Part shown: one piece after another, positions 1-64,000 of the stretch
How positions within the stretch are numbered: the stretch's first letter is position 1
Layout: each line of letters begins with the position of its first letter
From: Acidimicrobiaceae bacterium
GTDB taxonomy: Bacteria > Actinomycetota > Acidimicrobiia > Acidimicrobiales > RAAP-2
Length of the DNA stretch: 64,000 nt
Assembly: GCA_003153575.1 (NCBI GenBank)
Contig: PLZW01000043.1
Location: 1-64,000, forward strand
Direction of reading: 5' to 3'
Program-made: the position numbers and the translations under genes
The notes under the pieces: model-generated
Told to the model about the DNA's origin: nothing
The model's input: the letters and a program-made list of their open reading frames with translations, nothing else
The model's database searches: none

Positions 1-36
1 CGACGTGATCAACTCAGTTATGTCGGAACCCCTTAG

Positions 37-120
<84 letters not shown>

Positions 121-315
121 GAGCGACCGGTAGAGGCTACCTGAAGAATTCGACCCCCGGAATTACGATTTCGGACGTGTCCGGGGCTGCCATCGGCCTG
201 ACGGGCGAAGGCAGCGGACCGGGCGCACCGGAGGCCGCAGTGGGGGTCGGGCGGGCCCTCAATCGGGCGGAAGTGTCAGAACCCGCCCACACCAGGTGGC
301 AGGACCCCTGCCCCG

Positions 316-348
316 TACCCCCTACCAGGGGGTAGACACCGGTAGGCT
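316..348 (+). promoter_or_regulatory. fhaA promoter region with perfect palindrome
   Basis: A perfect 8-3-8 inverted repeat, taccccctaccagggggta, lies at 316-334. A -10-like hexamer TAGGCT follows at 343-348, nine bases before the fhaA start. No convincing -35 is visible. The palindrome could be an operator for the cell-wall signalling operon. Its position just upstream of the putative -10 fits a repressor or activator site, but no regulator is identified. Confidence 0.4.
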
Positions 349-357
349 GACGCCGAC

Positions 358-1014
358 ATGGGACTGCAGAAGTTCGAAGGGCGCCTCGAGCGCATGGTCG
401 ACGGCACCCTCTCCAAGGCCTTCCGGGGCGAGCTCCATCCTGTGGAGATCGGCCGACGGTTGACCCGGGAGATGGACCTCAAGCGACGCCTGGGCGTCCA
501 TGGCCTCATCGCGCCCAATGCCTTCGTGGTACACCTCTCGGCCTCGGACTTCGACCGCTTCGAGAGTTTTCTGGACGCCCTGGTGCGCGAGCTCGAGGAG
601 GCCGCCCGCGAGCACGCCCGGACCGAGGAGTACGTCTTCGTCGGGCCCGTGACCGTCTCGGTGGTGGAGGACCCACGCCAACGACGGGGTCGCTTCGCCG
701 TGGTATCCGACGTCCACGAGGGTCCCGCCGGCCTGTCCGCCGCCTCCGTCGTACTCGCCGACAACATGCGGGTGGTCCTGGGTCCCGAGCCGATCACCAT
801 CGGTCGGCTGCCCGAGAGCACCATCGTGATCAACGATCCCAACGCCAGCCGGCGGCACGCGGAGATCCGCCGCTCCGGGAACGACGTGATGGTCGTCGAC
901 CTCAATTCGACCAACGGCACCCGGGTCAACGGGGCCACTATCCGGGAACGGGTCCTTTCCGATGGCGACCAGATCGTGATCGGTACCACCGTGCTCCGGT
1001 TCGAGACGTCGTGA
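358..1014 (+). CDS. fhaA: FhaA-like protein: DUF3662 plus FHA domain
   Basis: This 218-residue protein has an N-terminal DUF3662 domain (about residues 3-120, starting GLQKFEGRLERMVDG) and a C-terminal FHA phosphothreonine-binding domain (about 138-216). The FHA core motifs are IGR, the S-RRHAEI strand and N-TNGTRVNG. In mycobacteria FhaA binds phosphorylated MviN and controls late peptidoglycan synthesis at septum and poles. The mycobacterial linker between the two domains is much longer, so this is a compact version. It is the first gene of an operon with fhaB, pstP, pbpA and pknB, and the ATG follows a TAGGCT element by nine bases. Confidence 0.92.
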   Translation: MGLQKFEGRLERMVDGTLSKAFRGELHPVEIGRRLTREMDLKRRLGVHGLIAPNAFVVHLSASDFDRFESFLDALVRELEEAAREHARTEEYVFVGPVTVSVVEDPRQRRGRFAVVSDVHEGPAGLSAASVVLADNMRVVLGPEPITIGRLPESTIVINDPNASRRHAEIRRSGNDVMVVDLNSTNGTRVNGATIRERVLSDGDQIVIGTTVLRFETS

Positions 1015-1030
1015 GTCCCGGCACCCGACC

Positions 1031-1525
1031 TTGACCCGGCTTCTCGTAGCTGCCGCCACCGCCCCCATCGACAACACCCCGGTGCTCCGCGCCCTCGAGT
1101 TCGGCGTCATCCTGTTGCTGTGGCTCTTCTTCATGTGGGTGGTCCGGGCCGTGTGGGTGGAGGTGCGGCCCCTCAAGCGCAAGCGCCGCCGCCGCAAGGA
1201 CGGCGATCCCGTCGTCGACGGCAAGCGCCGCCGCTCCCTCCGGCTCCATGTGATCCGCCCCGACGACCAGGCCGGCCGCGCCTACGACGTGGGCGAGGAG
1301 GTCACCGTGGGGCGGGCGCCGGGCTGCGGTGTTCCCATTGACTACGACTCCTATGCCTCCAACCTCCATGCCCGGCTCTTCCGCCTCGACGGCAACCTGT
1401 GGGTCGAGGACCTGGGGTCCACCAACGGTTCCTGGGTGAATACCGCGCGGATCGAGGAGCGGACCAAGCTGGAGAAAGGCGACCTTCTCCAGGTCGGCGG
1501 CACCGTGTTCGAGGTCGGTCGCTGA
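1031..1525 (+). CDS. fhaB: FhaB/FipA-like membrane-anchored FHA protein
   Basis: A 164-residue protein with one N-terminal membrane segment (about 20-42, FGVILLLWLFFMWVV), a basic linker (KRKRRRRKDG) and a C-terminal FHA domain (about 75-160, containing VGRAPGCG, LHARLF and STNGSWVN). Family members are substrates of PknA/PknB and link kinase signalling to divisome proteins. The start shown is TTG; no better start lies downstream before the membrane segment. It lies 16 bases after fhaA, and its stop is one base before the pstP start, so the genes are probably cotranscribed. Confidence 0.9.
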   Translation: MTRLLVAAATAPIDNTPVLRALEFGVILLLWLFFMWVVRAVWVEVRPLKRKRRRRKDGDPVVDGKRRRSLRLHVIRPDDQAGRAYDVGEEVTVGRAPGCGVPIDYDSYASNLHARLFRLDGNLWVEDLGSTNGSWVNTARIEERTKLEKGDLLQVGGTVFEVGR

Positions 1526-1526
1526 G

Positions 1527-2870
1527 ATGACTCTCCTCCGCTCCGGATCGGCGACCGACACCGGGCTCGTCCGCTCGGTCAACCAGGACCTGGCGGTCGA
1601 GACCGGCACGCTGTTCGCCGTGGCCGACGGCATGGGAGGCCACGCCGGGGGGGAGGTGGCGGCCCGTCTGGCCGTCGACACACTGACCGTCGCGTTCGGG
1701 CGGAAGCCCACCGGGGCCGGACTGTCCGAAGCGGTGACCGAGGCCAACCGGGTGGTGTTCGAGCACAGCCTCGACAACCCGGACCTGCGGGGGATGGGCA
1801 CCACCATGACCGCCGCGGCTCTGGTCAACGAAGACGGCCGGGACGTGATCGCCCTGGTCAACGTGGGTGACTCACGCTCCTACCGCTTCCACGACGGCCA
1901 ACTCGTCCAGGTCACCGTCGACCACAGCCTGGCTGAGGAGATGGTCCGGTCGGGCGAGATCAGCGAGTCCGAGGCGGCCGTCCACCCCCACCGCCACATC
2001 CTGACCCGGGCCCTCGGCGTCTCGGAGGACGTGGTCGTCGACCTGTGGCGCATCCAGGCGTCCCGGGGCGACCGGTTCCTGCTGTGCAGCGACGGCCTGA
2101 CCAACGAGCTCGAGCTACCGCAGATCGGCGAGGTACTGGCCACCGTGCCAGATCCGCAGGTGGCGGCCGACCTACTAGTACGGGCGGCCCGCACTCACGG
2201 GGGCAGCGACAACATCACCGTGGTCGTCGTCGATGTCGTGGTCGGCGAGGACGACGAGCCGGAGGTACCCGCCGTCGCCGCCGTCGCCCCGGACTTCTCG
2301 AGCCCCGCCGACGACGCCTCCTCCACTGGGGTGGTGGCTGAGCCCGGGTCGGCGCCCCGCGAGGACGTCTCGGTGCTGCCCGGCCCAGAGGCACTGAAGC
2401 CGAAGTTCCGTGACCGGTGGCGCGCCCGTCGTAGAGCCCGTCGGACTGCACGCGGGCGCCGTGTGATCACCGTGCGGACCGTGCTGTTCACCGTGCTCCT
2501 GGCGGCCATCGTCTATGCCGCCTTCTACGCCGTGCGTTGGTACGACACCAACGCCTACTACGTGCAGGTCAGCAACAACGAGCTGATGATCTACCACGGG
2601 CGGATCGGCGGCGGGGTGCTCTACAAGCCGGTCGAAGTGGAGCGCACCGGGGTGACCGTCGCCGACGTTCCGGCCTACACCGTGTCCCAGCTGATCACGG
2701 GAGTCCAGGAGGACTCGTTGAAGGCGGCTCAGACATATGTGGCCAATCTGGTGGCCACGCAGAAAGCGGCCAACTGCACACAGAACCCGACGGCCCCGGG
2801 GTGCACGCCGGCGACCACGGTGCCGTTCGGTTCCACCGCCACGACGACGACCTCGACAGGAGCCCCCTGA
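1527..2870 (+). CDS. pstP: PP2C-family serine/threonine phosphatase PstP
   Basis: A 447-residue PPM/PP2C phosphatase. The cytoplasmic catalytic domain (about 1-235) shows the metal-binding motifs: an early VNQD, ADGMGGHAGGE, GDSRSY, CSDGLTNE and GGSDNITVV. A linker with a basic cluster leads to one membrane helix (about 312-334), and the extracytoplasmic tail ends in a Thr-rich stretch. PstP reverses PknB-type phosphorylation of cell-wall proteins, including the FHA partners encoded just upstream. Its TGA overlaps the pbpA ATG by one base, which suggests translational coupling. Confidence 0.95.
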   Translation: MTLLRSGSATDTGLVRSVNQDLAVETGTLFAVADGMGGHAGGEVAARLAVDTLTVAFGRKPTGAGLSEAVTEANRVVFEHSLDNPDLRGMGTTMTAAALVNEDGRDVIALVNVGDSRSYRFHDGQLVQVTVDHSLAEEMVRSGEISESEAAVHPHRHILTRALGVSEDVVVDLWRIQASRGDRFLLCSDGLTNELELPQIGEVLATVPDPQVAADLLVRAARTHGGSDNITVVVVDVVVGEDDEPEVPAVAAVAPDFSSPADDASSTGVVAEPGSAPREDVSVLPGPEALKPKFRDRWRARRRARRTARGRRVITVRTVLFTVLLAAIVYAAFYAVRWYDTNAYYVQVSNNELMIYHGRIGGGVLYKPVEVERTGVTVADVPAYTVSQLITGVQEDSLKAAQTYVANLVATQKAANCTQNPTAPGCTPATTVPFGSTATTTTSTGAP

Positions 2871-4375
2871 TGGAACGACGGATCCGCTGGCTGGGCATCG
2901 CCATGGTGGTCTGCTTCGTCGCCCTGTTCGTGCAGCTCAACAACATCCAGATCGTGAAGGCCCACACCCTGGCGACCTCTTCCAGCAACCCGCGGGTGCT
3001 GGCGCTCCAGCGGAACGACCCGAGGGGCGACATCCTGTCGGCCGACGGGATCGTCCTGGCCAGCTCCGTCCCGAGTACGAGCGGCTACTACAAGTACCAG
3101 CGGGTCTACAACCCGTACACCTCGCCGATCTTCTCGCAGATCGTGGGTTTCGACTCGATCATCTACGGCAAGTCCGGAATCGAGGCGGAGTACGACAGCT
3201 ATCTCCAGTCCCACACCCAGCCGGCCAAGTCCTTGCGCGACCTGCTCCGGAGCCGGACCACCACGGGCAACGTCACCTTGACCATCTCGTCGTCCCTGCA
3301 GTTGGTGACGGCCAGGGCCATCGACGCCACCGACGTCAACAACAGGGCCCCGGAGGCCGCGGCCGTGGTGATCAACGTCAAGACCGGCGCCGTCGAGGCC
3401 ATGTACGGCAATCCGACCTACGACCCCGCGCCCCTGGCCTCACCCAATATCACCACGGAGAAGTACGCCTGGGCGGTGCTCAACCAACACCCGGCATCGA
3501 GCCCCCTCGTCTCGCGTGCCTTCCAACGGGGCTTCCTGCCCGGTTCGACGTTCAAGACGGTCACCTCCGCCGCCGTCTACGACCACCAGCCCGCATTGGC
3601 CAAGCTCGACGTCCCGGTGGCCCAGTGCATCCCCCTCCCGCAGTCGGACAAGCAGCTCTGTAACTACAAGGGCAGCGCGGCGGCGCCGGAGTCCTGCGGC
3701 GGGGTCCTCACCGTCACCCTGCCCGCCTCGTGCGACACCGCGTTCGCCACCCTGGGCATGGACCTCGGCGGTCCGGCGCTGACGGCGGAGGCCCAGTCGT
3801 TCGGCTTCAACCAGAACATCCCGATCGACCTGCCGGGGGCCGGCGTCTCGAAGTTCCCGACCGGCAGCGCCATCAACTTCAACAAGCCCACCCAGGCGTA
3901 CTCGGCCTTCGGCCAGCAGGACGTGGTGGCCACGGCCCTCCAGATGGGCCTGGTGGCGGCCGGCATCGCCAACCGGGGGGTCATCATGACCCCCCACGTG
4001 ATGCGCGACATCCACGACACGGCCGGCAACCTGTTGACCACCTACCAGCCCAAGCCTTGGATCACCGCCACCAACCCGCTGACTGCCGCTGCGGTGACGT
4101 CGCTGATGCAGGCGGTGGTGAGCAACGGCACGGCCACCCAGGTCGGCTTCCCAGCCCTGTGGAACGTGGCGGCCAAGACAGGGACGGCCGAGACGGTGAG
4201 CGTCAGCGGGCAGGCGCTCACCAACGACTGGATGATCGCCTTCGCCCCCGCCAACGACCCACGGGTGGCGGTGGCCGTGGCGATTCCCAACCAACCCGCC
4301 AGCGGCACCGGCGCCGAGGTGGCCGGCCCGCCGATGAAGACCATCCTCGGCGCGGCCCTGGCGGCCACCCCATGA
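2870..4375 (+). CDS. pbpA: Class B penicillin-binding protein (PbpA-like transpeptidase)
   Basis: A 501-residue bitopic protein with an N-terminal anchor (about 7-24), a dimerisation region and a transpeptidase domain. The catalytic motifs are visible: SxxK in PGSTFK, an SCD triad where SxN is usual, and KTG in AAKTGTAE. PbpA cross-links septal peptidoglycan. It starts on the ATG overlapping the pstP stop. In mycobacteria and streptomycetes a SEDS glycosyltransferase (RodA/FtsW) sits between pstP and pbpA; it is absent here. The Asp in place of Asn in the second motif is uncommon. Confidence 0.93.
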   Translation: MERRIRWLGIAMVVCFVALFVQLNNIQIVKAHTLATSSSNPRVLALQRNDPRGDILSADGIVLASSVPSTSGYYKYQRVYNPYTSPIFSQIVGFDSIIYGKSGIEAEYDSYLQSHTQPAKSLRDLLRSRTTTGNVTLTISSSLQLVTARAIDATDVNNRAPEAAAVVINVKTGAVEAMYGNPTYDPAPLASPNITTEKYAWAVLNQHPASSPLVSRAFQRGFLPGSTFKTVTSAAVYDHQPALAKLDVPVAQCIPLPQSDKQLCNYKGSAAAPESCGGVLTVTLPASCDTAFATLGMDLGGPALTAEAQSFGFNQNIPIDLPGAGVSKFPTGSAINFNKPTQAYSAFGQQDVVATALQMGLVAAGIANRGVIMTPHVMRDIHDTAGNLLTTYQPKPWITATNPLTAAAVTSLMQAVVSNGTATQVGFPALWNVAAKTGTAETVSVSGQALTNDWMIAFAPANDPRVAVAVAIPNQPASGTGAEVAGPPMKTILGAALAATP

Positions 4376-4463
4376 GCCGGTCGACGGAGCCGCGGACCGC
4401 GCACCGAGCAGCACCATCCAGAACACCGGAACCGAGCGATAGCAGGCATAGGCTTTGACCCAC

Positions 4464-6266
4464 ATGGATCCCAACCAGTCGCCGCGCGTCTTTTCCGAGC
4501 GCTACGAACTCAACCACCTGATCGCACGCGGCGGCATGGCCGAGGTCTACCGCGCCCACGATCGCCTGCTCGATCGCCCGGTGGCGCTCAAGGTCCTCTT
4601 TCCGGAACTGTCGATCGACCGGTCCTTCGTCGAGCGGTTCCGCCGCGAGGCCCAGAACGCCGCCAACCTGTCCCATCCGAACATCGTGCCGGTGTTCGAC
4701 TGGGGCGAGGACACCGGGACCTACTTCATCGTCATGGAGTACATCGACGGCCGGCCCCTGTCCTCCATCCTCAAGTCGGCCGGCCCGCTCTCGGCCGAGC
4801 GGACCGCTGACATCGCCTCCCACGTGGCCGCCGCCCTGGGTTACGCCCACAAGCACGGCGTCGTCCACCGGGACGTGAAGCCCGGCAACGTGCTGATCAC
4901 CGACGACGGACAGGTCAAGGTGACCGACTTCGGGATCGCCCGGGCCGTCAACACCGAGGAGAGCCTCACCCAGACGGGTGCGGTCATGGGAACGGCAACC
5001 TACTTCTCACCCGAACAGGCCGAGGGCCTCGGGGTCGATTCGCGGAGCGACATCTACTCCCTCGGCGTCGTCCTCTTCGAAATGGTCACCGGTCGGCCAC
5101 CCTTCCTCGGCGAGTCGCCGGTAGCCGTCGCCTCCAAGCACGTGCGGGACAACCCACCGGCACCCAGGGAGCTCAACCCGCAGATCCCGCCGACCTTCGA
5201 GGCGATCATCCTGAAGGCGATGGCCAAGAACCCGGCCCACCGTTACGCCACCGCCGAGGAGCTGCGCGCCGACCTGCTGCGCTTCAACGAGGGCCGGAGC
5301 GTCCTGGCCATGGAGGACACCACGGCGATGATCGGCGTGGCCGGAGCCACGGCCGTCACCGCCGTCGGGGCCATGGACCTCACTCGTTCGGTCGATTCGG
5401 TCGGCGGATCCGGGTCCGACGGCGGATCCGGGTCCGACGGCGAGGCGCCCGACGAGTCCGGCACCAACCGGACCCGCAACTATGCCATCGCCCTGGTCTT
5501 GCTCCTGCTGCTGCTGGCGGTGGCGGGCTTCTTCCTCGGCCGCAACCTCGGATACTTCGGCGGCGACGCCTCGTTCAACATGCCCAACGTCGTCGGCCAG
5601 CAGGCCCAGGTGGCGACGGCCACCCTGCGCGCCGACGGCCTCAACGTCACCCAGGCCCAGCAGGTCTCGAGTGCAACCCCGGGCACGGTCATCTCCACGA
5701 ACCCGGGCGCCAGCGCACTGGTGAAAAAAGGTGACACGGTGATCATCAAAGTGGCCGAGGTGCCTCCGCCGATCCAGGTGGTGGTGCCCGAGGGCCTGGT
5801 CAACACGACGCAGGAGGCCGCCACGGCGATCCTCCAGAGCGCAGGACTGACGGCCACCGTCGTCAACCGGGTGAGTTCGGCGCAGAAGGGGACGGTGCTG
5901 AGCACGAACCCGACGTCGGGTACCAAGGTCAACCAAGGCTCTGCGGTGGCCTTGACTGTGTCCTCGGGCCCGGCCAACGCCATCGTGCCTTCCCTGGTCG
6001 GCCTGACACAGACGGTCGCCGGGCAGACCCTGGCCAACGCTGGTCTGGTGCCGGGCAACGTCACCAGTGTCGCCTCGTCCCAGTATGCGCCAGGCATCGT
6101 GGTGGCCTCGAACCCCGGCACAGGGGCCAGCGTGACGCCGGGCTCTCCGGTCGACATCGCAGTGTCCTCCGGACCGCCCCCCACCACCACCACCTCCACG
6201 TCGTCGTCGACCACCACGTCGACATCCTCGACCACCACCACGACCAAACCGGCGCATCGGAAATGA
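4464..6266 (+). CDS. pknB: PASTA-domain serine/threonine kinase PknB
   Basis: A 600-residue membrane kinase. The kinase domain (about 12-275) has the Gly-rich loop ARGGMAEVY, Lys43 (VALKV), the catalytic HRDVKPGN (Asp137) and DFG (Asp155-Gly157). After a juxtamembrane linker and a membrane helix (about 342-362) come three PASTA repeats (about 368-435, 438-505, 508-575) and a Thr/Ser-rich tail. PASTA repeats bind muropeptides or lipid II. The ATG at 4464 is preferred over the TTG at 4455 because TAGGCT at 4449-4454 lies just upstream. Only one kinase is present; the usual PknA neighbour is missing. Confidence 0.95.
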   Translation: MDPNQSPRVFSERYELNHLIARGGMAEVYRAHDRLLDRPVALKVLFPELSIDRSFVERFRREAQNAANLSHPNIVPVFDWGEDTGTYFIVMEYIDGRPLSSILKSAGPLSAERTADIASHVAAALGYAHKHGVVHRDVKPGNVLITDDGQVKVTDFGIARAVNTEESLTQTGAVMGTATYFSPEQAEGLGVDSRSDIYSLGVVLFEMVTGRPPFLGESPVAVASKHVRDNPPAPRELNPQIPPTFEAIILKAMAKNPAHRYATAEELRADLLRFNEGRSVLAMEDTTAMIGVAGATAVTAVGAMDLTRSVDSVGGSGSDGGSGSDGEAPDESGTNRTRNYAIALVLLLLLLAVAGFFLGRNLGYFGGDASFNMPNVVGQQAQVATATLRADGLNVTQAQQVSSATPGTVISTNPGASALVKKGDTVIIKVAEVPPPIQVVVPEGLVNTTQEAATAILQSAGLTATVVNRVSSAQKGTVLSTNPTSGTKVNQGSAVALTVSSGPANAIVPSLVGLTQTVAGQTLANAGLVPGNVTSVASSQYAPGIVVASNPGTGASVTPGSPVDIAVSSGPPPTTTTSTSSSTTTSTSSTTTTTKPAHRK

Positions 6267-6273
6267 GCCGAAG

Positions 6274-6295
6274 CGCCCGCCCGGGACGTCGGGCG
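6274..6295. terminator. Probable bidirectional terminator hairpin
   Basis: The arms cgcccg (6274-6279) and cgggcg (6290-6295) lie in the 33-base gap between the convergent pknB and trpG genes. There is no U tract, which is common for high-GC actinobacteria. Confidence 0.35.
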
Positions 6296-6299
6296 ACTA

Positions 6300-6881
6300 T
6301 CAGCTGACGCGTGCGGCCAGGAAGTTGCTCAGGAGGGACGGGCCCTCAGGGGTGAGCAGCGACTCGGGGTGGAACTGGACACCCTCGACGGCCAGCGACC
6401 GGTGGCGCAGTCCCATGATCACCCCGTCGGAGGTGCGCGCCGTCACCTCGAGCTCTTCGGGCACGGTCGACGGTTCCACCACCAGTGAGTGGTAGCGGGT
6501 GGCGGTAAAGGGGTCGGGCAGGCCGGCGAAGACGCCCCGGCCGTCGTGGTGGATGGCTGAGGTCTTGCCGTGCATGAGGGTGGGCGCCTGGACCACGTCG
6601 CCCCCGAAGGCCTGGCCGATGGCCTGGTGGCCGAGGCAGACCCCGAGGATGGGGATCTCCCCGGCCAGTTCGGCGATGACCGCCAGCGACACACCGGCGT
6701 CTTCGGGGCGACCGGGCCCGGGGGAGATGAGGATCAGGTCGGGTGCCGCCTCCCGAATGGCGGCCACGTCGATGGTGTCGTTGCGGTGGACGACGGGGTC
6801 GGCCCCCAGTTCGCCCAGCTCCTGGACAAGGTTGTAGACGAACGAGTCGTAGTTGTCGATGACCAGCACGCGGGTCGCCAT
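6300..6881 (-). CDS. trpG: Glutamine amidotransferase TrpG/PabA (anthranilate or aminodeoxychorismate synthase component II)
   Basis: A 193-residue class I glutamine amidotransferase. It releases ammonia from glutamine for anthranilate or 4-amino-4-deoxychorismate synthase. The oxyanion segment PGPGRPEDAG, the nucleophile loop GVCLGHQAIGQAFGG and the His/Glu pair GVQFHPES are all present. The ATG at 6881 gives the canonical start (ATRVLVIDNYDSFVYNL). The gene is not in a trp operon; it is divergent from crgA as in mycobacteria, so a folate (PabA) or dual role is plausible. A TACGAT element lies nine bases upstream of the start. Confidence 0.93.
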   Translation of the reverse strand: MATRVLVIDNYDSFVYNLVQELGELGADPVVHRNDTIDVAAIREAAPDLILISPGPGRPEDAGVSLAVIAELAGEIPILGVCLGHQAIGQAFGGDVVQAPTLMHGKTSAIHHDGRGVFAGLPDPFTATRYHSLVVEPSTVPEELEVTARTSDGVIMGLRHRSLAVEGVQFHPESLLTPEGPSLLSNFLAARVS

Positions 6882-6947
6882 GGGGTCCCGATCGTACCGG
6901 GCGCCACGGGATGGGCGGGCCGGGCCCGCGGGCCGCCCGGCACTGGC

Positions 6948-6953
6948 TATCCT
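6948..6953 (+). promoter_or_regulatory. -10 element of leaderless crgA
   Basis: TATCCT ends six bases before the crgA ATG at 6960 and no Shine-Dalgarno is present, so transcription probably starts at or next to the A of the start codon. No -35 is recognisable. Confidence 0.5.
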
Positions 6954-6959
6954 TCGCCC

Positions 6960-7271
6960 ATGGCATCCACGGCCAAGCAGGGACCGGGCAAGGTCCAGAA
7001 GAAGGGCGGACGGGTGACCCCGTCGTCCAAGGGCGGCTCGTCCCCGTCCGGCTCGGTCCAGAACAGCCGCTATACGCCTCCGATCGACCGCAGCGCGAAG
7101 TCCAGCCCCCGCTGGCACGGGTTCCTGATCATTGGCATGTTCCTCCTCGGCGTGCTGATCGTGATCCTCAACTACGCCGGCGTGCTGCCCGGCGGCGTCA
7201 ACAACATCTGGTTGGTCGGCGCCATCGGGTCGATCTTCGTCGGGCTGCTGCTCGCCACCCGATACCACTGA
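6960..7271 (+). CDS. crgA: Cell division protein CrgA
   Basis: A 103-residue membrane protein with a basic, Ser/Gly-rich cytoplasmic N-terminus, the conserved segment SPRWHGFLIIGMFLLG and two membrane helices (about 55-75 and 82-100) joined by a short loop with LPGG. CrgA recruits FtsI and other proteins to the septum in actinobacteria. Its position divergent to trpG and near the pbpA-pknB operon matches mycobacterial gene order. The ATG at 6960 follows a -10 element by six bases, as expected for a leaderless transcript. Confidence 0.92.
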   Translation: MASTAKQGPGKVQKKGGRVTPSSKGGSSPSGSVQNSRYTPPIDRSAKSSPRWHGFLIIGMFLLGVLIVILNYAGVLPGGVNNIWLVGAIGSIFVGLLLATRYH

Positions 7272-7276
7272 CCCGC

Positions 7277-7341
7277 ACGACGAAGCACCGGGCTCCGCCC
7301 GGAACGTCGAGGACCGGCCCCGAGGGCCGGTGCTCCGTCGT
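7277..7341. terminator. Large structured element between convergent crgA and thiolase genes
   Basis: A 15-base outer stem pairs 7277-7291 (acgacgaagcaccgg) with 7327-7341 (ccggtgctccgtcgt), with one mismatch. Inside it are two alternative hairpins: ccgggc-tcc-gcccgg at 7288-7302, and a perfect 8-3-8 hairpin accggccc-cga-gggccggt at 7313-7331. Its location suggests a bidirectional terminator. The competing stems are unusual. Confidence 0.55.
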
Positions 7342-7391
7342 CCGCACATCGGACCGCGGTCGGATCCGGTGGGGATCCGACCGGGTGTCGG

Positions 7392-8573
7392 TCAGCCCAG
7401 GCGCTCGATGATGGTGGCGTTGGCCATGCCGCCGCCCTCGCACATGGTGAGCAGGCCGTAGCGGCCGTCGATCCGCTCGAGCTCGTTGAGCAGGGTGGCC
7501 ATGAGCTTGGCGCCCGACGCCCCGAGCGGGTGCCCGAGGGCGATGGCCCCTCCGTTCACGTTCACCTTGTCCATGTCTGCGTCGAGGTCCTTGGCCCAGG
7601 CCAGCGGCACCGAGGCGAACGCCTCGTTGATCTCGATCACGTCGATGTCGTCGAGCGTGAGCCCACCCCGCTCCAAGGCCATCCGCGTGGCGGGAATGGG
7701 CCCGGTCAGCATGGTGATGGGGTCACTGCCGGCCACGGCGAACGAATGGAACCGGGCCCGAGGGGTGAGGCCGAGCGACGAGGCCTTGGCCTCGCTCATG
7801 ACCAGGACGCCGGAGGCGCCGTCGGTGATCTGGGACGAGTTGCCGGCTGTCACCTTGCCGTTCTCAGGGCGGAACGCCGGCTTCAGGTTGGCCAGTGACT
7901 CGACCGAGGAGTCGGGTCGGATGCCCTCGTCGGCCGCCATCAGCTCGTCGGTCTCGTTCCGCTCGTCGTCCTTGACGGCCACCGGGATGATCTCCCGCTC
8001 GAAGCGGCCCTCGGCTGTGGCCTGGGCAGCGCGCTGATGGGACCGGACTGAGAACTCGTCGAGGTCCTCGCGGCTGAGGCCCCACTGCTCGGCGATGAGC
8101 TCGGCGCCCTCGCCCTGGCCGACCAGGCCACCGCGCTCGGTGTAGCGGCTCATGGCGCGCGGCCCGAAGGGGAAGCCCAACTCCCGGACGACCGAGGAGC
8201 CCATGGGGGTGCGGGACATGACCTCGACACCGCCGCCGATGACCACGTCGTAGGCACCGGCGATGACGCCCTGGGCACCGAAGTGGAGGGCCTGCTGGCT
8301 CGAACCGCACTGGCGGTCGATGGTGGTGGCGGGCACCGACTCGGGGAAGCCGGCGGCCAGCACCGCGCTGCGGCCGACGTTGAGGGACTGCTCGCCTACC
8401 TGCATCACACAGCCCATGATCACGTCGTCGACCAGGCCGGGGTCGAGGTCGTTGCGCTCCACCAGGGCCTTCAGAGTCTCGGAGGCGAGATCGGCGGCGT
8501 GCCAGTTGCGGAGCTTGCCGTTGCGCTTGCCCCCGGGGGTACGTACGGCGTCGATGATGACGGCTTCAGCCAT
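7392..8573 (-). CDS. Acetyl-CoA acyltransferase (thiolase family)
   Basis: A 393-residue thiolase. The acylated nucleophile is Cys89 (TIDRQCGSSQ); the C-terminal catalytic His is in GHPLGASGA and the second Cys in CEGGGMANATI. Thiolases cleave 3-ketoacyl-CoA in beta-oxidation or condense acetyl-CoA. The sequence resembles actinobacterial steroid and fatty-acid thiolases of the FadA/FadI group, but the substrate cannot be told from sequence. An AAGGAG ribosome-binding site precedes the ATG. The gene stands alone, with no FadB partner nearby. Confidence 0.93.
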   Translation of the reverse strand: MAEAVIIDAVRTPGGKRNGKLRNWHAADLASETLKALVERNDLDPGLVDDVIMGCVMQVGEQSLNVGRSAVLAAGFPESVPATTIDRQCGSSQQALHFGAQGVIAGAYDVVIGGGVEVMSRTPMGSSVVRELGFPFGPRAMSRYTERGGLVGQGEGAELIAEQWGLSREDLDEFSVRSHQRAAQATAEGRFEREIIPVAVKDDERNETDELMAADEGIRPDSSVESLANLKPAFRPENGKVTAGNSSQITDGASGVLVMSEAKASSLGLTPRARFHSFAVAGSDPITMLTGPIPATRMALERGGLTLDDIDVIEINEAFASVPLAWAKDLDADMDKVNVNGGAIALGHPLGASGAKLMATLLNELERIDGRYGLLTMCEGGGMANATIIERLG

Positions 8574-8769
8574 GGTGTGTCTCCTTCTGAGGTCCGGCGG
8601 AAGGATCCTGCCGGCCGTGCTCGGTGGTTGTCCGGTGCGGGACCAGGCCCCGCATGGCGCCCACGATGGTCGCCGTTGCGCCCAGACTACCGGGCGCCGT
8701 CGAACGCAGCCACACGGGTAGCCGCCCCCGGTCGGGGTGGTTCCACCCCGGAATGACCCATCCCGGCAC

Positions 8770-8775
8770 TACGGT
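8770..8775 (+). promoter_or_regulatory. -10 element of leaderless thioesterase gene
   Basis: TACGGT ends seven bases before the ATG at 8783. No Shine-Dalgarno is visible between them. Confidence 0.45.
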
Positions 8776-8782
8776 CACTGCC

Positions 8783-9238
8783 ATGACAGGTCGGATCAAG
8801 GACATGGACCGCTGGCTGGGCAACGGGGGGATGGAGCTCATCGGCACCGTCGGCGGGTCGTTCGACGACTACGGGGTGGACGGCGAGGACCTGGGCTGGG
8901 TGTCGGGCGCCTTCGTGCCGACTCCGTCCGCCTGCAACCCGCACGGCATCGTGCAGGCCGGTGTCCACGGCCTCATCCTGGACGCGGCCATGAACTTCGC
9001 CATCAACGCCGCCCTGCCGGGCAAGTCGCGGACCCGGGCCACCTTGGAGATGAAGATCGAGACCATGCGGCCGGCCCTGGACGGCGGCACGTACGGACTG
9101 CGGGGCACGGTGGTCCGCATGGCCCGCCAGGTCGCCTACGCCGAAGCCGGCGTCACCGATGTCGACGGGCAGCTGGTCAGCCGTTCCACCGGCACGTTCC
9201 TGTTGCACCGGCCCGACGAAGCACCTACGGACATCTGA
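8783..9238 (+). CDS. PaaI-family hotdog thioesterase
   Basis: A 151-residue single hotdog-fold protein. The helix-containing segment HGIVQAGVHGLILDAAMNFAINAAL matches the PaaI/YbgC-type hotdog helix with the HG..hGG-like catalytic region, followed by the usual beta strands (TRATLEMKIETMRP, VAYAEAGVTD). Such enzymes hydrolyse acyl-CoA thioesters. The ATG at 8783 is chosen over upstream starts because a TACGGT -10 element lies seven bases before it. It is divergent from the thiolase, which suggests acyl-CoA metabolism. Confidence 0.8.
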   Translation: MTGRIKDMDRWLGNGGMELIGTVGGSFDDYGVDGEDLGWVSGAFVPTPSACNPHGIVQAGVHGLILDAAMNFAINAALPGKSRTRATLEMKIETMRPALDGGTYGLRGTVVRMARQVAYAEAGVTDVDGQLVSRSTGTFLLHRPDEAPTDI

Positions 9239-9324
9239 CCGCGGGCCGATGACGGCCCGTCTCGCGGCGCACCGGGTGCCGCCCCAGACCACGCCGGCGT
9301 CGCGCCGGCCGACGCGGGAGCACC

Positions 9325-9985
9325 GTGCGCCGACCGAGCCCCTCCACTGCTCCACATTGTCGCCCGACAACCCTGGAGGACCTGTGTACCGTCTGCGGTG
9401 GGGCGGTCCACGGGCGCCCACCGGTCTGCTTCTGCTGCCGACTGGTGGCCCGCCAGCTCGGACTCCCGCTGGTGCCACTGGTCGTCCTCGGTGAGTACCG
9501 GGTGGGGGATGCCGACCACCGGCGCCTCCGGGGGTACAAGGACGCACCCACCGCGGCGGCGCGGGAACGCTTCGGGAGCGAGCTGGTCGACGACCTGACG
9601 GGCTGGCTGGCTGCGAACGGCCGGAACCTGGCCGGCCGGTTGGGTGCGTGGTCGGTGGTGACCACCGTGCCGTCCACCCGTCGGCCCGGGCCGGCTCCGG
9701 TGGAAGGACTGGTCGACGGGGTGCCGCATCTGGCCGAGCGGCACCTCCGCCTCCTCGGGCGGGGAGGCGGTGTCATCGACCACCTGGTGGCGGCGCGGGA
9801 CGGGTTCGTCCCGCTGGAGGGCATCGACCGGCGCGGCCTCGAAGGCCTGCCCGTCCTCATCGTGGACGACAGCGTCACCACAGGCGCCCGGGCCCAGTCG
9901 GCGGCGGCCGCCCTTCGACTGTCCGGCGCCCGGGTGGTGGGGATCCTGGCCCTCGGCCGGGCGCTGGCCCCCATCGGCGACCGAT

Positions 9986-9987
<2 letters not shown>
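9325..9987 (+). CDS. ComF-like phosphoribosyltransferase-fold protein
   Basis: A 220-residue protein with an N-terminal Cys cluster (CTVCGG about residues 21-26 and CFCC about 35-38, probably Zn-binding) and a C-terminal phosphoribosyltransferase fold with the PRPP-loop motif VLIVDDSVTTGARAQSAA (about 175-192). ComF proteins support natural transformation and DNA processing. The start is GTG. There are no competence genes nearby, and the middle part is divergent, so a DNA-uptake role is only inferred. The stop codon lies within the first inverted repeat upstream of marR. Confidence 0.8.
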
Positions 9988-12392
<2,405 letters not shown>

Positions 12393-12402
12393 ACCGGGGT
12401 GC

Positions 12403-13341
12403 ATGGACCTCCGGATCTTCACCGAGCCCCAGCAGGGCGCCTCCTACGATGACCTCCTGGCCGTGGCCCAGGCGGCCGAACGCCTCGGCTTCAGCGCCTT
12501 CTTCCGCAGCGACCACTACCTCGCCATGGGGTCGTCGGACGGGCTACCCGGCCCGACCGACGCCTGGATCACCCTGGCCGGGATCGCCAGCGAGACGTCC
12601 ACCATCCGCCTCGGGACGCTGATGACGGCGGCGACCTTCCGGCTGCCCGGTCCGCTGGCCATCGCCGTCGCCCAGGTCGACGCCATGAGCGGTGGTCGGG
12701 TCGAGCTCGGAATCGGCGCGGCCTGGTATGACGCCGAGCACACGGCCTACGGCATCCCCTTCCCTCCCCTGGGGGAGCGCTTCGAACGCCTGGAGGAGCA
12801 GCTCGCCGTGGTCACCGGCCTGTGGGGGACGCCCGATGGCGCCACCTTCTCCTTCCCGGGTACCCACTTCACGTTGGTGGACAGCCCGGCCCTGCCGAAG
12901 CCGGTGCAGCGGCCAGGACCCCCCGTGATCATCGGCGGTTCGGGACCGGTGCGCACCCCCGGCTGGCTGCCATCTACGCGGCCGAGTTCAACCTGGGCTT
13001 CATCACGCCCGAGGACTCGGCCCACCAGTACGACGTGGTCCGCGACGCCTGCCGCGCCATTGACCGCGACCCGGGCACCCTGGTGCTCTCCGCCGCCCAG
13101 ACGGTGTGCTGCGGGACGACGGAGTCCGACATCGCCCGCCGGGCGGCCGCCATCGGACGCGGGGTGGACGAGCTCAAGGTCAACGGACTGTGCGGCACGC
13201 CCGAGGAGGTGGTCGACAAGCTCGGCCGGTTCGCCTCGATCGGCGTATCACGGGCCTACTTCCAGGTCCTCGACCTGGTCGACTTCGACCACCCTGGCCC
13301 TGTTGGCTGAAGAGGTCCTCCCCCGGGTGGCCGGCCTGTAG
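12403..13341 (+). pseudogene. LLM-class F420-dependent oxidoreductase with two compensating frameshifts
   Basis: The reading frame starting at ATG 12403 encodes a luciferase-like TIM-barrel protein (MDLRIFTEPQQG, GTLMTAATFRLPGP, ELGIGAAWYDAEH, IIGGSGPVRTP). At a run of five C (12956-12960) homology moves to the -1 frame (RLAAIYAAEFNLGFITPED to DLVDFDH). At a CCC run (13292-13294) it returns to the first frame, ending LALLAEEVLPRVAGL at 13341. One missing and one extra C explain both. Repaired, it would be about 312 residues. This could be sequencing or assembly error, or a real decaying gene. It follows the MFS gene by ten bases. Confidence 0.8.
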
Positions 13342-13351
13342 TCCCGACCCG

Positions 13352-14353
13352 TCAGTCTCCGGTCCGTGGCAGGCCCCACCGCTCGGCCACCAGGGTCAGC
13401 GAACGGGCCCGGGTGGCGAGATCGTGGGCCCGGGTCGACAGCATCAGCTCGTCCGCCCCGGTGCGCTCGACCAGCGCCGCCAGTGCGGTGTGGACGGTGT
13501 CCGGATCGCCGACGGCGTGGTCGGCGGTCACCGCCTCGACCAGAGCGCGCTCCTCGGCCGTGTACGGGTAGGCGGCGGCCTCCTCGGGGCTGACCACCGG
13601 TGCCGGCCTGCCCCTGCGGAGCTGCAGGACGGTGAGGCGCGACGGCCCGGCCAGGTAGTCGGCCTCCTCCTCGGTGTCGGCGCACAGCACCGAGGCCGCC
13701 ACCATCACGCGGGGTCCGTCCGACAGCCCGGTGGGTCGGAAGTTGGCCCGGTAGAGGGCGACGGCTTCGTCGACCAGGGCCGGGGCGAAGTGGAAGGCGA
13801 AGCTGAACGGCAGGCCGAGCATCCCGGCCAGCTGGGCGCTGAACGTGGACGAGCCGAGCAGCCACACCTGGGGGAGGTAGCCGCGGCCGGGCATCGGCGC
13901 CGGCGTGGTCGCCGGTCCGTCGTCGACCAGGTACCGGATCAGCTCCACCACGTCCTCGGGGAAGTGTTCGGCGCCCAGGTCGGCACTGCGCCGCAGGGCC
14001 CGCGCCGTGGCGGGGTCGGTGCCGGGCGCCCTCCCGAGCCCGAGGTCGATGCGCCCGCGGTGGAGGGCCTCGAGGGTGGCGAACTGCTCGGCCACGACCA
14101 GAGGGGCGTGGTTGGGCAGCATCACCCCGCCGGCCCCCACCCGCAATGTGGTGGTGGCATCGGCCAGATGGCCGACGAGCACGGCGGGTGCCGAGCTGGC
14201 CACGGCCGGCATGCCGTGATGCTCGGCCACCCACAGCCGGTGGTAGCCGAGGGACTCGACGATGCCGGCCAGCCGGGTGGTGTCGGCCAGGGCGTCGGCG
14301 GCGGTGGCGCCCTTGGCCACCGTGGCCAGGTCGAGCACGGACAGGGCGGTCAT
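13352..14353 (-). CDS. LLM-class flavin-dependent oxidoreductase
   Basis: A 333-residue luciferase-like monooxygenase of the single-component YhbW/MsnO8-like group. Characteristic segments are YHRLWVAEHHGMPAVASSAPAVL (about 37-58), RVGAGGVMLPNHAPLVVAEQF, GRIDLGLGRAPGTDP and PQVWLLGSSTFSAQLAG. Such enzymes use FMN or F420 to oxidise small organic molecules; the substrate is unknown. It converges on the frameshifted F420-type gene with a 10-base gap. Confidence 0.9.
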   Translation of the reverse strand: MTALSVLDLATVAKGATAADALADTTRLAGIVESLGYHRLWVAEHHGMPAVASSAPAVLVGHLADATTTLRVGAGGVMLPNHAPLVVAEQFATLEALHRGRIDLGLGRAPGTDPATARALRRSADLGAEHFPEDVVELIRYLVDDGPATTPAPMPGRGYLPQVWLLGSSTFSAQLAGMLGLPFSFAFHFAPALVDEAVALYRANFRPTGLSDGPRVMVAASVLCADTEEEADYLAGPSRLTVLQLRRGRPAPVVSPEEAAAYPYTAEERALVEAVTADHAVGDPDTVHTALAALVERTGADELMLSTRAHDLATRARSLTLVAERWGLPRTGD

Positions 14354-14429
14354 GGTGTGGTCAACGCCTGGCGGGGACGGAACCTTCCTTCGTGGGATCG
14401 CCCGGGGTACGACGGGCGGCGCGGTTGAT

Positions 14430-14894
14430 TCAAACCGCGGTGACGATCCCCTCGATCTTTTCGAGCGTGGCCGTCATGCTCTGGGCGGTGTGGGTGCTCA
14501 CCGGTCCGAGCCGGAGCATCGCCCGCTGGTGGTCCTGGCTGATGTCCCAGCTTTCGCGCACCAGCGTCCCGCCCTCGACCGGCTCGAGCTCGTAGCGCCA
14601 GATTCGGCCGCCCGAAAACTTGCCGACGAAGCCGGGCGGCCGGCTCTGCCAGGCGATGCGGCGGTCCTCCTCGTACTCGATGACGGTGCTGACCATCGAG
14701 TAGCCGATCCCCAGCTTCATCGACATGCCGAAGGTGGCCCCCAGGCTGAGTTTCTCCGGTGCGCCCGCCTTCACCTGGCGAACGGTGCCCGACCCGTCGA
14801 TCTCGGGATGCCGAGCCGCGTCGGCCACCAGGGCGAAGATGGCCGCCGGACCCGCCGGGATGCACCGCTCCACCGAAACGACATTGCCCTCCAT
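14430..14894 (-). CDS. SRPBCC (polyketide cyclase/START-like) family protein
   Basis: A 154-residue helix-grip protein (VSVERCIPAGPAAIFALVADAARHPEIDGSGTV at the N-terminus and ELEPVEGGTLVRESWDIS later) that forms a hydrophobic ligand pocket. The family binds lipids or aromatic ligands; the function here is unknown. The ATG at 14894 is chosen because GGGAGGTGG precedes it by five bases; a GTG three codons upstream is the alternative. It lies behind the luciferase-like gene on the same strand with a 76-base gap. Confidence 0.85.
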   Translation of the reverse strand: MEGNVVSVERCIPAGPAAIFALVADAARHPEIDGSGTVRQVKAGAPEKLSLGATFGMSMKLGIGYSMVSTVIEYEEDRRIAWQSRPPGFVGKFSGGRIWRYELEPVEGGTLVRESWDISQDHQRAMLRLGPVSTHTAQSMTATLEKIEGIVTAV

Positions 14895-14979
14895 GAGGTC
14901 CACCTCCCGATCGTCTGCCGCCCGGACCGGAGCCTAGGCCCTGGTTACGGGTGGGACACCCGGATGGCATCATCATGGC

Positions 14980-15597
14980 GTGCCGACGACCCCCTTGCCC
15001 GACGCCGTCGCCGAGCTCGCCGGGATCGACCCGGTCCTGGCCACGCTGGTCGAACGTCACGGCCACCCGCCGGCCCGTCGACGGGTGCCGACGGGCCGGC
15101 GCTTCGACCAACTGGCCGCCAACATCGTCTACCAGCAGTTGGCCGGCAAGGCCGCAGCCTCGATCCACGGCCGCGTGGTGGAGACACTGGGCGGCGAGGT
15201 GACGGCGGAGGGGATCCTGGCCACCCCCGTAGCGGTGCTCCGGGCCTGCGGGTTGAGCGGCTCGAAGACGGCGTCACTGTTCGATCTGGCCGACAAGGTC
15301 GCGTCGGGCGAGGTGGCGCTCGACCGCATCGGGCGCCTGTCCGACGAGGAGGTGGTGGCCCACCTGACGGTGGTCCGGGGCATCGGGCCGTGGACGGCCC
15401 AGATGTTCCTCATGAGCACGCTCAACCGGCTCGACGTGTGGCCCGTCGGCGATTACGGGGTGCGGGCTGGCTTCGCCAAGGCCTGGTCGCTCGACGCCAT
15501 TCCCGACCCGAATGAGCTGCAGGGCATGGGCGAGCCGTTCCGGCCCTATCGCAGCCTGGTCGCCTGGTACTGCTGGCGCGTCGTCGACGAGAAGTAG
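14980..15597 (+). CDS. DNA-3-methyladenine glycosylase, AlkA/HhH-GPD type
   Basis: A 205-residue helix-hairpin-helix base-excision glycosylase. The GPD signature is HLTVVRGIGPWTAQMFLM (about 124-141) followed by the catalytic Asp in WPVGDYGVR (about 152). FDQLAANIVYQQLAGKAA is the typical helical segment. It removes alkylated purines such as 3-methyladenine. The start is GTG. This is the compact AlkA2-type lacking the AlkA_N domain, and it is the first of three alkylation-repair genes in a row. Confidence 0.9.
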   Translation: MPTTPLPDAVAELAGIDPVLATLVERHGHPPARRRVPTGRRFDQLAANIVYQQLAGKAAASIHGRVVETLGGEVTAEGILATPVAVLRACGLSGSKTASLFDLADKVASGEVALDRIGRLSDEEVVAHLTVVRGIGPWTAQMFLMSTLNRLDVWPVGDYGVRAGFAKAWSLDAIPDPNELQGMGEPFRPYRSLVAWYCWRVVDEK

Positions 15598-15666
15598 GCC
15601 GGCTCCGGCAACCGCGGTGTCGCAATTCCGCTAGTCCGGAACGGTTCCATCGGTCAGACTGGCCGG

Positions 15667-17190
15667 GTGCACGACGACCCCGACCGCTGCTACCTCGCCG
15701 TGCAGTCGCGCGACCCCCGGTTCGACGGGTGGTTCGTGACGGCGGTCACCACCACCGGGATCTACTGCCGCCCGAGCTGCCCGGCCCGCACCCCCAACCG
15801 CTGCAACGTCCGGTTCCTGGCCACGGCGGCCGCTGCCCAGCGGGCCGGCTTCCGGGCCTGCAAGCGGTGCCGGCCCGACGCCACGCCCGGGTCGCCGGCG
15901 TGGGACGTCCGCGCCGACGTCGTGGGCCGGGCCATGCGCCTCATCGCCGACGGGACGATCGACCGGTCGGGCGTGCCGGGACTGGCCGCTGAGCTCGGCT
16001 ACAGCGTGCGCCAGCTCGAGCGTCTGCTGCTCGCCGAGGTGGGGGCTGGGCCGGTGGCACTGGCCAGGGCCCAGCGGGCCCAGACGGCCCGGGTGCTGAT
16101 CGAGACGACCGCGCTGCCCATATCGGACGTGGCCTTCGGTGCCGGCTTCTCCAGCATCCGCCAGTTCAACGACACCATCCGGGCCGTGTTCGGTGTCCCA
16201 CCCTCCGAGCTGCGGGCGCGCCGGGCCGGTGGCGGGCCTACGGGCGACGGGTCGCCCGGTGCGTTGGTCGTCCGCCTCCCGTTCCGGCGGCCCCTCTGTC
16301 CGGACAACCTGTTCGGACACCTCGCCGCCACCGCCGTCCCCGGTATCGAGGAGGTGGTGGGCGCCACCTACCGGCGCACGCTCCGGCTCGCCCACGGTCC
16401 GGGCATCGTGGCCCTCACGCCCACGCCGGACCACATCACGTGCCGGGTCGACCTGGCCGACGTCGCCGACCTCACCACCGCCATCGCCCGGTGCCGGCGC
16501 CTCCTGGACCTCGACGCCGATCCCGAGGCCGTCGACCGGGTGCTGGGGGACGACCCGGACCTGGCGCCCCTGGTGGCGGCCTGCCCGGGCCGTCGGGTGC
16601 CCCGGACAGTCGACGGGTCGGAGCTGGCGGTCCGTGCGGTCCTCGGCCAACAGGTCTCGACGGCGGCGGCGCGGACGTCGGCTGCCGCCCTGGTGGTCCG
16701 GCACGGGCAACCGGTCGCCGACCCCGCCGGCTCCCTCACCCACCTCTTTCCGTCCCCTGAGCAGTTGGTCGGGGCCGAGCCGGCGTTGGCCGGCGGCCGG
16801 GGCCGGACGGTCGCCGTCCTGGTCGATGCGCTGGTCTCCGGCCACCTGGACCTCGGGCCCGGGAGCGACCGCGCCGAAGCCCGCCGCGTCCTCGCCGCCT
16901 TGCCCGGCTTCGGCGCGTGGACGGTGGAACTGGTGGCCATGCGGGCCCTCGGCGACCCCGACGCCTTCCCCGGAGGCGACCTCGGCGTGCGCCGCGCAGC
17001 CGCCGGCCTCGGCCTGCCCACGACACCGGCCGGCCTGCACAGCCGATCCGAGCGGTGGCGTCCATGGCGGGCCTACGCCGTCCAGTACCTCTGGTCTACC
17101 GCCGACCATCCCATCAACACCTGGCCACCGACGGCCGGTCCGACCGCCCCACGACATCCACGAGCCACGAAGGAGCCCGTCCATGCCTGA
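15667..17190 (+). CDS. Ada-AraC-AlkA fusion: adaptive-response regulator and DNA glycosylase
   Basis: A 507-residue three-part protein. The Ada N-terminal Zn domain (about 5-75) has cysteines 34, 38, 65 and 68, which accept methyl from phosphotriesters. An AraC-type HTH (about 85-190) follows. The C-terminal AlkA_N and HhH-GPD domains (about 205-490) contain LPGFGAWTVELVAMRALGD and the catalytic Asp in FPGGDLGVR. Methylated Ada activates alkylation-repair genes, so this protein probably senses and repairs damage. It overlaps ogt by eight bases. The start is GTG. Confidence 0.93.
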   Translation: MHDDPDRCYLAVQSRDPRFDGWFVTAVTTTGIYCRPSCPARTPNRCNVRFLATAAAAQRAGFRACKRCRPDATPGSPAWDVRADVVGRAMRLIADGTIDRSGVPGLAAELGYSVRQLERLLLAEVGAGPVALARAQRAQTARVLIETTALPISDVAFGAGFSSIRQFNDTIRAVFGVPPSELRARRAGGGPTGDGSPGALVVRLPFRRPLCPDNLFGHLAATAVPGIEEVVGATYRRTLRLAHGPGIVALTPTPDHITCRVDLADVADLTTAIARCRRLLDLDADPEAVDRVLGDDPDLAPLVAACPGRRVPRTVDGSELAVRAVLGQQVSTAAARTSAAALVVRHGQPVADPAGSLTHLFPSPEQLVGAEPALAGGRGRTVAVLVDALVSGHLDLGPGSDRAEARRVLAALPGFGAWTVELVAMRALGDPDAFPGGDLGVRRAAAGLGLPTTPAGLHSRSERWRPWRAYAVQYLWSTADHPINTWPPTAGPTAPRHPRATKEPVHA

Positions 17191-17683
17191 CACCCTCGAT
17201 CCCATCACCCAGGTCACCACGGTCGACAGCCCGATCGGGCCGCTGACCCTGATGGCCCGTGACGGGCAGCTGACCCACCTGGTCATGGAGGACCAGGCCC
17301 ACGCCGTGACGCCTCCACCGGGCAGCCAGCGGGACGACGATGTCTTCGCCAAGGTGGCCATACAGCTCGACGAGTACTTCGCCGGTGAGCGCCGCGACTT
17401 CGACGTGGCGATGACGCTCGAGGGGACCGACTTCCAACGCCGGGTGTGGGCACAGCTGTGCGCCATCCCCTACGGCGAGACCATCAGCTACGGCGAGCTG
17501 GCCCGTCGGGTCGGCAACCCGAACGCCGCCCGGGCGGTCGGCCTGGCCAACGGGCGCAACCCGGTGGCCGTCATCGTGCCGTGCCACCGGGTGATCGCCG
17601 CCGACGGCACACTCGGCGGCTACGGCGGCGGCATGGCCCGCAAGGTCCACCTGCTCGATCTGGAGCGGGCCCACCGGAGCTGA
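17183..17683 (+). CDS. ogt: Methylated-DNA--[protein]-cysteine S-methyltransferase
   Basis: A 166-residue O6-alkylguanine-DNA alkyltransferase. The suicide acceptor is Cys134 in IVPCHRVI; the HTH segment FQRRVWAQLCAIPYGETISYGELARRVG and the Asn-rich RAVGLANGRNP stretch are canonical. It directly reverses O6-methylguanine. It starts inside the end of the ada-alkA gene (8-base overlap), so translation is coupled and induction probably shared. Confidence 0.95.
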   Translation: MPDTLDPITQVTTVDSPIGPLTLMARDGQLTHLVMEDQAHAVTPPPGSQRDDDVFAKVAIQLDEYFAGERRDFDVAMTLEGTDFQRRVWAQLCAIPYGETISYGELARRVGNPNAARAVGLANGRNPVAVIVPCHRVIAADGTLGGYGGGMARKVHLLDLERAHRS

Positions 17684-17713
17684 GGTCCCGCCCGGGGGAG
17701 GTGCGGGCCACCG

Positions 17714-17719
17714 TAGGGT
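17714..17719 (+). promoter_or_regulatory. -10 element of leaderless cbiX-like gene
   Basis: TAGGGT ends seven bases before the GTG at 17727, with no Shine-Dalgarno between. Confidence 0.45.
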
Positions 17720-17726
17720 TGGCCCG

Positions 17727-18197
17727 GTGCAGGAGTCACCCGACAACGGAAGCGGCGGCGCCCCCGGCACCGTCGCGGTCATCATCATCGACCACGGCTC
17801 GCGCCGGGCCTCGGCCAACGCGTCCCTCGAGGAGTTCGTTCGGAGCTCGGCCCATGCGCTGCCCTATCCGATCGTCGAGCCGGCCCACATGGAGCTGGCC
17901 GAGCCGTCCCTGGCCTCGGCGTTCGACCGCTGCGTGGCCGCCGGAGCCTCCACCGTGGCCATCGCCCCCTACTTCCTCGGGCCGGGCAGCCACTGGGACC
18001 GCGACATCCCCGCCCTGGCCGCCGCCGCCAGCGCCCGGCACCCCGGTGTCCGTTGGTTAGTCGCCGCGCCGCTCGGACCCGATCGCGCCCTGGCCGAGAT
18101 CATCGCCACGCGGGTCGCCCACTGCCTCGACCACGTGGCGGGTCGGGCCGCCGAGTGCCCCACCTGTGCGGGCTCCGGTCGGTGCACCCTCCGTTGA
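17727..18197 (+). CDS. CbiX/SirB-like chelatase with C-terminal Cys cluster
   Basis: A 156-residue chelatase-fold protein. The N-terminal strand VAVIIIDHGSR carries the metal-binding His, and VEPAHMELAEPSLASAFDRCVAAGASTVAIAPYFLGPGSHWDRDIP is the second conserved block. Relatives insert Co, Fe or Ni into sirohydrochlorin. The C-terminus ends with C-x2-C-x5-C (CPTCAGSGRC), resembling metal or Fe-S binding tails of some CbiX proteins. No other tetrapyrrole genes are nearby, so the substrate is uncertain. Confidence 0.8.
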   Translation: MQESPDNGSGGAPGTVAVIIIDHGSRRASANASLEEFVRSSAHALPYPIVEPAHMELAEPSLASAFDRCVAAGASTVAIAPYFLGPGSHWDRDIPALAAAASARHPGVRWLVAAPLGPDRALAEIIATRVAHCLDHVAGRAAECPTCAGSGRCTLR

Positions 18198-18242
18198 CGG
18201 CCGGCGCCCGAGGGGCCGCCCCGTAGGCGGCGGTTCCGTCCG

Positions 18243-19352
18243 CTACTTGGAGCAGCGGTCGCCGAGCCAGGGTTGCTGGCCGTCGAGGGCGAAGAGGGCC
18301 ACGGCCACGGTGTCCTGCTCGGGCTTGGTCGCCTGGTTCGGATGCACACCGACCAGGAGGCCGAGCCCGGCGGCCGCTGCCGCCGAGTTCCACGTGGACT
18401 GGCTGAACTGGAACGCCCCCATGTAGAGCCCATTGGGGGACACGATGCCGTAGTTCCCGCCCGACTCGGCCTGGACCACGCAGGCCAGGAACGGGTTGAG
18501 GGCCGGGTCCGGCAGATTGGCGTAGGGGTTGGCGTTGGTCGGTCCGACGGGCACCGCGGTCGGGGGAGCCGCAGTCGGTCCGGACGTCGCCGGGATGGTG
18601 GCCGGGGTGACAGTCCGGGTGGTCGAGACCTTCGGGGCCCTCGCTACGGCCGCCGCCGCCGCCCGGGCCTGGGCTGTCTGCTGGGCCGCCACCGCACTGG
18701 CCAGCTGGCCGGTCAGCTGGGTCTGCTGCGCCTGGAGAGCGGCGGCCGCCGACGCCACCTGGCCGAGGTCGGCGGCCTGGCGGGCCTGGTCGGCACGGTC
18801 CTGGCTCTGGCGCGCCTGCAGCGCGGCCTGCTGGGTCTGGAGGGCGTGCTGGGCGGTGTGCAACCGGTCCATCTCGGCCGTGATACCGGCCACGGCCAGG
18901 CCGGCGTACTCGCTGGCCGCCTGGGCACTGGCCGTCCCGCCGCTGAACAGCGCGGTGTCCGTACTCGAGGAGTTCGCCCCCGAATCGATGTAGGAGAGGA
19001 CCGCCTGGTTCTGGACGATCCGCAGGTGCTGGGCGATCGCCTGCTGGTCGGCGGCCAGTTCCTGGGTGATCTGGGCGATGGCCTGGCCGTCGGCCGCCAC
19101 CTGGGCCGACGCCACCGAAGTCTGCTGGCGGGCGGCGTCCACCTCGAGCTGCTCCAGGACCAGCCGCTGCGACACGGCGGCGGCCTGGGACTGGAGGTCG
19201 GTGACGGTGTCGGCCCCGGCTGGGCGCAGCGCTGCCCCGAACGGGAGGGCGGTGATGAGGACGAGCACGGGAAGACCGAGGGCCCGGAGGACTCGACGGG
19301 CCGGCCCCGCTACGTCTGGCCCCGTCGTCGGGGTCGAACAGGCGCGACACAC
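18243..19352 (-). CDS. Secreted Rpf/transglycosylase-like protein with coiled coil
   Basis: A 369-residue exported protein. After a hydrophobic signal segment (about 20-45, VLRALGLPVLVLITALPFGAALRPAGA) comes a long Ala/Gln-rich coiled coil (about 50-255), a Pro/Thr linker and a C-terminal lysozyme-like domain (about 295-369). The last contains AESGGNYGIVSPNGLYMGAFQFSQSTWNSAAAAAG, typical of resuscitation-promoting factors and actinobacterial transglycosylases. It likely cleaves peptidoglycan. The GTG start is set by the promoter at 19363-19392 and the absence of another start before the signal peptide. Confidence 0.85.
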   Translation of the reverse strand: MCRACSTPTTGPDVAGPARRVLRALGLPVLVLITALPFGAALRPAGADTVTDLQSQAAAVSQRLVLEQLEVDAARQQTSVASAQVAADGQAIAQITQELAADQQAIAQHLRIVQNQAVLSYIDSGANSSSTDTALFSGGTASAQAASEYAGLAVAGITAEMDRLHTAQHALQTQQAALQARQSQDRADQARQAADLGQVASAAAALQAQQTQLTGQLASAVAAQQTAQARAAAAAVARAPKVSTTRTVTPATIPATSGPTAAPPTAVPVGPTNANPYANLPDPALNPFLACVVQAESGGNYGIVSPNGLYMGAFQFSQSTWNSAAAAAGLGLLVGVHPNQATKPEQDTVAVALFALDGQQPWLGDRCSK

Positions 19353-19362
19353 AAGACTGGAA

Positions 19363-19392
19363 ATTTTACCGGCCCGGCCGTGGGGCCGACAA
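19363..19392 (-). promoter_or_regulatory. Sigma-70-like promoter of the Rpf-like gene
   Basis: On the minus strand TTGTCG (19387-19392), an 18-base spacer and TAAAAT (19363-19368) form a good vegetative promoter. The predicted start point is only a few bases before the GTG at 19352, so the 5' leader would be nearly absent. Confidence 0.6.
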
Positions 19393-19523
19393 GCCGGTGC
19401 AGAAGCCCTGGTCAGAGTGCCGCAGCCGGACCAGGACCGGTTGGTCGTGGAACGTGACCTTCGGCCCTGCACGTCGGTCCCGCGTTGCCGTAGGTTCGTC
19501 TCGGAGACACCGGAGGAGGGCCG

Positions 19524-20987
19524 ATGGGACCCGACGACGACCCGTTCATGCGCAATACCGATGCGTTGACCTGGAGCATGGAACACGATCCGGGACTGCG
19601 CTCGACGATCGTCAGCGTGACCTGGATGGACGCCCGGCCGGACTTCGAGGTGCTGTCCGCCCGACTCGACACGGTCACGCGGTTGGTCCCCCGATTCCGC
19701 CAGCGTCCGGTCCGCCCGCCCGGATTCTTCACCACCCCGCGCTGGGTCGACTGCGACCTCGACATCACGCTCCACCTCCGTCGGATGGTGGCCCCGGCTC
19801 CTGCCACGGCCCAGACGGTGCTCGACTTCGCCCGCATCGAGGCCATGACCGAGTTCGAACCCACCCGTCCGCTGTGGGCGGGCACCCTCATCGAGGGAGT
19901 GGAAGGTGACCGGTGCGCCCTGGTGTTGAAGCTCCACCACTCGCTGACCGACGGTGTGGGAGGGGTCCAGCTGGCCATGCTGCTGTTCGAGACGACGCCC
20001 GACCCGGCTCCCGTCGGCCGGGTCCCGGCACCCGAACCGGGGCCGGAGCCCTCCGGAACGGACCTGACCCGAGAAGCGGTGGCCTGTGGGGCCCGCCGAC
20101 TGGCCTCGACGGCCCGTGACGGCCTCGACCACCTGGTGCCTCTGGTCGACACCGTGGCCCACCATCCGTTGCGAACGGCGTTCGACGTGGCCGCCACGGT
20201 CAGTTCACTGGGCCGCTTCGTGATGCCGGTGGCGGAGACCTTGTCGCCGGTCATGCGGGGGCGCGGCCTCGGTCGCCACCTCGCCATGATCGAGGTGGAC
20301 CTCGACGACCTGAAGCGGTCCGGCATGGCTGTCGATGCCACGCTGAACGACGCGTTCGTGGCGTCGGTCACAGGCGGCCTGCGCCGCTACCACGAACACC
20401 ACGGCAAGTCGGTCAATGAGCTGCGGATGACCATGCCCGTTTCGATGCGTCGTGACGACGACCCGGTCGGCGGCAACCGCATCACCCTGGAGCGGTTCAC
20501 CGTCCCGGTGGGGGACGCCGACACCGGCTCCCGGCTTCGGATGACCGGTTGGCGGTGCCGGGCGGCCCGGTACGAAGAGGCGCTCCCGCTGTCGGACGTG
20601 GTGGCCGGCCTCCTCAACCTCCTGCCGTCAGGTGTGATCGGCTCCATGCTCAAGCACGTCGACTTCGTGGCCAGCAACGTGCCCGGTGCGCCGGTGCCGC
20701 TGTTCCTGGCCGGCGCCCCGGTGACCGGTACCTACGCGTTCGGCCCCACCACGGGCGCCGCGTTGAACGTGACACTCGTCTCGTATCGGCGCACGTGCTG
20801 CATCGGTTGCACCATCGACACGACGGCGGTCCCGGACCCTCAGGTCATGATGGACTGCCTCCGCCATGGCTTCGACGAGGTGCTCGACCTCGGCGGTGGG
20901 CACAAACCGGCGGCCATTCCCGTCCCGGCCATGCTGGCGCCGGTGGCCGACGGGCCCGATGTGCCGCTCCTGCGGGCGATGCCCTGA
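19524..20987 (+). CDS. Wax ester synthase/diacylglycerol acyltransferase (WS/DGAT)
   Basis: A 487-residue acyl-CoA-dependent acyltransferase that makes wax esters or triacylglycerol storage lipid. The catalytic HHxxxDG motif is His138-His139-Ser-Leu-Thr-Asp143-Gly in KLHHSLTDGVGG. The C-terminal half has the expected N-rich region (ASNVPGAPVPLFLAGAPVTGTYAFGP) of the DUF1298-like domain. GGAGGAGGG precedes the ATG. It is divergent from the Rpf-like gene, sharing a 170-base intergenic region. Confidence 0.93.
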   Translation: MGPDDDPFMRNTDALTWSMEHDPGLRSTIVSVTWMDARPDFEVLSARLDTVTRLVPRFRQRPVRPPGFFTTPRWVDCDLDITLHLRRMVAPAPATAQTVLDFARIEAMTEFEPTRPLWAGTLIEGVEGDRCALVLKLHHSLTDGVGGVQLAMLLFETTPDPAPVGRVPAPEPGPEPSGTDLTREAVACGARRLASTARDGLDHLVPLVDTVAHHPLRTAFDVAATVSSLGRFVMPVAETLSPVMRGRGLGRHLAMIEVDLDDLKRSGMAVDATLNDAFVASVTGGLRRYHEHHGKSVNELRMTMPVSMRRDDDPVGGNRITLERFTVPVGDADTGSRLRMTGWRCRAARYEEALPLSDVVAGLLNLLPSGVIGSMLKHVDFVASNVPGAPVPLFLAGAPVTGTYAFGPTTGAALNVTLVSYRRTCCIGCTIDTTAVPDPQVMMDCLRHGFDEVLDLGGGHKPAAIPVPAMLAPVADGPDVPLLRAMP

Positions 20988-20998
20988 GCCCGGGGGAC

Positions 20999-21910
20999 TC
21001 AGGTCCGGGCGGACGCCGCGGGGGCGACCACCCATCGGAAGGCGTTGCCCAGCAGCCGGACCGAGGGCCGCACGGCCAACCGGTCACCGGCCGGCAGCGA
21101 GCGGAGTCCCAGCTGGCGTCGGGCCCAGGTGGGGAGGACGCCCCGGGCGGCGCCCACCAGAAGGCCGTAGGTGGCGAGCTCGTGGGGCCAGCGGCCCACC
21201 CCCCGCAGTACGAAGTTGCGGGCGGTGCGCGCCTCGGCCGTGAGGCGCAGTCGTGGCCGCACCTCGACGTAGTAGGCCTCGAGCCCGGCCGTCGACCGGG
21301 GGACGTCGACGGCGCCGAGGGCGAGGGCCACGGTGGCCATCTGGTCCAGGTAGTCGTCTGCCTCCTGGCGCGTGGGCGGGATCGGGGCATACACCCGGGA
21401 GGCGGCCAGGAAGCTGGACACCTCGGCGGCGTGCACCCAGGTCAGCAGGTCGGGGTCGGCGGCCGAGTACGGACGGCCGTCCGGGGCGACGCCCCGCACC
21501 CCTCGGTGGACCCGGCGCACGCGTTCGATGGCGGCCCGGGACTCGTCTTTGGTCCCGAAGGTGGTGGCGGCCAGGAATGAGGCCGTCCGCTCCAGGCGCC
21601 CGAGCGGATCCTGGCGGTAGTTCGAGTGCCGGGCCACGCCGGCCATGGCCAGGGGATGGAGCATCTGGAACAGGAGGGCGGACAGGCCGCCGATCAGCAT
21701 GGCGGGCAGGTCGCCGTGGATGCGCCGCACCACCGAGCCCGGGGCGACAAAGGCGAGATCGGGGTCGACGCACGCCACCGGGGGCTGGCTGGTCAACCCC
21801 ATCGACCGGCGGACGTGGATGAGGGCCTGCCCGCGGACCTGTTCGATGCGGTTCTCGGTCGCCGCCCGACCGACGGCGTGTGCCTCGAGGAGCTGCGCCC
21901 GGGGTTCCAT
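20999..21910 (-). CDS. Oxygenase MpaB family protein (DUF2236)
   Basis: A 303-residue all-helical protein of the DUF2236/MpaB/latex-clearing-protein superfamily. Diagnostic segments are GDLPAMLIGGLSALLFQMLHPLAMAGVARHSNYRQDPLGRLERTA with its candidate haem-ligand His residues, and LLTWVHAAEVSSFLAA. Characterised relatives bind b-type haem and cleave double bonds, including Lcp acting on rubber. The substrate here is unknown. It converges with the WS/DGAT gene and is near other lipid genes, consistent with a lipid-related oxidation. Confidence 0.85.
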   Translation of the reverse strand: MEPRAQLLEAHAVGRAATENRIEQVRGQALIHVRRSMGLTSQPPVACVDPDLAFVAPGSVVRRIHGDLPAMLIGGLSALLFQMLHPLAMAGVARHSNYRQDPLGRLERTASFLAATTFGTKDESRAAIERVRRVHRGVRGVAPDGRPYSAADPDLLTWVHAAEVSSFLAASRVYAPIPPTRQEADDYLDQMATVALALGAVDVPRSTAGLEAYYVEVRPRLRLTAEARTARNFVLRGVGRWPHELATYGLLVGAARGVLPTWARRQLGLRSLPAGDRLAVRPSVRLLGNAFRWVVAPAASART

Positions 21911-21918
21911 GCCCGTCG

Positions 21919-21924
21919 ACCCTA
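21919..21924 (-). promoter_or_regulatory. -10 element of leaderless MpaB-type gene
   Basis: TAGGGT on the minus strand ends eight bases before the ATG at 21910. No ribosome-binding site is visible. Confidence 0.42.
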
Positions 21925-21967
21925 CCGGCCCCCTCCCGCCCCGCCCCGTCGTGCCGCTCTGTGCCGT

Positions 21968-23755
21968 TCAGGTCCCGGCGGCAACGGTCAGGTCCGAGGA
22001 CCCGTCCCGGGGGTCGGCGTCCAGTGCGCCGGCCGCCGAGACCAGTCGGCCCGGAGTCGACCGTTCCAGCAGGTCCACACAGCGCGCCCCACGGCCGGAG
22101 CGGGCTTCGTCGTCGGCCGACCGGCCCAGGGCGACGACCTCCTCCAGCAACACCCGGGCGTGGGGGCCGAGGAGTGCGAGGTCGTCCGAGACCAGGGCCA
22201 TCCCGCCGGACACGCCGACGGTGTGGGCCCACGTGCGGGCGGCCGCCGGGGCCAACCCGGTGTCCTCGGTCCGGAGCATCAGGCAGTCGGGGTCGTTGAG
22301 CCAGAGGCGCCGGTGCATGAAGGCCCGGGTCAGCGTGTTGGTGAAGGCATGGGCGGTGGCCGGTTGGCCGCCGAGGTAGCCGGCGACCAGCTCGTCGGAC
22401 GGCTCGAGCGACCAGACGGGGGCAACGTCCGGGCCGATCCGGTTGGCGTCGACCAGTCCGACCACATTGGCCAGGGGCACGCCGCACCCGAGGAGGAAGG
22501 CGTCGTCGCCGGCACCCCGGCGGATCGCCTGGAAGCCGGCCCGTACGCGCTCGGCCGGTGTACGCGAAGGGTCGGTGTAACCTCCGTCCACGGCGGGGGA
22601 GAAGGTGAAGTCCAACTTCAGGTAGGGGAAGCCGGCGTCGACCACGGCGGCGGCCACCGCCTCCAAGTGGGCGGCGACGTCGGGATGGGTGGTGTCCAGT
22701 CCGTACATGAGACCGTCCTCACCACCTCCCCACGGGGGATTCCACCAGGTCCGCAACGGTCCGGTGGCGACCCCGTCGACCACGTGGCGGGCGATCCAGT
22801 CCGGGTGCATGGTCGCCACCTCGGAGTCGGGGGCGACCAGGAACGGGGCGAGCCACAGGCCCGGGGTTCGGCCCGACGCCCGGATCGACGAGGCCAGACC
22901 GGAGAGGTCGGATGGGAACCGGTCGTTGGTCGCCAGCCAGTCGCCGATGGCCGCCTGGTAGCCATCGTCGACCTGGAAGACCTCGAACGGCCACGGGTCG
23001 GCTCGGGCCAGGTTGGCCGCGATGTCGGCCTCCGTCACGTCGTGGAAGTACTGGTACCAACTGCACCACCCCACCTGGTAAGGCGCATCGACCCGGGCAT
23101 CGCCCGCCCGTCCGACCCGGTCGGCCCAGCGCTCGAGCATCGGCGAGGCGTCCGCCACCCGGCCGTGCTCGACGACCAGCGGGTGTAGCTCGCGCTGTGC
23201 TCCCGCCGCCAACTCGGCGTCGCCGAGGAAGGCCTGGGACCACACCTCCGCGCCGTCGACGCCGGGGGCCAGCCGGAGGGTGCCGTCGTGGCGGTCGCCG
23301 CCCTCGAAGCCGAGCAGCACGGCCGCGTCGGTGGCACGGGGACCGTCGGCCAGGACGGTGACCCATTCGGAGCGCAGCTCGCCGGGTCGGGCTGTCCGCT
23401 GGTCGGCGTGGTGGACGGCCTGGATGAAGGGGAGGTCGGCCAAGGTCGAGGGGTCGACGTCTTCGCCCAGCACGGCGACAGACGAGGGCGACCACGACTG
23501 GTAACCGTTGCGGAGCATCCGGACCGGTCCGCGGGCCCCGGCGACGCCGTACACGAGGGAGACCGAACGCACGCGGACCGCCCGGTCCGCCCGGTTGGCG
23601 ATCGACCAGTCGAGACCGGTGTCGTGGAGCTCGATGGTGACCTCGACCGGACCCAGGCCGAAGGCCCGGCCCGGGCCCTCCAGATCGGCGACCTCGACCC
23701 GGGTGCCGAGGGCGTCGGTCACTTCGGCTTCGAGGCGGAAGGGGAGCACGCGCAC
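21968..23755 (-). CDS. GH36-family alpha-galactosidase
   Basis: A 595-residue retaining glycoside hydrolase with an N-terminal beta-sandwich (about 1-205) and a TIM barrel. The nucleophile Asp is in FPYLKLDFTFS and the acid/base Asp in DANRIGPDVAPVWS; WCSWYQYFHDVTE and FQVDDGYQAAIGDWL are substrate-site motifs. It likely releases alpha-galactose in the cytosol, since no signal peptide is visible. The GTG at 23755 is preferred because TACGGT lies seven bases upstream; a GTG at 23764 would overlap that element. Confidence 0.88.
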   Translation of the reverse strand: MRVLPFRLEAEVTDALGTRVEVADLEGPGRAFGLGPVEVTIELHDTGLDWSIANRADRAVRVRSVSLVYGVAGARGPVRMLRNGYQSWSPSSVAVLGEDVDPSTLADLPFIQAVHHADQRTARPGELRSEWVTVLADGPRATDAAVLLGFEGGDRHDGTLRLAPGVDGAEVWSQAFLGDAELAAGAQRELHPLVVEHGRVADASPMLERWADRVGRAGDARVDAPYQVGWCSWYQYFHDVTEADIAANLARADPWPFEVFQVDDGYQAAIGDWLATNDRFPSDLSGLASSIRASGRTPGLWLAPFLVAPDSEVATMHPDWIARHVVDGVATGPLRTWWNPPWGGGEDGLMYGLDTTHPDVAAHLEAVAAAVVDAGFPYLKLDFTFSPAVDGGYTDPSRTPAERVRAGFQAIRRGAGDDAFLLGCGVPLANVVGLVDANRIGPDVAPVWSLEPSDELVAGYLGGQPATAHAFTNTLTRAFMHRRLWLNDPDCLMLRTEDTGLAPAAARTWAHTVGVSGGMALVSDDLALLGPHARVLLEEVVALGRSADDEARSGRGARCVDLLERSTPGRLVSAAGALDADPRDGSSDLTVAAGT

Positions 23756-23762
23756 GACGCCC

Positions 23763-23768
23763 ACCGTA
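23763..23768 (-). promoter_or_regulatory. -10 element of leaderless GH36 gene
   Basis: TACGGT on the minus strand ends seven bases before GTG 23755. Confidence 0.42.
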
Positions 23769-23802
23769 GAGGGGGTGGACCGGATGTGCCCTCCCGGGCG
23801 GG

Positions 23803-24270
23803 CTACTCGGAGGTCTCGACGATGAGCAGATCGCAGGGGACCCGGCGGGACACCTTGTTGGCGATCGGGCCCAGCAGGAAGCGGGCGGTCGACTGCATGC
23901 CCTTGGACCCCACGACCAGCAGGTCGGCGTTCTCGTCGATGGTGACCTGGAGCAGGGCCTCGGAGGGCTCGCCGGCGACCGCCCGGAAGGACGCGTTGGC
24001 GACGCCGGCGGCTGTGGCCTTCTCGCCCGCCTCCTTGGCCACCGTCTCGGCGGCGGAGTGGGCGGCGGCGACCCAGCCCGAGTCGAGGGAGATGCCGGCT
24101 GCGGCGACACCCGACGGGGCGCGGTTGTTGTACGCCGAGACGATGATCAGCTCGGCTCCGACGGCGTGAGCCAGCGCCGCGGCCTTGGCTACCGCGCGGT
24201 CGGCGGTGGGGGATCCATCGGTCCCCACGACGATCTTGGTGGGAACTCCGCTACCCGACTGTCCGCTCAT
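23803..24270 (-). CDS. Universal stress protein (UspA family)
   Basis: A 155-residue single Usp domain. The N-terminal KIVVGTDGSPTADRAV strand-loop and the C-terminal nucleotide-binding motif G-x2-G-x9-G-x-I (VVGSKGMQSTARFLLGPIANKVSRRVPCDLLIV) indicate the ATP-binding subclass. Such proteins help survival under starvation, hypoxia or redox stress. GGAGGG precedes the ATG, so the gene has a leader, unlike many neighbours. Confidence 0.93.
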   Translation of the reverse strand: MSGQSGSGVPTKIVVGTDGSPTADRAVAKAAALAHAVGAELIIVSAYNNRAPSGVAAAGISLDSGWVAAAHSAAETVAKEAGEKATAAGVANASFRAVAGEPSEALLQVTIDENADLLVVGSKGMQSTARFLLGPIANKVSRRVPCDLLIVETSE

Positions 24271-24392
24271 GGGTCGACCCTCCGTCTCTCGTGTCCACCC
24301 GCCGAAGATGCAGGCAGTGCATTCTTAGCCGACCGGGACTCGCCCGCGTCGGGTCCGGCCCCAGGTGGACGCCCAATTCGGGTGGTGGCATG

Positions 24393-24719
24393 TCAGGAGG
24401 CCAGGACGACGGTGACGGTCTGCAGGACGATCTTTCCGTCGCGGACGACAATCGTGTCGCTGCCCAACTCGATGCCCTCCGCCCTCCAGGTCACGAAGTA
24501 GGCGTCACCCTCGACGTAGGCGTCGGCCTGTGTGAAGCCGGGCATGGCGCCGGACGTCTCGAAGAAGGGACGGATGGCTTCTCTGCCCTTGAAGACGCCG
24601 CCCAGGTTGATGATGAACACCGACTCGTCGGTGTAGTCCTCCATCACCGTGTCGATGTCTCCGGACTGCAGCGCGGCCATGTGGCGTTCGACCATCGCAC
24701 GGGTCTCGTCTGCGGACAT
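24393..24719 (-). CDS. SnoaL/NTF2-like small protein
   Basis: A 108-residue cone-shaped NTF2-like fold (MVERHMAALQSGDIDTVMEDYTDESVFIIN near the start, FKGREAIRPFFE, then alternating strands). Members include ketosteroid-isomerase-like and polyketide cyclase enzymes and many non-catalytic binders; the function is not assigned. The ATG at 24719 is chosen because AGAGGGG lies just upstream; the frame is open further back without a good start. Confidence 0.82.
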   Translation of the reverse strand: MSADETRAMVERHMAALQSGDIDTVMEDYTDESVFIINLGGVFKGREAIRPFFETSGAMPGFTQADAYVEGDAYFVTWRAEGIELGSDTIVVRDGKIVLQTVTVVLAS

Positions 24720-24799
24720 CGGTCCCCTCTCGTCGGTGGGAGCCGTGGGCATCCCGGTTGGAACGGCCCATTGTGCCCCATGCTGTCCCACGGCCCGAC

Positions 24800-26158
24800 T
24801 CACCGGGCGGGGTCGCCCAGATACGAGGGATTCGCCACCAGGAGCTGATCGCGGGTCGACGCCGCCAGGGCGCGGCCCAGATCGCCGGGGTCGTGGTCGA
24901 ACACCCCGGCACGGATCGCCGATGCCAACCCGGAGTCCCCCGCGTAGCCGAGCCCGGCCACTCGATCGGCGTGGGACCGGGCAATCTTTGGTCCGAGTTG
25001 CATCTCGCGTTCGACCATCAGGAGCACGTTGCGGGCGACCCGGGTGTCGAACCGGGCTCGGCCGTCGGTGCTCCCCAGGGTGGCCTCGAGCTGTTCCCGG
25101 ACGGCTTCCACCAGCTCGGTGGCGGTCGGACGCCCGAAGGGCTCGACCGGTGGGGCGGGAGCTTCGCCGGTGGTCGCATCCGGTTGCTCGTCGTCAGGAG
25201 CCAGGCCCAGGAGGACGAGGAGGTCCCATTCGCTCTCGCACACCCGTCGCCCGATGGCCGCCAGCTCCACCGACCGTTGGGCCCGACGCAGATGGGCGGA
25301 TGCCTGGAGGGCACAGATCACGGCCCACTTGACCGCCGCGTAGGCCTCCCACCACCGGACACGTCCGGGGTCGATCGCCTCTCCACCGGCGGCCGCGTAC
25401 GAGCCGAGCAGGTCGGACAGGCTCCCGAATCCTCCTACGTGCCCGGCGCCGCCGAATCGCCAAGCCCTGGCGCACATCCAGCCGATGTCCTCGGCCGGGT
25501 CGCCGGCGTGGGCCAACTCCCAGTCGAGGACGGCACGTAGGCCGTCGTGGCCGACCAGGAAATTGCCCAGGCGGAAGTCACCGTGCACCGTGACGCGTGG
25601 GCCGGACGGCGGCCGGTTGATCTCCAGCCACCGGGCGCCGAACTCGAGGCACGGCCGGACCTCGCCGAGTCCGTCGAGGTATGCGAGGGGGTCGCGCAGA
25701 GGATCGCGACGGGGCAACCCGGGGACGCTGTCGGGGTCGATCCGGTGGATGGCGGCCAGCGCCGTGCCACATTGCGTCGTCAGTGCGGCACGGGCTGTCG
25801 CCCATTCGGGATCGCGCAGGAGCTTGCGGGGGATGGTCTCGCCCTCCAACCGCTCGACGACGAGCCATCCCGGATCGAGACCGCCGCCGGCACCGGCCGC
25901 CACCACCCCGGGCACGGGGACGCCGACGCCGCGCGCCGCCTGCAGCAGGGCCTCCTCCGTGCGGACCTGGCTGCCGGGGATGACCCCGTCGCTGCGCTCC
26001 TGCTGGAGGATCAGCGGCCGTCGGACCCCGTCCGCGGCGACGAGGTCGAACGAGCTGGTGATACGGGAGGCACCGCCGGACAGGCGCCGGAGGTCCGAGA
26101 CGGTGCCGCCGAGGGCCCGGGCGAGCTCGTCGGCGACGGCATCGTTCGACCAGGCCAT
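24800..26158 (-). CDS. APH-like phosphotransferase fused to a DUF6285-like domain
   Basis: A 452-residue protein. Residues about 20-330 form an aminoglycoside phosphotransferase/choline kinase fold with Brenner motif HGDFRLGNFLV and metal-binding LDWELAHAGDPAEDIGW, most like the ACAD10/11-type phosphotransferases of actinobacteria, which act on hydroxyacyl-CoA or lipid-like compounds rather than antibiotics. The last 100 residues (TATELVEAVREQLEATLGS, RVARNVLLMVEREMQLGP) resemble DUF6285, usually a separate protein. The ATG overlaps the preceding stop by one base (TGATG). Confidence 0.82.
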   Translation of the reverse strand: MAWSNDAVADELARALGGTVSDLRRLSGGASRITSSFDLVAADGVRRPLILQQERSDGVIPGSQVRTEEALLQAARGVGVPVPGVVAAGAGGGLDPGWLVVERLEGETIPRKLLRDPEWATARAALTTQCGTALAAIHRIDPDSVPGLPRRDPLRDPLAYLDGLGEVRPCLEFGARWLEINRPPSGPRVTVHGDFRLGNFLVGHDGLRAVLDWELAHAGDPAEDIGWMCARAWRFGGAGHVGGFGSLSDLLGSYAAAGGEAIDPGRVRWWEAYAAVKWAVICALQASAHLRRAQRSVELAAIGRRVCESEWDLLVLLGLAPDDEQPDATTGEAPAPPVEPFGRPTATELVEAVREQLEATLGSTDGRARFDTRVARNVLLMVEREMQLGPKIARSHADRVAGLGYAGDSGLASAIRAGVFDHDPGDLGRALAASTRDQLLVANPSYLGDPAR

Positions 26159-27156
26159 CAGTCGATGTCGACGACAGGCCTCCCGCCGCCGTCGAGCTGG
26201 TGGAGGTACTCGGCGATGCCGTACCCGGTGCGACGGGATCCGTCCCCGTCGCAGAACGTCCACCGCGTCAGCCCCTCGTTGATCAAGGTCCCCGACGCCC
26301 GTCCGATGTCGGCCACCCGCTGGACGTCGCCGAGCAGGTCGTACTGCCGTCCGCCCTTGTCGAGGACGGTGAGGTGGACGGTCCGTTGGGTCAGTCCGTC
26401 GTCCGCCAGGTCCGTCCGGATCCGCCATTCGGCGATGCTGGCGGCACGGCCGTCGTCGAAGACCCACCCCCGGTGGAGGTCGCCGCGGCCGGTGCCGAGC
26501 CGGATGCCGCCGAAGTGGAGGCGCTCGTCGATGTTGATGCTGAACCACCGCCACATGGTCGGACCGCCCCAGTTCCGGGGGCCCCAGGAGCGGTCGCGGT
26601 TGCCCAGTGCGCCGACCCAGGTGTGACGCGTCCCGTCGACCTCGAGCCAGCCCGTCCAGGTGCCGGACTGCTCGAAATGGCCCTTGCCGGTGGTGCCCGC
26701 CGCGGCTGCGGACTCGGCCGACCCCGGACGGGCCGCGGACTGGCCGTCGGTCCCGATGGCCGGCGTGATCGAGTCGAACCGGAGGTCCAGGGCCACGCGG
26801 GAACGACGGTCGGCGACCGAGCCCCTGGTGCAGTTCCGCACGGGCACGTCTGTGTCCGCGGTGAGGCGCCACGACCGCATCGCCTCGGTCATCTCGTAGC
26901 GGACGTCGCCGACCTCGAGCACGGTGTCGACCATCGTGCGCTGCTCCTGCACGGCGCGGTACTCGGCGAGATCCCCTTCCGGCAGCCAGAGCGAGAGCCC
27001 GACGTCCATCGTTCCCTCGTTGGGACGGATGCCGACTCGGGTGAACAGCCCGGAATCGCTGCCCTGGTCGTAGCCGTTGAAGTAGTACGACTCGCTCCAC
27101 GCGGCATCGTCCTCGACGGGGTGTCCGAGGTCGTGGCGGGCATCGAGGATCGGCAC
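26158..27156 (-). CDS. Beta-rich DUF7064/DUF7065-like protein
   Basis: A 332-residue protein rich in Trp, Arg and Tyr, with repeated beta segments (ESYYFNGYDQGSDSGLFTRVGIRPNEGTMDVGLSLWLPEG, WGPRNWGGPTMWRWFSINIDERLHFGGIRLG, WRIRTDLADDG). It resembles lipocalin-like DUF7064/7065 proteins, distantly CrtC/AttH-like, that accompany APH-type phosphotransferases in actinobacteria (moderate certainty). The start is GTG. It sits between a DUF1801 gene and the phosphotransferase with 3-base and -1-base spacing, so all three are probably one transcript. Confidence 0.65.
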   Translation of the reverse strand: MPILDARHDLGHPVEDDAAWSESYYFNGYDQGSDSGLFTRVGIRPNEGTMDVGLSLWLPEGDLAEYRAVQEQRTMVDTVLEVGDVRYEMTEAMRSWRLTADTDVPVRNCTRGSVADRRSRVALDLRFDSITPAIGTDGQSAARPGSAESAAAAGTTGKGHFEQSGTWTGWLEVDGTRHTWVGALGNRDRSWGPRNWGGPTMWRWFSINIDERLHFGGIRLGTGRGDLHRGWVFDDGRAASIAEWRIRTDLADDGLTQRTVHLTVLDKGGRQYDLLGDVQRVADIGRASGTLINEGLTRWTFCDGDGSRRTGYGIAEYLHQLDGGGRPVVDID

Positions 27157-27159
27157 GGC

Positions 27160-27558
27160 CTACCGCTTGGCTTTGGACTCGTTCAGGGTGACGGCGGCGC
27201 GCACGAGTGCCTTGAATGCTTTTCCGTCGATCTTCTCGCCTTCGTGGAAATCGATGGCACGCCTCGTGTTCCCTTCGAGGCTCGAATTGAAGAGGCCCGA
27301 GGCATCATCCAGGGACGCCCCTTTGTGGAAGGTCACTTTCACGACGGCTTTGTACGTCTCGCCGGTGCAGAGGATTCCGTCGTGGTACCACACCGGTACC
27401 CCTCGCCATTTCCATTCCTCGACGACGTCGGGATCGGCTTCCTTGATCAATGAGCGGAGCCGACCGAGCATGGTGCCCCGCCAGTCGGCCAGTTCCTCGA
27501 TCCTGGCGTCGATCAGTTGAGCAGGAGTCTTGTCGTCCGGCGACCCGCTCTTTGTCAT
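27160..27558 (-). CDS. DUF1801 domain-containing protein
   Basis: A 132-residue YdhG/YjhX-like protein; the core is about residues 12-125 (TPAQLIDARIEELADWRGTMLGRLRSLIKEADPDVVEEWKWRGVPVWYHDGILCTGETYKAVVKVTFHKGASL). Related proteins bind iron-related or nucleic-acid ligands in some reports, but the family function is unsettled. The ATG at 27558 is chosen because AGGAGG lies ten bases upstream. It is the first gene of the operon with the DUF7064-like and phosphotransferase genes. Confidence 0.82.
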   Translation of the reverse strand: MTKSGSPDDKTPAQLIDARIEELADWRGTMLGRLRSLIKEADPDVVEEWKWRGVPVWYHDGILCTGETYKAVVKVTFHKGASLDDASGLFNSSLEGNTRRAIDFHEGEKIDGKAFKALVRAAVTLNESKAKR

Positions 27559-27702
27559 GCCCGTATGTCCTCCTGAGGCCCAAGGCATTGACACAAGGGG
27601 TCCAACGCCACCGCGCTGATGCTATCTGGAGCCACGGCTCACCTGAAGGTCCCGACCGACAGACCGCTCAGGCCCGGCGACGCGATCGATGTCGCCAGAC
27701 TC

Positions 27703-27732
27703 TTGCATCACAAGGCAGTCATCGACTAACAT
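27703..27732 (+). promoter_or_regulatory. Promoter of padR operon, leaderless
   Basis: TTGCAT (27703-27708), an 18-base spacer and TAACAT (27727-27732) end seven bases before the ATG at 27740. The short inverted repeat catg-tgctg-catg (27730-27742) overlaps the start point and could be a PadR half-site pair. Confidence 0.55.
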
Positions 27733-27739
27733 GTGCTGC

Positions 27740-28096
27740 ATGGTAGAAAGCGGGGGTCGCCGGACCCAGTTGCTACGTGGGGTACTCGACCTGTGCCTGC
27801 TGGCGGTGATGGGCGAGGGCTCGGCCTATGGCTACGAGATGACCAAGCGCCTCAGGGCGCGGGGCCTCTCTATCGTCGGCGAGGGCTCGATCTACCCGTT
27901 GCTGGGACGGCTCGAGCGCGACGGACTGGTCGATACGCATCGGGCCGCCAGCAAGAACGGTGGTCCGCCCCGGAAGTACTATGAGCTCTCCCGGCAGGGT
28001 CGGAAGGCGTTGACCGCAGGCATCCACGAATGGGAGGAGACCCGCGACGCTGTCGACGCCGTGCTCGGTCTGGCCGGCGCGGAGGTGGGTGCATGA
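27740..28096 (+). CDS. PadR-family transcriptional regulator
   Basis: A 118-residue winged-helix regulator (LLRGVLDLCLLAVMGEGSAYGYEMTKRLRARGLSIVGEGSIYPLLGRLERDGLVDT and GGPPRKYYELSRQGRKAL). PadR proteins of this short subfamily usually repress an adjacent ABC transporter or membrane protein. The ATG at 27740 fits the -10 element seven bases upstream; an in-frame ATG at 27731 would overlap that element. The stop overlaps the next gene (ATGA). Confidence 0.92.
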   Translation: MVESGGRRTQLLRGVLDLCLLAVMGEGSAYGYEMTKRLRARGLSIVGEGSIYPLLGRLERDGLVDTHRAASKNGGPPRKYYELSRQGRKALTAGIHEWEETRDAVDAVLGLAGAEVGA

Positions 28097-28662
28097 GCGA
28101 ATTCGTCGAGGCATGCCGCAAGGAGTGGAGTCGGCTCGGCGTGTCCGAGAATCTGTCGAACGAGATGGCGGCGGACCTGGAGGCCGATCTGGCCGAAGCC
28201 CAGGCCGACGGGGTGTCACCTGAGGAAGTGCTGGGCAACGGCATCTTCGACCCTATGGCGTTCGCCGCCTCGTGGGCCGTGGCCCGGGGCATCGTCAGCG
28301 CTGGTCCTCAAACCAGATCAGCGACCCAGCACCGGACCTGGGCGCTGGCTGCCGCCGCACTCGTCTCGGCCGCCGCGGCGATGGTGGGTCTGTTGATCCT
28401 CGTCGTCCGTCCGATGGGGTCCGTGTCGGTGGCGGCCGCGGCCTTTCCCCGCCGCCTCATCCGACCGATACCTGGCATCGTCATGACCCCGCAACGGATC
28501 TTCGAAGAGCATTCGAACAATGGCTTCGCCCTACTGGGAGGCGTGCTGTTCATGGCCGCGCTCGTCGGACTCGGCGTCACCTTCTGGCTCTGGCGGTCGT
28601 GGTCGACCCGTAGGCGCCGGTCCGGATTCGACGATGACATCGGAATGCCCAGCTATCTGTAA
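28093..28662 (+). CDS. HAAS-domain membrane protein partner of PadR
   Basis: A 189-residue protein with an N-terminal helical HAAS/DUF1700-like domain (about 1-65, ENLSNEMAADLEADLAEAQADGVSPEEVLGN) and two membrane helices (about 82-105 and 149-172), ending in a basic tail. HAAS domains are typically encoded next to PadR regulators and are thought to bind them at the membrane, making a signalling pair (family knowledge). The ATGA overlap with padR supports coupled translation. Confidence 0.75.
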   Translation: MSEFVEACRKEWSRLGVSENLSNEMAADLEADLAEAQADGVSPEEVLGNGIFDPMAFAASWAVARGIVSAGPQTRSATQHRTWALAAAALVSAAAAMVGLLILVVRPMGSVSVAAAAFPRRLIRPIPGIVMTPQRIFEEHSNNGFALLGGVLFMAALVGLGVTFWLWRSWSTRRRRSGFDDDIGMPSYL

Positions 28663-28814
28663 TGCGAGAAGGACACGCAGGAGTCAGTTACCAGCAAACC
28701 GGACTTCCGCCCGCCTGATGCGGACGATTGGCGGATCCGACGCCATCTCCTGCTACCGACCCGCTCGGTAACCACCCACCATCCCACTCGGCCAGGAAGG
28801 CTCACACCCACGTC

Positions 28815-29792
28815 ATGAGCACTGCGACACTCGACGACCCGTCCACTGAGCGACGACCCGACGGCCAATGGGCCGTGGAGACCCACGGCCTGACCAAACG
28901 ATTCGGCGACAACATCGCCGTGAATGACGTCGAGCTCCTCGTCCCGCGCGGCTGCGCCTTCGGCTATCTGGGGCCCAACGGGGCTGGCAAGACGACTCTG
29001 ATCCGGGTGCTGCTGGGGCTGACGCACGCCGACGCAGGGACGATGTCCCTGCTCGGGCATCCGGTCCCCAAGCACCGCGATGTCGCCTTGGCCCGTGTCG
29101 GCGCCATTGTCGACGAGCCGAGGTTCCACGGTCACCTCACGGGTCGCCAGAACCTCCAGATCCTGGCGGCTGCCCGCGAACGGGCGGCACGCGACCGCAT
29201 CGGGCCGGCACTCGAGCGCGTCGGCATCCTCCATCGGGCCGACGACAAGGTGTCGAAGTACTCGATGGGCATGCGCCAACGCCTCGGTGTGGCCGCCTGC
29301 CTCATCGGGGACCCACAGCTTCTGATCCTGGACGAGCCGATGAACGGGCTCGACCCGGCCGGCATGCAGGACATGCGCGAGATGATCCTCTCGTTGGTCG
29401 CCGAGGGCCGGACGGTGGTGTTGTCTTCCCATCTGCTCGACGAAGTCGAGCGCACCTGCGACGCAGTGGCCATCGTGGATCGGGGCCGCGTCGTCCGCCA
29501 GGGTCCGATTTCGGAACTGCTGGCGGGAGCGACGTTCGTGGTGGAGGTGGAGTGCACCGAGCCCGAACGGGCCCGGTCGCTCCTCGATGGGACCAGCTTC
29601 AGGCCTCGGGTCGACGTCGACCCGGCCGGGCTGAGGATCTCTTTTCCGGCGGGGACGGAACGCGACGTGGTTGCCGAGGTCAATCGGGTGCTGGTCGAGG
29701 GTGGCATTTCCGTCTACCGGCTGCAGCATGTCCAGGCCTCCCTCGAATCGTGGTTCTTGGAGGTCACGAGCCGCCTGGGGAGCCCGGAATGA
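28815..29792 (+). CDS. ABC transporter ATP-binding protein
   Basis: A 325-residue ATPase of the DrrA/CcmA-like group. Walker A GPNGAGKTT, signature YSMGMRQRL (a variant of LSGGQ), Walker B LLILDEPMNGLDP and switch His (SSHLLDE) are all intact. A C-terminal DUF4162-like extension follows (about 235-325). It powers export by the permease encoded next (ATGA overlap). No ribosome-binding site is obvious. The 152-base gap after the HAAS gene may hold its own promoter, but a common PadR-controlled unit is likely. Confidence 0.92.
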   Translation: MSTATLDDPSTERRPDGQWAVETHGLTKRFGDNIAVNDVELLVPRGCAFGYLGPNGAGKTTLIRVLLGLTHADAGTMSLLGHPVPKHRDVALARVGAIVDEPRFHGHLTGRQNLQILAAARERAARDRIGPALERVGILHRADDKVSKYSMGMRQRLGVAACLIGDPQLLILDEPMNGLDPAGMQDMREMILSLVAEGRTVVLSSHLLDEVERTCDAVAIVDRGRVVRQGPISELLAGATFVVEVECTEPERARSLLDGTSFRPRVDVDPAGLRISFPAGTERDVVAEVNRVLVEGGISVYRLQHVQASLESWFLEVTSRLGSPE

Positions 29793-30988
29793 CCTCCGTG
29801 ACCGGCAGCCAGGACGTGTCGCCGTCCCCGTTGACGACCACACCGCCCAGTGATCACCGAGGATCATGGATCCCGTCGGGAGGGATGATCGCCACCAGAT
29901 GCATGGAGCTGCGGAAGCGCCGCGGCCTGATGATCACCCTGATCCTGGTGACCATCGGGATTCCCACGGTATTCCTCTTGATCCGTCTGCTCCTCCACGC
30001 ATTCGCGCCGAATACCTACGGTCCTGCTGGCGGCTACACCATCTACAGCGCCATGGTCTCCGGCGTGCTCTACGTCTTCGGCTTCATCGTGGCCGCGGTG
30101 CTCGGCGCCACGGCTGGCTCCGCGGATCTCACCGAGGGGATGTTCCGGCATGCGGTGGTGACCGGCCGCTCCCGTCTGGCGCTCTATCTGGCGCGAATCC
30201 CCGCCGGACTCGCCATCATCGTGACCTTGGTGGCGATCGGCTTCACCATCGTCTGCGCGGTGTGCGTATTCGCCGCGCCGACCCGGCTCCAGTTCAACAG
30301 TGTGAACGTGCCGGCCAACTTGTCCAGCGCCGGCCTGCAGAACTGGGCCGCCGACCATGAAGCCGAGGTCATCTGCAACTTCAATCCCGTGATCAGACCG
30401 TCTACACCGGGTCTTTCGACTCTCCAGACAGTCGAGCAGAACTTCCCGTGCGGAAATGGTCCCGGGGGCGGTGGTGCGATCTCCAAGCAACCCCCGGGAA
30501 TCCAAAGTCAACCAACGCAGGCGCAGATCCGGGAGGTGGCCACTTCCCTCGCCCGAATGAACTATGCCGACTACGCCCGGCAGTTCCTGTATCCGTCGAA
30601 CTCGCTCATGATCAAGAGCGGCCTGTGGCTCGAACTCGAGGCCGTCATCGGCTTCGTCGTCGGATTGGGGCTCGCATCACTGATCGGCCAGCGGACTGTG
30701 GCGGTGGTCTTGATGATCGTGCTCGAGGTCGTCCTGACCCCGATCCTCTCGCGGGCGCACATTCCCCATCTGTCGAATCTCCAGCGTGCTGTGGTCGGCC
30801 TTGCCACCGCCCACCTCTCGCCGGGTGGGCTCCCCGTGATCGGCGGTGGCGGCGGCGGACCCGGGGGGAACGGGGGGAATTCCGCGCTTCTCCCGGAGTC
30901 GACCACGGTGGCAGTGTGCGTGATCGTCGCATGGCTGGTCGGCTGGTCGGTCCTCGGGGCGTGGCGGATGATGACCAGGGACGCCTGA
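29789..30988 (+). CDS. ABC transporter permease
   Basis: A 399-residue ABC-2-like membrane protein with about six helices (about 48-70, 88-115, 140-165, 280-305, 310-330, 370-392). A large extracytoplasmic loop (about 166-270) contains CNFNP and FPCGNG cysteines that could form a disulfide. The substrate is unknown. A Gly-rich stretch (IGGGGGGPGGNGG) precedes the last helix. It starts inside the ATPase gene stop (ATGA). Confidence 0.85.
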   Translation: MTSVTGSQDVSPSPLTTTPPSDHRGSWIPSGGMIATRCMELRKRRGLMITLILVTIGIPTVFLLIRLLLHAFAPNTYGPAGGYTIYSAMVSGVLYVFGFIVAAVLGATAGSADLTEGMFRHAVVTGRSRLALYLARIPAGLAIIVTLVAIGFTIVCAVCVFAAPTRLQFNSVNVPANLSSAGLQNWAADHEAEVICNFNPVIRPSTPGLSTLQTVEQNFPCGNGPGGGGAISKQPPGIQSQPTQAQIREVATSLARMNYADYARQFLYPSNSLMIKSGLWLELEAVIGFVVGLGLASLIGQRTVAVVLMIVLEVVLTPILSRAHIPHLSNLQRAVVGLATAHLSPGGLPVIGGGGGGPGGNGGNSALLPESTTVAVCVIVAWLVGWSVLGAWRMMTRDA

Positions 30989-31009
30989 GCAGCCCTTACG
31001 GGTGAACGA

Positions 31010-31420
31010 TCAGGGACGATCCATCGACTGGACGTCGAAGTAGATCGGCATGAGGAACTTCACGTAGAACGCGTGCACGGTGAGTTGGGGATACACCAGA
31101 TCCTCGTACTCCTGGATCTGAACTCGATCGTCCTTCTCCCGATAGCGCTTGCACGCCTCGAGCAGGGCGTCGACTTCGGCTCGCGAGTCCTGGAGCAGGC
31201 CCAGATGATCGAATCCTGGTGAATCCATCGGCTTGCCGCTCTCGGCCAGAAGGATGAACTGATCGGCGTCCGGAAGCAGGATGTGGCAACGCTGACCGAC
31301 GACGTCGGCGTCGGTTGCCGACCATCCGAAGACGGACTGGTAGAACGCGTCGACCTCCTCGCGGAACTGATCGGTCAAGGTGCCGCGGGCGAAGGTCAGC
31401 TCCATGTGGTTGAACCGCAC
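31010..31420 (-). CDS. VOC-superfamily (glyoxalase-like) protein
   Basis: A 136-residue vicinal-oxygen-chelate fold (RFNHMELTFARGTLTDQFREEVDAFYQSVFGWSATDADVVG, later GFDHLGLLQDSRAEVDALL). The first strand carries the His usually used for metal binding. The enzyme activity is unknown. The GTG at 31420 is chosen so that the conserved RFNHMEL strand is included; the ATG at 31405 would cut it off. It converges with the ABC permease with a 21-base gap. Confidence 0.78.
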   Translation of the reverse strand: MRFNHMELTFARGTLTDQFREEVDAFYQSVFGWSATDADVVGQRCHILLPDADQFILLAESGKPMDSPGFDHLGLLQDSRAEVDALLEACKRYREKDDRVQIQEYEDLVYPQLTVHAFYVKFLMPIYFDVQSMDRP

Positions 31421-31551
31421 GACCGAATTGTAGGTCGGGCCCGCATACCTTGCCTGTCGTGGCCGGATCTCTCCGGGATGACGTCGGCGCAGAGACAGTG
31501 GGCTCCCTGATAGAACCTTGTCGTCGACCTGCCGATTCGAGGGGGACCGCC

Positions 31552-33021
31552 ATGTCATCGCCGCGTGTTCGGAGCCTGCGAGCTCTCGTCGTTGGAGCGT
31601 CATTGTCGGCGGTGATTCTCGCTGGGTGCGGTTCCTCGGCGGTGCCCTCATCGACGACCACCGGCGCATCCTCGCAAGCTCTGGCCGTTCACTGGATGCC
31701 GAGTTATGCAGCCCCCGGCACGCCGGCAACGTACAACCGGGTCGGCGTCATCAGGATCGGTCCGAGTTCGGCCAGGAACGTGCTCGTCCTCGAGCCGGGC
31801 ACGTCGGCGGGCAGCGCCTACTTCGTTCCCTTGGCCAAGTGGATCGTGGCCAAGACCCCCGGTTGGCAGGTGTGGTCGGTCGAGCGGCGCGAGAATCTCC
31901 TCGAGGACCAGTCCGAACTCAAGCTGTTCAAACAGGGCAAGGTCTCATCGACCGCTCTGTTCAACTACTACCTCGGCTACCTGAAGAATTCCTCGATCAC
32001 CGAGCACTTCCAGTCGATCCCCGACGCTTCGGTATCGTTCGCCAAGGAGTGGGGCATGAACGTCGCCGTCCAAGATCTCCATACGGTGATCGGGGCGGCC
32101 AAAAAGCTGGGCGGCAAGGTCGTGCTCGGTGGACACTCGCTCGGTGGAAACGTGGTGACCGCGTACGCCACGTGGGACTTCAACGGCAAACCCGGAGCCG
32201 ATCAGGTGGCCGGACTCGTCTACATCGATGGTTCGAGTGCGCCGTCACCCGAAGCCTCGAGCATTGACGGGGCACCCCAACCGTTAAGCGCCGCGTTTGC
32301 GAACCAGGAGCTTGCCGCGCTCGATGCACCGAAGGCCTCCCCATGGTTGAGCTTCGGTGGTATCACGGCGCCGTACGCGGGACTCTTCAACGCCACCGGC
32401 TCGGCCGCCGCGCTGCTCGACCCCGACGCGCCGTCACTCGGCCAGGTCTCCGGTCTGCTGCCCACCGACATCGTGCCGCCCGTGAGAGTCACCAATGTCG
32501 GCCAGTACGGCTATGCGCTCAACGTCGGCACGTCACCAACATCGCTCGAGGCGGCCCAGGGTCATCTGGGGACAGGTGTCGCCCCACAGGGGCCGGTCCA
32601 CGGCTGGGACGGGACCGGGGCACTCACGCCGATCAGCCGATTCGCCACGATGTTCTCCGGGGTCGGTGTGCAGAACGCCGACGGGACCGAGTGGTACTTC
32701 CCGCAGCGATTGACCCTCGACACTGCAGCCGTCGCCAACGGCAACGCCAACCCGGCTCAATCCGTCCTCGACGTCCAGTCGACCATGGGGCACGACCTGC
32801 CCCACAGCCTCTTGATCTATGCCTTCGCCGCCCACCTCGGCGGACCCGGCGTGCTCGTCGCCACTCAGGCCCTGGCCCAGCAGTCCGGAATCCCCATGAG
32901 TCACCTCACGCTCGTCGATGAGCATGCCACCTACGCGCACAACGATCCTGCCGGCGCCTATCCGGACAACATCTTCTTCGATCACCTGGTCCCATTCTTG
33001 AAGAATGTGGGCGCGGGCTAA
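31552..33021 (+). CDS. Lipoprotein alpha/beta hydrolase
   Basis: A 489-residue exported lipoprotein. The signal peptide ends in lipobox LAGC (Cys about 25). The alpha/beta hydrolase core has the nucleophile elbow GGHSLGGNV and an NH2-terminal strand NVLVLEPGTSAGSAYFVPLAKWI. The C-terminal region has DEHATYAHNDPAGAYPDNIFFDHLVPFL, supplying a plausible His/Asp pair. GAGGGGGA lies upstream of the ATG. The substrate is unknown; its surface location suggests scavenging of an extracellular ester. Confidence 0.85.
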   Translation: MSSPRVRSLRALVVGASLSAVILAGCGSSAVPSSTTTGASSQALAVHWMPSYAAPGTPATYNRVGVIRIGPSSARNVLVLEPGTSAGSAYFVPLAKWIVAKTPGWQVWSVERRENLLEDQSELKLFKQGKVSSTALFNYYLGYLKNSSITEHFQSIPDASVSFAKEWGMNVAVQDLHTVIGAAKKLGGKVVLGGHSLGGNVVTAYATWDFNGKPGADQVAGLVYIDGSSAPSPEASSIDGAPQPLSAAFANQELAALDAPKASPWLSFGGITAPYAGLFNATGSAAALLDPDAPSLGQVSGLLPTDIVPPVRVTNVGQYGYALNVGTSPTSLEAAQGHLGTGVAPQGPVHGWDGTGALTPISRFATMFSGVGVQNADGTEWYFPQRLTLDTAAVANGNANPAQSVLDVQSTMGHDLPHSLLIYAFAAHLGGPGVLVATQALAQQSGIPMSHLTLVDEHATYAHNDPAGAYPDNIFFDHLVPFLKNVGAG

Positions 33022-33032
33022 TTCCGTCGCAG

Positions 33033-33038
33033 TACCTT
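33033..33038 (+). promoter_or_regulatory. -10 element of leaderless NTF2-like gene
   Basis: TACCTT ends six bases before the GTG at 33045. Confidence 0.4.
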
Positions 33039-33044
33039 GGTCAA

Positions 33045-33419
33045 GTGGACCGTCAGACCAGCCGAGCCTGCTCTGTTGCCATCCGTTACCTCGGTGCTCT
33101 GGCCAGCCAGGACTGGGGCGCAGTGACCGAGTGCTTGGCCTCGGATGTACAGAGGCGCGGACCGTTCGGGGACAACTTCAAAGGTGTGCCCGCCTATGTG
33201 TCCTATCTCCAACGCACCATGCCGGCGCTACCCGGTTACCGAATGGACATCGATGGCGTCACTGAGCTCGGCGGCGAACGGGCCCTGGTTGAGCTGCGCG
33301 AGACGATCGAACTGGACAGCGGACCGTTCATCACCCACGAGTGTCTCGTCTTCGTAGTCGACTCCGATGGGCTCTTGAACGAGATCTCCATCTATATCCG
33401 ACAAGCTCCGCAGTGCTGA
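33045..33419 (+). CDS. NTF2/SnoaL-like protein
   Basis: A 124-residue NTF2-like fold (AIRYLGALASQDWGAVTECLASDVQRRGPFGDNFKGVPAYVSYLQRTMPALPGYRMDIDGVTEL and ALVELRETIELDSGPFITHECLVFVVDSDGLLNEISIYIR). Proteins of this type bind or isomerise small hydrophobic ligands; the function is not known. The start is GTG. It lies between the hydrolase lipoprotein and a thioesterase on the same strand. Confidence 0.8.
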   Translation: MDRQTSRACSVAIRYLGALASQDWGAVTECLASDVQRRGPFGDNFKGVPAYVSYLQRTMPALPGYRMDIDGVTELGGERALVELRETIELDSGPFITHECLVFVVDSDGLLNEISIYIRQAPQC

Positions 33420-33448
33420 GATGACCGATCTGGTATATCCATTGACCC

Positions 33449-33895
33449 ATGGCGATTCCTCCCAACCCGACCGACATGGCCAGGCTCACCCGCGAGGTCG
33501 CCGAGCGGGGTGAGCACCTGTTCCAACAACTGGGAACCCGTGATCTCCCCTCCTCCCCGGACCACCTCGTCATCGAGATGGACATCCGTCCCGAGTTCGC
33601 CAACGTGCGCGGAGCGCTGCAGGGAGGATTGATCGCTGTCCTCATCGATGTCTGTGCCGGTCGGCTGGCCTACCTCTCGTGCGATCACGAGAACGGTTTC
33701 AGCACGGCCACATCGGATCTCTCCATCCACTACCTGTCACCGGTGGCGGTGGGACCAGCCCGTGCCGAGGCTCGCGTGCTTCGCCAAGGCCGGTCCACCA
33801 TCGTGCTCCAGGTCGAAGTGACCGACGTCGGTCGGGACAACAAGCTCGCCGCGATCTCGACGATCGCGTTCACCGTGGTCGCTCCCCGCGCCTGA
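33449..33895 (+). CDS. PaaI-family thioesterase
   Basis: A 148-residue hotdog protein. The helix segment NVRGALQGGLIAVLIDVCAGRLAYL with Gly-Gly and Asp is the catalytic helix of PaaI-like enzymes; LSIHYLSPVAVGPARAEARVLRQGRSTIVLQVEVTD forms the beta sheet. It hydrolyses acyl- or phenylacetyl-type CoA thioesters. It has the same strand and close spacing as the upstream NTF2-like gene. Confidence 0.85.
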   Translation: MAIPPNPTDMARLTREVAERGEHLFQQLGTRDLPSSPDHLVIEMDIRPEFANVRGALQGGLIAVLIDVCAGRLAYLSCDHENGFSTATSDLSIHYLSPVAVGPARAEARVLRQGRSTIVLQVEVTDVGRDNKLAAISTIAFTVVAPRA

Positions 33896-33914
33896 GCCGG
33901 ATACCGAGGTGTGC

Positions 33915-34517
33915 TCAATCCATGGATGAGTCGGCGCGACCGAGGAGCCTCTGTGTGAGCCCGAGGAGTTCGGAACGCAGCGTCTCATCATCCAGATCTG
34001 CGACCAGGGGGTGTGTGACAGCGCCACCGATGGCGGCCGCGATCATCGCGGCCCGCACACGCGATTGGGCGTCGAATTTGCCGCCGAGCAGCACAGTGAA
34101 CAGGCGTTGCATGAACTGCTGAAACGGCTGGTGGTCGCCAAGTAGTCGAATGATGACAGGGTCGTGCTGGAGGGTGCCGACTAGGCGTCGACGACCAATG
34201 GCCAATTTGATCACCTGGTTCAGCAGTGTCTCGACCGCTTCTGGGCCGCCGGCATCGGCCTCCGCCGCCTCGAGCGCCCCCTCGAGATTCCCCAATTCGA
34301 TTTCGACTGCCCCGACGACGATGGCTTCCTTGGTCCGGAACTGGTGGTACACAGCCGCCTTCGTCACCCCGATGTCGTCGGCGATCATCTGCAGCGATGT
34401 CCCGTTGACCCCGTGTTCCGCAAACAGGTCGAGCGCCGCTATGAGGACGCGCATCTGAGCCTCGCTGTACCGGAGCGACCCGAACTTGTGGACGTCCACG
34501 GTCTCCACGGAGGTCAT
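33915..34517 (-). CDS. TetR-family transcriptional regulator
   Basis: A 200-residue regulator with an N-terminal TetR HTH (about 20-70, RVLIAALDLFAEHGVNGTSLQMIADDIGVTKAAVYHQFRTKEAIV) and a divergent C-terminal ligand domain. It is divergent from the 34698 gene, and the shared region contains a perfect palindrome at 34571-34590 plus a second half-site pair, so it most likely controls that gene and itself. TAGCGT six bases before its ATG suggests a leaderless mRNA. Confidence 0.92.
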   Translation of the reverse strand: MTSVETVDVHKFGSLRYSEAQMRVLIAALDLFAEHGVNGTSLQMIADDIGVTKAAVYHQFRTKEAIVVGAVEIELGNLEGALEAAEADAGGPEAVETLLNQVIKLAIGRRRLVGTLQHDPVIIRLLGDHQPFQQFMQRLFTVLLGGKFDAQSRVRAAMIAAAIGGAVTHPLVADLDDETLRSELLGLTQRLLGRADSSMD

Positions 34518-34523
34518 GACCCG

Positions 34524-34529
34524 ACGCTA
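34524..34529 (-). promoter_or_regulatory. -10 element of leaderless tetR
   Basis: TAGCGT on the minus strand ends six bases before the ATG at 34517. Confidence 0.45.
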
Positions 34530-34549
34530 GTCGCGACGCTTGGCAGTTA

Positions 34550-34590
34550 CTAGCCGATCGACTACTCTGACCCTAGCCAATCGGCTAGGG
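34550..34590. promoter_or_regulatory. TetR operator region with nested inverted repeats
   Basis: The perfect palindrome ccctagccaatcggctaggg lies at 34571-34590. A further ctagccgat at 34550-34558 is the reverse complement of atcggctag at 34580-34588, giving a second, wider dyad. The region lies between tetR and the divergent 34698 gene, as expected for a TetR operator. Confidence 0.65.
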
Positions 34591-34697
34591 CATCCACGCC
34601 CGACTCCGGGAACCAGGGTGAGATTCGGGTCAGACCTGATGAGCCCTGCACGTCAGTGGCCAAGGCGCCCGCAATGAGAACACGAAGGGGAATCTCT

Positions 34698-35822
34698 GTG
34701 CCGAAATCGACATCAGATCAGCAGCTCGACGAGTTCTTGGAGATCCGCAAGCCGGGAGCCCACTTGGAAGACGGTGTCATTCAGGACGATTTCGTCTTGA
34801 TGCTCGGGGTGGACCTCACCAACTTCCCCAAGTTCCCCCGAGTCGACGACAAGGTCACCTATGCGAAGGGCGACCTCGACATCCGTGATCAGATCCACGT
34901 CGATTCTGGAGCTGATCTTCCCGACTACAGCGGCCCCTACCGGGCTGATCTGCGGTACACGGACTTTTCTGCCGAGGCCTTGGCCACCAAGTTCCTGCCT
35001 TGGGCCGAGGTATACCGGGAGTCCTGCATCGACGCCTGGGCGACCGAGGTGGCCAAGCGGTACGGCGCCGAAGCGATGGCCGACATCGAGTGGACCGCCT
35101 GGAACGACCAGATCGCCCCCGAACTCGAGCGTATGAAGGGTGAGTTCCTTCCTGACGGCACGGTGTACGAGGACCCCAATCGTCAGATCCGGGAGGAGGA
35201 CCGGGTGACCACCCGGGTCGTCTATACCGGACTCTTCACCCCCGGCCCGGACACGGTCAGTCTTTCCAAGTCCCAGTTGGTCACGTGGCTGCTCGGCAGC
35301 CACGAGTTCCTGCTCCAGTGCATCGAGGGGTGGGCAGCACAGATCGTCGTTCGTTACGGACTGGACCAGATGTTCGACACCCAGTGGAAGATCTGGGGAG
35401 AGACCGTTCTCCCAGTTGCCAAGCGCCTGAAGGCCGAACACCTGGGCATCACCGGAGACACCGTCGCCGACTGGATGAAGGACCTCCAAGTCGACGCAAC
35501 CGCCATGCCCGGCAAGGCGTTCGACGTGTCCTTCGAGATGCCGGAACCGGAGGTCGGGATCATGACATTCAACCGTTGCGTCGCCGCAGACCAATGGGAG
35601 ACCATGGGGCGCCCGGACATCCTCGAGAAGAACTGCCACTCCACGTGTCCGAAGTCGATGATCGTGACGACCAAGATGTACAACCCGAACATGAAGGTCG
35701 ACATCCTCGCCATCCCGCCCCGAAAGGATCCGGGCGACGTGTGCTGCAAGTGGCGCTTCAGTATGCGTGACGAGAGCGACCCCGAGTACGTCCCCGTCAC
35801 GCTGACCACGAAGCCCAACTGA
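34698..35822 (+). CDS. Unrecognised protein with internal duplication, TetR-linked
   Basis: A 374-residue soluble protein that I cannot assign. Residues about 93-150 and 193-249 are similar to each other: both show E-x6-C-I-x2-WA-x3-V-x2-RYG-x3-M-x-D-x-(E/Q)W-x2-W with a following P and R(M/L)K-x-E. The C-terminal part (about 280-350) has conserved-looking Cys and His (NRCVAADQW, NCHSTCPKS, GDVCCKWRF), loosely reminiscent of DUF6125 or ATC-hydrolase-like proteins. The start is GTG with GAAGGGG eight bases upstream. The divergent TetR gene probably regulates it. Confidence 0.7.
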   Translation: MPKSTSDQQLDEFLEIRKPGAHLEDGVIQDDFVLMLGVDLTNFPKFPRVDDKVTYAKGDLDIRDQIHVDSGADLPDYSGPYRADLRYTDFSAEALATKFLPWAEVYRESCIDAWATEVAKRYGAEAMADIEWTAWNDQIAPELERMKGEFLPDGTVYEDPNRQIREEDRVTTRVVYTGLFTPGPDTVSLSKSQLVTWLLGSHEFLLQCIEGWAAQIVVRYGLDQMFDTQWKIWGETVLPVAKRLKAEHLGITGDTVADWMKDLQVDATAMPGKAFDVSFEMPEPEVGIMTFNRCVAADQWETMGRPDILEKNCHSTCPKSMIVTTKMYNPNMKVDILAIPPRKDPGDVCCKWRFSMRDESDPEYVPVTLTTKPN

Positions 35823-36291
35823 TCTGATCGCCCGCGCCATCGTGGCGCTCGATGGAAGTAGTGGGACTCTGTCTGAAGCCCTGCCGGAAGCTCGTCCCGG
35901 GCGAAGCCCGGCCGGCCATGCAGATCACCGAATGGGGCGCGGTTGGGGCAAGAGCCCGGCCGCCGCTCTGTGTCTCAGTCCGGCGTTCGCAGTTACCTTT
36001 CGTCCGAGGGATGTTTCCAGCCGGGCACCCTAGAGTCCGTGCTGAACTGGGTTCTTGCCCAAATCCGAAGATTTCTTGTGCCGGGCTGTCGATTCGGCCA
36101 CCGGCGTTCGTGGACAAGGTGGACGGCCCGAAAGGCCGACGACAGGAAGGGAGAAGCCCACGTCCACCACCGCCACCGACCCCAGGTCCCCGGTCTCGAT
36201 CGTCGGGTCCGGGCCGGGTCGTTGACGGCGGTGTTCCGAGCTGACCCCGACCCAACCGCTATGGACCAATCCTCAGACAAGGAGACTTGAA
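35823..36291. other. Non-coding interval with GC-rich hairpins
   Basis: I see no convincing gene in these 469 bases; open frames here have poor codon composition. Two perfect 6-3-6 hairpins follow the 34698 gene: gcgcca-tcg-tggcgc at 35834-35848 and ccgggc-gaa-gcccgg at 35897-35911, possible terminators without U tract. A TGTCGA at 36087-36092 resembles the -35 reported for ECF42 targets, but no clear -10 partner is found. Confidence 0.4.
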
Positions 36292-36603
36292 ATGGCTCAG
36301 TACCTGCTTTCCGTGTGGCACGACGACGAGTACGTCATGGACTTCACGACCCCAGACGCCCAGCGAAACGTCGCCCAGGTCGGCGCGTTCAATGAGGAGC
36401 TCCAGCGCACGGGCGCCTGGGTCTTCGCCGGCGGGCTGCGACCGACTTCGTCGGCGACGACCATCCGCTACCGCGGTGGGAGCGTCTCGATGACCGACGG
36501 ACCCTACGCGGAGACCAAGGAGCAGATGGGCGGCTTCTGGGTGATCGAAGCTCCGGACCTCGACGCCGCACTGGCGCTGGCGCAGAAGGCATCCGAGGCT
36601 TGA
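36292..36603 (+). CDS. YciI/DGPF-family protein
   Basis: A 103-residue YCII-like ferredoxin-fold protein (MAQYLLSVWHDDEYVMDF, TSSATTIRYRGGSVSMTDGPYAETKEQMGGFWVIEAPDLDAALALA). The TDGPYAETKE block is the DGPF signature. In actinobacteria these genes are next to ECF42 sigma factors and are their typical targets. The ribosome-binding site is GGAG nine bases before the ATG. The sigma factor begins 31 bases downstream. Confidence 0.9.
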   Translation: MAQYLLSVWHDDEYVMDFTTPDAQRNVAQVGAFNEELQRTGAWVFAGGLRPTSSATTIRYRGGSVSMTDGPYAETKEQMGGFWVIEAPDLDAALALAQKASEA

Positions 36604-36634
36604 GAGGGACCCGTCGAGCTCCGGCCGATGGAAG

Positions 36635-37888
36635 GTGCCTGACGATCTCGACAGCGTCTTCCGCCGTGAGGCGGGCCCGTGTACGGCGACGCTGATCCGC
36701 ATCCTCGGCGACATCGACCTCGCCGAGGATGCGGTCGCGGAGGCGTTCGCCGTGGCCGCGGCCAACTGGAAGGTGCACGGCATTCCACCGAATCCCGGCG
36801 GATGGATCATGTCAACGGCCCGCAACCGGGCGATCGACCGGATCCGGCGCGAATCGAGCCGGGACAGGCGTCAGGAGACAGCTGTCAGGCTCCAGAGTGA
36901 TCCCATGAATTCCGACCACGACCCCGAACTCGAGCACCTCGACGCACTCGTCGACGTCGTTCCCGACGACCAACTGCGGCTGATGTTCCTCTGCTGCCAC
37001 CCCTCGCTGGCGCCTGATGCCCAGGTTGCGCTCACCTTGCGGCTCCTCGGTGGACTCCAGACCGCCGAGATCGCTCGGGCCTTTCTCGTCCCCGAGGTGA
37101 CAATGGCTCAGAGGCTGGTGCGGGCCAAGCGCAAACTCCGGGACAACCATGCGCCCTATCGCATCCCCTCGGAAGCCGAGCTCCCTGATCGGCTCGATGC
37201 CGTCCTCGGAGCCATCTACCTCGTCTACACGGAGGGTCATACCTCCACGTTCGGGACCACACTGATGCGCGTGGATCTCTCCGTCGAGGCCATCCGACTG
37301 GGCCGCGTCCTGGGCCAGCTCATGCCCGATGAGCCCGAGGCGACCGGGTTGCTGGCGCTCATGCTGCTGACGCAGGCCCGACAGCCTGCCCGCGTCGGTG
37401 CCGACGGCACCTTGGTGCGCCTGGCCGAGCAGGACCGGGCACGTTGGGACCGGTCGCTCATCGACGAGGGCCACCGACTGGTACGTGCTTGCCTGCGCTG
37501 GAACCAGCCGGGCGTTTATCAAATTCAGGCGGCGATCGCCGCGGTGCACGCGGATGCGTCGTCATCTGACGACACCGACTGGTCGCAAGTGCTGGCCCTC
37601 TACGACCAACTACTGACGTTGAGCCCAAACGCCGTCGTAGCTCTCAACCGAGCTATTGCGGTGGGGGAGTTACGCGGGCCGGCGGCGGGCCTCGCCGCCC
37701 TCGAGGCCGTGGACACCACATCGCTCACTGACTATCAGCCCTACCACGCGACGCGCGCTGACCTCTTCTCACGCTCTGGACTTCTCGACGACGCCCTTGC
37801 CGCCTACGACGAGGCGATCGCTCTCACGAGCAATGCGGCTGAGCGGGCATTCCTCCAGCGGCAACGGCGGTCGATCGCTCGTGCCTGA
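36635..37888 (+). CDS. ECF sigma factor with TPR-like C-terminal extension (ECF42 type)
   Basis: A 417-residue protein. The N-terminal sigma-2 (about 10-80, EDAVAEAFAVAAANWKVHGIPPNPGGWIMSTARNRAIDRIRRE) and sigma-4 (about 105-165, LRLLGGLQTAEIARAFLVPEVTMAQRLVRAKRKLR) regions are followed by a 240-residue helical DUF6596/TPR-like extension. This matches ECF42, which has no anti-sigma factor and instead uses the extension for control. Adjacent YciI supports the assignment. The start is GTG. Confidence 0.9.
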   Translation: MPDDLDSVFRREAGPCTATLIRILGDIDLAEDAVAEAFAVAAANWKVHGIPPNPGGWIMSTARNRAIDRIRRESSRDRRQETAVRLQSDPMNSDHDPELEHLDALVDVVPDDQLRLMFLCCHPSLAPDAQVALTLRLLGGLQTAEIARAFLVPEVTMAQRLVRAKRKLRDNHAPYRIPSEAELPDRLDAVLGAIYLVYTEGHTSTFGTTLMRVDLSVEAIRLGRVLGQLMPDEPEATGLLALMLLTQARQPARVGADGTLVRLAEQDRARWDRSLIDEGHRLVRACLRWNQPGVYQIQAAIAAVHADASSSDDTDWSQVLALYDQLLTLSPNAVVALNRAIAVGELRGPAAGLAALEAVDTTSLTDYQPYHATRADLFSRSGLLDDALAAYDEAIALTSNAAERAFLQRQRRSIARA

Positions 37889-37975
37889 CTGGGGTGCTAG
37901 GTCGTTGGATGTCAGCGACTGCGGGTACGAGTATCCGGGATAGGGCACGTAAGACCCGCCTGACTCCTCCCCGGC

Positions 37976-38003
37976 TTGACGTATGCCGATATCGGTATAT
38001 GAT
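37976..38003 (+). promoter_or_regulatory. arsR promoter with operator in the spacer
   Basis: TTGACG (37976-37981), a 16-base spacer and TATGAT (37998-38003) form a near-consensus promoter. The spacer holds an 18-base near-perfect dyad (37982-37999, core ccgatatcgg at 37986-37995). The ATG at 38010 begins six bases after the -10, so the transcript is leaderless. This is a clear repressor-blocked promoter. Confidence 0.75.
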
Positions 38004-38009
38004 TGCGCC

Positions 38010-38351
38010 ATGGCCCGAGCAGCGACGACGTCGGACGTCTTCAACGCGATCGCCGAGCAGCAGCGCCGAGAGATCCTGGTGCTGTTGCGGGCGCGTGAGG
38101 TGCCGGTAACCGAGTTGGCCCAGGAGCTCGGGATGACCCAGCCAGGGGCGTCGAAACACTTGCGGGTGCTCCGGGAGGTCGGACTGGTGCGGGACCGCAA
38201 GGCAGGCAAGCACCGCCTGTACGGCCTTGACGCCCGCGGGCTGCGACCGGTCCACGAGTGGACCGGCGGGTTCGAGCAGTTCTGGAACGAGAGCTTCGAC
38301 CGGCTGGACGCGTACGTGCAGGACTTGAAGCAGGAAAGGCAGGAGGAGTAG
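38010..38351 (+). CDS. ArsR-family transcriptional regulator
   Basis: A 113-residue winged-helix repressor (DVFNAIAEQQRREILVLLRAREVPVTELAQELGMTQPGASKHLRVLREVGLVRDRKAGKHRLYGLD). No metal-binding Cys pair is present, so it belongs to the ArsR subgroup paired with SRPBCC (AHSA1) proteins, sensing a small molecule or acting constitutively. An ATG at 37983 would extend into the operator and is rejected. It lies three bases before the SRPBCC gene. Confidence 0.93.
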   Translation: MARAATTSDVFNAIAEQQRREILVLLRAREVPVTELAQELGMTQPGASKHLRVLREVGLVRDRKAGKHRLYGLDARGLRPVHEWTGGFEQFWNESFDRLDAYVQDLKQERQEE

Positions 38352-38354
38352 CTG

Positions 38355-38861
38355 ATGAGCGAGATGGGACGAGGAGCGCTGGCGCAGTCCGCGACGGCCG
38401 ACCGCGAGATCGTGATCTCCCGGATCATCGACGCCGCACGGGCGCTGGTGTTCGAGGCGTACACCGAGGTGAGGCACCTGTCGCAGTGGTGGGGGCCGGA
38501 GGGGTTCACCACCACCACGCGGTCCTTCGAGTTCCGCGTCGGCGGGGGGTGGGACTTCGTGATGCACGGGCCGGACGGGACGGACTACCAGGAGTGGATC
38601 TCCTGGACCGAGACCGCCCCGCCGGAGCGGATCGCGCTGCTACACGGCGACTTCCGAGGCGACCCGAACGCCTTCGAGTCGATCTTGACGTTCGCACCCG
38701 ACGGCGCGGCGACCCGCATCGAGATGCGCGCGGTGTTCCCCACCAAGGAGCTGCGCGACGCGGCGGTCGAGAATTACCACGCGATCGAGGGCGGCCAGCA
38801 GACCCTTGGAAAGCTGGCTGCCTACGTCAGCGAGATCAGTCGGAAGGGAGCGGAGGGCTGA
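38355..38861 (+). CDS. SRPBCC (AHSA1-like) protein
   Basis: A 168-residue helix-grip protein (REIVISRIIDAARALVFEAYTEVRHLSQWWGPEGFTTTTRSFEFRVGGGWDFVMHGPDGTDYQEWISW). AHSA1-like proteins are the usual second gene of ArsR-SRPBCC operons; the ligand is unknown. Its stop overlaps the next gene's ATG (38861), so the three genes form one operon. Confidence 0.9.
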   Translation: MSEMGRGALAQSATADREIVISRIIDAARALVFEAYTEVRHLSQWWGPEGFTTTTRSFEFRVGGGWDFVMHGPDGTDYQEWISWTETAPPERIALLHGDFRGDPNAFESILTFAPDGAATRIEMRAVFPTKELRDAAVENYHAIEGGQQTLGKLAAYVSEISRKGAEG

Positions 38862-39482
38862 TGGCCGGCAAGGTGTTCTTCAGCGTGTCGATGTCGCTGG
38901 ACGGGTTCATCGCGCCCGGGTCCCTCGGAGAATTTGATGGGGCAGCAGTGGATGGAACTGCAGCAGTGGCTATTCCCGCAGCGGTTCTTCCGGGAGAACC
39001 TGAAGCTCGGCGAGGGCGGCGAGGAAGGGCGCGACAACGACATCGCGCGGGAGACGTTCGAGCGCACCGGCGCGAGCGTGATGGGCAAGCGCATGTTCGA
39101 CGCCGGCGAGGAGATGTGGCCGGAGGAGGCACCGTTCCATACGCCGATCTTCGTCGTGACGCACGAGAAGCGCGACCCCTGGGAGCGGCCGGGTGGGACC
39201 ACCTTCCACTTCGTCAACGATGGCATCGAGACCGCACTCGGCCAGGCACGCGAGGCCGCCGGCGACCTGGACGTCCGCATCGCGGGCGGCGGCGCAACGA
39301 TCCTGGAGTACGTGAACGCCGGCCTGATCGACGAGTTCACGATCGCGCTCTCACCCGTGCTGTTCGGCTCCGGAATCCGCCTGTTCGAGGGCGTGGACGC
39401 GGGCCGCGTGGCCCTGGAGCCGGTCAGCGCGGAGCCGACGCAGCGGGTGACCCACCTGACCTACGCAGTCCGGGAGCGTTAA
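38861..39482 (+). pseudogene. RibD/DHFR-like reductase with a frameshift
   Basis: The gene starts at ATG 38861 (AGKVFFSVSMSLDGFIAP) and would be about 206 residues. One extra T in the TTT run at 38933-38935 breaks the frame; the rest (MGQQWMELQQWLFPQRFF to THLTYAVRER) continues in another frame to 39482. The fold is the RibD C-terminal/dihydrofolate reductase-like domain with the NADPH-binding GGGATILEYVNAGLIDE. As the third gene of the arsR operon it is commonly found in actinobacterial ArsR-SRPBCC-DHFR clusters. This could be sequencing error or true decay. Confidence 0.78.
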
Positions 39483-39810
39483 CTGTCTCGACCTCAGCGC
39501 TCCCCCGCCGAGGTCAGCAGGCCGGTGAGATCCTCGACGCTCTGAGCGTCAGGAAGGGCGAGAGTGCGGGCCGCGAGCTCGGCCACGCGCTCCCAATCAC
39601 GACGATGTAGGTCCTGGCGTCGGCGGGTCCGCCGCCCGGCAATGGATATTGCTTGGGTGCGAGCCCCCCGAATGGGCTAGGCAGGGCACTCTGAAGATGC
39701 GTCGCGTTCGTCCTCAAACTGGCCGGACGCCGATGCGGCAGACGGTTCGGCCGTTCAGGGGTTCGAACCGGCTCTGAACCAGGGAACACGTTCTTTCCCG
39801 ACCCACACTG

Positions 39811-39945
39811 ACCGGAGTGCCTCAGGTCATGGACCCCGAGTTCTGGCCAGTTGTTCGACGCCCGTGCCTTGGTCCAGACCCGATTCAGGGTCTGACCAGA
39901 GACGCCCATCCAGTCCTCGCCGGGGAGCTGCCTGTGGACAGCGCG
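39811..39945 (-). pseudogene. Tyrosine recombinase (integrase) remnant
   Basis: A 45-codon fragment, open from 39945 downward, contains LNRVWTKARASNNWPELGVHDLRHSG. This matches the segment of phage-type tyrosine integrases around the second catalytic Arg (H-x-L-R-H). The N-terminal domain, the first Arg region and the C-terminal Tyr are absent, and homology stops at 39811, so it is a scar rather than an active enzyme. Confidence 0.6.
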
Positions 39946-39992
39946 TCAGGAAGTTCACAGGAAGACCACAGGTAGCACCTAGATCCGGGTCG

Positions 39993-39998
39993 TACCGT
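39993..39998 (+). promoter_or_regulatory. -10 element of leaderless flavoreductase operon
   Basis: TACCGT ends six bases before the GTG at 40005. Confidence 0.42.
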
Positions 39999-40004
39999 AC
40001 TGCT

Positions 40005-41429
40005 GTGACGCCTAACAGGCAGGCCAGTCCTGCTGCACGCAGCAGGCAGGCCCAAGCGGTCGACCGCATCCCGTGGACAACCGGCTCGCCACGTCGGCGC
40101 CGGCCGGGGTACGCCCCCCGTCCCTGGGTTGCCGACCTGCTCCTGGGCCTGGCCGGCCTGGGCCTCGGGATCACGCTGGCGCTTGTCGTCTCGGCTGAGA
40201 GTCGCGGCTCGCTCGTTGCCCCGGGTGGGCTCCTCCTGGCCGGGGGACGGCTCGCCGGGTTCGTCGGCACCTATCTGATCCTGGTCATGGTCGTACTGAT
40301 CGCCAGGCTGCCCTGGCTGGAGCGGGCCGTGGGCCAGGATCGGCTCGTGGCCTGGCACCGACGCCTCGGTCCGTGGGCGCTGTGGCTGATCACCGCCCAT
40401 GTCGTCCTGATCACCCTCGGGTACGCGCGCTTGTCGCACACTGGATTCTTGCGCCAGCTGTGGCTGTTCATCACCACCTACCCGGACCTCCTGGCCGCGA
40501 TGGTCGGGTTCGGTCTACTGATCATGGCCGGCGTCACCTCGATCCGGATCGCTCGCCGGCGGATGCAGTACGAGACCTGGTGGGTGGTCCACCTCTACTT
40601 CTACCTGGCCCTCGCCCTGGCCTTCGCCCACCAGGTGGTCACCGGCATCGCCTTCCTCGGGCACCCGCTGGCCCGGGCCTTCTGGATCGTGGTCTGGGCG
40701 GCCACCGCGGGCATGGTTCTCCTGTTCCGCGTCCTACTCCCCGTGCTGCGGAACCTGCGTCACCAGCTGAGGGTGGTGGCCGTCCGCGAGGAGGCCCCAG
40801 GCGTGTACTCCCTCACCTGCACCGGGCGGCACCTGTCGGACCTGGCCGTGTCCGGTGGTCAGTTCTTCCAGTGGCGGTTTCTCGCCCGGGGCCTGTGGTG
40901 GCACGCCCACCCGTATTCGCTCTCAGCGCTTCCGCAGGCGCCCTACCTCCGGGTTACCGTCAAGGGGCTGGGCGACCAGAGCCGGGCCGTGGCCAGGCTG
41001 CGCCCGGGCACCCGGGTGTTCGTCGAGGGCCCCTACGGCGCGTTCACCCATCACGTCCGGGCGACCGAGCGCGTCGTCCTGATCGGTGCCGGCGTCGGCA
41101 TCACCCCGCTTCGGGCCCTGCTCGAGGACCTCCCCGGGGGCGTGGCGGTCACGGTGGTCATCCGGGCGTCCACCGCGGAGGAGATCGCCCACCGTGCCGA
41201 AGTGGCCGAGCTGGTGGCGACGCGGGGAGGGCGGTTCTACGAGGTGCTCGGCCCCCGGCACGCGGTGCAGCTCGACGTCCGGACACTGCGGGGCATGGTG
41301 CCCGATCTGGCGCAGAGTGACGTCTACGTGTGCGGGCCGGAGGGATTCAACGACCTGGTGATCGCGTCGTGCATGCGTGCCGGGGTCCCGGGTGACCGCA
41401 TCCACGTCGAAGTGTTCTCGTTTTCATGA
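40005..41429 (+). CDS. Ferric-reductase-like transmembrane flavoprotein
   Basis: A 474-residue protein. The N-terminal part has about six helices of the ferric reductase-like (NOX/FRE) domain with candidate haem His residues (RLVAWHRRLGPWALWLITAHVVLI and VVHLYFYLALALAFAHQVV). The C-terminal ferredoxin-NADP reductase half has the FAD motif HPYSLS and NAD site GAGVGITPLRALL, ending VYVCGPEGF. It moves electrons from cytosolic NAD(P)H across the membrane. The GTG at 40005 is set by the -10 element. It heads an operon with FMN-bind and ApbE proteins. Confidence 0.88.
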   Translation: MTPNRQASPAARSRQAQAVDRIPWTTGSPRRRRPGYAPRPWVADLLLGLAGLGLGITLALVVSAESRGSLVAPGGLLLAGGRLAGFVGTYLILVMVVLIARLPWLERAVGQDRLVAWHRRLGPWALWLITAHVVLITLGYARLSHTGFLRQLWLFITTYPDLLAAMVGFGLLIMAGVTSIRIARRRMQYETWWVVHLYFYLALALAFAHQVVTGIAFLGHPLARAFWIVVWAATAGMVLLFRVLLPVLRNLRHQLRVVAVREEAPGVYSLTCTGRHLSDLAVSGGQFFQWRFLARGLWWHAHPYSLSALPQAPYLRVTVKGLGDQSRAVARLRPGTRVFVEGPYGAFTHHVRATERVVLIGAGVGITPLRALLEDLPGGVAVTVVIRASTAEEIAHRAEVAELVATRGGRFYEVLGPRHAVQLDVRTLRGMVPDLAQSDVYVCGPEGFNDLVIASCMRAGVPGDRIHVEVFSFS

Positions 41430-41523
41430 GAGGGCGCACAATGGGATGGACCGTGCGGTCGAGGGAGCGGTGCCAGAGGCGCGACCGGGGGCCGGCAAGG
41501 TCCCACGTTCGAGAGGGCGCGGA

Positions 41524-42057
41524 ATGAGGCGGGCCATCCTCGTCATCGGGGCCACTGTTGTGGGTCTGGTGGGCGTGCTCAGCTTTCATACCACCCCGGC
41601 CAAGCTCACCCTCGGCTCGCTCTCGGCGGGAACGACTCCCCGGTCGGCGACCACCACGACCCCGGCCGGCGCGTCGCCACCCACAACGGGCCCGCCACCA
41701 CCCACCCCGACCACGGTACCTGCGGCCCAGGGCCCAACGACGACGAGCCCGCCGACGACCACCGCGCCCGCGACGACCCGCTCGGCGACGGGACCGTCCG
41801 TCAACTACAACTTCGGCTTGATCTCGGTCACGGCGACCGTGTCGGGCTCGAAGCTCACCAACGTCTCGATCGCATCGCTCGATGACGGCGGGAGCCCCCG
41901 TTCCCAGTCGATCGACCAGCAGTCGATCCCGATCCTGAAGCAGCAGGCGCTTCAGGCGCAGAACGCCAACATCCAGGGAGTGTCCGGGGCCAGCTACACG
42001 AGCTCGGGGTTCCAACAGTCGCTGCAGGCAGCGCTCAGCCAGCTCGGCTTCAAGTGA
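41524..42057 (+). CDS. Secreted FMN-binding domain protein
   Basis: A 177-residue exported protein. The N-terminal signal/anchor (about 3-22) and Pro/Thr-rich linker (about 35-90) lead to an FMN_bind domain (about 95-177). The covalent flavinylation motif (S/T)GAT is represented by SGASYTS at about 154-160, with Ser where Thr is the usual acceptor. ApbE, encoded next (GTGA overlap), attaches FMN to such motifs. It probably accepts electrons from the upstream reductase on the outer face. The ATG follows a GAGAGGGCGC element (41511-41520) that also occurs after the previous stop. Confidence 0.85.
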   Translation: MRRAILVIGATVVGLVGVLSFHTTPAKLTLGSLSAGTTPRSATTTTPAGASPPTTGPPPPTPTTVPAAQGPTTTSPPTTTAPATTRSATGPSVNYNFGLISVTATVSGSKLTNVSIASLDDGGSPRSQSIDQQSIPILKQQALQAQNANIQGVSGASYTSSGFQQSLQAALSQLGFK

Positions 42058-42905
42058 CGGCGTCGACCGACGACACCGGAGCTGCACACGATGGCCGGCG
42101 CCGCCGGGCGCTCCACCACCGCGAACAGGTGATGGGAACGATCGTCACCATCGACGTCTACGTGGACGCCGGGAAGTCGGTCGACCGGCTCGCAGCGCAC
42201 GTGGGCCGGGCCCGGTCGGTGCTGCACCGAGCGGACGACATCTTCAGCACATGGAAGGCGGACAGCCCGATGAGCCGGCTCCGCCGTGGCGAGGCGATGC
42301 TGGACCAGATGCCGCCCGAGGTCGCGGGCGTACTGGACGCGTGCCGGGCCGCGCGGATGCTGTCAGGCGGGTGGTTCGATCCGTGGGCGCTCCCCGGTGG
42401 CGTCGACCCGACGGGCTACGTCAAGGGTTGGGCCGCGGAGCGCGCCCTCGGCGCCTTGCGGATGCCGGACGTGGCCGCGGCCGTTGTCAACGCCGCCGGC
42501 GACATCGCCAGCTTCGGTGGTCCGGCGCCCGGTCAGCCGTTCCGGTTCGCTGTAGTCGACCCCTTCGACCGTACCCGGCTCGCATGCGTGGTCGAGCACA
42601 CCGGCGCGGTCGCCACGTCGGGCACATCCGAGCAGGATCACCACCTGATCGATCCCCACTCCCGGCGGGCGGCATCGGCCGTTGCGTCTGCGACGGTTAC
42701 CGGCCCCGAGCTGGGACTGGCAGATGCGCTGGCCACAGCGCTCGCCATCGGCGGCCCGGACGTACTCGAGCGCATCGACGCCCTCGACGGTTTCGAGGCT
42801 CTGGTGATCGGGCACGACGGCGATCGTCGGTGGACCTGCGGATTCCCCTGGGCCCCGGAGTCAGCGCCCGCTGCTGTCAACCTGTTCCCGACCCCGATCC
42901 GGTAG
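42054..42905 (+). CDS. apbE: FAD:protein FMN transferase ApbE
   Basis: A 283-residue ApbE (REQVMGTIVTIDVYVDAGKSVDRLAAHV, FDPWALPGGVDPTGYVKGWAAERA, AAVVNAAGDIASFGGPAPGQPF, AVATSGTSEQDHHLIDPHSRRAASAVASATVTG). It transfers FMN to Thr or Ser of FMN_bind proteins, using Mg. The start is GTG, overlapping the FMN-bind stop by four bases. No signal peptide is evident, so flavinylation may occur before export, or the start may be upstream in another form. Confidence 0.92.
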   Translation: MTASTDDTGAAHDGRRRRALHHREQVMGTIVTIDVYVDAGKSVDRLAAHVGRARSVLHRADDIFSTWKADSPMSRLRRGEAMLDQMPPEVAGVLDACRAARMLSGGWFDPWALPGGVDPTGYVKGWAAERALGALRMPDVAAAVVNAAGDIASFGGPAPGQPFRFAVVDPFDRTRLACVVEHTGAVATSGTSEQDHHLIDPHSRRAASAVASATVTGPELGLADALATALAIGGPDVLERIDALDGFEALVIGHDGDRRWTCGFPWAPESAPAAVNLFPTPIR

Positions 42906-42949
42906 GTCTCTTGGTGATGGTCGACCCGGCACGACTGAAGGGCCCGAAC

Positions 42950-42988
42950 GCGTGGAGGCGATGCGTGGGGGCGATGCGTGGAGGCGAT
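42950..42988. repeat. Three tandem 13-bp repeats running into tRNA-Ala
   Basis: Units gcgtggaggcgat (42950-42962), gcgtgggggcgat (42963-42975) and gcgtggaggcgat (42976-42988) are consecutive with one difference in the middle unit. The third unit contains the 3' end of tRNA-Ala (tggaggcgat from 42979), so the other two are partial copies of the tRNA acceptor region just downstream of it. Confidence 0.9.
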
Positions 42989-43052
42989 GGGACTCGAACC
43001 CACGACTTCGACCTTGCAAAGGTCGCACTCTAGCCAACTGAGTTACGCCCCC
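42979..43052 (-). tRNA. tRNA-Ala (anticodon UGC)
   Basis: The reverse complement has acceptor arms GGGGGCG and CGCCTCC with discriminator A, an anticodon stem-loop with CTTTGCAAG (anticodon TGC) and a T arm GTGGG-TTCGAGT-CCCAT. The G3-U70 wobble pair, the identity element of alanine tRNA, is present. CCA is not encoded. Confidence 0.95.
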
Positions 43053-43332
43053 GTGGATGCCAGACGGTGTCCGCCGGGACTGCTCACAGTACCAGCCGAC
43101 CTCGGGCGCGCCGGTCGCCGGCACCTGTTGGCGGATGATCTCCGAGTCGCTGACCAGGTTGTCGGCCGATCGCGGGTGGTCCCGTCACAACGCCCTCCTA
43201 TGGTCCCCTCACGTTCGACGCCGGCATCGCCTCGTCACCAGGTGCGCATCGACGTTCTCGCTCCCGAGCGGAGCCTCCCTCTCAGTGGGGCGGCGCGTTC
43301 GACGAGCGGCCTCCGGATCGATCGGAATCTCC

Positions 43333-44154
43333 ATGGGCACCACAGACCGCAATGCCGTACTCGAAACCCTGACGGCGGGCATCGAAGCCCTGACCACCTC
43401 CGAGGCCTGGCAGGCCCATCTCGTGGTGCAAGTTCGCTTCCACCGCTACAGCTTCTCCAACGCCCTGCTGATCTGCGCCCAGGATCCCGGCGCCACCCGG
43501 GTGGCCGGGTTCGCTACATGGAAGAAGCTGGAGCGATCGGTTCGGAAGGGGGAGCGGGCCATCTGGATCCTCGCCCCGATGACCGGGCGACGTGTGCGCT
43601 CCGGCGACGACGAGGAGTGCCGACCCATTGTCGGATTCCGCCCAGTAGCGGTGTTCGACGTGGCGCAGACCGACGGGGAGCCGCTGCCCGTGGTGTGTCG
43701 CAACCTGCATGGTGGCGATCCGACCTCGGCCTTCGCCCGGCTGGAGGCGCGCGCCGGTGCTCTGGGCTATGTAGTGGTGTCGACCGAACTGCCCGGTGGC
43801 ACCAATGGCGACTGTGCCTTCGCCCTCCGGCGGATCCGGGTCGAGTGCCGGAACGAGCCTGCCCAACAGGTGAAGACCCTGGCCCACGAGTTGGCACACG
43901 CGTTGCTGCACGAGGAGATCGACGACCGCCCGTTGGCCGAGCTCGAGGCGGAGTCAACCGCCTATGTGGTGTGCCGGACCCTCGGCCTCGACACCGCCGA
44001 CTACTCGTTCGGGTACGTGGCCTGTTGGGCGGGAGGCGGTCCCGAGGCGGTGGCCCGGATCAAGGCCTCGGGCGGGAGGATCCAGCGGGCGGCCTCGGTG
44101 ATCCTCGACACCCTGGAGGTGGAGGGCGGAGTTGCGCCCGGTGTGGCTGCCTGA
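43333..44154 (+). CDS. ArdC-like antirestriction domain fused to ImmA/IrrE-type metalloprotease
   Basis: A 273-residue protein. The N-terminal part (about 1-105, ALTTSEAWQAHLVVQVRFHRYSFSNALLICAQDPGATRVAGFATWKKLERSVRKGERAIWILAP) resembles the ArdC ssDNA-binding domain of plasmid antirestriction proteins. The C-terminal part has Zn-protease motif TLAHELAHALLHE with a downstream Glu in LEAESTAYVVC. Function may be DNA protection or regulated proteolysis. The ATG at 43333 fits the domain start. It lies near tRNA-Ala, a common integration site. Confidence 0.82.
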   Translation: MGTTDRNAVLETLTAGIEALTTSEAWQAHLVVQVRFHRYSFSNALLICAQDPGATRVAGFATWKKLERSVRKGERAIWILAPMTGRRVRSGDDEECRPIVGFRPVAVFDVAQTDGEPLPVVCRNLHGGDPTSAFARLEARAGALGYVVVSTELPGGTNGDCAFALRRIRVECRNEPAQQVKTLAHELAHALLHEEIDDRPLAELEAESTAYVVCRTLGLDTADYSFGYVACWAGGGPEAVARIKASGGRIQRAASVILDTLEVEGGVAPGVAA

Positions 44155-44167
44155 AGCCGACCCCGTA

Positions 44168-44665
44168 TCAGTCCGGGGACTTCGCCCGGTCGATGGACCG
44201 GGCGATCTCCTCCCAGGCTGCCTCCACCCCGTCGAATCCCCGCACCTCGGTCCTCTTGTGCGGCTCGAGGTCCTTGTAGACCTCGAAGAAATGGGCGATC
44301 TCGAAGGTGAGATGCGGGGGGAGCTCGTCCAGGTTCCGGATGCTCTCCCACATCGGGTCGCCGCAGGCCACGCAGATGATCTTGGCGTCAGGACCCTTCT
44401 CGTCGGTCATCCAGAAGACGCCGACTGGTCGGCTCTCGACCATGCAACCCGGGAAGGTCGGCTCGTCGAGGAGTACCAGGGCATCGAGCGGGTCGCCATC
44501 CTCGGCCAAGGTGTCGGGAACGAATCCGTAGTCCGCCGGGTAGAACGTCGCCGAGAACAGTCGCCGGTCGAGGCGGAACACATGGTTGTCGTGATCGTAC
44601 TCGTACTTGTTGCGGCTCCCTCGGGGGATCTCCACCATGACGTCGATCGTGCGGTCCGTGTCCAT
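44168..44665 (-). CDS. ppa: Inorganic pyrophosphatase
   Basis: A 165-residue family I pyrophosphatase that hydrolyses PPi to two phosphates. Active-site residues are in YEYDHDNHVFRLDR, DYGFVPDTLAEDGDPLDALVLLDEPTFPG and HKRTEVRGF. The ATG at 44665 is chosen by the GGAAAGGGG ribosome-binding site; an upstream in-frame extension to 44701 lacks support. It is divergent from ppk, pairing pyrophosphate and polyphosphate metabolism. Confidence 0.95.
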   Translation of the reverse strand: MDTDRTIDVMVEIPRGSRNKYEYDHDNHVFRLDRRLFSATFYPADYGFVPDTLAEDGDPLDALVLLDEPTFPGCMVESRPVGVFWMTDEKGPDAKIICVACGDPMWESIRNLDELPPHLTFEIAHFFEVYKDLEPHKRTEVRGFDGVEAAWEEIARSIDRAKSPD

Positions 44666-44778
44666 GAACCCACCCCTTTCCTCGGTCAGGCGCTCCTCCA
44701 TTCTGACCCAACCGGCAGTGTGCTTCGTCGGCTGCCGCCACGGCCGATCGACCCGGATGCGCCGACGGAAGGCCTTGC

Positions 44779-44784
44779 TAACGT
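44779..44784 (+). promoter_or_regulatory. -10 element of leaderless ppk
   Basis: TAACGT ends six bases before the GTG at 44791, with no Shine-Dalgarno. Confidence 0.45.
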
Positions 44785-44790
44785 TGGCAT

Positions 44791-46908
44791 GTGAGCGACG
44801 AACCCCTCCAAGGTGCCGCGACCGTCGCAGAGGAACGGCCCGAGACCCAGTACTTCGCCCGTCAGCTCTCCGACCTCGACTTCAACGACCGCCTGCTCGA
44901 CCTGGTGGCCGAGGCAGATCTTCCGCTCCTCGAGCGGGTGAAGTTCCTCATCCTGTTCTCCGAGCGGATCGACGAGTTCTTCCAGGTGCAGGTGGCCGGC
45001 CTGCGCCGCCAGGTGGTGGCCCGCATCACCAGCAAGGCCCTCAACGGCAGCACGCCCGACAAGCTCCTCGCCGACGTGCGGGCCTCGCTCGAGCGCATGG
45101 TGCGCCGCCAGGAGACCCTCCTGCTCGACACGTTGATCCCCACCTTGGCCGCCGAAGCCATCGAACTCGGCAATTGGGCTGACCTCGACGAGGCCGATCG
45201 GACGTACCTCCACGACCTCTTCGACCGGCTCATCCTCCCCGTCGTGACGCCCCTCACCGTCGATCCGAGCCACCCCTTCCCGTACATCTCGAACCTCTCG
45301 CTGAACATCGGGGTCGAGGTGCGCAGCCGCCACGACGACGCAGCCCGTTTCGCCAGGGTGAAGATCCCGCCGAACGTCGAACGGCTGCTGCCACTGCCCG
45401 GCGGGCAGCGCTTCATTCCCCTCGAACAGGTCATGATGGCATTCCTGGACGAGCTCTTCCCAGGTATGGACGTGGGCGAGGCTTGCGTGTTCCGGGTCAC
45501 CCGCGACGCCGACCTGGCTCTCGACGACGATGCCGCCGACGACCTGCTCCTCGCCCTCCAGGAGGAGCTCCGCCGCCGCCGGTTCTTGCCTGTGGTCCGC
45601 CTCGAGATCGACTCCCGGACCTCCGAGGCCTCGATCGACCACCTGACCGAAGAGCTCGGCCTCGGCCCTGACGACGTCTACCGCTTCGCCGGTCCGCTCG
45701 GTCTTGGATGCCTGTGGGCCATCCACGGTCTCGACCGGCCCGATCTGCACGACCCTCCGTGGACACCCCTCGTCCCCCCTGCCTTCACCACGGTGGAGCG
45801 GGAGGAGGGGGCCAGCATCTTCACCGTGCTCGATCGCCAGGACGTCCTCGTCCACCACCCCTACGACTCCTTTTCGGCATCGGTCGAGGAGCTGATGAAC
45901 GAGGCGGCCGAGGACCCCCACGTCCTGGCCATCAAGCAGTGCCTCTACCGCACCTCCGGCGACAGCGCGATCGTCGCCGCCCTGGTGCGGGCGGCCGAGC
46001 GGGGCAAGCAGGTGGCCGTGCTGGTCGAGGTCACCGCCCGATTCGACGAGGAGGCCAACATCGGGTGGGCCCGCGCCCTGGAAGAGGCAGGAGCCCACGT
46101 GATCTACGGGCTGATGGGCCTGAAGACCCACGCCAAGACGACGTTGGTCGTCCGACAGGAGGGCGACGCCGTCCGTCTCTACTGCCACGTCGGCACCGGC
46201 AACTACAACCCGAAGACGGCCCGCATGTACGAGGACCTCGGAGTCCTGTCGTGCCGGCCCGAGTTGGGGGCGGACGTCACCCGGTTCTTCAACTACATCA
46301 CGGGGTTCAGCCAACCCCCGCACTACCAGGAGCTGGTCACCTCGCCGGGCGGGATCCGCAACCGGGTGGTCGAGCTGATCGACGAAGAGGCCAAGGCCGG
46401 GCCGGACGGGCGCATCGCCATCAAGGTGAACGGGCTCGACGACGTGGCCGTCATCGACGCCCTGTACCGGGCCTCCCAGGCCGGGGTGCCCGTCGAGCTG
46501 ATCATCCGCGGCATCTGCTGCCTGCGTCCGGGGGTGCCTGGGCTGTCCGAGACGGTGCACGTGCGGTCGATCGTCGGCCGCTTCCTCGAGCACTCGAGGA
46601 TCCTGCGATTCGGCGGCGCCACCGGACGGCCGGCGATCTACTACATCGGTTCTGCCGACCTCCGCCGACGGAACCTGGACCGCCGGGTGGAGGCAATGAT
46701 CCCGGTGGCCGACGCGGACTCCGTGGGGCGCCTCGAGGAGATCCTGACGCTCAACCTGGCCGACGACGTCCAGTCGTGGTCGCTGGCGTCCGACGGCTCG
46801 TGGCACCGGATCCCGACCGTCCTGGGCAATGCCACCCAGACCGCGCTCGAGGAGGCGGCGCTGAAGCGGGGCGACCTGCTCGACCGGCCCCGGAATCCGC
46901 TGGGCTGA
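44791..46908 (+). CDS. ppk: Polyphosphate kinase PPK1
   Basis: A 705-residue PPK1 that makes polyphosphate from ATP. The autophosphorylated His447 lies in GLKTHAKTTLVVRQ, the HVGTGNYNPKTARMYEDL block follows, and the C-terminal domain carries the second HKD-like site (YYIGSADLRRRNLDRRVEA). Length and domain order match standard PPK1. It is divergent from the pyrophosphatase with a shared 125-base region. The start is GTG. Confidence 0.96.
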   Translation: MSDEPLQGAATVAEERPETQYFARQLSDLDFNDRLLDLVAEADLPLLERVKFLILFSERIDEFFQVQVAGLRRQVVARITSKALNGSTPDKLLADVRASLERMVRRQETLLLDTLIPTLAAEAIELGNWADLDEADRTYLHDLFDRLILPVVTPLTVDPSHPFPYISNLSLNIGVEVRSRHDDAARFARVKIPPNVERLLPLPGGQRFIPLEQVMMAFLDELFPGMDVGEACVFRVTRDADLALDDDAADDLLLALQEELRRRRFLPVVRLEIDSRTSEASIDHLTEELGLGPDDVYRFAGPLGLGCLWAIHGLDRPDLHDPPWTPLVPPAFTTVEREEGASIFTVLDRQDVLVHHPYDSFSASVEELMNEAAEDPHVLAIKQCLYRTSGDSAIVAALVRAAERGKQVAVLVEVTARFDEEANIGWARALEEAGAHVIYGLMGLKTHAKTTLVVRQEGDAVRLYCHVGTGNYNPKTARMYEDLGVLSCRPELGADVTRFFNYITGFSQPPHYQELVTSPGGIRNRVVELIDEEAKAGPDGRIAIKVNGLDDVAVIDALYRASQAGVPVELIIRGICCLRPGVPGLSETVHVRSIVGRFLEHSRILRFGGATGRPAIYYIGSADLRRRNLDRRVEAMIPVADADSVGRLEEILTLNLADDVQSWSLASDGSWHRIPTVLGNATQTALEEAALKRGDLLDRPRNPLG

Positions 46909-46911
46909 CAC

Positions 46912-47391
46912 ATGGAACCCGACGGCCCCACCGCAGGCGAGGCCGCGCACGTCGAGGCGCCGCTCGAGGCCATGAACCGGAGGACGCGTCGGGCGGCGCT
47001 CGTCTACATGGTCATGGGCCTCGTCCTCATTCCCTGGACCGTCTTTCTGGCCGTGAGCCTCCCGAGGAGGGAAGTGGACACCCACTACCGCGGTGCGTGG
47101 GTGGGCTTCGACATCCTCTTGGTGGTGGCCATCGTCCTCACGGCCTACTATGCGTTCCGGATGGACGACCGGGTCCAGCTACCGGCCATGGCCACCGCCA
47201 CGCTGCTCCTGGTGGACGCGTGGTTCGACGTCATGACGGCCGGCGGGCGCCGGTCCACCTTCCAGGCCGTGCTCTTCGCCCTCTTCCTGGAGATCCCGGC
47301 GGCTCTGTTCTCGCTCTACCTGGCGAGACAGGTGAACCGGCATGCCGAAGAGCTCGCGGCACACGACCGCACCCACCACACCGGCACCTGA
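46912..47391 (+). CDS. Small multispanning membrane protein of unknown function
   Basis: A 159-residue protein with four predicted helices (about 30-48, 63-82, 92-108, 118-138) and an acidic N-terminus. The loop after helix 3 contains AGGRRSTFQAV. No family is recognised. It follows ppk by three bases on the same strand and is probably cotranscribed. Confidence 0.75.
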   Translation: MEPDGPTAGEAAHVEAPLEAMNRRTRRAALVYMVMGLVLIPWTVFLAVSLPRREVDTHYRGAWVGFDILLVVAIVLTAYYAFRMDDRVQLPAMATATLLLVDAWFDVMTAGGRRSTFQAVLFALFLEIPAALFSLYLARQVNRHAEELAAHDRTHHTGT

Positions 47392-47405
47392 GGTCGGAGG
47401 TCCCG

Positions 47406-48371
47406 TCAGGCGACGACAGCGGCGATCCGCGCCATCACGTCGTCGGTGAGATTGGGGACGACGTCAAGGGCGGCCAGGTTCTCGTGGACCTGTTCGACGC
47501 GGCTGGCCCCGGTGATCACGGTCGACACGTGCGGGTTCCTGACGCACCAGGCGATCGACATCTGGGCCAGCGTGCAGTCGAGCTGGCCGGCGATCTCCTG
47601 CAGTCCGGCGACCTTCTGGTTTCGGTCCGGGTCGGTCAGCAGGTCGCGCAGCCACTCGTAGCCGGGCAGGGTCGCACGGGAGCCCTCGGGTACCCCATCG
47701 AGGTACTTGCCGGTCAGCAGGCCCGAGCTCAGCGGGCTCCACGTGGTCAGCCCGAGCCCGATCCCGTCGTAGAGCGGGGCGTACTCCTGCTCGACCCTGT
47801 CCCGCCACAGGAGGTTGTACTGCGGCTGCTCGACCACCGGCTTGTGGAGATTGTGGCGGTCGGCGATGTCCCACGCCTCGCGCACGGCCTCGGCCGGCCA
47901 CTCCGAGGTGCCCCAGTAGAGCGCCTTGCCGGCCGTGATCATGTCCGACATGGCCCACACCGTCTCCTCCACCGGGGTATCGGCGTCCGCCCGATGGCAG
48001 TAGACGATGTCGACGAAGTCGAGACCCAGGCGTTCGAGGGAGCCGTCGATGGCCTGCGCCAGGTACTTACGGTTGAGCGTGTTGCGCATGTTGACGTTCG
48101 AGTGCAGCCCCCAGAAGAGCTTGGTGGAGAGGACATAGGTGTGACGGGGCCAGCCGAGGGCCCGGATGGCTTCGCCCATGATCCGCTCCGACTCGCCCCC
48201 GGCGTACGCCTCGGCGTTGTCGAAGAAGTTGACCCCGGCGTCGTACGCCGCGGCCAGGCAGTCCTCGGCCAGGTTGCCGGCCAGCTGGGGCCCGAAGGTC
48301 ACCCAGGACCCGAAGGACAGCACGCTCACCTTCAGGCCGGTGCCGCCCAGTCGCCGATACTCCATCTCCAT
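47406..48371 (-). CDS. Aldo/keto reductase (Kv-beta/YghZ-like)
   Basis: A 321-residue NADPH-dependent TIM-barrel reductase. The catalytic Tyr is in [14 protein letters not shown], Lys in [10 protein letters not shown] and His in [12 protein letters not shown]; the cofactor site includes [12 protein letters not shown]. Relatives reduce small aldehydes and methylglyoxal. The substrate is unknown. It converges with the membrane-protein gene. Confidence 0.93.
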
Positions 48372-48485
48372 GGTGACTCCCTCTGTGCTCAGTGAGGCTC
48401 GATGCGAATCGACCGAATCCTATGGGGAACCCGGCGGAGGTCGCCCAGGGGGTCCGGCCGGCGTCGCCCGCGCGATGCTTGCCCG

Positions 48486-49583
48486 GTGAGTGACGAGCCC
48501 GCCCCCGGCGCCCCCCTCATGCCCCTCCCACCCCAGCCGCCGGGCGTCCCGTGGCCTGCTTCCAGCTGGCCGACCGGCCCGCTGCCCGACGGTGTCGACC
48601 TCGAGGGTCTGTTGGACGCGGCGTTCGACCCGGACGGCCCGCTGCACGACACCTATGCGGTGGCCTGCGTTCTCGGTGGCCGGCTCGTCTACGAGCGCTA
48701 CGGCGGCACGCTGCCCCGATTCGACGGTCCGGGTCGGCCCGTCTCAGTCGCCACCCCGCTCCTCTCGTGGTCGGTGGCCAAGTCCATGCTCCACGCCGTG
48801 GTCGGCATGCTGGTGGGGGACGGGATCCTCGACCCGGCGGCACCGGCCGTGGTCCCCGGGTGGGACCAGCCGGGCGATTCGCGGCGGGGCATCACCTTGG
48901 CCGACCTCTTGACCATGCGGGACGGCCTCGCCTTTGTCGAAGGGTACGAGGACGCCGAGACGTCGGACGTGATCCAGATGCTGTTCGGACGAGGTCAGGC
49001 CGACATGGCGGCGTTTGCTGCCGACCGTCCACTGGCGGCGGCTCCGGGCACCCGGTACAACTACTCGACTGGCACCAGCATGGTGATTTCCGGCGTGATC
49101 GCCCGCGCCCTCGGTGCCGGTGCGCCCTACCGGGCCTACCTCGACGAGCGCCTCTTCGGCCCGCTCGGCATGACATCGGCGACCGCGACGTTCGACGACT
49201 CCGGCGCCTGGGTGGCCGGGTCGTTCGTACACGCCTCGGCCCGGGACTTCGCCCGGTTCGGTCTCTTCTACCTGCGTGACGGGGTGTGGGAGGGCCACCG
49301 GCTCCTGCCCGAACGATGGGTCGATGCCGGCCGGTCCCCCCGGTCCGTCGACCCCGACGACGGGTACCTGTACGGCGCCCACTGGTGGACCCGGAAGGAT
49401 CCGTTGGGCACGTTCTGGGCGGCCGGCCACGACGGCCAGTACATCGACCTGTGCCCGGCACTCGACCTGGTGCTGGTGCGGCTCGGACGGACCGCTTCGG
49501 ACCGGACATCGGAAGTGCGCGCCTGGCGCGACACGGTCATCGACGCTTTCGGGGGCGCCGACGCCGGGTCGTCGAGCCGGTGA
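48486..49583 (+). CDS. Serine hydrolase, class C beta-lactamase family
   Basis: A 365-residue penicillin-binding-fold esterase. The SxxK nucleophile is in LSWSVAKSMLHAVVG, the YxN-like motif is YNYSTGTS, and the third motif lies near AGHDGQYIDLCPALDLVLV. There is no signal peptide, so a cytosolic esterase or peptidase role is more likely than antibiotic resistance. The GTG at 48486 is chosen because the upstream extension is Arg-rich and unlike the family. Confidence 0.85.
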   Translation: MSDEPAPGAPLMPLPPQPPGVPWPASSWPTGPLPDGVDLEGLLDAAFDPDGPLHDTYAVACVLGGRLVYERYGGTLPRFDGPGRPVSVATPLLSWSVAKSMLHAVVGMLVGDGILDPAAPAVVPGWDQPGDSRRGITLADLLTMRDGLAFVEGYEDAETSDVIQMLFGRGQADMAAFAADRPLAAAPGTRYNYSTGTSMVISGVIARALGAGAPYRAYLDERLFGPLGMTSATATFDDSGAWVAGSFVHASARDFARFGLFYLRDGVWEGHRLLPERWVDAGRSPRSVDPDDGYLYGAHWWTRKDPLGTFWAAGHDGQYIDLCPALDLVLVRLGRTASDRTSEVRAWRDTVIDAFGGADAGSSSR

Positions 49584-49620
49584 CGGTCGGCGGTTCCGAC
49601 CGGACCGGGCGCCCGGGACG

Positions 49621-49650
49621 TTGCCAAATGGCGTATCCCCGCCCTACGGT
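49621..49650 (+). promoter_or_regulatory. Promoter of fur gene
   Basis: TTGCCA (49621-49626), an 18-base spacer and TACGGT (49645-49650) precede the GTG at 49660 by nine bases. Confidence 0.5.
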
Positions 49651-49659
49651 GAGGACACT

Positions 49660-50130
49660 GTGAGCAGGTCCCTTCCCGTCCACGACCACCTCCATGAGGT
49701 CCACACCGTCGAGGACGTGCTGGCCCTGGTGCGCGAGCACGGCGGCCGCGTCACCAACTCCCGCCGGCTCCTGTTGGAGGCGCTCTTCCACGAGCCTGGT
49801 CACCGGACGGCCGAGGAACTGGCCGAGACCGTCCAGTCCCACGCTCCCGACGTGGCCCTCTCCACCGTCTACCGGAATCTCGACGAGTTGGAGAAGCTGG
49901 GGGTGGTGGTCCACTCCCACCTCGGCCACGGTCCGGCCACGTATCACCTCGCCTCCGGCGCCCACTGCCATTTTGTCTGCCAGGACTGCGGGGCAGCCGT
50001 CGAGGCACCGGACGAGCTGTTCACGGGGTTGGCCGGTTCGGCCCTCGAACGGTTCGGATTCGAGATCGACACCCGGCACTTCGCCATCTTCGGACGCTGC
50101 GCCGACTGCCGGAAGGGGACCGGGGTATGA
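49660..50130 (+). CDS. Fur-family metal regulator
   Basis: A 156-residue Fur/Zur-type repressor. The winged helix (HTAEELAETVQSHAPDVALSTVYRNLDELEKLGVV) is followed by the dimer domain with His-rich AHCHFVCQDCG and a C-terminal CADC; the four Cys form the structural Zn site. Residue patterns fit Zur or FurB more than heme regulators, but the metal is not certain. The start is GTG. It overlaps the VOC gene (ATGA), an unusual partner. Confidence 0.9.
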   Translation: MSRSLPVHDHLHEVHTVEDVLALVREHGGRVTNSRRLLLEALFHEPGHRTAEELAETVQSHAPDVALSTVYRNLDELEKLGVVVHSHLGHGPATYHLASGAHCHFVCQDCGAAVEAPDELFTGLAGSALERFGFEIDTRHFAIFGRCADCRKGTGV

Positions 50131-50630
50131 CCGAGCACGGCAGCGCCATCGACCGCACCACCGAGTGGGAGGAGCTGCGGGATCGTCACCTCCGTCCCCT
50201 GGGGGAGCGCCCGGCATCGTCGGCCCGGGGCCTCCATCACTTCGCCATCGTCTCGAGCGACGTCGAACGGACGATCGCCTTCTTCCAGGATCTGCTCGAG
50301 TTCCCCCTCGCCGAGCTGTTCGAGAACCGCGACTACAGCGGATCCACCCACTTCTTCTTCGACATCGGCCACGGCAACTACCTCGCCTACTTCGACTTCC
50401 CCGGCCTCGACCTCGGGGAGTACCGCGAGGTGCTGGGCGGGCTCCACCACGTCGCCATCAGCGTCACGCCCGAGCAGTTCGAGCGGCTTGTGGCCAAGGT
50501 GCAGGCGGCCGGCGTCGAGGTGCACGTGGTCAACGGCGACTCCGCCTATTTTCCGGGGCCGGACGGCGAACGCATCGAGCTGCTGAGCTACCCGCTGGAC
50601 AACATGTACGGCACGGTCGTCGGCAGGTAA
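50127..50630 (+). CDS. VOC-family protein coupled to Fur
   Basis: A 167-residue glyoxalase/dioxygenase-fold protein (RGLHHFAIVSSDVERTIAFFQDLLEFPLAELFENRDYSGSTHFFFDIGHGNYLAYFDFPG and LGGLHHVAISVTPEQFERLV, ending GERIELLSYP). The His in each half and Glu near the end are the typical metal ligands, so it probably uses Fe, Mn or Zn. Coupling to a Fur regulator suggests expression tied to metal supply. Confidence 0.85.
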   Translation: MTEHGSAIDRTTEWEELRDRHLRPLGERPASSARGLHHFAIVSSDVERTIAFFQDLLEFPLAELFENRDYSGSTHFFFDIGHGNYLAYFDFPGLDLGEYREVLGGLHHVAISVTPEQFERLVAKVQAAGVEVHVVNGDSAYFPGPDGERIELLSYPLDNMYGTVVGR

Positions 50631-50669
50631 ACGGCCGCAGATCGCGACAGAGCTGCACCGGCGCGCAGC

Positions 50670-50691
50670 AGCGGGGGCCGAAACCCCCGCT
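50670..50691. terminator. Hairpin between VOC gene and tRNA-Pro
   Basis: The perfect 8-6-8 hairpin agcggggg-ccgaaa-cccccgct is flanked by further pairing gcgcag/ctgcgc. It ends both the VOC transcript and the tRNA-Pro transcript arriving from the other strand. Confidence 0.65.
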
Positions 50692-50707
50692 GACCTGCGC
50701 ACTTTCG

Positions 50708-50785
50708 TGGTCGGGCTGCCCGGATTTGAACCGGGGACCTCTGCGTCCCGAACGCAGCGCGCTAACCAAGCTGCGCCACAGCCCG
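50708..50785 (-). tRNA. tRNA-Pro (anticodon CGG), CCA encoded
   Basis: The reverse complement starts CGGGCTG and ends CAGCCCGACCA; the anticodon arm is CTGCG-TTCGGGA-CGCAG (anticodon CGG) and the T arm CCCGG-TTCAAAT-CCGGG. CCA is encoded at 50708-50710, unlike the other two tRNAs. Confidence 0.95.
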
Positions 50786-50828
50786 TACACCGGGGCGGGC
50801 CGACGACCGACCCCAGGACATGGAGATG

Positions 50829-51749
50829 CTACCCGACGGCGGTGTGGTCATTCCCCCGGTCGTGCCGGTCCGGCCCGTCAGCTTCCTCGGGGCCGGACGG
50901 GGTCCGCTTGGCCACCACTTTGGCGATCCGTCGCTTGTCCATCTCTGCCACCCGGAGCTGCCACTCGCCCAGCTCGTGGGTCTCGCCCTCCTCGGGTATG
51001 TGGCCGAATGCGTCGAAGAGGTAGCCGCCGAGCGTGACGTACTCCCCCTCGGGCAGGGCGACACCCAACTGGTCGGCCAGGTCGTCGATGCTCATCCGGC
51101 CGTCCACCAGCCATCGCCGCCCGTCGACCCGCACCACGTCGGGCTCGTCGTCCGGGTCGAACTCGTCGGGCAGATCGCCGACCAGCGCCCCGAGCAGGTC
51201 CTTCACCGTGATGACCCCCTCGACGCCGCCGTGCTCGTCGACCACCACCGCAAACGCGCGGCGCTGGTGCCGCATGGCGGCCAGGACGTCGAGGACCAAC
51301 CGGGACTCCGGCACGAGAAAGGGTTGCCGCAGCCGCCGCGAGATGTCGATCGGGTCAGGTGACCGTCCGCTCTCGTCCGTCGCTCCAACCGTCCACCCCG
51401 CCCGGAAGAGGTCGTTGACGAACAGCACGCCGATCAGGTCGTCGAGGTTGTCGCCGCACACGGGAAAGCAGCTGTGGCCGGACTCCCGCACCGCCTTCGA
51501 CACGGCGTCGACGGTCAGCGGGATGGTGAGGGCCACGACGTCCACCCGGGGGGTCATGACCTCGCGGACCACCGTGTCCCGCAGGTCGTGAAGGGCATCG
51601 ATGATGAACTGCTCCTGGGCGTCGGCGCCGCCCGCCACCGGGAGACCGGACCCGTCGGCGACCGCGGTGCCTTCGGCCCGTTCGCGTCGACGGGACCGGC
51701 GTCCCGGCGATCCTTCGGTCTGGTCTTCGTGGCGACGGAACACGGACAA
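50829..51749 (-). CDS. CBS-domain CorC/HlyC-type protein (soluble)
   Basis: A 306-residue protein with a CBS pair (about 58-190: MTPRVDVVALTIPLTVDAVSKAVRESGHSCFPVCGDNLDDLIGVL and FAVVVDEHGGVEGVITVKDLLGALVGDL) and a C-terminal CorC_HlyC domain (about 205-285). The membrane CNNM domain found in CorC/MpfA transporters is missing, so it is a free regulatory form, perhaps binding nucleotides and acting with a Mg exporter elsewhere. The annotated start is TTG; a GTG lies two codons later. Confidence 0.85.
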   Translation of the reverse strand: MSVFRRHEDQTEGSPGRRSRRRERAEGTAVADGSGLPVAGGADAQEQFIIDALHDLRDTVVREVMTPRVDVVALTIPLTVDAVSKAVRESGHSCFPVCGDNLDDLIGVLFVNDLFRAGWTVGATDESGRSPDPIDISRRLRQPFLVPESRLVLDVLAAMRHQRRAFAVVVDEHGGVEGVITVKDLLGALVGDLPDEFDPDDEPDVVRVDGRRWLVDGRMSIDDLADQLGVALPEGEYVTLGGYLFDAFGHIPEEGETHELGEWQLRVAEMDKRRIAKVVAKRTPSGPEEADGPDRHDRGNDHTAVG

Positions 51750-51781
51750 CGCGGTGACCCGGTCTGTAGGGGGTGGTGCTG

Positions 51782-52210
51782 TCAGGCGCCGGACGGCTCG
51801 GCGACGACCGACAACGGGGTGTAGGACTCGTCGTAGTAGGTGCCGCCCTCGAGGAGGGCCGTCACCGCCCGACGGAGCCGGATGGGGTCGAGCGGCTTGA
51901 CCAACCAGCCTTCGGCGCCCGATCGGCGGGCCAGGAAGACGTCGGGGCGCCGGTCCAGCAGCATGAGGACCGGGACATGGTCGATCTTGTCGTAGGAGGC
52001 CTCGAGGCGCAGCTCGAGCGTGGTGGCCATGCCTCCCATGTTGCCCATCTGCATGTCGACGATCACCAGGTCGGGCATCGACTCGCCCACGATGGCCATC
52101 ACCTCGGGTCCCGACCGGGCCTCGACGATCTCGATGCCGGGCGAGCCGGCGGTGGCGGCGATCTCGGCCCGGACCGTCGGAGCGTCACTCGCCACGAGGA
52201 TGGTCGGCAC
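51782..52210 (-). CDS. Stand-alone response regulator receiver domain
   Basis: A 142-residue CheY-like domain. The phosphoacceptor Asp is in DLVIVDMQMG and the Lys in GWLVKPLDP. The acidic pocket normally formed by two acidic residues has only one in TILVASDAP, so Mg binding may be altered. No histidine kinase is nearby. The GTG start lies seven bases after TAACCT. It sits just behind the ArsA pair on the same strand but has its own promoter. Confidence 0.88.
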   Translation of the reverse strand: MPTILVASDAPTVRAEIAATAGSPGIEIVEARSGPEVMAIVGESMPDLVIVDMQMGNMGGMATTLELRLEASYDKIDHVPVLMLLDRRPDVFLARRSGAEGWLVKPLDPIRLRRAVTALLEGGTYYDESYTPLSVVAEPSGA

Positions 52211-52217
52211 GTCCGAG

Positions 52218-52223
52218 AGGTTA
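52218..52223 (-). promoter_or_regulatory. -10 element of leaderless receiver gene
   Basis: TAACCT on the minus strand ends seven bases before the GTG at 52210. Confidence 0.45.
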
Positions 52224-52283
52224 GCGCCCCCCGGCCCCCGGACTCCACGTGGGGCGCGGCTGCGCCACGTCCTGCCGGGGCAG

Positions 52284-53441
52284 TCAGGCCCCGTCCTGGG
52301 CGAACAGGAGGTCGGCCACCTCGGCCAGGCCGATCAGGTTGTGGACGTCGGAGTTGAGCAGGGGCACCCGGTAGACGTGGGCCGGTCGGACGTCGGCCAC
52401 CAGGGTGGCGAAGATCGTCTCCTCCCGGTCCGAGGCCAGCGTGTACCCGGTGAGATTCTCCACCAGGTCTCCCAAGTCGGCGGCGGGACCGCTTCCCCGC
52501 CCCGCCCGGTCGGCGTGGGAGGCGACGGCGGCCAGCTGGTCGTCGGTGGCGAACCGGGGTTGGACCCGGTTCACGATCAGGGCGGTGGCCGACATGCCGG
52601 ATTGGGCGAGCTTCCCGGCGAAGTGGACGGCCTCGTCCACCGAGTCGGGCCTGGGGGAGGCCACCAGGACGAACGCCGTGGTCGGCTGGACCAGCAGCTC
52701 GCGCACCCGGGCGGCGCGCTGGCGGAAGCCCTCCTCCATGCCCTCAAAGGCCTGGAAGAAGGCGACGGCGTCGTGGACGATGTCGGCCCCCGCCACTCTG
52801 GAGATCGTGCGCAGGAGGGCCTGGGCCGCCACGCCGATGAAGCGGAGGCCCACGCGGGTCGGTGCCATCACCGCCTTGAAGATCCTGTTCTCCAGGAAGT
52901 GGGTGAGGCGGCGGGGGGCGTCGAGGAAGTCGAGGGCGCTGCGCGAAGGAGGGGTATCGACCACCACGATGTCGAAGCCGCCCTCCTCGACCAGCTCGTA
53001 GAGCTTTTCCATGGCCATGTACTCCTGGGTCCCCGACAGGGTCCCGGTCAGGTTCCGGTAGATCCGGTTGACCCGGATGTCCTCGGCCTGGGACTCGGAG
53101 TCGGCGTAGCGGGCGATGAGGTCGTCGAACGTGCCCTTGGGGTCGAGCATCAGGGCGTGGAGCTCGCCCGGCCAGTCCCCCTCGATGCGGGTGGGGTTGT
53201 TGGAGAGCCCGTCGACACCGAGGGAGTTGGCGAGGCGCCGCGCCGGGTCGATGGTGACCACGCACGCCGTGCGGCCGAGCCGCGCCGCCTGGAGGGCGAT
53301 GGCCGCCGCCGTGGTGGTCTTGCCCACCCCACCAGAGCCGCAGCAGACCACGATCGACCGGCGGCGGACCACGTCGTCCATGGTGGCCGGCGCCTCGCCG
53401 TCGACCTCGGGCCGGGCGGCGTCCGGGCCCGGGACGGTCAC
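52284..53441 (-). CDS. ArsA/Get3-family ATPase, second of a pair
   Basis: A 385-residue deviant-Walker ATPase (CCGSGGVGKTTTAAAIALQAARLG, switch VVVDTPPSRSALDFLDAP). It resembles mycobacterial Rv3680, a partner of Rv3679 in a Get3-like complex involved in redox and glycerol-related stress. The GTG at 53441 overlaps the upstream stop (GTGA). The C-terminal region (about 300-385) is an unassigned extension. Confidence 0.88.
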   Translation of the reverse strand: MTVPGPDAARPEVDGEAPATMDDVVRRRSIVVCCGSGGVGKTTTAAAIALQAARLGRTACVVTIDPARRLANSLGVDGLSNNPTRIEGDWPGELHALMLDPKGTFDDLIARYADSESQAEDIRVNRIYRNLTGTLSGTQEYMAMEKLYELVEEGGFDIVVVDTPPSRSALDFLDAPRRLTHFLENRIFKAVMAPTRVGLRFIGVAAQALLRTISRVAGADIVHDAVAFFQAFEGMEEGFRQRAARVRELLVQPTTAFVLVASPRPDSVDEAVHFAGKLAQSGMSATALIVNRVQPRFATDDQLAAVASHADRAGRGSGPAADLGDLVENLTGYTLASDREETIFATLVADVRPAHVYRVPLLNSDVHNLIGLAEVADLLFAQDGA

Positions 53442-54457
53442 TGAGCCACCGGGTCGGGCTCGTGGAGGGCCTCGATGCACCGGGCCAGGGCCTGGCTGAG
53501 GGTGTCGAGCTCGAGGGGACCGATGGTGTCGGTAAAGAGGTACGGTACCCGCAGTTGGGCGAGGGGCAGCTCACGGGCCAACCGGGTCACCTGCTCCTCC
53601 TGGAGCCCTTGGCGGCGCCGGCGGAACAGGCGGGCCTGCTCCAGCGCCTCGACCAGCCGGGGGTCGAGGTCGACCCCCGTCGCGGCCACGGTGTCGGCGG
53701 CCGGGGTGGCCAGCCCTTCCATCGGCGGGTAGCAGGCGTTGACGATGACGGGGCCGAGGGCGATCCCGACCTTGTCCTCGAGCTGGTATGCAGCCTCCAC
53801 CACTTCGTTGACCGGCATCTCCTCGGGCAGGGTCACGAGCGCGACCTGACACCGCTTCGGGTCCGAGAGCAGGGCGACCACGTCGGCGGCCTGGGCGCGG
53901 ATCGGCCCGGCCCGGGCGGCATCGAGGAGACCGCCCGCCGAGGACAGGAACGTCATCGTGTGCCCGGTGGCCGGTGCGTCCACCAGGACGAGGTCGGCCA
54001 CCCCCCGCTGCTCGATCTGCTTGACCTTGCCGAGGACCAGGATGTCCCGGATCCCGGGGATGGCCCCGGCGACGATGTCGATGATCCCCGAGGACAGCAG
54101 GCGCTTGGAGAACCGCTTCATCCCGTGGTCGTCCAGGTACTCGAGCAGTGCGTCGTCCGGGGTGATGGTCCGGGCGTGGACGACGCCGGGCGGGATCGCC
54201 GCCCCGTCGTCGCTGTCGCCCCCGCCGATCCCTTTGGCCCCGGCAGCATGCAGGACCTCGCCGGCGTAGCCGAGACCTCCTGAGCCCCCGAAGGCGGTGG
54301 ACACCCCGGTCCGGCCCTCCAGCTCGATGACCAGGACGGACAGTCCGGCACCAGCGGCCAGATGAGCGAGCGCGGCGACCATCGTGGTCTTGCCGACACC
54401 GCCCTTGCCGGCCACAATCACGACACGGCTCTGGCTGCAGAAGGAGCGGATGTCCAT
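53438..54457 (-). CDS. ArsA/Get3-family ATPase, first of a pair
   Basis: A 339-residue ATPase (VVIVAGKGGVGKTTMVAALAHLAAGAG, switch DLVLVDAPATGHTMTFL). It matches the Rv3679-type partner. With the downstream gene it would form a heterocomplex related to tail-anchored protein or anion handling. The divergent WhiB gene mirrors the mycobacterial Rv3679-Rv3680-whiB4 arrangement. TACGCT lies nine bases before its ATG. Confidence 0.88.
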   Translation of the reverse strand: MDIRSFCSQSRVVIVAGKGGVGKTTMVAALAHLAAGAGLSVLVIELEGRTGVSTAFGGSGGLGYAGEVLHAAGAKGIGGGDSDDGAAIPPGVVHARTITPDDALLEYLDDHGMKRFSKRLLSSGIIDIVAGAIPGIRDILVLGKVKQIEQRGVADLVLVDAPATGHTMTFLSSAGGLLDAARAGPIRAQAADVVALLSDPKRCQVALVTLPEEMPVNEVVEAAYQLEDKVGIALGPVIVNACYPPMEGLATPAADTVAATGVDLDPRLVEALEQARLFRRRRQGLQEEQVTRLARELPLAQLRVPYLFTDTIGPLELDTLSQALARCIEALHEPDPVAQ

Positions 54458-54592
54458 GACTCACCGAGCGTAGTGTCCGCCCTCGCGGGGTCGGCCCCGC
54501 CTGCCCGGGGCGATCGCGACACTGTGCTGTGCCCGGATTGTCACGCTCGGCGCGAAAGCGGCGGAAATTCTCCCCCAACCTCCGTTCACCTC

Positions 54593-54630
54593 TTGTTTCC
54601 CCAGATGGTGAGGAGTACGTTCCAAAACGT
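54593..54630 (+). promoter_or_regulatory. whiB promoter with inverted repeat
   Basis: TTGTTT (54593-54598), a 17-base spacer and TACGTT (54616-54621) make a plausible promoter. The perfect dyad acgtt-ccaa-aacgt at 54617-54630 overlaps the -10 and start point. Confidence 0.5.
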
Positions 54631-54658
54631 CAGGTAGCACCGAAGGGGGAGTCGGGTC

Positions 54659-54916
54659 GTGGAGCAGTTGATGGATTCGTGGCAGCTGAAGGCGGCGTGC
54701 CGTGGGCCCCAGGCGGAAATCTTCTTTCCTCCGGCCCATGCCGAGCGCAAGGAGGAGAAGCTCCAGCGCGAGGAGCGGGCCAAGGCCATCTGCACCACCT
54801 GCTCGGTACGGGCGGAGTGCCTCGAGTACGCGGTGCGCATCCGGGAGCCCCACGGGATCTGGGGTGGCCTGAACGAGATGGAGCGCCGCCAGTACGCGGA
54901 GCGCCGGGTCGGGTGA
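54659..54916 (+). CDS. WhiB-family [4Fe-4S] regulator
   Basis: An 85-residue Wbl protein. Four Cys ligands (14, 45, 48, 54) bind the cluster, followed by the GIWGG turn (66-70) and a basic tail. It senses O2, NO or redox state and controls transcription with the primary sigma factor. The location beside the ArsA pair is like mycobacterial whiB4. The start is GTG; an in-frame ATG at 54671 is an alternative. Confidence 0.93.
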   Translation: MEQLMDSWQLKAACRGPQAEIFFPPAHAERKEEKLQREERAKAICTTCSVRAECLEYAVRIREPHGIWGGLNEMERRQYAERRVG

Positions 54917-55001
54917 GCGCCGGTCGGCGCAGCCGGCCCCTGCCGCACGCCTGAGGCGGCCCACGATGGCACCTGTCAGTGGTGGATCGGCGGTGCCTCC
55001 G

Positions 55002-55916
55002 TCAGCCCGCCGACGCGCCGGCAGGGACGGGTAGCCCGAGGGCCAGGTCCGCCGAACGGACGCCTTTGGAACGGCAGACCGACGACGGCTGCTGTCCCGT
55101 GGCCGCGCAGATCCCCGCCGACAGCTGGTTGGCCACGGCGATGACCGCCTGCCCGGTGGGTGGCGCGGTGGTGCCGGACCCCGGGGTTCCCGAGCCCGTC
55201 GCCGGTGTCGCCACCTCGTTGGCGATCTGCGCCTGCGACTGTCCGGCCAGGAGTGCCGGGCTGAATCCCGAGGTCACGGCCACCAACCGACCGGCCACGT
55301 CGACGAAGGGTGCCGTGCCTGCGGTGGTCCCGCCGGCCTGGGGGGCGTAGCGGGCGACCAGCGTGGCCTGGGCCGGTGTGAGTCGGGCCAGGCGGGTGTA
55401 CGTCCCGTCGGGGCCGATCGTGTCCGAGTAGAGTTCGACGCCGGTCAGCGTCAGGTAGCGGCTGACGTAGCCCACGCCGTCGAAGGTGAATGTCGGGGTG
55501 TTCGGGAAGATGGTCAGCGCGGCCGACATCCCGTCGTGCAGCTCGGTGAACCGTCCGAACCTGGCCAGGGCGACCACCAGCGGCCAGCGCTCGGCGGCGC
55601 AGAACGGGCAGAACACGGCTCCGACGAAGAGGACCTCCGGCTTGCCCTGGGCCGTCAACGGTGCCTGGCCGGCCAGGACGGTGGGCGCCGTGAGGCTGGT
55701 GCCGGGCACCGACACCCCGACCGAGTCGAAGGTGGCGGGCGGCACCGTCGACAGCTTGACCAGGACGGCCGGAGACGTGACCGCCGGCGTGGCCGGCGCC
55801 GTAGGCGACGAGACGTGGGTCAGGGCGTAGGTGACCAGGCCCACCACGCCGAGGAGGATGGCCACCACGGCGCCCCAGGCCAGCCTGGCCGGTCGGCCCG
55901 GCCGTCCCTCAGCCAC
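55002..55916 (-). CDS. DUF929 membrane-anchored thioredoxin-like protein A
   Basis: A 304-residue protein with one N-terminal membrane helix (about 12-33) and an extracytoplasmic thioredoxin-like DUF929 domain carrying Cys103-x-x-Cys106 (FCPFCAAERW). A second Cys pair near the C-terminus (ICAATGQQPSSVC) is shared with the paralogue at 56440. It likely introduces or isomerises disulfides in exported proteins, reoxidised by VKOR encoded next. The start is GTG. Confidence 0.85.
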   Translation of the reverse strand: MAEGRPGRPARLAWGAVVAILLGVVGLVTYALTHVSSPTAPATPAVTSPAVLVKLSTVPPATFDSVGVSVPGTSLTAPTVLAGQAPLTAQGKPEVLFVGAVFCPFCAAERWPLVVALARFGRFTELHDGMSAALTIFPNTPTFTFDGVGYVSRYLTLTGVELYSDTIGPDGTYTRLARLTPAQATLVARYAPQAGGTTAGTAPFVDVAGRLVAVTSGFSPALLAGQSQAQIANEVATPATGSGTPGSGTTAPPTGQAVIAVANQLSAGICAATGQQPSSVCRSKGVRSADLALGLPVPAGASAG

Positions 55917-55940
55917 GGGTCGGGCGGGACCGGGTCGTGC

Positions 55941-56423
55941 TCAGGACGGGACGCTGTCCGCCAGCGCTTCGTCGGCCGTGCCGTATCCGGGCGCCAGCAC
56001 GATGGGAGATGCCGTGGTGATGATGACGAAGAGGAGGAACGTGGCGATGTGGACGCTCGAGCACCACAGGCAGATGGCCTTGATGATGAAGAGCTCGGCG
56101 ATGATCAGGTAGACGATCATGCCCACGCCGGTCACCGCCAGTCCGATTCGTGCGAGGTGGATCCTGCGGTCCGTCGCCCGCCAGGCTGCCGGAAGGCACA
56201 ACAGGAGCATCGGGACGAAGAACACCAGGCCGAGCATGGCCACGGGAATGCCGAAGATCTCGGACTGCGGGCTCTGGGTCACCTTCTCGCAGTTGAACGT
56301 GCTGTTCGACACGCACGCCAGCGCTTTCGGCTGGAAATGGGTGATGGTCAGGTAGATCGACGCCCCGAGCCCGTAGACGGACAACAGGAGCGTGGCGATG
56401 GGCTGCCACCGCAGGTTGGACAT
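55941..56423 (-). CDS. VKOR-family disulfide-forming membrane protein
   Basis: A 160-residue vitamin K epoxide reductase homologue with about four helices. The catalytic pair Cys118-x-x-Cys121 (CLWC) and loop cysteines 37 and 45 (ACVSNSTFNCEK) are all present. In actinobacteria VKOR replaces DsbB, passing electrons from a DsbA-like partner to quinone. It lies between two DUF929 genes on the same strand. GGAGGGG precedes the ATG. Confidence 0.94.
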   Translation of the reverse strand: MSNLRWQPIATLLLSVYGLGASIYLTITHFQPKALACVSNSTFNCEKVTQSPQSEIFGIPVAMLGLVFFVPMLLLCLPAAWRATDRRIHLARIGLAVTGVGMIVYLIIAELFIIKAICLWCSSVHIATFLLFVIITTASPIVLAPGYGTADEALADSVPS

Positions 56424-56439
56424 CGCCCCCCTCCCCGAC

Positions 56440-57504
56440 TCAGCTCGCCGAGATGCCGAGGGCCTTGGCCGCCGCTTGGACCCCGGAGCTCGTGCATACG
56501 CTGCCCGGCTGGCCCTTGGTGGCGTGGCAGATGGCCGCCGACATGTAGTTCCCGGTAGCCAGGATGGCCTGGGTCACCGGATTGGTCGGGTCGGACAAGC
56601 CACTCGAGATGTCGGTCCACGACAGGTTGGCGAGGATCTGGGGGTCGTAGCTCGCACCCGAGAAGAGGACCGAGTTGTTGATGTCCACGAACGGGAACGA
56701 GATCCCACCGGAGGTGCTGGCATTGGGGAGGAACTTCGACGAGCTGTACTTGGTCAGGATGCTCGCCTCCTGCTTGGTCGGGTTCTGGAGGTTGGTGTAC
56801 CGGTTGGGGCTACCCGCCACAGGGATGTTGGTGTATTGCTCCACGCCCTGGAACGTGATGTACGGGCTGTCGAGAGTGGCCCCGTGGAAGCTGAAGGTGC
56901 TGGTCTTGGCGTCGACGTCGGTGTGGGAGGAGGCGGTGATCTGGAGGTTGTTCCAGGTGCCGAACCGGGCCAGTGCGGTAGTCATCGCCCAGCGCTCGGC
57001 CGCGCAGTAGGGGCAGTACTCGGCGCCGTAGTAGAGCATCGCCGGACTCTTCCTGTTGATGGTCATCGGCGGTTGGCCCGACAGGACCGTCGGCTTGGCC
57101 ACCGGGATCTGGGACGTCACGCCCACCTTGTTCCAGGTGGACAGCGGAACGGTGGTGACGTCCTTGACCACCTGGGCGGGTGCCGCGGTCACCGGTGTGT
57201 AGGAGAGGTTCTGGGTGGAGGTGCTCGTCGCCTTCACGATGAACAGGACGGCGATCACGATGATCACCAGGGCCACCGCGCCCCAGGCGAGGAAGACGCC
57301 CCGCTGCGAGTTCTTCGGTCCCCCGGACGGGGCGGCGGGCCGGCCCGGCCGCGGCGTGTTCCCGCCCTTGCCGCCTCCGGACCCTTTGGCGGCCACGGGG
57401 CGACTGGCGGCCCGGCTCCGGTCCTTGGCGCTCTGCCCGCCACCGCTCCCGGTCGGCTTGGGCTTGTTCCCGCCGGTGCCGGGGTTCTGTACGTTGTCAG
57501 CCAT
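56440..57504 (-). CDS. DUF929 membrane-anchored thioredoxin-like protein B
   Basis: A 354-residue paralogue of the 55002 gene with a longer, basic Gly/Lys/Pro-rich cytoplasmic N-terminus (about 1-66), a membrane helix (about 71-90) and the DUF929 domain with Cys164-x-x-Cys167 (YCPYCAAERW). The C-terminal Cys pair ICHATKGQPGSVC is conserved with the paralogue. Gene order B-VKOR-A with 16- and 24-base gaps suggests one operon for oxidative folding outside the cell. Confidence 0.87.
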   Translation of the reverse strand: MADNVQNPGTGGNKPKPTGSGGGQSAKDRSRAASRPVAAKGSGGGKGGNTPRPGRPAAPSGGPKNSQRGVFLAWGAVALVIIVIAVLFIVKATSTSTQNLSYTPVTAAPAQVVKDVTTVPLSTWNKVGVTSQIPVAKPTVLSGQPPMTINRKSPAMLYYGAEYCPYCAAERWAMTTALARFGTWNNLQITASSHTDVDAKTSTFSFHGATLDSPYITFQGVEQYTNIPVAGSPNRYTNLQNPTKQEASILTKYSSSKFLPNASTSGGISFPFVDINNSVLFSGASYDPQILANLSWTDISSGLSDPTNPVTQAILATGNYMSAAICHATKGQPGSVCTSSGVQAAAKALGISAS

Positions 57505-57626
57505 GGTTCCGCGATCCTCGCTTCGTGCGAACGTCCGATGGAGCGTAACGTGTCCCGCCGCGCCCATGTGGTCGGTACTCGTCGTCCGCCGGGCCCCGGT
57601 GTCCGGGGCTTCGGCACGGGGATGTC

Positions 57627-57632
57627 TAGAGT
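57627..57632 (+). promoter_or_regulatory. -10 element of leaderless hydrolase gene
   Basis: TAGAGT ends six bases before the ATG at 57639. Confidence 0.45.
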
Positions 57633-57638
57633 GGCCCG

Positions 57639-58622
57639 ATGTCGTGTGACGCGTCGGCCCTGGTCGGACCAGGGGCATCCGGGAACGGCGCCACCGTCAC
57701 GCCGGGTGACCAGGCTCGTCGAGCCGGTGTGCGGGACACGTTCGACCGGTCGGGGGAACCCCCCGGGCGCGAGTTGCGGTCGGTGTCGTGGCGGTCGACG
57801 AACGTCGACGGACACCGGGTCCGCTACGGCGTGGTGGGCTCGGGCCCGGATGCGCTGTTCTGCCACGGATGGGGGCTCCGTCCCAACGCCTACGCCCGTC
57901 CGATCGTCGCCATGGCCTCAGCCGGCTGCCGGGTGGTGGCACCTGCGCTGCCTGGTTTCGGCAGGACGCCTGAGCTGCCCCCGGCCGAGCGGACCTTCGC
58001 CGGCTACGGCGCATGGGTGGCCCGGTTCCTCGAGGCGGTCGGCGTCGACGACCTGGCCCTGGTGGCGGGTCACTCGATGGGCGGCGGGGTGGCCACCTCC
58101 TTCGTGCACCGCCGGCCCGAGCGGGTGGCCTCGCTCCTCCTGGTCAATGCCATCGGGAGTCCGACGTGGGCCCTGTTCCCGAACGAGGTCCGGACCATGG
58201 TCCAGCGACCGTTCTGGGACTGGGGACGCCACTTCTGGGGCGACCTCCTCCATTCGCCCCGCGCCCTGCGGGTGCTGCCCGTCCTGCTCGAGGACTTCAT
58301 CCCCAACATCGTCCGCAATCCGCTGGGGATGGTCCGCACGGGCGAGTTCATCCGCAAGGCCGACCTGGTGGCCGAGGTGCGGGACATCGCCGGACGGGGG
58401 ACGTCGGTGGCGGTGGCGTGGTCCGACCGGGACGGCCTGGTACCCCGCTCGGCCTTCGACGACCTGCGTCGCGCCGCCGGCGTCGAAGGCGTGGTGGTCG
58501 AGGGGCCCCATGCCTGGCTGATCGCCGATCCGCACATCTTCGGCGAGCTGGCCATCAGCGCCCTGGTCGACGCCCGGCCGGGTACCGGCGCCGCCGACGG
58601 CGCCTCCGTGCCCCTCCACTAG
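57639..58622 (+). CDS. Alpha/beta hydrolase
   Basis: A 327-residue hydrolase. The nucleophile Ser is in VAGHSMGGGVATS, an Asp in SDRDGLVPRS and the His in EGPHAWLIADP; the oxyanion loop is FCHGWGLRPN. It resembles BioH/ester hydrolases of actinobacteria, but the substrate is unknown. The first 50 residues are unlike the family, so the true start may be later, although the leaderless -10 supports 57639. Confidence 0.85.
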   Translation: MSCDASALVGPGASGNGATVTPGDQARRAGVRDTFDRSGEPPGRELRSVSWRSTNVDGHRVRYGVVGSGPDALFCHGWGLRPNAYARPIVAMASAGCRVVAPALPGFGRTPELPPAERTFAGYGAWVARFLEAVGVDDLALVAGHSMGGGVATSFVHRRPERVASLLLVNAIGSPTWALFPNEVRTMVQRPFWDWGRHFWGDLLHSPRALRVLPVLLEDFIPNIVRNPLGMVRTGEFIRKADLVAEVRDIAGRGTSVAVAWSDRDGLVPRSAFDDLRRAAGVEGVVVEGPHAWLIADPHIFGELAISALVDARPGTGAADGASVPLH

Positions 58623-58682
58623 CTGGCGCGGCCGGGCCGGCCGGTCTTCGCCCGGGCCCCGCTGGACCGCCGCCCGCGGGGG

Positions 58683-58688
58683 TAGCGT
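58683..58688 (+). promoter_or_regulatory. -10 element of leaderless Nudix gene
   Basis: TAGCGT ends six bases before the ATG at 58695. Confidence 0.45.
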
Positions 58689-58694
58689 GCGGGC

Positions 58695-59600
58695 ATGGCC
58701 GTGACTCTGCGAGAAGCCGCGACGGTGATGCTCATCCGGGACGCCGTCGACGAACGTGGGCGCCCGGCCGTCGAGGTCTGCATGCTCCGCCGCAACCTGG
58801 CCAGCGAGTTCGTGGCCGGGGTCTACGTGTTTCCGGGGGGCTCCGTCGACCCCGCGGATCGTGGCGACGCGGCCGGCGAGCTCAGCCAAGGCCTGTCCGA
58901 CGCCACGGCCAGCGCCCTCCTGGGCCTCGACTCGGGCGGCCTGGCCTTCTGGGTGGCCGCCCTGCGCGAGTGCTTCGAAGAGGCGGGCGTACTGCTGGCC
59001 CGACCCCGCGACTCGGCCGACGGCACGGCGATCCTCGACACCACGGACCCCGCCGACCGGGCCCGCTTCGAGGCCCACCGCCTGGAGATCAACGAGGGGA
59101 GGGCCGGCCTGCTCGACGTGTGCCGGGCCGAGGGCCTGGTCCTGGCGGTCGACGCCGTGCACTACGTCAGCCACTGGATCACCCCGGAGCTGGCCCCGAG
59201 GCGGTACGACACCCGGTTTTTCGTCACGGCCGCCCCACCCGGCCAGGTGGCCCAGCACGACGACGGCGAGACCATCGCCACCATCTGGGTCCGGCCGGAC
59301 GACGCCCTGTCCCGGTTCGAGGCGGGGGAGATCGAGCTGCTGCCCCCGACGGTCGAGAACCTCGGGAAGCTGGCCGTCCACCACTCGACCGAGGAGGTCA
59401 TGGACTGGGCCCGCGGGGTCACCGACGTCCCCATGATCCTCCCCATCGTGCTCATCGAAGACGGGCGGCTCCTGGTGCTGCGGCCCGGCGACGACGGCTA
59501 CGAGCAGGCGGTCGAGGACCGGATCGCCTCCTCCGACCCCGTGTCGCCGGAACTGGCCGCGGCCTGGGAGGCCTGGCGCCCGAAGGCCGGTCGGGCCTAA
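58695..59600 (+). CDS. Nudix hydrolase, NUDT19/RNH-type
   Basis: A 301-residue Nudix protein. The Nudix box elements are GGSVDP at the start and ALRECFEEAGVLL (R-E-C-F-E-E-A-G) about 55 residues later; the insert between them is typical of NUDT19-like enzymes that cleave CoA esters. The Mg-binding Glu residues are intact. It converges with mrp, their stop codons overlapping by four bases. Confidence 0.88.
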   Translation: MAVTLREAATVMLIRDAVDERGRPAVEVCMLRRNLASEFVAGVYVFPGGSVDPADRGDAAGELSQGLSDATASALLGLDSGGLAFWVAALRECFEEAGVLLARPRDSADGTAILDTTDPADRARFEAHRLEINEGRAGLLDVCRAEGLVLAVDAVHYVSHWITPELAPRRYDTRFFVTAAPPGQVAQHDDGETIATIWVRPDDALSRFEAGEIELLPPTVENLGKLAVHHSTEEVMDWARGVTDVPMILPIVLIEDGRLLVLRPGDDGYEQAVEDRIASSDPVSPELAAAWEAWRPKAGRA

Positions 59601-60799
59601 GCGGGCTCGCCGGCGGCCACGGCCGCCTCGACCCGTTCCAGCATCCGGGCGGTGCATCCATCCATCGACACCACCGGCGGCGGGTTGGCCACCAGCGCGT
59701 CGGCCAAGCGGGCGAACTCGGCGGCCAACGGCTGATCGTCGTCGAGGGCGACCGGGACACCGGCGTCCCCTCCGGCCGACACCGACGGGTGGAGCGGCAC
59801 CTGGCCGAGCAGCGGCACCCCGACCTCGGCCGCCAGGCGGGCCCCGCCCCCGGAGCCGAACAGGGCGTAGGACGTCCCGTGCTCGCAGGTGAAGTCACTC
59901 ATGTTCTCGACCACCCCCGTGACCCGCAGATAGCCCTTGCGGGCCATGTCCGCGGTGCGGGCCGCCACCTTCTGGGCGGCGACCGGCGGGGTCGTGACCA
60001 CCACGATCTCGGCGCGCGGCATCATCCGGGCCAGGCCCATCTGGATGTCCCCCGTGCCCGGGGGCATGTCGATCAGCAGGAAGTCGAGGTCGCCCCAGTG
60101 GACGTCCTCCAGGAACTGCTGGACGGCGCGGTTGAGGACGAGGCCCCGCCACATGATGGCGTGCTCCTCGTCGGCCAGGAACCCCATCGACAGCACCCGG
60201 AGGGTCCCGGTGCCGATGCTGCGCTCGAGCGGGACCATCTTTTTGTCGCGGGCCTCGACGTCCCCCTGCATCCCGAGGAGCCGCGGCACGCTGAAGCCCC
60301 AGATGTCGGCATCCAGCACGCCCACCGTCAGGCCTCGACGGGCGAGCGCCACCGCCAGGTTGACGGTCACCGAGCTCTTCCCGACCCCGCCCTTGCCGGA
60401 GGCGATGGCCACCACCCGGGCCGAGTCGGGGACGTCCGTCTTCGGCGGGTCCTGGCGGGCATTGAGGCGGGCCCGGGCCATGACCGACCGCTTCTGGTCC
60501 TCGTCCATCACCCCGGTGGTCACCGTGACGGTCCCGACACCGGGCAGTGCGCCCACGTGGAGGTCGACGTCGCGCTGGATCTGGGCCCGCAGTGGGCATC
60601 CGGCGATGGTCAGGGCCACCTCGACCCCGATGTCGGGGCCGTCCACCCGGACCCGGGTGACCATGCCCAGCTCCACGATGTCGGCCCCCAGCTCGGGGTC
60701 CATGACGTTGCGCAGGGCGGCGCGGACCTCGTCCTCGGTGGGAGTGGGGCCGTCGGTGGGAGTGGGTCCGTCGACGCCCGGTGGGTCGGTCCTGGTCAC
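59597..60799 (-). CDS. mrp: Mrp/NBP35-type Fe-S carrier ATPase
   Basis: A 400-residue protein with an N-terminal MIP18/DUF59 domain (about 22-105, RAALRNVMDPELGADIVELGMVTRV) and a ParA-like ATPase domain with ASGKGGVGKSSVTVNLAVALARRG and DFLLIDMPPGTGD. The NBP35-type CxxC is not visible near the end; only single Cys such as ENMSDFTCEHG and MDGCTARM remain. It carries and delivers Fe-S clusters. The GTG at 60799 is set by TACAAT seven bases upstream. It is divergent from erpA. Confidence 0.92.
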   Translation of the reverse strand: MTRTDPPGVDGPTPTDGPTPTEDEVRAALRNVMDPELGADIVELGMVTRVRVDGPDIGVEVALTIAGCPLRAQIQRDVDLHVGALPGVGTVTVTTGVMDEDQKRSVMARARLNARQDPPKTDVPDSARVVAIASGKGGVGKSSVTVNLAVALARRGLTVGVLDADIWGFSVPRLLGMQGDVEARDKKMVPLERSIGTGTLRVLSMGFLADEEHAIMWRGLVLNRAVQQFLEDVHWGDLDFLLIDMPPGTGDIQMGLARMMPRAEIVVVTTPPVAAQKVAARTADMARKGYLRVTGVVENMSDFTCEHGTSYALFGSGGGARLAAEVGVPLLGQVPLHPSVSAGGDAGVPVALDDDQPLAAEFARLADALVANPPPVVSMDGCTARMLERVEAAVAAGEPA

Positions 60800-60806
60800 A
60801 GCCGGA

Positions 60807-60812
60807 ATTGTA
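60807..60812 (-). promoter_or_regulatory. -10 element of leaderless mrp
   Basis: TACAAT on the minus strand ends seven bases before the GTG at 60799. Confidence 0.5.
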
Positions 60813-60951
60813 GTTGGGGCGCCGCCCGGGCCGGTCGAGGGGAGCCGGTGTACCGCCCGGGGGCGGTGCCGGGTACGATTGCCTCCGGAGAGACCCGCCA
60901 CCAGGATCTCGACAGGACGGTCGCACCGTCCCGCGACCAAAAGGAGCATCG

Positions 60952-61317
60952 ATGAGCTCGACCATGCAGAACGTCACCATCGGGAAGAAGCCGAATCCCG
61001 TGTCCCTCACCGACGTCGCCGCGGCCAAGGTCGCCGAGCTGCTGGCGGAGGAGGACACCGCCGAGCTGGCGCTCCGCGTGGCCGTCCGCCCGGGCGGGTG
61101 CTCCGGATTCAGCTACGAGATGTTTTTCGACGCCGACGTGGCCGAGGACGACGTGGTGCGCGAGTTCGGCACCGTCAAGGTGGTCGTGGACCAGACGAGC
61201 GCCGACCTGCTCAAGGGATCGACACTCGACTACAGCGACGGGCTCCAGGGGGCGGGATTCCACGTGACCAACCCCAACGCCACCCGCACCTGCGGCTGCG
61301 GCTCCTCCTTCAGCTGA
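60952..61317 (+). CDS. erpA: A-type Fe-S carrier ErpA/IscA
   Basis: A 121-residue HesB/IscA protein. The three cluster Cys are Cys50 (GGCSGFSYEM) and Cys114/Cys116 (TCGCGSSF). It assembles and transfers Fe-S clusters to apoproteins. AAGGAG precedes the ATG. It is divergent from mrp, and the next gene encodes a [2Fe-2S] protein, so the cluster is an Fe-S module. Confidence 0.95.
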   Translation: MSSTMQNVTIGKKPNPVSLTDVAAAKVAELLAEEDTAELALRVAVRPGGCSGFSYEMFFDADVAEDDVVREFGTVKVVVDQTSADLLKGSTLDYSDGLQGAGFHVTNPNATRTCGCGSSFS

Positions 61318-61337
61318 CCGACTGACGCGCTGATCCC

Positions 61338-62963
61338 CTGATCCGACTCCGCGTCAACGGCGCCGACGTCGAGCTGGCCGACGACGACGACGACTCGACT
61401 CTCCTCGACGTGCTCCGCGAGCACCTCGGACTGCGCTCGGTCAAGGACGGCTGCAGTCCCCAGGGCCAGTGCGGCTGCTGCACCGTCTGGGTCGACGGCG
61501 CCCCCCGCGTGGCCTGCGTGACCCCCGTCCGGCGGCTGGCCGGCCGGGACGTCACGACCCTCGAGGGACTGCCGGAGCCGACCCGTGACGCCTGGGCTTC
61601 GGCACTGCTGGCCACCGGCGGCAGCCAGTGCGGCTTCTGCACGCCGGGCATCGTGCTCCGCCTTGCCGCGCTGGAGGGTCCGGTCGGCGACGGGCGGATC
61701 GACCAGTCGCTGCTCGCCCACCTGTGCCGGTGCACCGGGTGGCAGACCATCCGGGAGGCCGCCCACGCCGTGCTCGACAGGAGCGGCACCGACGGTCCGG
61801 GCCCACAGGGTTCGGCCCGCGACCCGGGCGCCGCCGGTGTGCGCGCAGGCCTGGAAGGCGGCGTGCCCCAGCGGGTGGGGTCCCCGGTGGTGCTCGGCGA
61901 GGCCGGGTTCGCCGACGACGGCTGTCCGGTGGACGCCCTGGTGGCGGTGGTGGATGCCGACGGGGGCTATGTGGTCGCCGAATCTCTGGCGGAGGCCCGG
62001 GCCCGCTCGGGCAAGGTCCAGGGCCGGAGCACCACCATCCCGCTCAGCCACCCGGTGGACGCGCCCCCGGGGGAGTGGGACCTGACGCTGGTTACGACAT
62101 GGGTCGAGCCGTCCTACGTGGAGCCCGATGCTTCGTGGTGCGTGCCGGGTGGCACGCCCGCCTCGCCGTACGGGAACGGTGGGGCCTTCGGGGGGAAGCT
62201 GCACAGCCCGGTGGCCGCCGATGCCCGTCGACTGGCCGACGAACACGGGCGGCCGGTCCGAGTGCTGTGGACGCGGGAGGACGTGGTCCGGCGGGGACCG
62301 AAGCGCCCGCCCGTGGGTGCGGGAATCAACCGCGACGGCTCCGGCGTCCTCCGGGTGGCGGTGTCCGGGCCCCCGTTCGATCCCGAGGCCTGGGCCGCCG
62401 TCACCCGCTCGGTCGCCGCCGTGGCCCCCGGCCTGGTCCTCGAGCAGGTGGCGGTGGACGGGCCGCCGGTCTCGTTCGACCTGCGAGCCGCGGTGTGGGC
62501 CGAGGCCGCCGTCCTGACCGCAGTGGCGCACCACGTAGGGCAGGGAGGCGGTCCGGTCTCCGACGTGCCCGTCGAAGTGGTGTCCCCCGGGGGTGGGCGG
62601 GCGATCGTGCGGTGCCGCCCGGACGGGACCCTCGACGTCGAGGTGGCCGCCGGGCCGGCACTGGATGCCGTGGTGCTCCGGTCATATGCCATCGGCGCCG
62701 CCCACCAGGCCCTCGGCTGGGTCGGGTCGGAAGGGATCGCCGTCGACCCCGAAGGCGGGGTGCAGGACCTGACCATCCGCTCGTTCGGCATCCTCCAGGC
62801 CCGGGCCATGCCACAGGTGACGGTGGGGATCGACGAGGGAACGGTGCCGGTGCCGGTCAACGGGTCGGACGCCGTCTTCGCCGCGGTGGCCGCCGCCCGC
62901 TGGCTGGCCGACGGCCTCGGGCCGACCTGGCCCGCGGACCGTACCGGCGCCGGCCGGCGCTGA
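61338..62963 (+). CDS. [2Fe-2S] protein fused to a shortened molybdenum hydroxylase-like domain
   Basis: About 541 residues. The N-terminal half (1-150) is a CoxS/XdhA-like small subunit with plant-type ferredoxin Cys 39, 45 and 48 and helical [2Fe-2S] Cys 98, 101, 130 and 132. The rest shows pieces of a xanthine dehydrogenase large subunit (GNGGAFGGKLHSPVAADARRLADEHGRPVRVLWTREDVVRRGPKRPP) but is far shorter than the usual 750 residues and lacks the catalytic Glu region. The only in-frame codon before the ferredoxin domain is CTG at 61338; GTG 61410 would cut into the domain. Confidence 0.7.
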   Translation: MIRLRVNGADVELADDDDDSTLLDVLREHLGLRSVKDGCSPQGQCGCCTVWVDGAPRVACVTPVRRLAGRDVTTLEGLPEPTRDAWASALLATGGSQCGFCTPGIVLRLAALEGPVGDGRIDQSLLAHLCRCTGWQTIREAAHAVLDRSGTDGPGPQGSARDPGAAGVRAGLEGGVPQRVGSPVVLGEAGFADDGCPVDALVAVVDADGGYVVAESLAEARARSGKVQGRSTTIPLSHPVDAPPGEWDLTLVTTWVEPSYVEPDASWCVPGGTPASPYGNGGAFGGKLHSPVAADARRLADEHGRPVRVLWTREDVVRRGPKRPPVGAGINRDGSGVLRVAVSGPPFDPEAWAAVTRSVAAVAPGLVLEQVAVDGPPVSFDLRAAVWAEAAVLTAVAHHVGQGGGPVSDVPVEVVSPGGGRAIVRCRPDGTLDVEVAAGPALDAVVLRSYAIGAAHQALGWVGSEGIAVDPEGGVQDLTIRSFGILQARAMPQVTVGIDEGTVPVPVNGSDAVFAAVAAARWLADGLGPTWPADRTGAGRR

Positions 62964-63078
62964 GACGCTCAGCTGACGAGCCTGCGTAGGCTGGCGGGCG
63001 CGGTCGTCCGCACGCAACCACGCCCCGTCACCACGTCCCTGTCACCATGCCCCGTCACCAAAACAGGAGGAGCCTGCC

Positions 63079-63450
63079 ATGAGCACGCCCGTCGGTCCTT
63101 ACACCCCCATCGTCCGGGCCGGCTCCTGGCTGATCTGCTCCGGCCAACTCGGCCTCGCTCCCGCCACCGGCGGCGGTCCCCCCGCCCTGGTGGCCGGTGG
63201 ATCAGGGCCGCAGCTGACCCAGGCCGTGGCGAACGCAGCCGCGCTCCTGGCCGCCGAAGGCGCCTCGCTGGCTGACGTGGTGAAGACCACGGTGTTCGCC
63301 ACCGACCCCGCCGAATTCCCCGTCGTGAACGAGGCGTATGTGGCGGCCTTCGGCGACCACCGCCCGGCCCGGTCGATGGTGGCGGTATCGGGGCTGCCGA
63401 TGGGGGCGTCCGTGGAGATCGAGGTCTGGGCGACGCACGATCCGGCCTGA
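63079..63450 (+). CDS. RidA family protein (enamine/imine deaminase)
   Basis: A 123-residue YjgF/RidA trimer-forming protein (VGPYTPIVRAGSWLICSGQLGL, VANAAALLAAEGASLADVVKTTVFATDPAEFPVVNEAYVAAFGDHRPARSMVAVSGLPMGASVEIEVWA). The catalytic Arg in PARSMV is present. It hydrolyses reactive enamines and imines. The AGGAGGAGC ribosome-binding site precedes the ATG. Confidence 0.93.
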   Translation: MSTPVGPYTPIVRAGSWLICSGQLGLAPATGGGPPALVAGGSGPQLTQAVANAAALLAAEGASLADVVKTTVFATDPAEFPVVNEAYVAAFGDHRPARSMVAVSGLPMGASVEIEVWATHDPA

Positions 63451-63488
63451 GGCGACCCGGCCGCCGGGTCGGGGCCCGGCGAGCTGGG

Positions 63489-64000
63489 CTAGGGGGTCCA
63501 ACTGGTCTGGCCGAAGCGGTAGCCGACCGAGCGCACCGTCTGGATCAAGTGGGCGTGCTCCTCGCCCAGCTTGGCCCGCAGTCGGCGGACGTGGACATCG
63601 ACCGTGCGGGCGCCGCCGTAGTACTCGTAGCCCCACACCCGGCTGAGCAGCGTCTCCCGGGTGAAGACCTTGCCCGGCCGGGCCGCCAGGAACCGGAGCA
63701 GCTCGTACTCCATGTAGGTGAGGTCGAGCACCCGGCCGGCCACCGCCGCCTGGTAGGTCTCGAGGTTGAGCACGAGTGGGCCGTGCTCGAGGAGGTCGGG
63801 GCGCAGGCCCCGCCCGGTCCGCCAGAACAGGTGGGCCAGCCGGGTCGCCAGCTCGTCGGGGTTGACGGGCCCCAGGCAGAGGTCGTCGAACAGGTCCTCA
63901 CGCAGATCGAGCTCGCCGAGTTGCTCGGTGGGCACGACCACCAGGACCGGGGCCAGCGGGACCTCGCGAGTGCGCAGGTGCCGGCACAAGGCGAACGCCG
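63489..64000 (-). CDS. GlnR/OmpR-type winged-helix response regulator (partial)
   Basis: The visible 170 residues are the C-terminal part; the gene continues past the window end. A short receiver remnant (VPLAPVLVVVPTEQLGELDLREDLFDDLCLGPVNPDELATRLAHLF) precedes a winged-helix DNA-binding domain (about the last 100 residues, LTYMEYELLRFLAARPGKVFTRETLLSRVWGYEYYGGARTVDVHVRRLRAKLGEEHAHLIQTVRSVGYRF). The receiver looks phosphorylation-independent, as in GlnR of actinobacteria, which controls nitrogen genes. Confidence 0.85.
   Translation of the reverse strand, partial: AFALCRHLRTREVPLAPVLVVVPTEQLGELDLREDLFDDLCLGPVNPDELATRLAHLFWRTGRGLRPDLLEHGPLVLNLETYQAAVAGRVLDLTYMEYELLRFLAARPGKVFTRETLLSRVWGYEYYGGARTVDVHVRRLRAKLGEEHAHLIQTVRSVGYRFGQTSWTP

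Follow-up and report, generated by a model that had tools for sequence, protein, structure and literature searches.

In the sections available to us, Zheng et al. (2011; PMC3160421) describe the signal of leaderless genes in Actinobacteria as TANNNT located about 12 bp before the start codon, with little information at the middle three positions in high-GC groups, and give leaderless genes an average share of 19.2% (2.3–29.8); Acidimicrobiia are not singled out in those sections. For M. tuberculosis, the accessible parts of Cortes 2013 (PMC3898074) report TANNNT with no conserved −35 element, the use of both ATG and GTG, and [G/C][A/G]N, often CGN, before the hexamer, and about a quarter of the genes with a primary start are leaderless. 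In Deinococcus–Thermus, the portion of Zhong et al. (2025; PMC12340547) open to us places TANNNT about 6–7 bp before ORFs, in close to one-third of the genes of D. radiodurans, with TACACT as the commonest hexamer. For class Acidimicrobiia, the available part of PMC10783764 lists an anti-Shine–Dalgarno tail, UCACCUCCUU, and contains no description of leaderless genes, and a literature search for leaderless genes in Ilumatobacter yielded no papers.

The leaderless habit is already known for actinobacteria, and our predicted set indicates that here it is real and conserved in relatives, extending a known actinobacterial mode of gene start, with measured conservation, to an uncultured Acidimicrobiales lineage, with its closest named relatives among the Acidimicrobiales/Acidimicrobiaceae. 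At 14–20% of genes and with matching spacing, there is no difference in kind from the Actinobacteria as covered in the available sections of Zheng et al. (PMC3160421). Judged by the same parts of Cortes 2013 (PMC3898074), the resemblance to M. tuberculosis extends to TANNNT, the missing −35 element, the CGN extension and the use of ATG and GTG. However, the M. tuberculosis data are mapped transcripts whereas ours are sequence inference alone, and in that organism the classes use ATG and GTG at similar frequencies whereas here ATG is somewhat commoner at TANNNT starts (84/136, versus 387/816 other starts; p 0.002). As in the accessible account of Deinococcus–Thermus (PMC12340547), T, A and T are nearly invariant among relatives and GGAG-type ribosome sites coexist with the hexamer; unlike that group, the genome belongs to another phylum and its commonest hexamer is TAGCCT (13/133) rather than TACACT.

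TANNNT hexamers at gene starts in the window

The window is the whole 64,000 nt stretch of DNA that was analysed. The preliminary description listed 20 start codons with an upstream −10-like hexamer, and TANNNT does precede the start codon at 20/20 of these coordinates, 15 at a gap of 6–8 bases (21910 being the only one at gap 8) and five at gap 9. One further TANNNT start, at 31420 on the minus strand with gap 6, was absent from that list and is included below. At the starts chosen by a gene caller, the hexamer is found at gap 5–9 in 17/66 window genes. Each line gives the span from hexamer to start codon, strand, hexamer, gap, gene and the homologous starts that keep TANNNT.

343..358 (+): TAGGCT, gap 9; ATG 358, fhaA-like gene (FhaA_N + FHA; Pfam); kept 27/29
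4449..4464 (+): TAGGCT, gap 9; ATG 4464, PknB-like Ser/Thr kinase with PASTA repeats; kept 23/29
6881..6896 (−): TACGAT, gap 9; ATG 6881, class-I glutamine amidotransferase, presumably of the TrpG/PabA type; kept 47/47, gap 6–9
6948..6960 (+): TATCCT, gap 6; ATG 6960, CrgA-like gene (Pfam CrgA), divergent from 6881; kept 13/13
8770..8783 (+): TACGGT, gap 7; ATG 8783, hotdog-fold (PaaI-like) thioesterase, NCBIfam match below cut-off; kept 8/8
17714..17727 (+): TAGGGT, gap 7; GTG 17727, CbiX-domain gene; kept 1/2
21910..21924 (−): TAGGGT, gap 8; ATG 21910, MPAB/Lcp-domain gene; kept 5/5
23755..23768 (−): TACGGT, gap 7; GTG 23755, melibiase (GH36) gene; kept 4/4
27727..27740 (+): TAACAT, gap 7; ATG 27740, PadR regulator; kept 1/1
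31420..31432 (−): TACAAT, gap 6; GTG 31420, sub-threshold Glyoxalase match; no homolog in the DNA compared
33033..33045 (+): TACCTT, gap 6; GTG 33045, SnoaL-like gene; no homolog in the DNA compared
34517..34529 (−): TAGCGT, gap 6; ATG 34517, TetR regulator; no homolog in the DNA compared
37998..38010 (+): TATGAT, gap 6; ATG 38010, ArsR regulator; no homolog in the DNA compared
39993..40005 (+): TACCGT, gap 6; GTG 40005, ferric-reductase-like gene; three homologous places, all lacking a start codon at the site
44779..44791 (+): TAACGT, gap 6; GTG 44791, polyphosphate kinase; kept 7/7
49645..49660 (+): TACGGT, gap 9; GTG 49660, Fur-family regulator; kept 4/5
52210..52223 (−): TAACCT, gap 7; GTG 52210, response-regulator receiver gene; kept 12/12
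54457..54472 (−): TACGCT, gap 9; ATG 54457, ArsA/Get3-type ATPase; kept 11/11
57627..57639 (+): TAGAGT, gap 6; ATG 57639, alpha/beta hydrolase; kept 2/2
58683..58695 (+): TAGCGT, gap 6; ATG 58695, NUDIX gene; kept 12/12
60799..60812 (−): TACAAT, gap 7; GTG 60799, NUBPL/ParA-type P-loop NTPase; kept 2/2

A genome-wide peak adjoining the start codon

The caller, which relies only on codon usage and the type of start codon and is blind to upstream sequence, was run on 1.21 of the 2.98 Mb of the genome (41%). The genome-wide TANNNT peak at 6–9 bases on which the preliminary description had staked its reading is present and sharp in this fraction. TANNNT occurs at gap 5–9 at 136/952 caller starts, with 3, 67, 31, 22, 13 and 4 starts at gaps 5, 6, 7, 8, 9 and 10, respectively, compared with 8/952 and 9/952 in two shifted windows of equal width. 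Internal ATG and GTG codons show no peak (18/13,585 at gap 5–9). At gap 6–9, 133/952 starts carry the hexamer. When positions −25 to −1 were shuffled within each gene 300 times, the count averaged 11.4 and never exceeded 22; the shuffle mean bears out the earlier estimate that composition alone would give a percent or two, and the observed excess is about twelvefold. When near-equivalent starts were allowed, TANNNT was found in 181–191/949 genes, versus means of 23–31 for 13 decoy hexamers. The decoy TNNNAT reached 37 genes at caller starts and 54–64 with near-equivalent starts, and the background estimated from the decoys is probably too high, since several of them have letters in common with TANNNT. 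The TANNNT share is about 14% of genes at caller starts, 19–20% with near-equivalent starts and roughly 17% after decoy subtraction.

We interpret the hexamers as the −10 elements of housekeeping promoters that adjoin the coding sequence, giving leaderless transcription from −10-dominated promoters, and place the probability of this reading at about 93%. The mRNA of roughly one gene in six or seven would then probably begin at the start codon. In the proposed mechanism, RNA polymerase would begin transcription at the start codon's purine or, in the gap-9 class, as far as about three bases upstream. Initiation at the start codon would yield an mRNA with no 5′ leader and hence no Shine–Dalgarno site, and the ribosome would initiate on the 5′-terminal AUG or GUG. 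The earlier reading of widespread leaderless transcription is thus supported. The hexamer, its peak and sharp spacing, its preference for first genes of units, its avoidance of Shine–Dalgarno sites, the lack of a shared −35 motif and its conservation in relatives stand as properties of the sequence, whereas we infer leaderlessness itself, together with the positions of transcript starts, the sigma factor that would read the sites and the translation of leaderless mRNA.

It is possible, but rather unlikely, that these are real −10 promoters from which transcription starts a few bases upstream, producing ultra-short leaders of 1–5 nt instead of none. The starts at gaps 8, 9 and 10 would accord with such leaders, as would the purine that several members of the gap-9 class, 358 and 54457 among them, have at −2 or −3; for this class, leaders of 0–3 nt are possible. 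However, at the usual −10 spacing, gap 6 places +1 on the start codon, and gap 6 is the mode of the distribution. Purines are also avoided at −1, most of all at gaps 8–9: a pyrimidine occupies −1 at 105/136 TANNNT starts versus 407/816 others (p 2e-9), and C or T is found there in 69, 81, 91 and 85% of the 67, 31, 22 and 13 genes at gaps 6, 7, 8 and 9, so that the first purine would be the A or G that opens the start codon. With all gaps pooled, there was no pyrimidine enrichment at −2 or −3. Whether the leader is ultra-short or absent would hardly alter the mechanism.

Promoter-like behaviour of the hexamer

TANNNT precedes 106/607 first-of-unit genes but 5/241 operon-internal genes (odds ratio 10, p 1e-11), and 25/104 genes that are neither; given its concentration at the first genes of units, the hexamer behaves as a promoter. 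The absence of a Shine–Dalgarno sequence, previously described for the listed starts, holds genome-wide as a tendency: GGAG, GAGG or AGGA at −18 to −4 occurs at 9/136 TANNNT starts versus 258/816 others (p 5e-11), the background at internal codons being 12.3%. The 16S rRNA was sought for its anti-Shine–Dalgarno tail and was not found in the 76%-complete genome.

Upstream of the hexamer, CG is present at −15/−14 of 39/136 TANNNT starts, versus a background of 13%. No shared −35 motif was detected, as columns −36 to −4 hold ≤0.05 bits, apart from 0.07 at −11, and at least four matches to TTGACA were found at 15/136 TANNNT starts versus 37/408 shifted positions.

These observations bear on the alternative that TANNNT acts in translation, as an AT-rich ribosome-binding box within the mRNA, with transcripts beginning further upstream. 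Its distance from the start codon varies as little as that of a ribosome-binding site. Nevertheless, few operon-internal genes, where ribosome binding but no promoter is required, have the hexamer, it shares the CG extension with the mycobacterial −10 element, and among homologs of the single gene 6881 its spacing shifts over 6–9 bases, all of which make a ribosome-binding box very improbable.

Conservation in relatives

For the window genes, homologs were sought in 19 of 20 loci (own locus excluded), in 55 of a further 80, the rest being mostly Bacilli and other Firmicutes-type records, and in all 40 of another set. The identity cut-off was 45% in this comparison and 35% in the one that took in genes outside the window, matches starting past residue 12 were excluded and identical start regions were entered once; in the outside-window comparison, matches with query coverage <60% and 229 matches whose homologous site lacked a start codon were discarded. 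Starts 23755, 38010 and 57639 were taken at the positions of the preliminary description, and 6960 was added by hand.

For TANNNT genes of the window, 189 of 232 homologous places had a start codon, and 179/189 kept TANNNT, versus 3/159 for the other window genes (236 places), although these pairs are non-independent, gene 6881 alone supplying 47/189. Outside the window, TANNNT was kept in 23/30 versus 1/41, and for window and outside-window pairs together in 185/202 versus 4/205. The amidotransferase gene 6881 has TANNNT at every one of its homologous starts, down to 58% identity. Retention drops at low identity, to 19/28 at 35–50% and to 2/7 in the outside-window subset.

Column comparisons were made on 186 pairs of <90% identity from 16 genes. 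In gapped alignments that were blind to the motif, identity was 97% at T/A/T, 78% at NNN and 0.555 in the flank, whereas unrelated gene pairs of the TANNNT set, aligned in the same way, gave 55% in the flank and already 0.78 at T/A/T, owing to the motif that they have in common. An earlier ungapped comparison gave no separation between T/A/T (0.61–0.63) and the middle positions (0.53–0.61). Counted from the hexamer, columns −25 and −24 reached an identity of 0.74 among homologs versus 0.57 and 0.56 in the control, compared with 0.61 versus 0.57 over the whole −35 zone; this slightly raised identity makes a conserved, gene-specific element around −25/−24 possible in some genes.

TANNNT fractions are similar in genus kin (81/499) and in three order-level genomes (17/95, 18/108 and 18/99). 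In E. coli K-12 there was no peak, with 3/132 at gap 5–9 versus 11–17/132 in four shifted windows, among 132 annotated genes from which cut genes, pseudogenes, one alternative product and the short appX were omitted. We tentatively raise the idea, which we regard as doubtful, that lasting selection acts on leaderless status as a trait of individual genes throughout Acidimicrobiales and neighbouring lineages, rather than this status drifting as a side effect of weakly constrained promoters. If true, this would suggest a shared programme of expression from leaderless mRNA, for instance under slow growth; the strong gene-by-gene conservation makes selection on leaderless initiation itself testable.

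Start calling and chance matches

That TANNNT represents chance matches in AT-richer intergenic DNA, with start codons chosen to fit, is scarcely credible: the codon-usage caller did prefer other starts to 23755, 38010 and 57639 (by 1.8, 0.4 and 1.1 nats, respectively), but the same peak arises from starts picked blind to upstream sequence, shuffles, the 13 decoys and internal codons give no such peak, and relatives conserve the hexamer, leading us to reject this explanation for the set as a whole. Single genes with no usable homolog (31420, 33045, 34517, 38010 and 40005) could be chance matches.

The blind caller picked 16/20 of the listed starts and left 6960 (crgA) uncalled. It also discards genes overlapping by >60 bases, by which the PP2C gene at 1527–2870 was lost; because of this rule and the missed crgA, the leaderless fraction hinges on start calling. 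Among start codons that the hexamer had been proposed to decide, GH36 at 23755 is backed by 4/4 homologous starts and the hotdog/PaaI-like gene at 8783 by 8/8 that have a start codon, of 13 places in all, and PadR at 27740 is backed too, yet by a single homologous start (1/1). The hexamer offers a rule for start-codon correction and promoter placement in such genomes, on a scale here of 3/20 listed starts that differ from those of the codon-usage caller and one uncalled gene.

Frequency of the hexamer at start codons

Leaderless transcription had been proposed for the window in a preliminary description, from a -10-like hexamer, TANNNT, ending a few bases (the gap) before the start codon. The hexamer was present at all 20 candidate starts, with gaps of 6-8 bases in 15 cases and 9 bases in five, and the genome-wide peak at gaps of 6-9 was likewise borne out: 133 of 952 starts carried it, versus a mean of 11.4 and a maximum of 22 in 300 rounds of per-gene shuffling of positions -25 to -1.

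The source genome comprises 2.98 Mb in 43 contigs (76% complete), of which the window represents bases 1-64000 of contig 34. Our genome-wide sample, the window plus further stretches, totalled 1,214,279 bases at 70% GC. Genes were called from codon usage and start-codon type only, with upstream letters unused, giving 1040 genes that covered 88% of the sample; 952 of these were full-length and had sufficient upstream sequence. The hexamer occurred 3, 67, 31, 22, 13 and 4 times at gaps of 5, 6, 7, 8, 9 and 10, respectively, and 136 of 952 starts (14.3%) had it at a gap of 5-9, a fraction that is probably lowered because the caller overlooks some genes and mis-sets some starts. When start codons of near-equal coding score were admitted, TANNNT was found at 181-191 of 949 genes and 13 decoy motifs averaged 23-31; with the decoy background subtracted, roughly 17% of genes would have an abutting TANNNT.

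Control counts were low, both in shifted windows (8/952 at gaps 15-19; 9/952 at gaps 22-26) and at in-frame internal ATG or GTG codons (18/13,585). Amongst the 64 XYNNNZ patterns, TANNNT showed the largest excess at gaps of 6-8 (120 versus a shifted-window mean of 8.0), the runner-up being GANNNG (116 versus 69.2). Annotated starts of E. coli K-12 showed no TANNNT peak: 3 of the 132 starts had the hexamer at gaps of 5-9, and four shifted windows gave counts of 11, 12, 11 and 17 for the same 132.

Promoter or ribosome site

We classified genes as first-of-unit (upstream neighbour on the opposite strand or >60 bases away) or operon-internal (≤20 bases after a same-strand gene). TANNNT preceded 106 of 607 first-of-unit genes, 5 of 241 operon-internal genes and 25 of the remaining 104. 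The five operon-internal cases (low ends, 0-based, on sampled DNA stretches: L009:1063, L017:3537, L019:10288, L034:1311 and L038:12873) may reflect internal promoters or wrong starts. Shine-Dalgarno-like tetramers were found at 9/136 TANNNT starts versus 258/816 other starts, and at 12.3% of internal codons. Position -1 was C or T at 105/136 TANNNT starts (407/816 elsewhere) and A at 3% (10-11% elsewhere), as expected if the first purine available to the polymerase must be at the start codon; with all gaps pooled, pyrimidines were not enriched at -2 and -3. Judged by these sequence features, the abutting hexamer is a promoter rather than a ribosome site, and we infer leaderless mRNA, beginning at the start codon, for the TANNNT genes.

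No shared -35 motif was seen at TANNNT starts, where columns -36 to -4 held ≤0.05 bits, save 0.07 at -11. At least four matches to TTGACA with a spacer of 15-19 occurred at 15/136 TANNNT starts versus 37/408 shifted controls. CG stood at -15/-14 in 39/136 TANNNT starts, versus a 13% background.

Conservation in relatives

Homologs of window genes were placed by tblastn in relatives' DNA and counted only when a start codon lay exactly at the homologous site. TANNNT (gap 5-10) was present at 179/189 homologous starts of the 16 genes bearing it here, versus 3/159 for genes without it and 2/189 in a shifted-window control; these pairs share ancestry and are not independent events. Five of 21 genes (the 20 candidates plus 31420 on the minus strand) had no usable homolog: 31420, 33045, 34517, 38010 and 40005. 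With pairs from outside the window included (G007 and order-level stretches), the counts became 185/202 versus 4/205; pairs outside the window alone gave 23/30 versus 1/41. Across the 202, retention by protein identity was 62/65 (80-100%), 45/45 (70-80%), 42/46 (60-70%), 17/18 (50-60%) and 19/28 (35-50%).

In gapped alignments built without reference to the motif (186 pairs, 16 genes), identity was 0.97 for T/A/T, 0.78 for the middle three bases (P=0.001 against T/A/T) and 0.555 for the flank at -18 to -7 (P=0.0002 against T/A/T). Unrelated genes of the TANNNT set aligned in the same way gave 0.78 for T/A/T, which reflects a motif common to the whole set, 0.48 for NNN and 0.545 for the spacer. 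The homologs' flank is thus at noise level, and well above it stands a core particular to each gene, spanning roughly hexamer positions -4 to +6. The T/A/T contrast was absent from an ungapped column comparison of homologs, because the hexamer spacing slides among relatives. Columns -25/-24 from the hexamer, close to the expected beginning of a -35 element, were mildly raised in the 16 genes (0.74 versus 0.57 and 0.56 in unrelated genes).

Relation to known systems

With the same caller, TANNNT starts numbered 81/499 in genus kin (stretches picked for homology to the window) and 17/95, 18/108 and 18/99 in three order-level genomes. Zheng 2011 (PMC3160421) places TANNNT ~12 bp upstream in Actinobacteria, with leaderless genes averaging 19.2% (2.3-29.8) in 86 of 89. 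Cortes 2013 (PMC3898074) describes about a quarter of M. tuberculosis genes with a primary start as leaderless, and TANNNT promoters with no -35, a CGN extension and TGN in only 7%; the present starts agree in lacking a shared -35 and in having CG before the hexamer. Deinococcus (PMC12340547) has the same hexamer-abutting-start arrangement. This is a known leaderless-promoter arrangement, here in a little-studied group; searches covering part of the literature turned up no account of leaderless genes for the Acidimicrobiia, but a member of this class may be among Zheng's 89 genomes.

Individual loci in the window

1527-2870, PP2C gene
4464, PknB-like kinase gene
6881 (-), class-I amidotransferase gene
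6960 (+), crgA
8783-9238 and 33449-33895, hotdog-fold thioesterase-like genes
38010, ArsR gene

The amidotransferase gene and crgA point away from each other, and 78 bases separate their start codons. Both have an abutting -10, kept at 47/47 and 13/13 homologous starts, respectively. Of the 47 amidotransferase homologs, some belong to kin at the genus, family and order levels; others lie in records whose titles mostly name Acidimicrobiales, Microthrixaceae, Actinomycetes or Actinomycetota, one naming Acidobacteria. Their gap is 9 in most genus kin and 6, 7 or 8 elsewhere, which indicates that the candidates with a gap of 9 are of the same kind as those with 6-8.

Upstream of the ArsR gene, 37976-38003 (+) reads TTGACG, 16 bases, TATGAT, with a palindrome (CCGATATCGG core) seen by eye within the spacer; its sequence suggests a leaderless promoter that has both hexamers and is autorepressed. 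Of the two hotdog-fold genes, only the weaker match, 8783, has an abutting -10.

A penicillin-binding protein gene lies between the PP2C gene and the kinase, and this locus (1527-4464) is too tight to contain a RodA/FtsW gene as well, a gene known from the corresponding place in other actinobacteria. The best named matches of the kinase were metagenome-assembled Acidimicrobiales or Acidimicrobiaceae, and the isolate names of some contain 'bog'.
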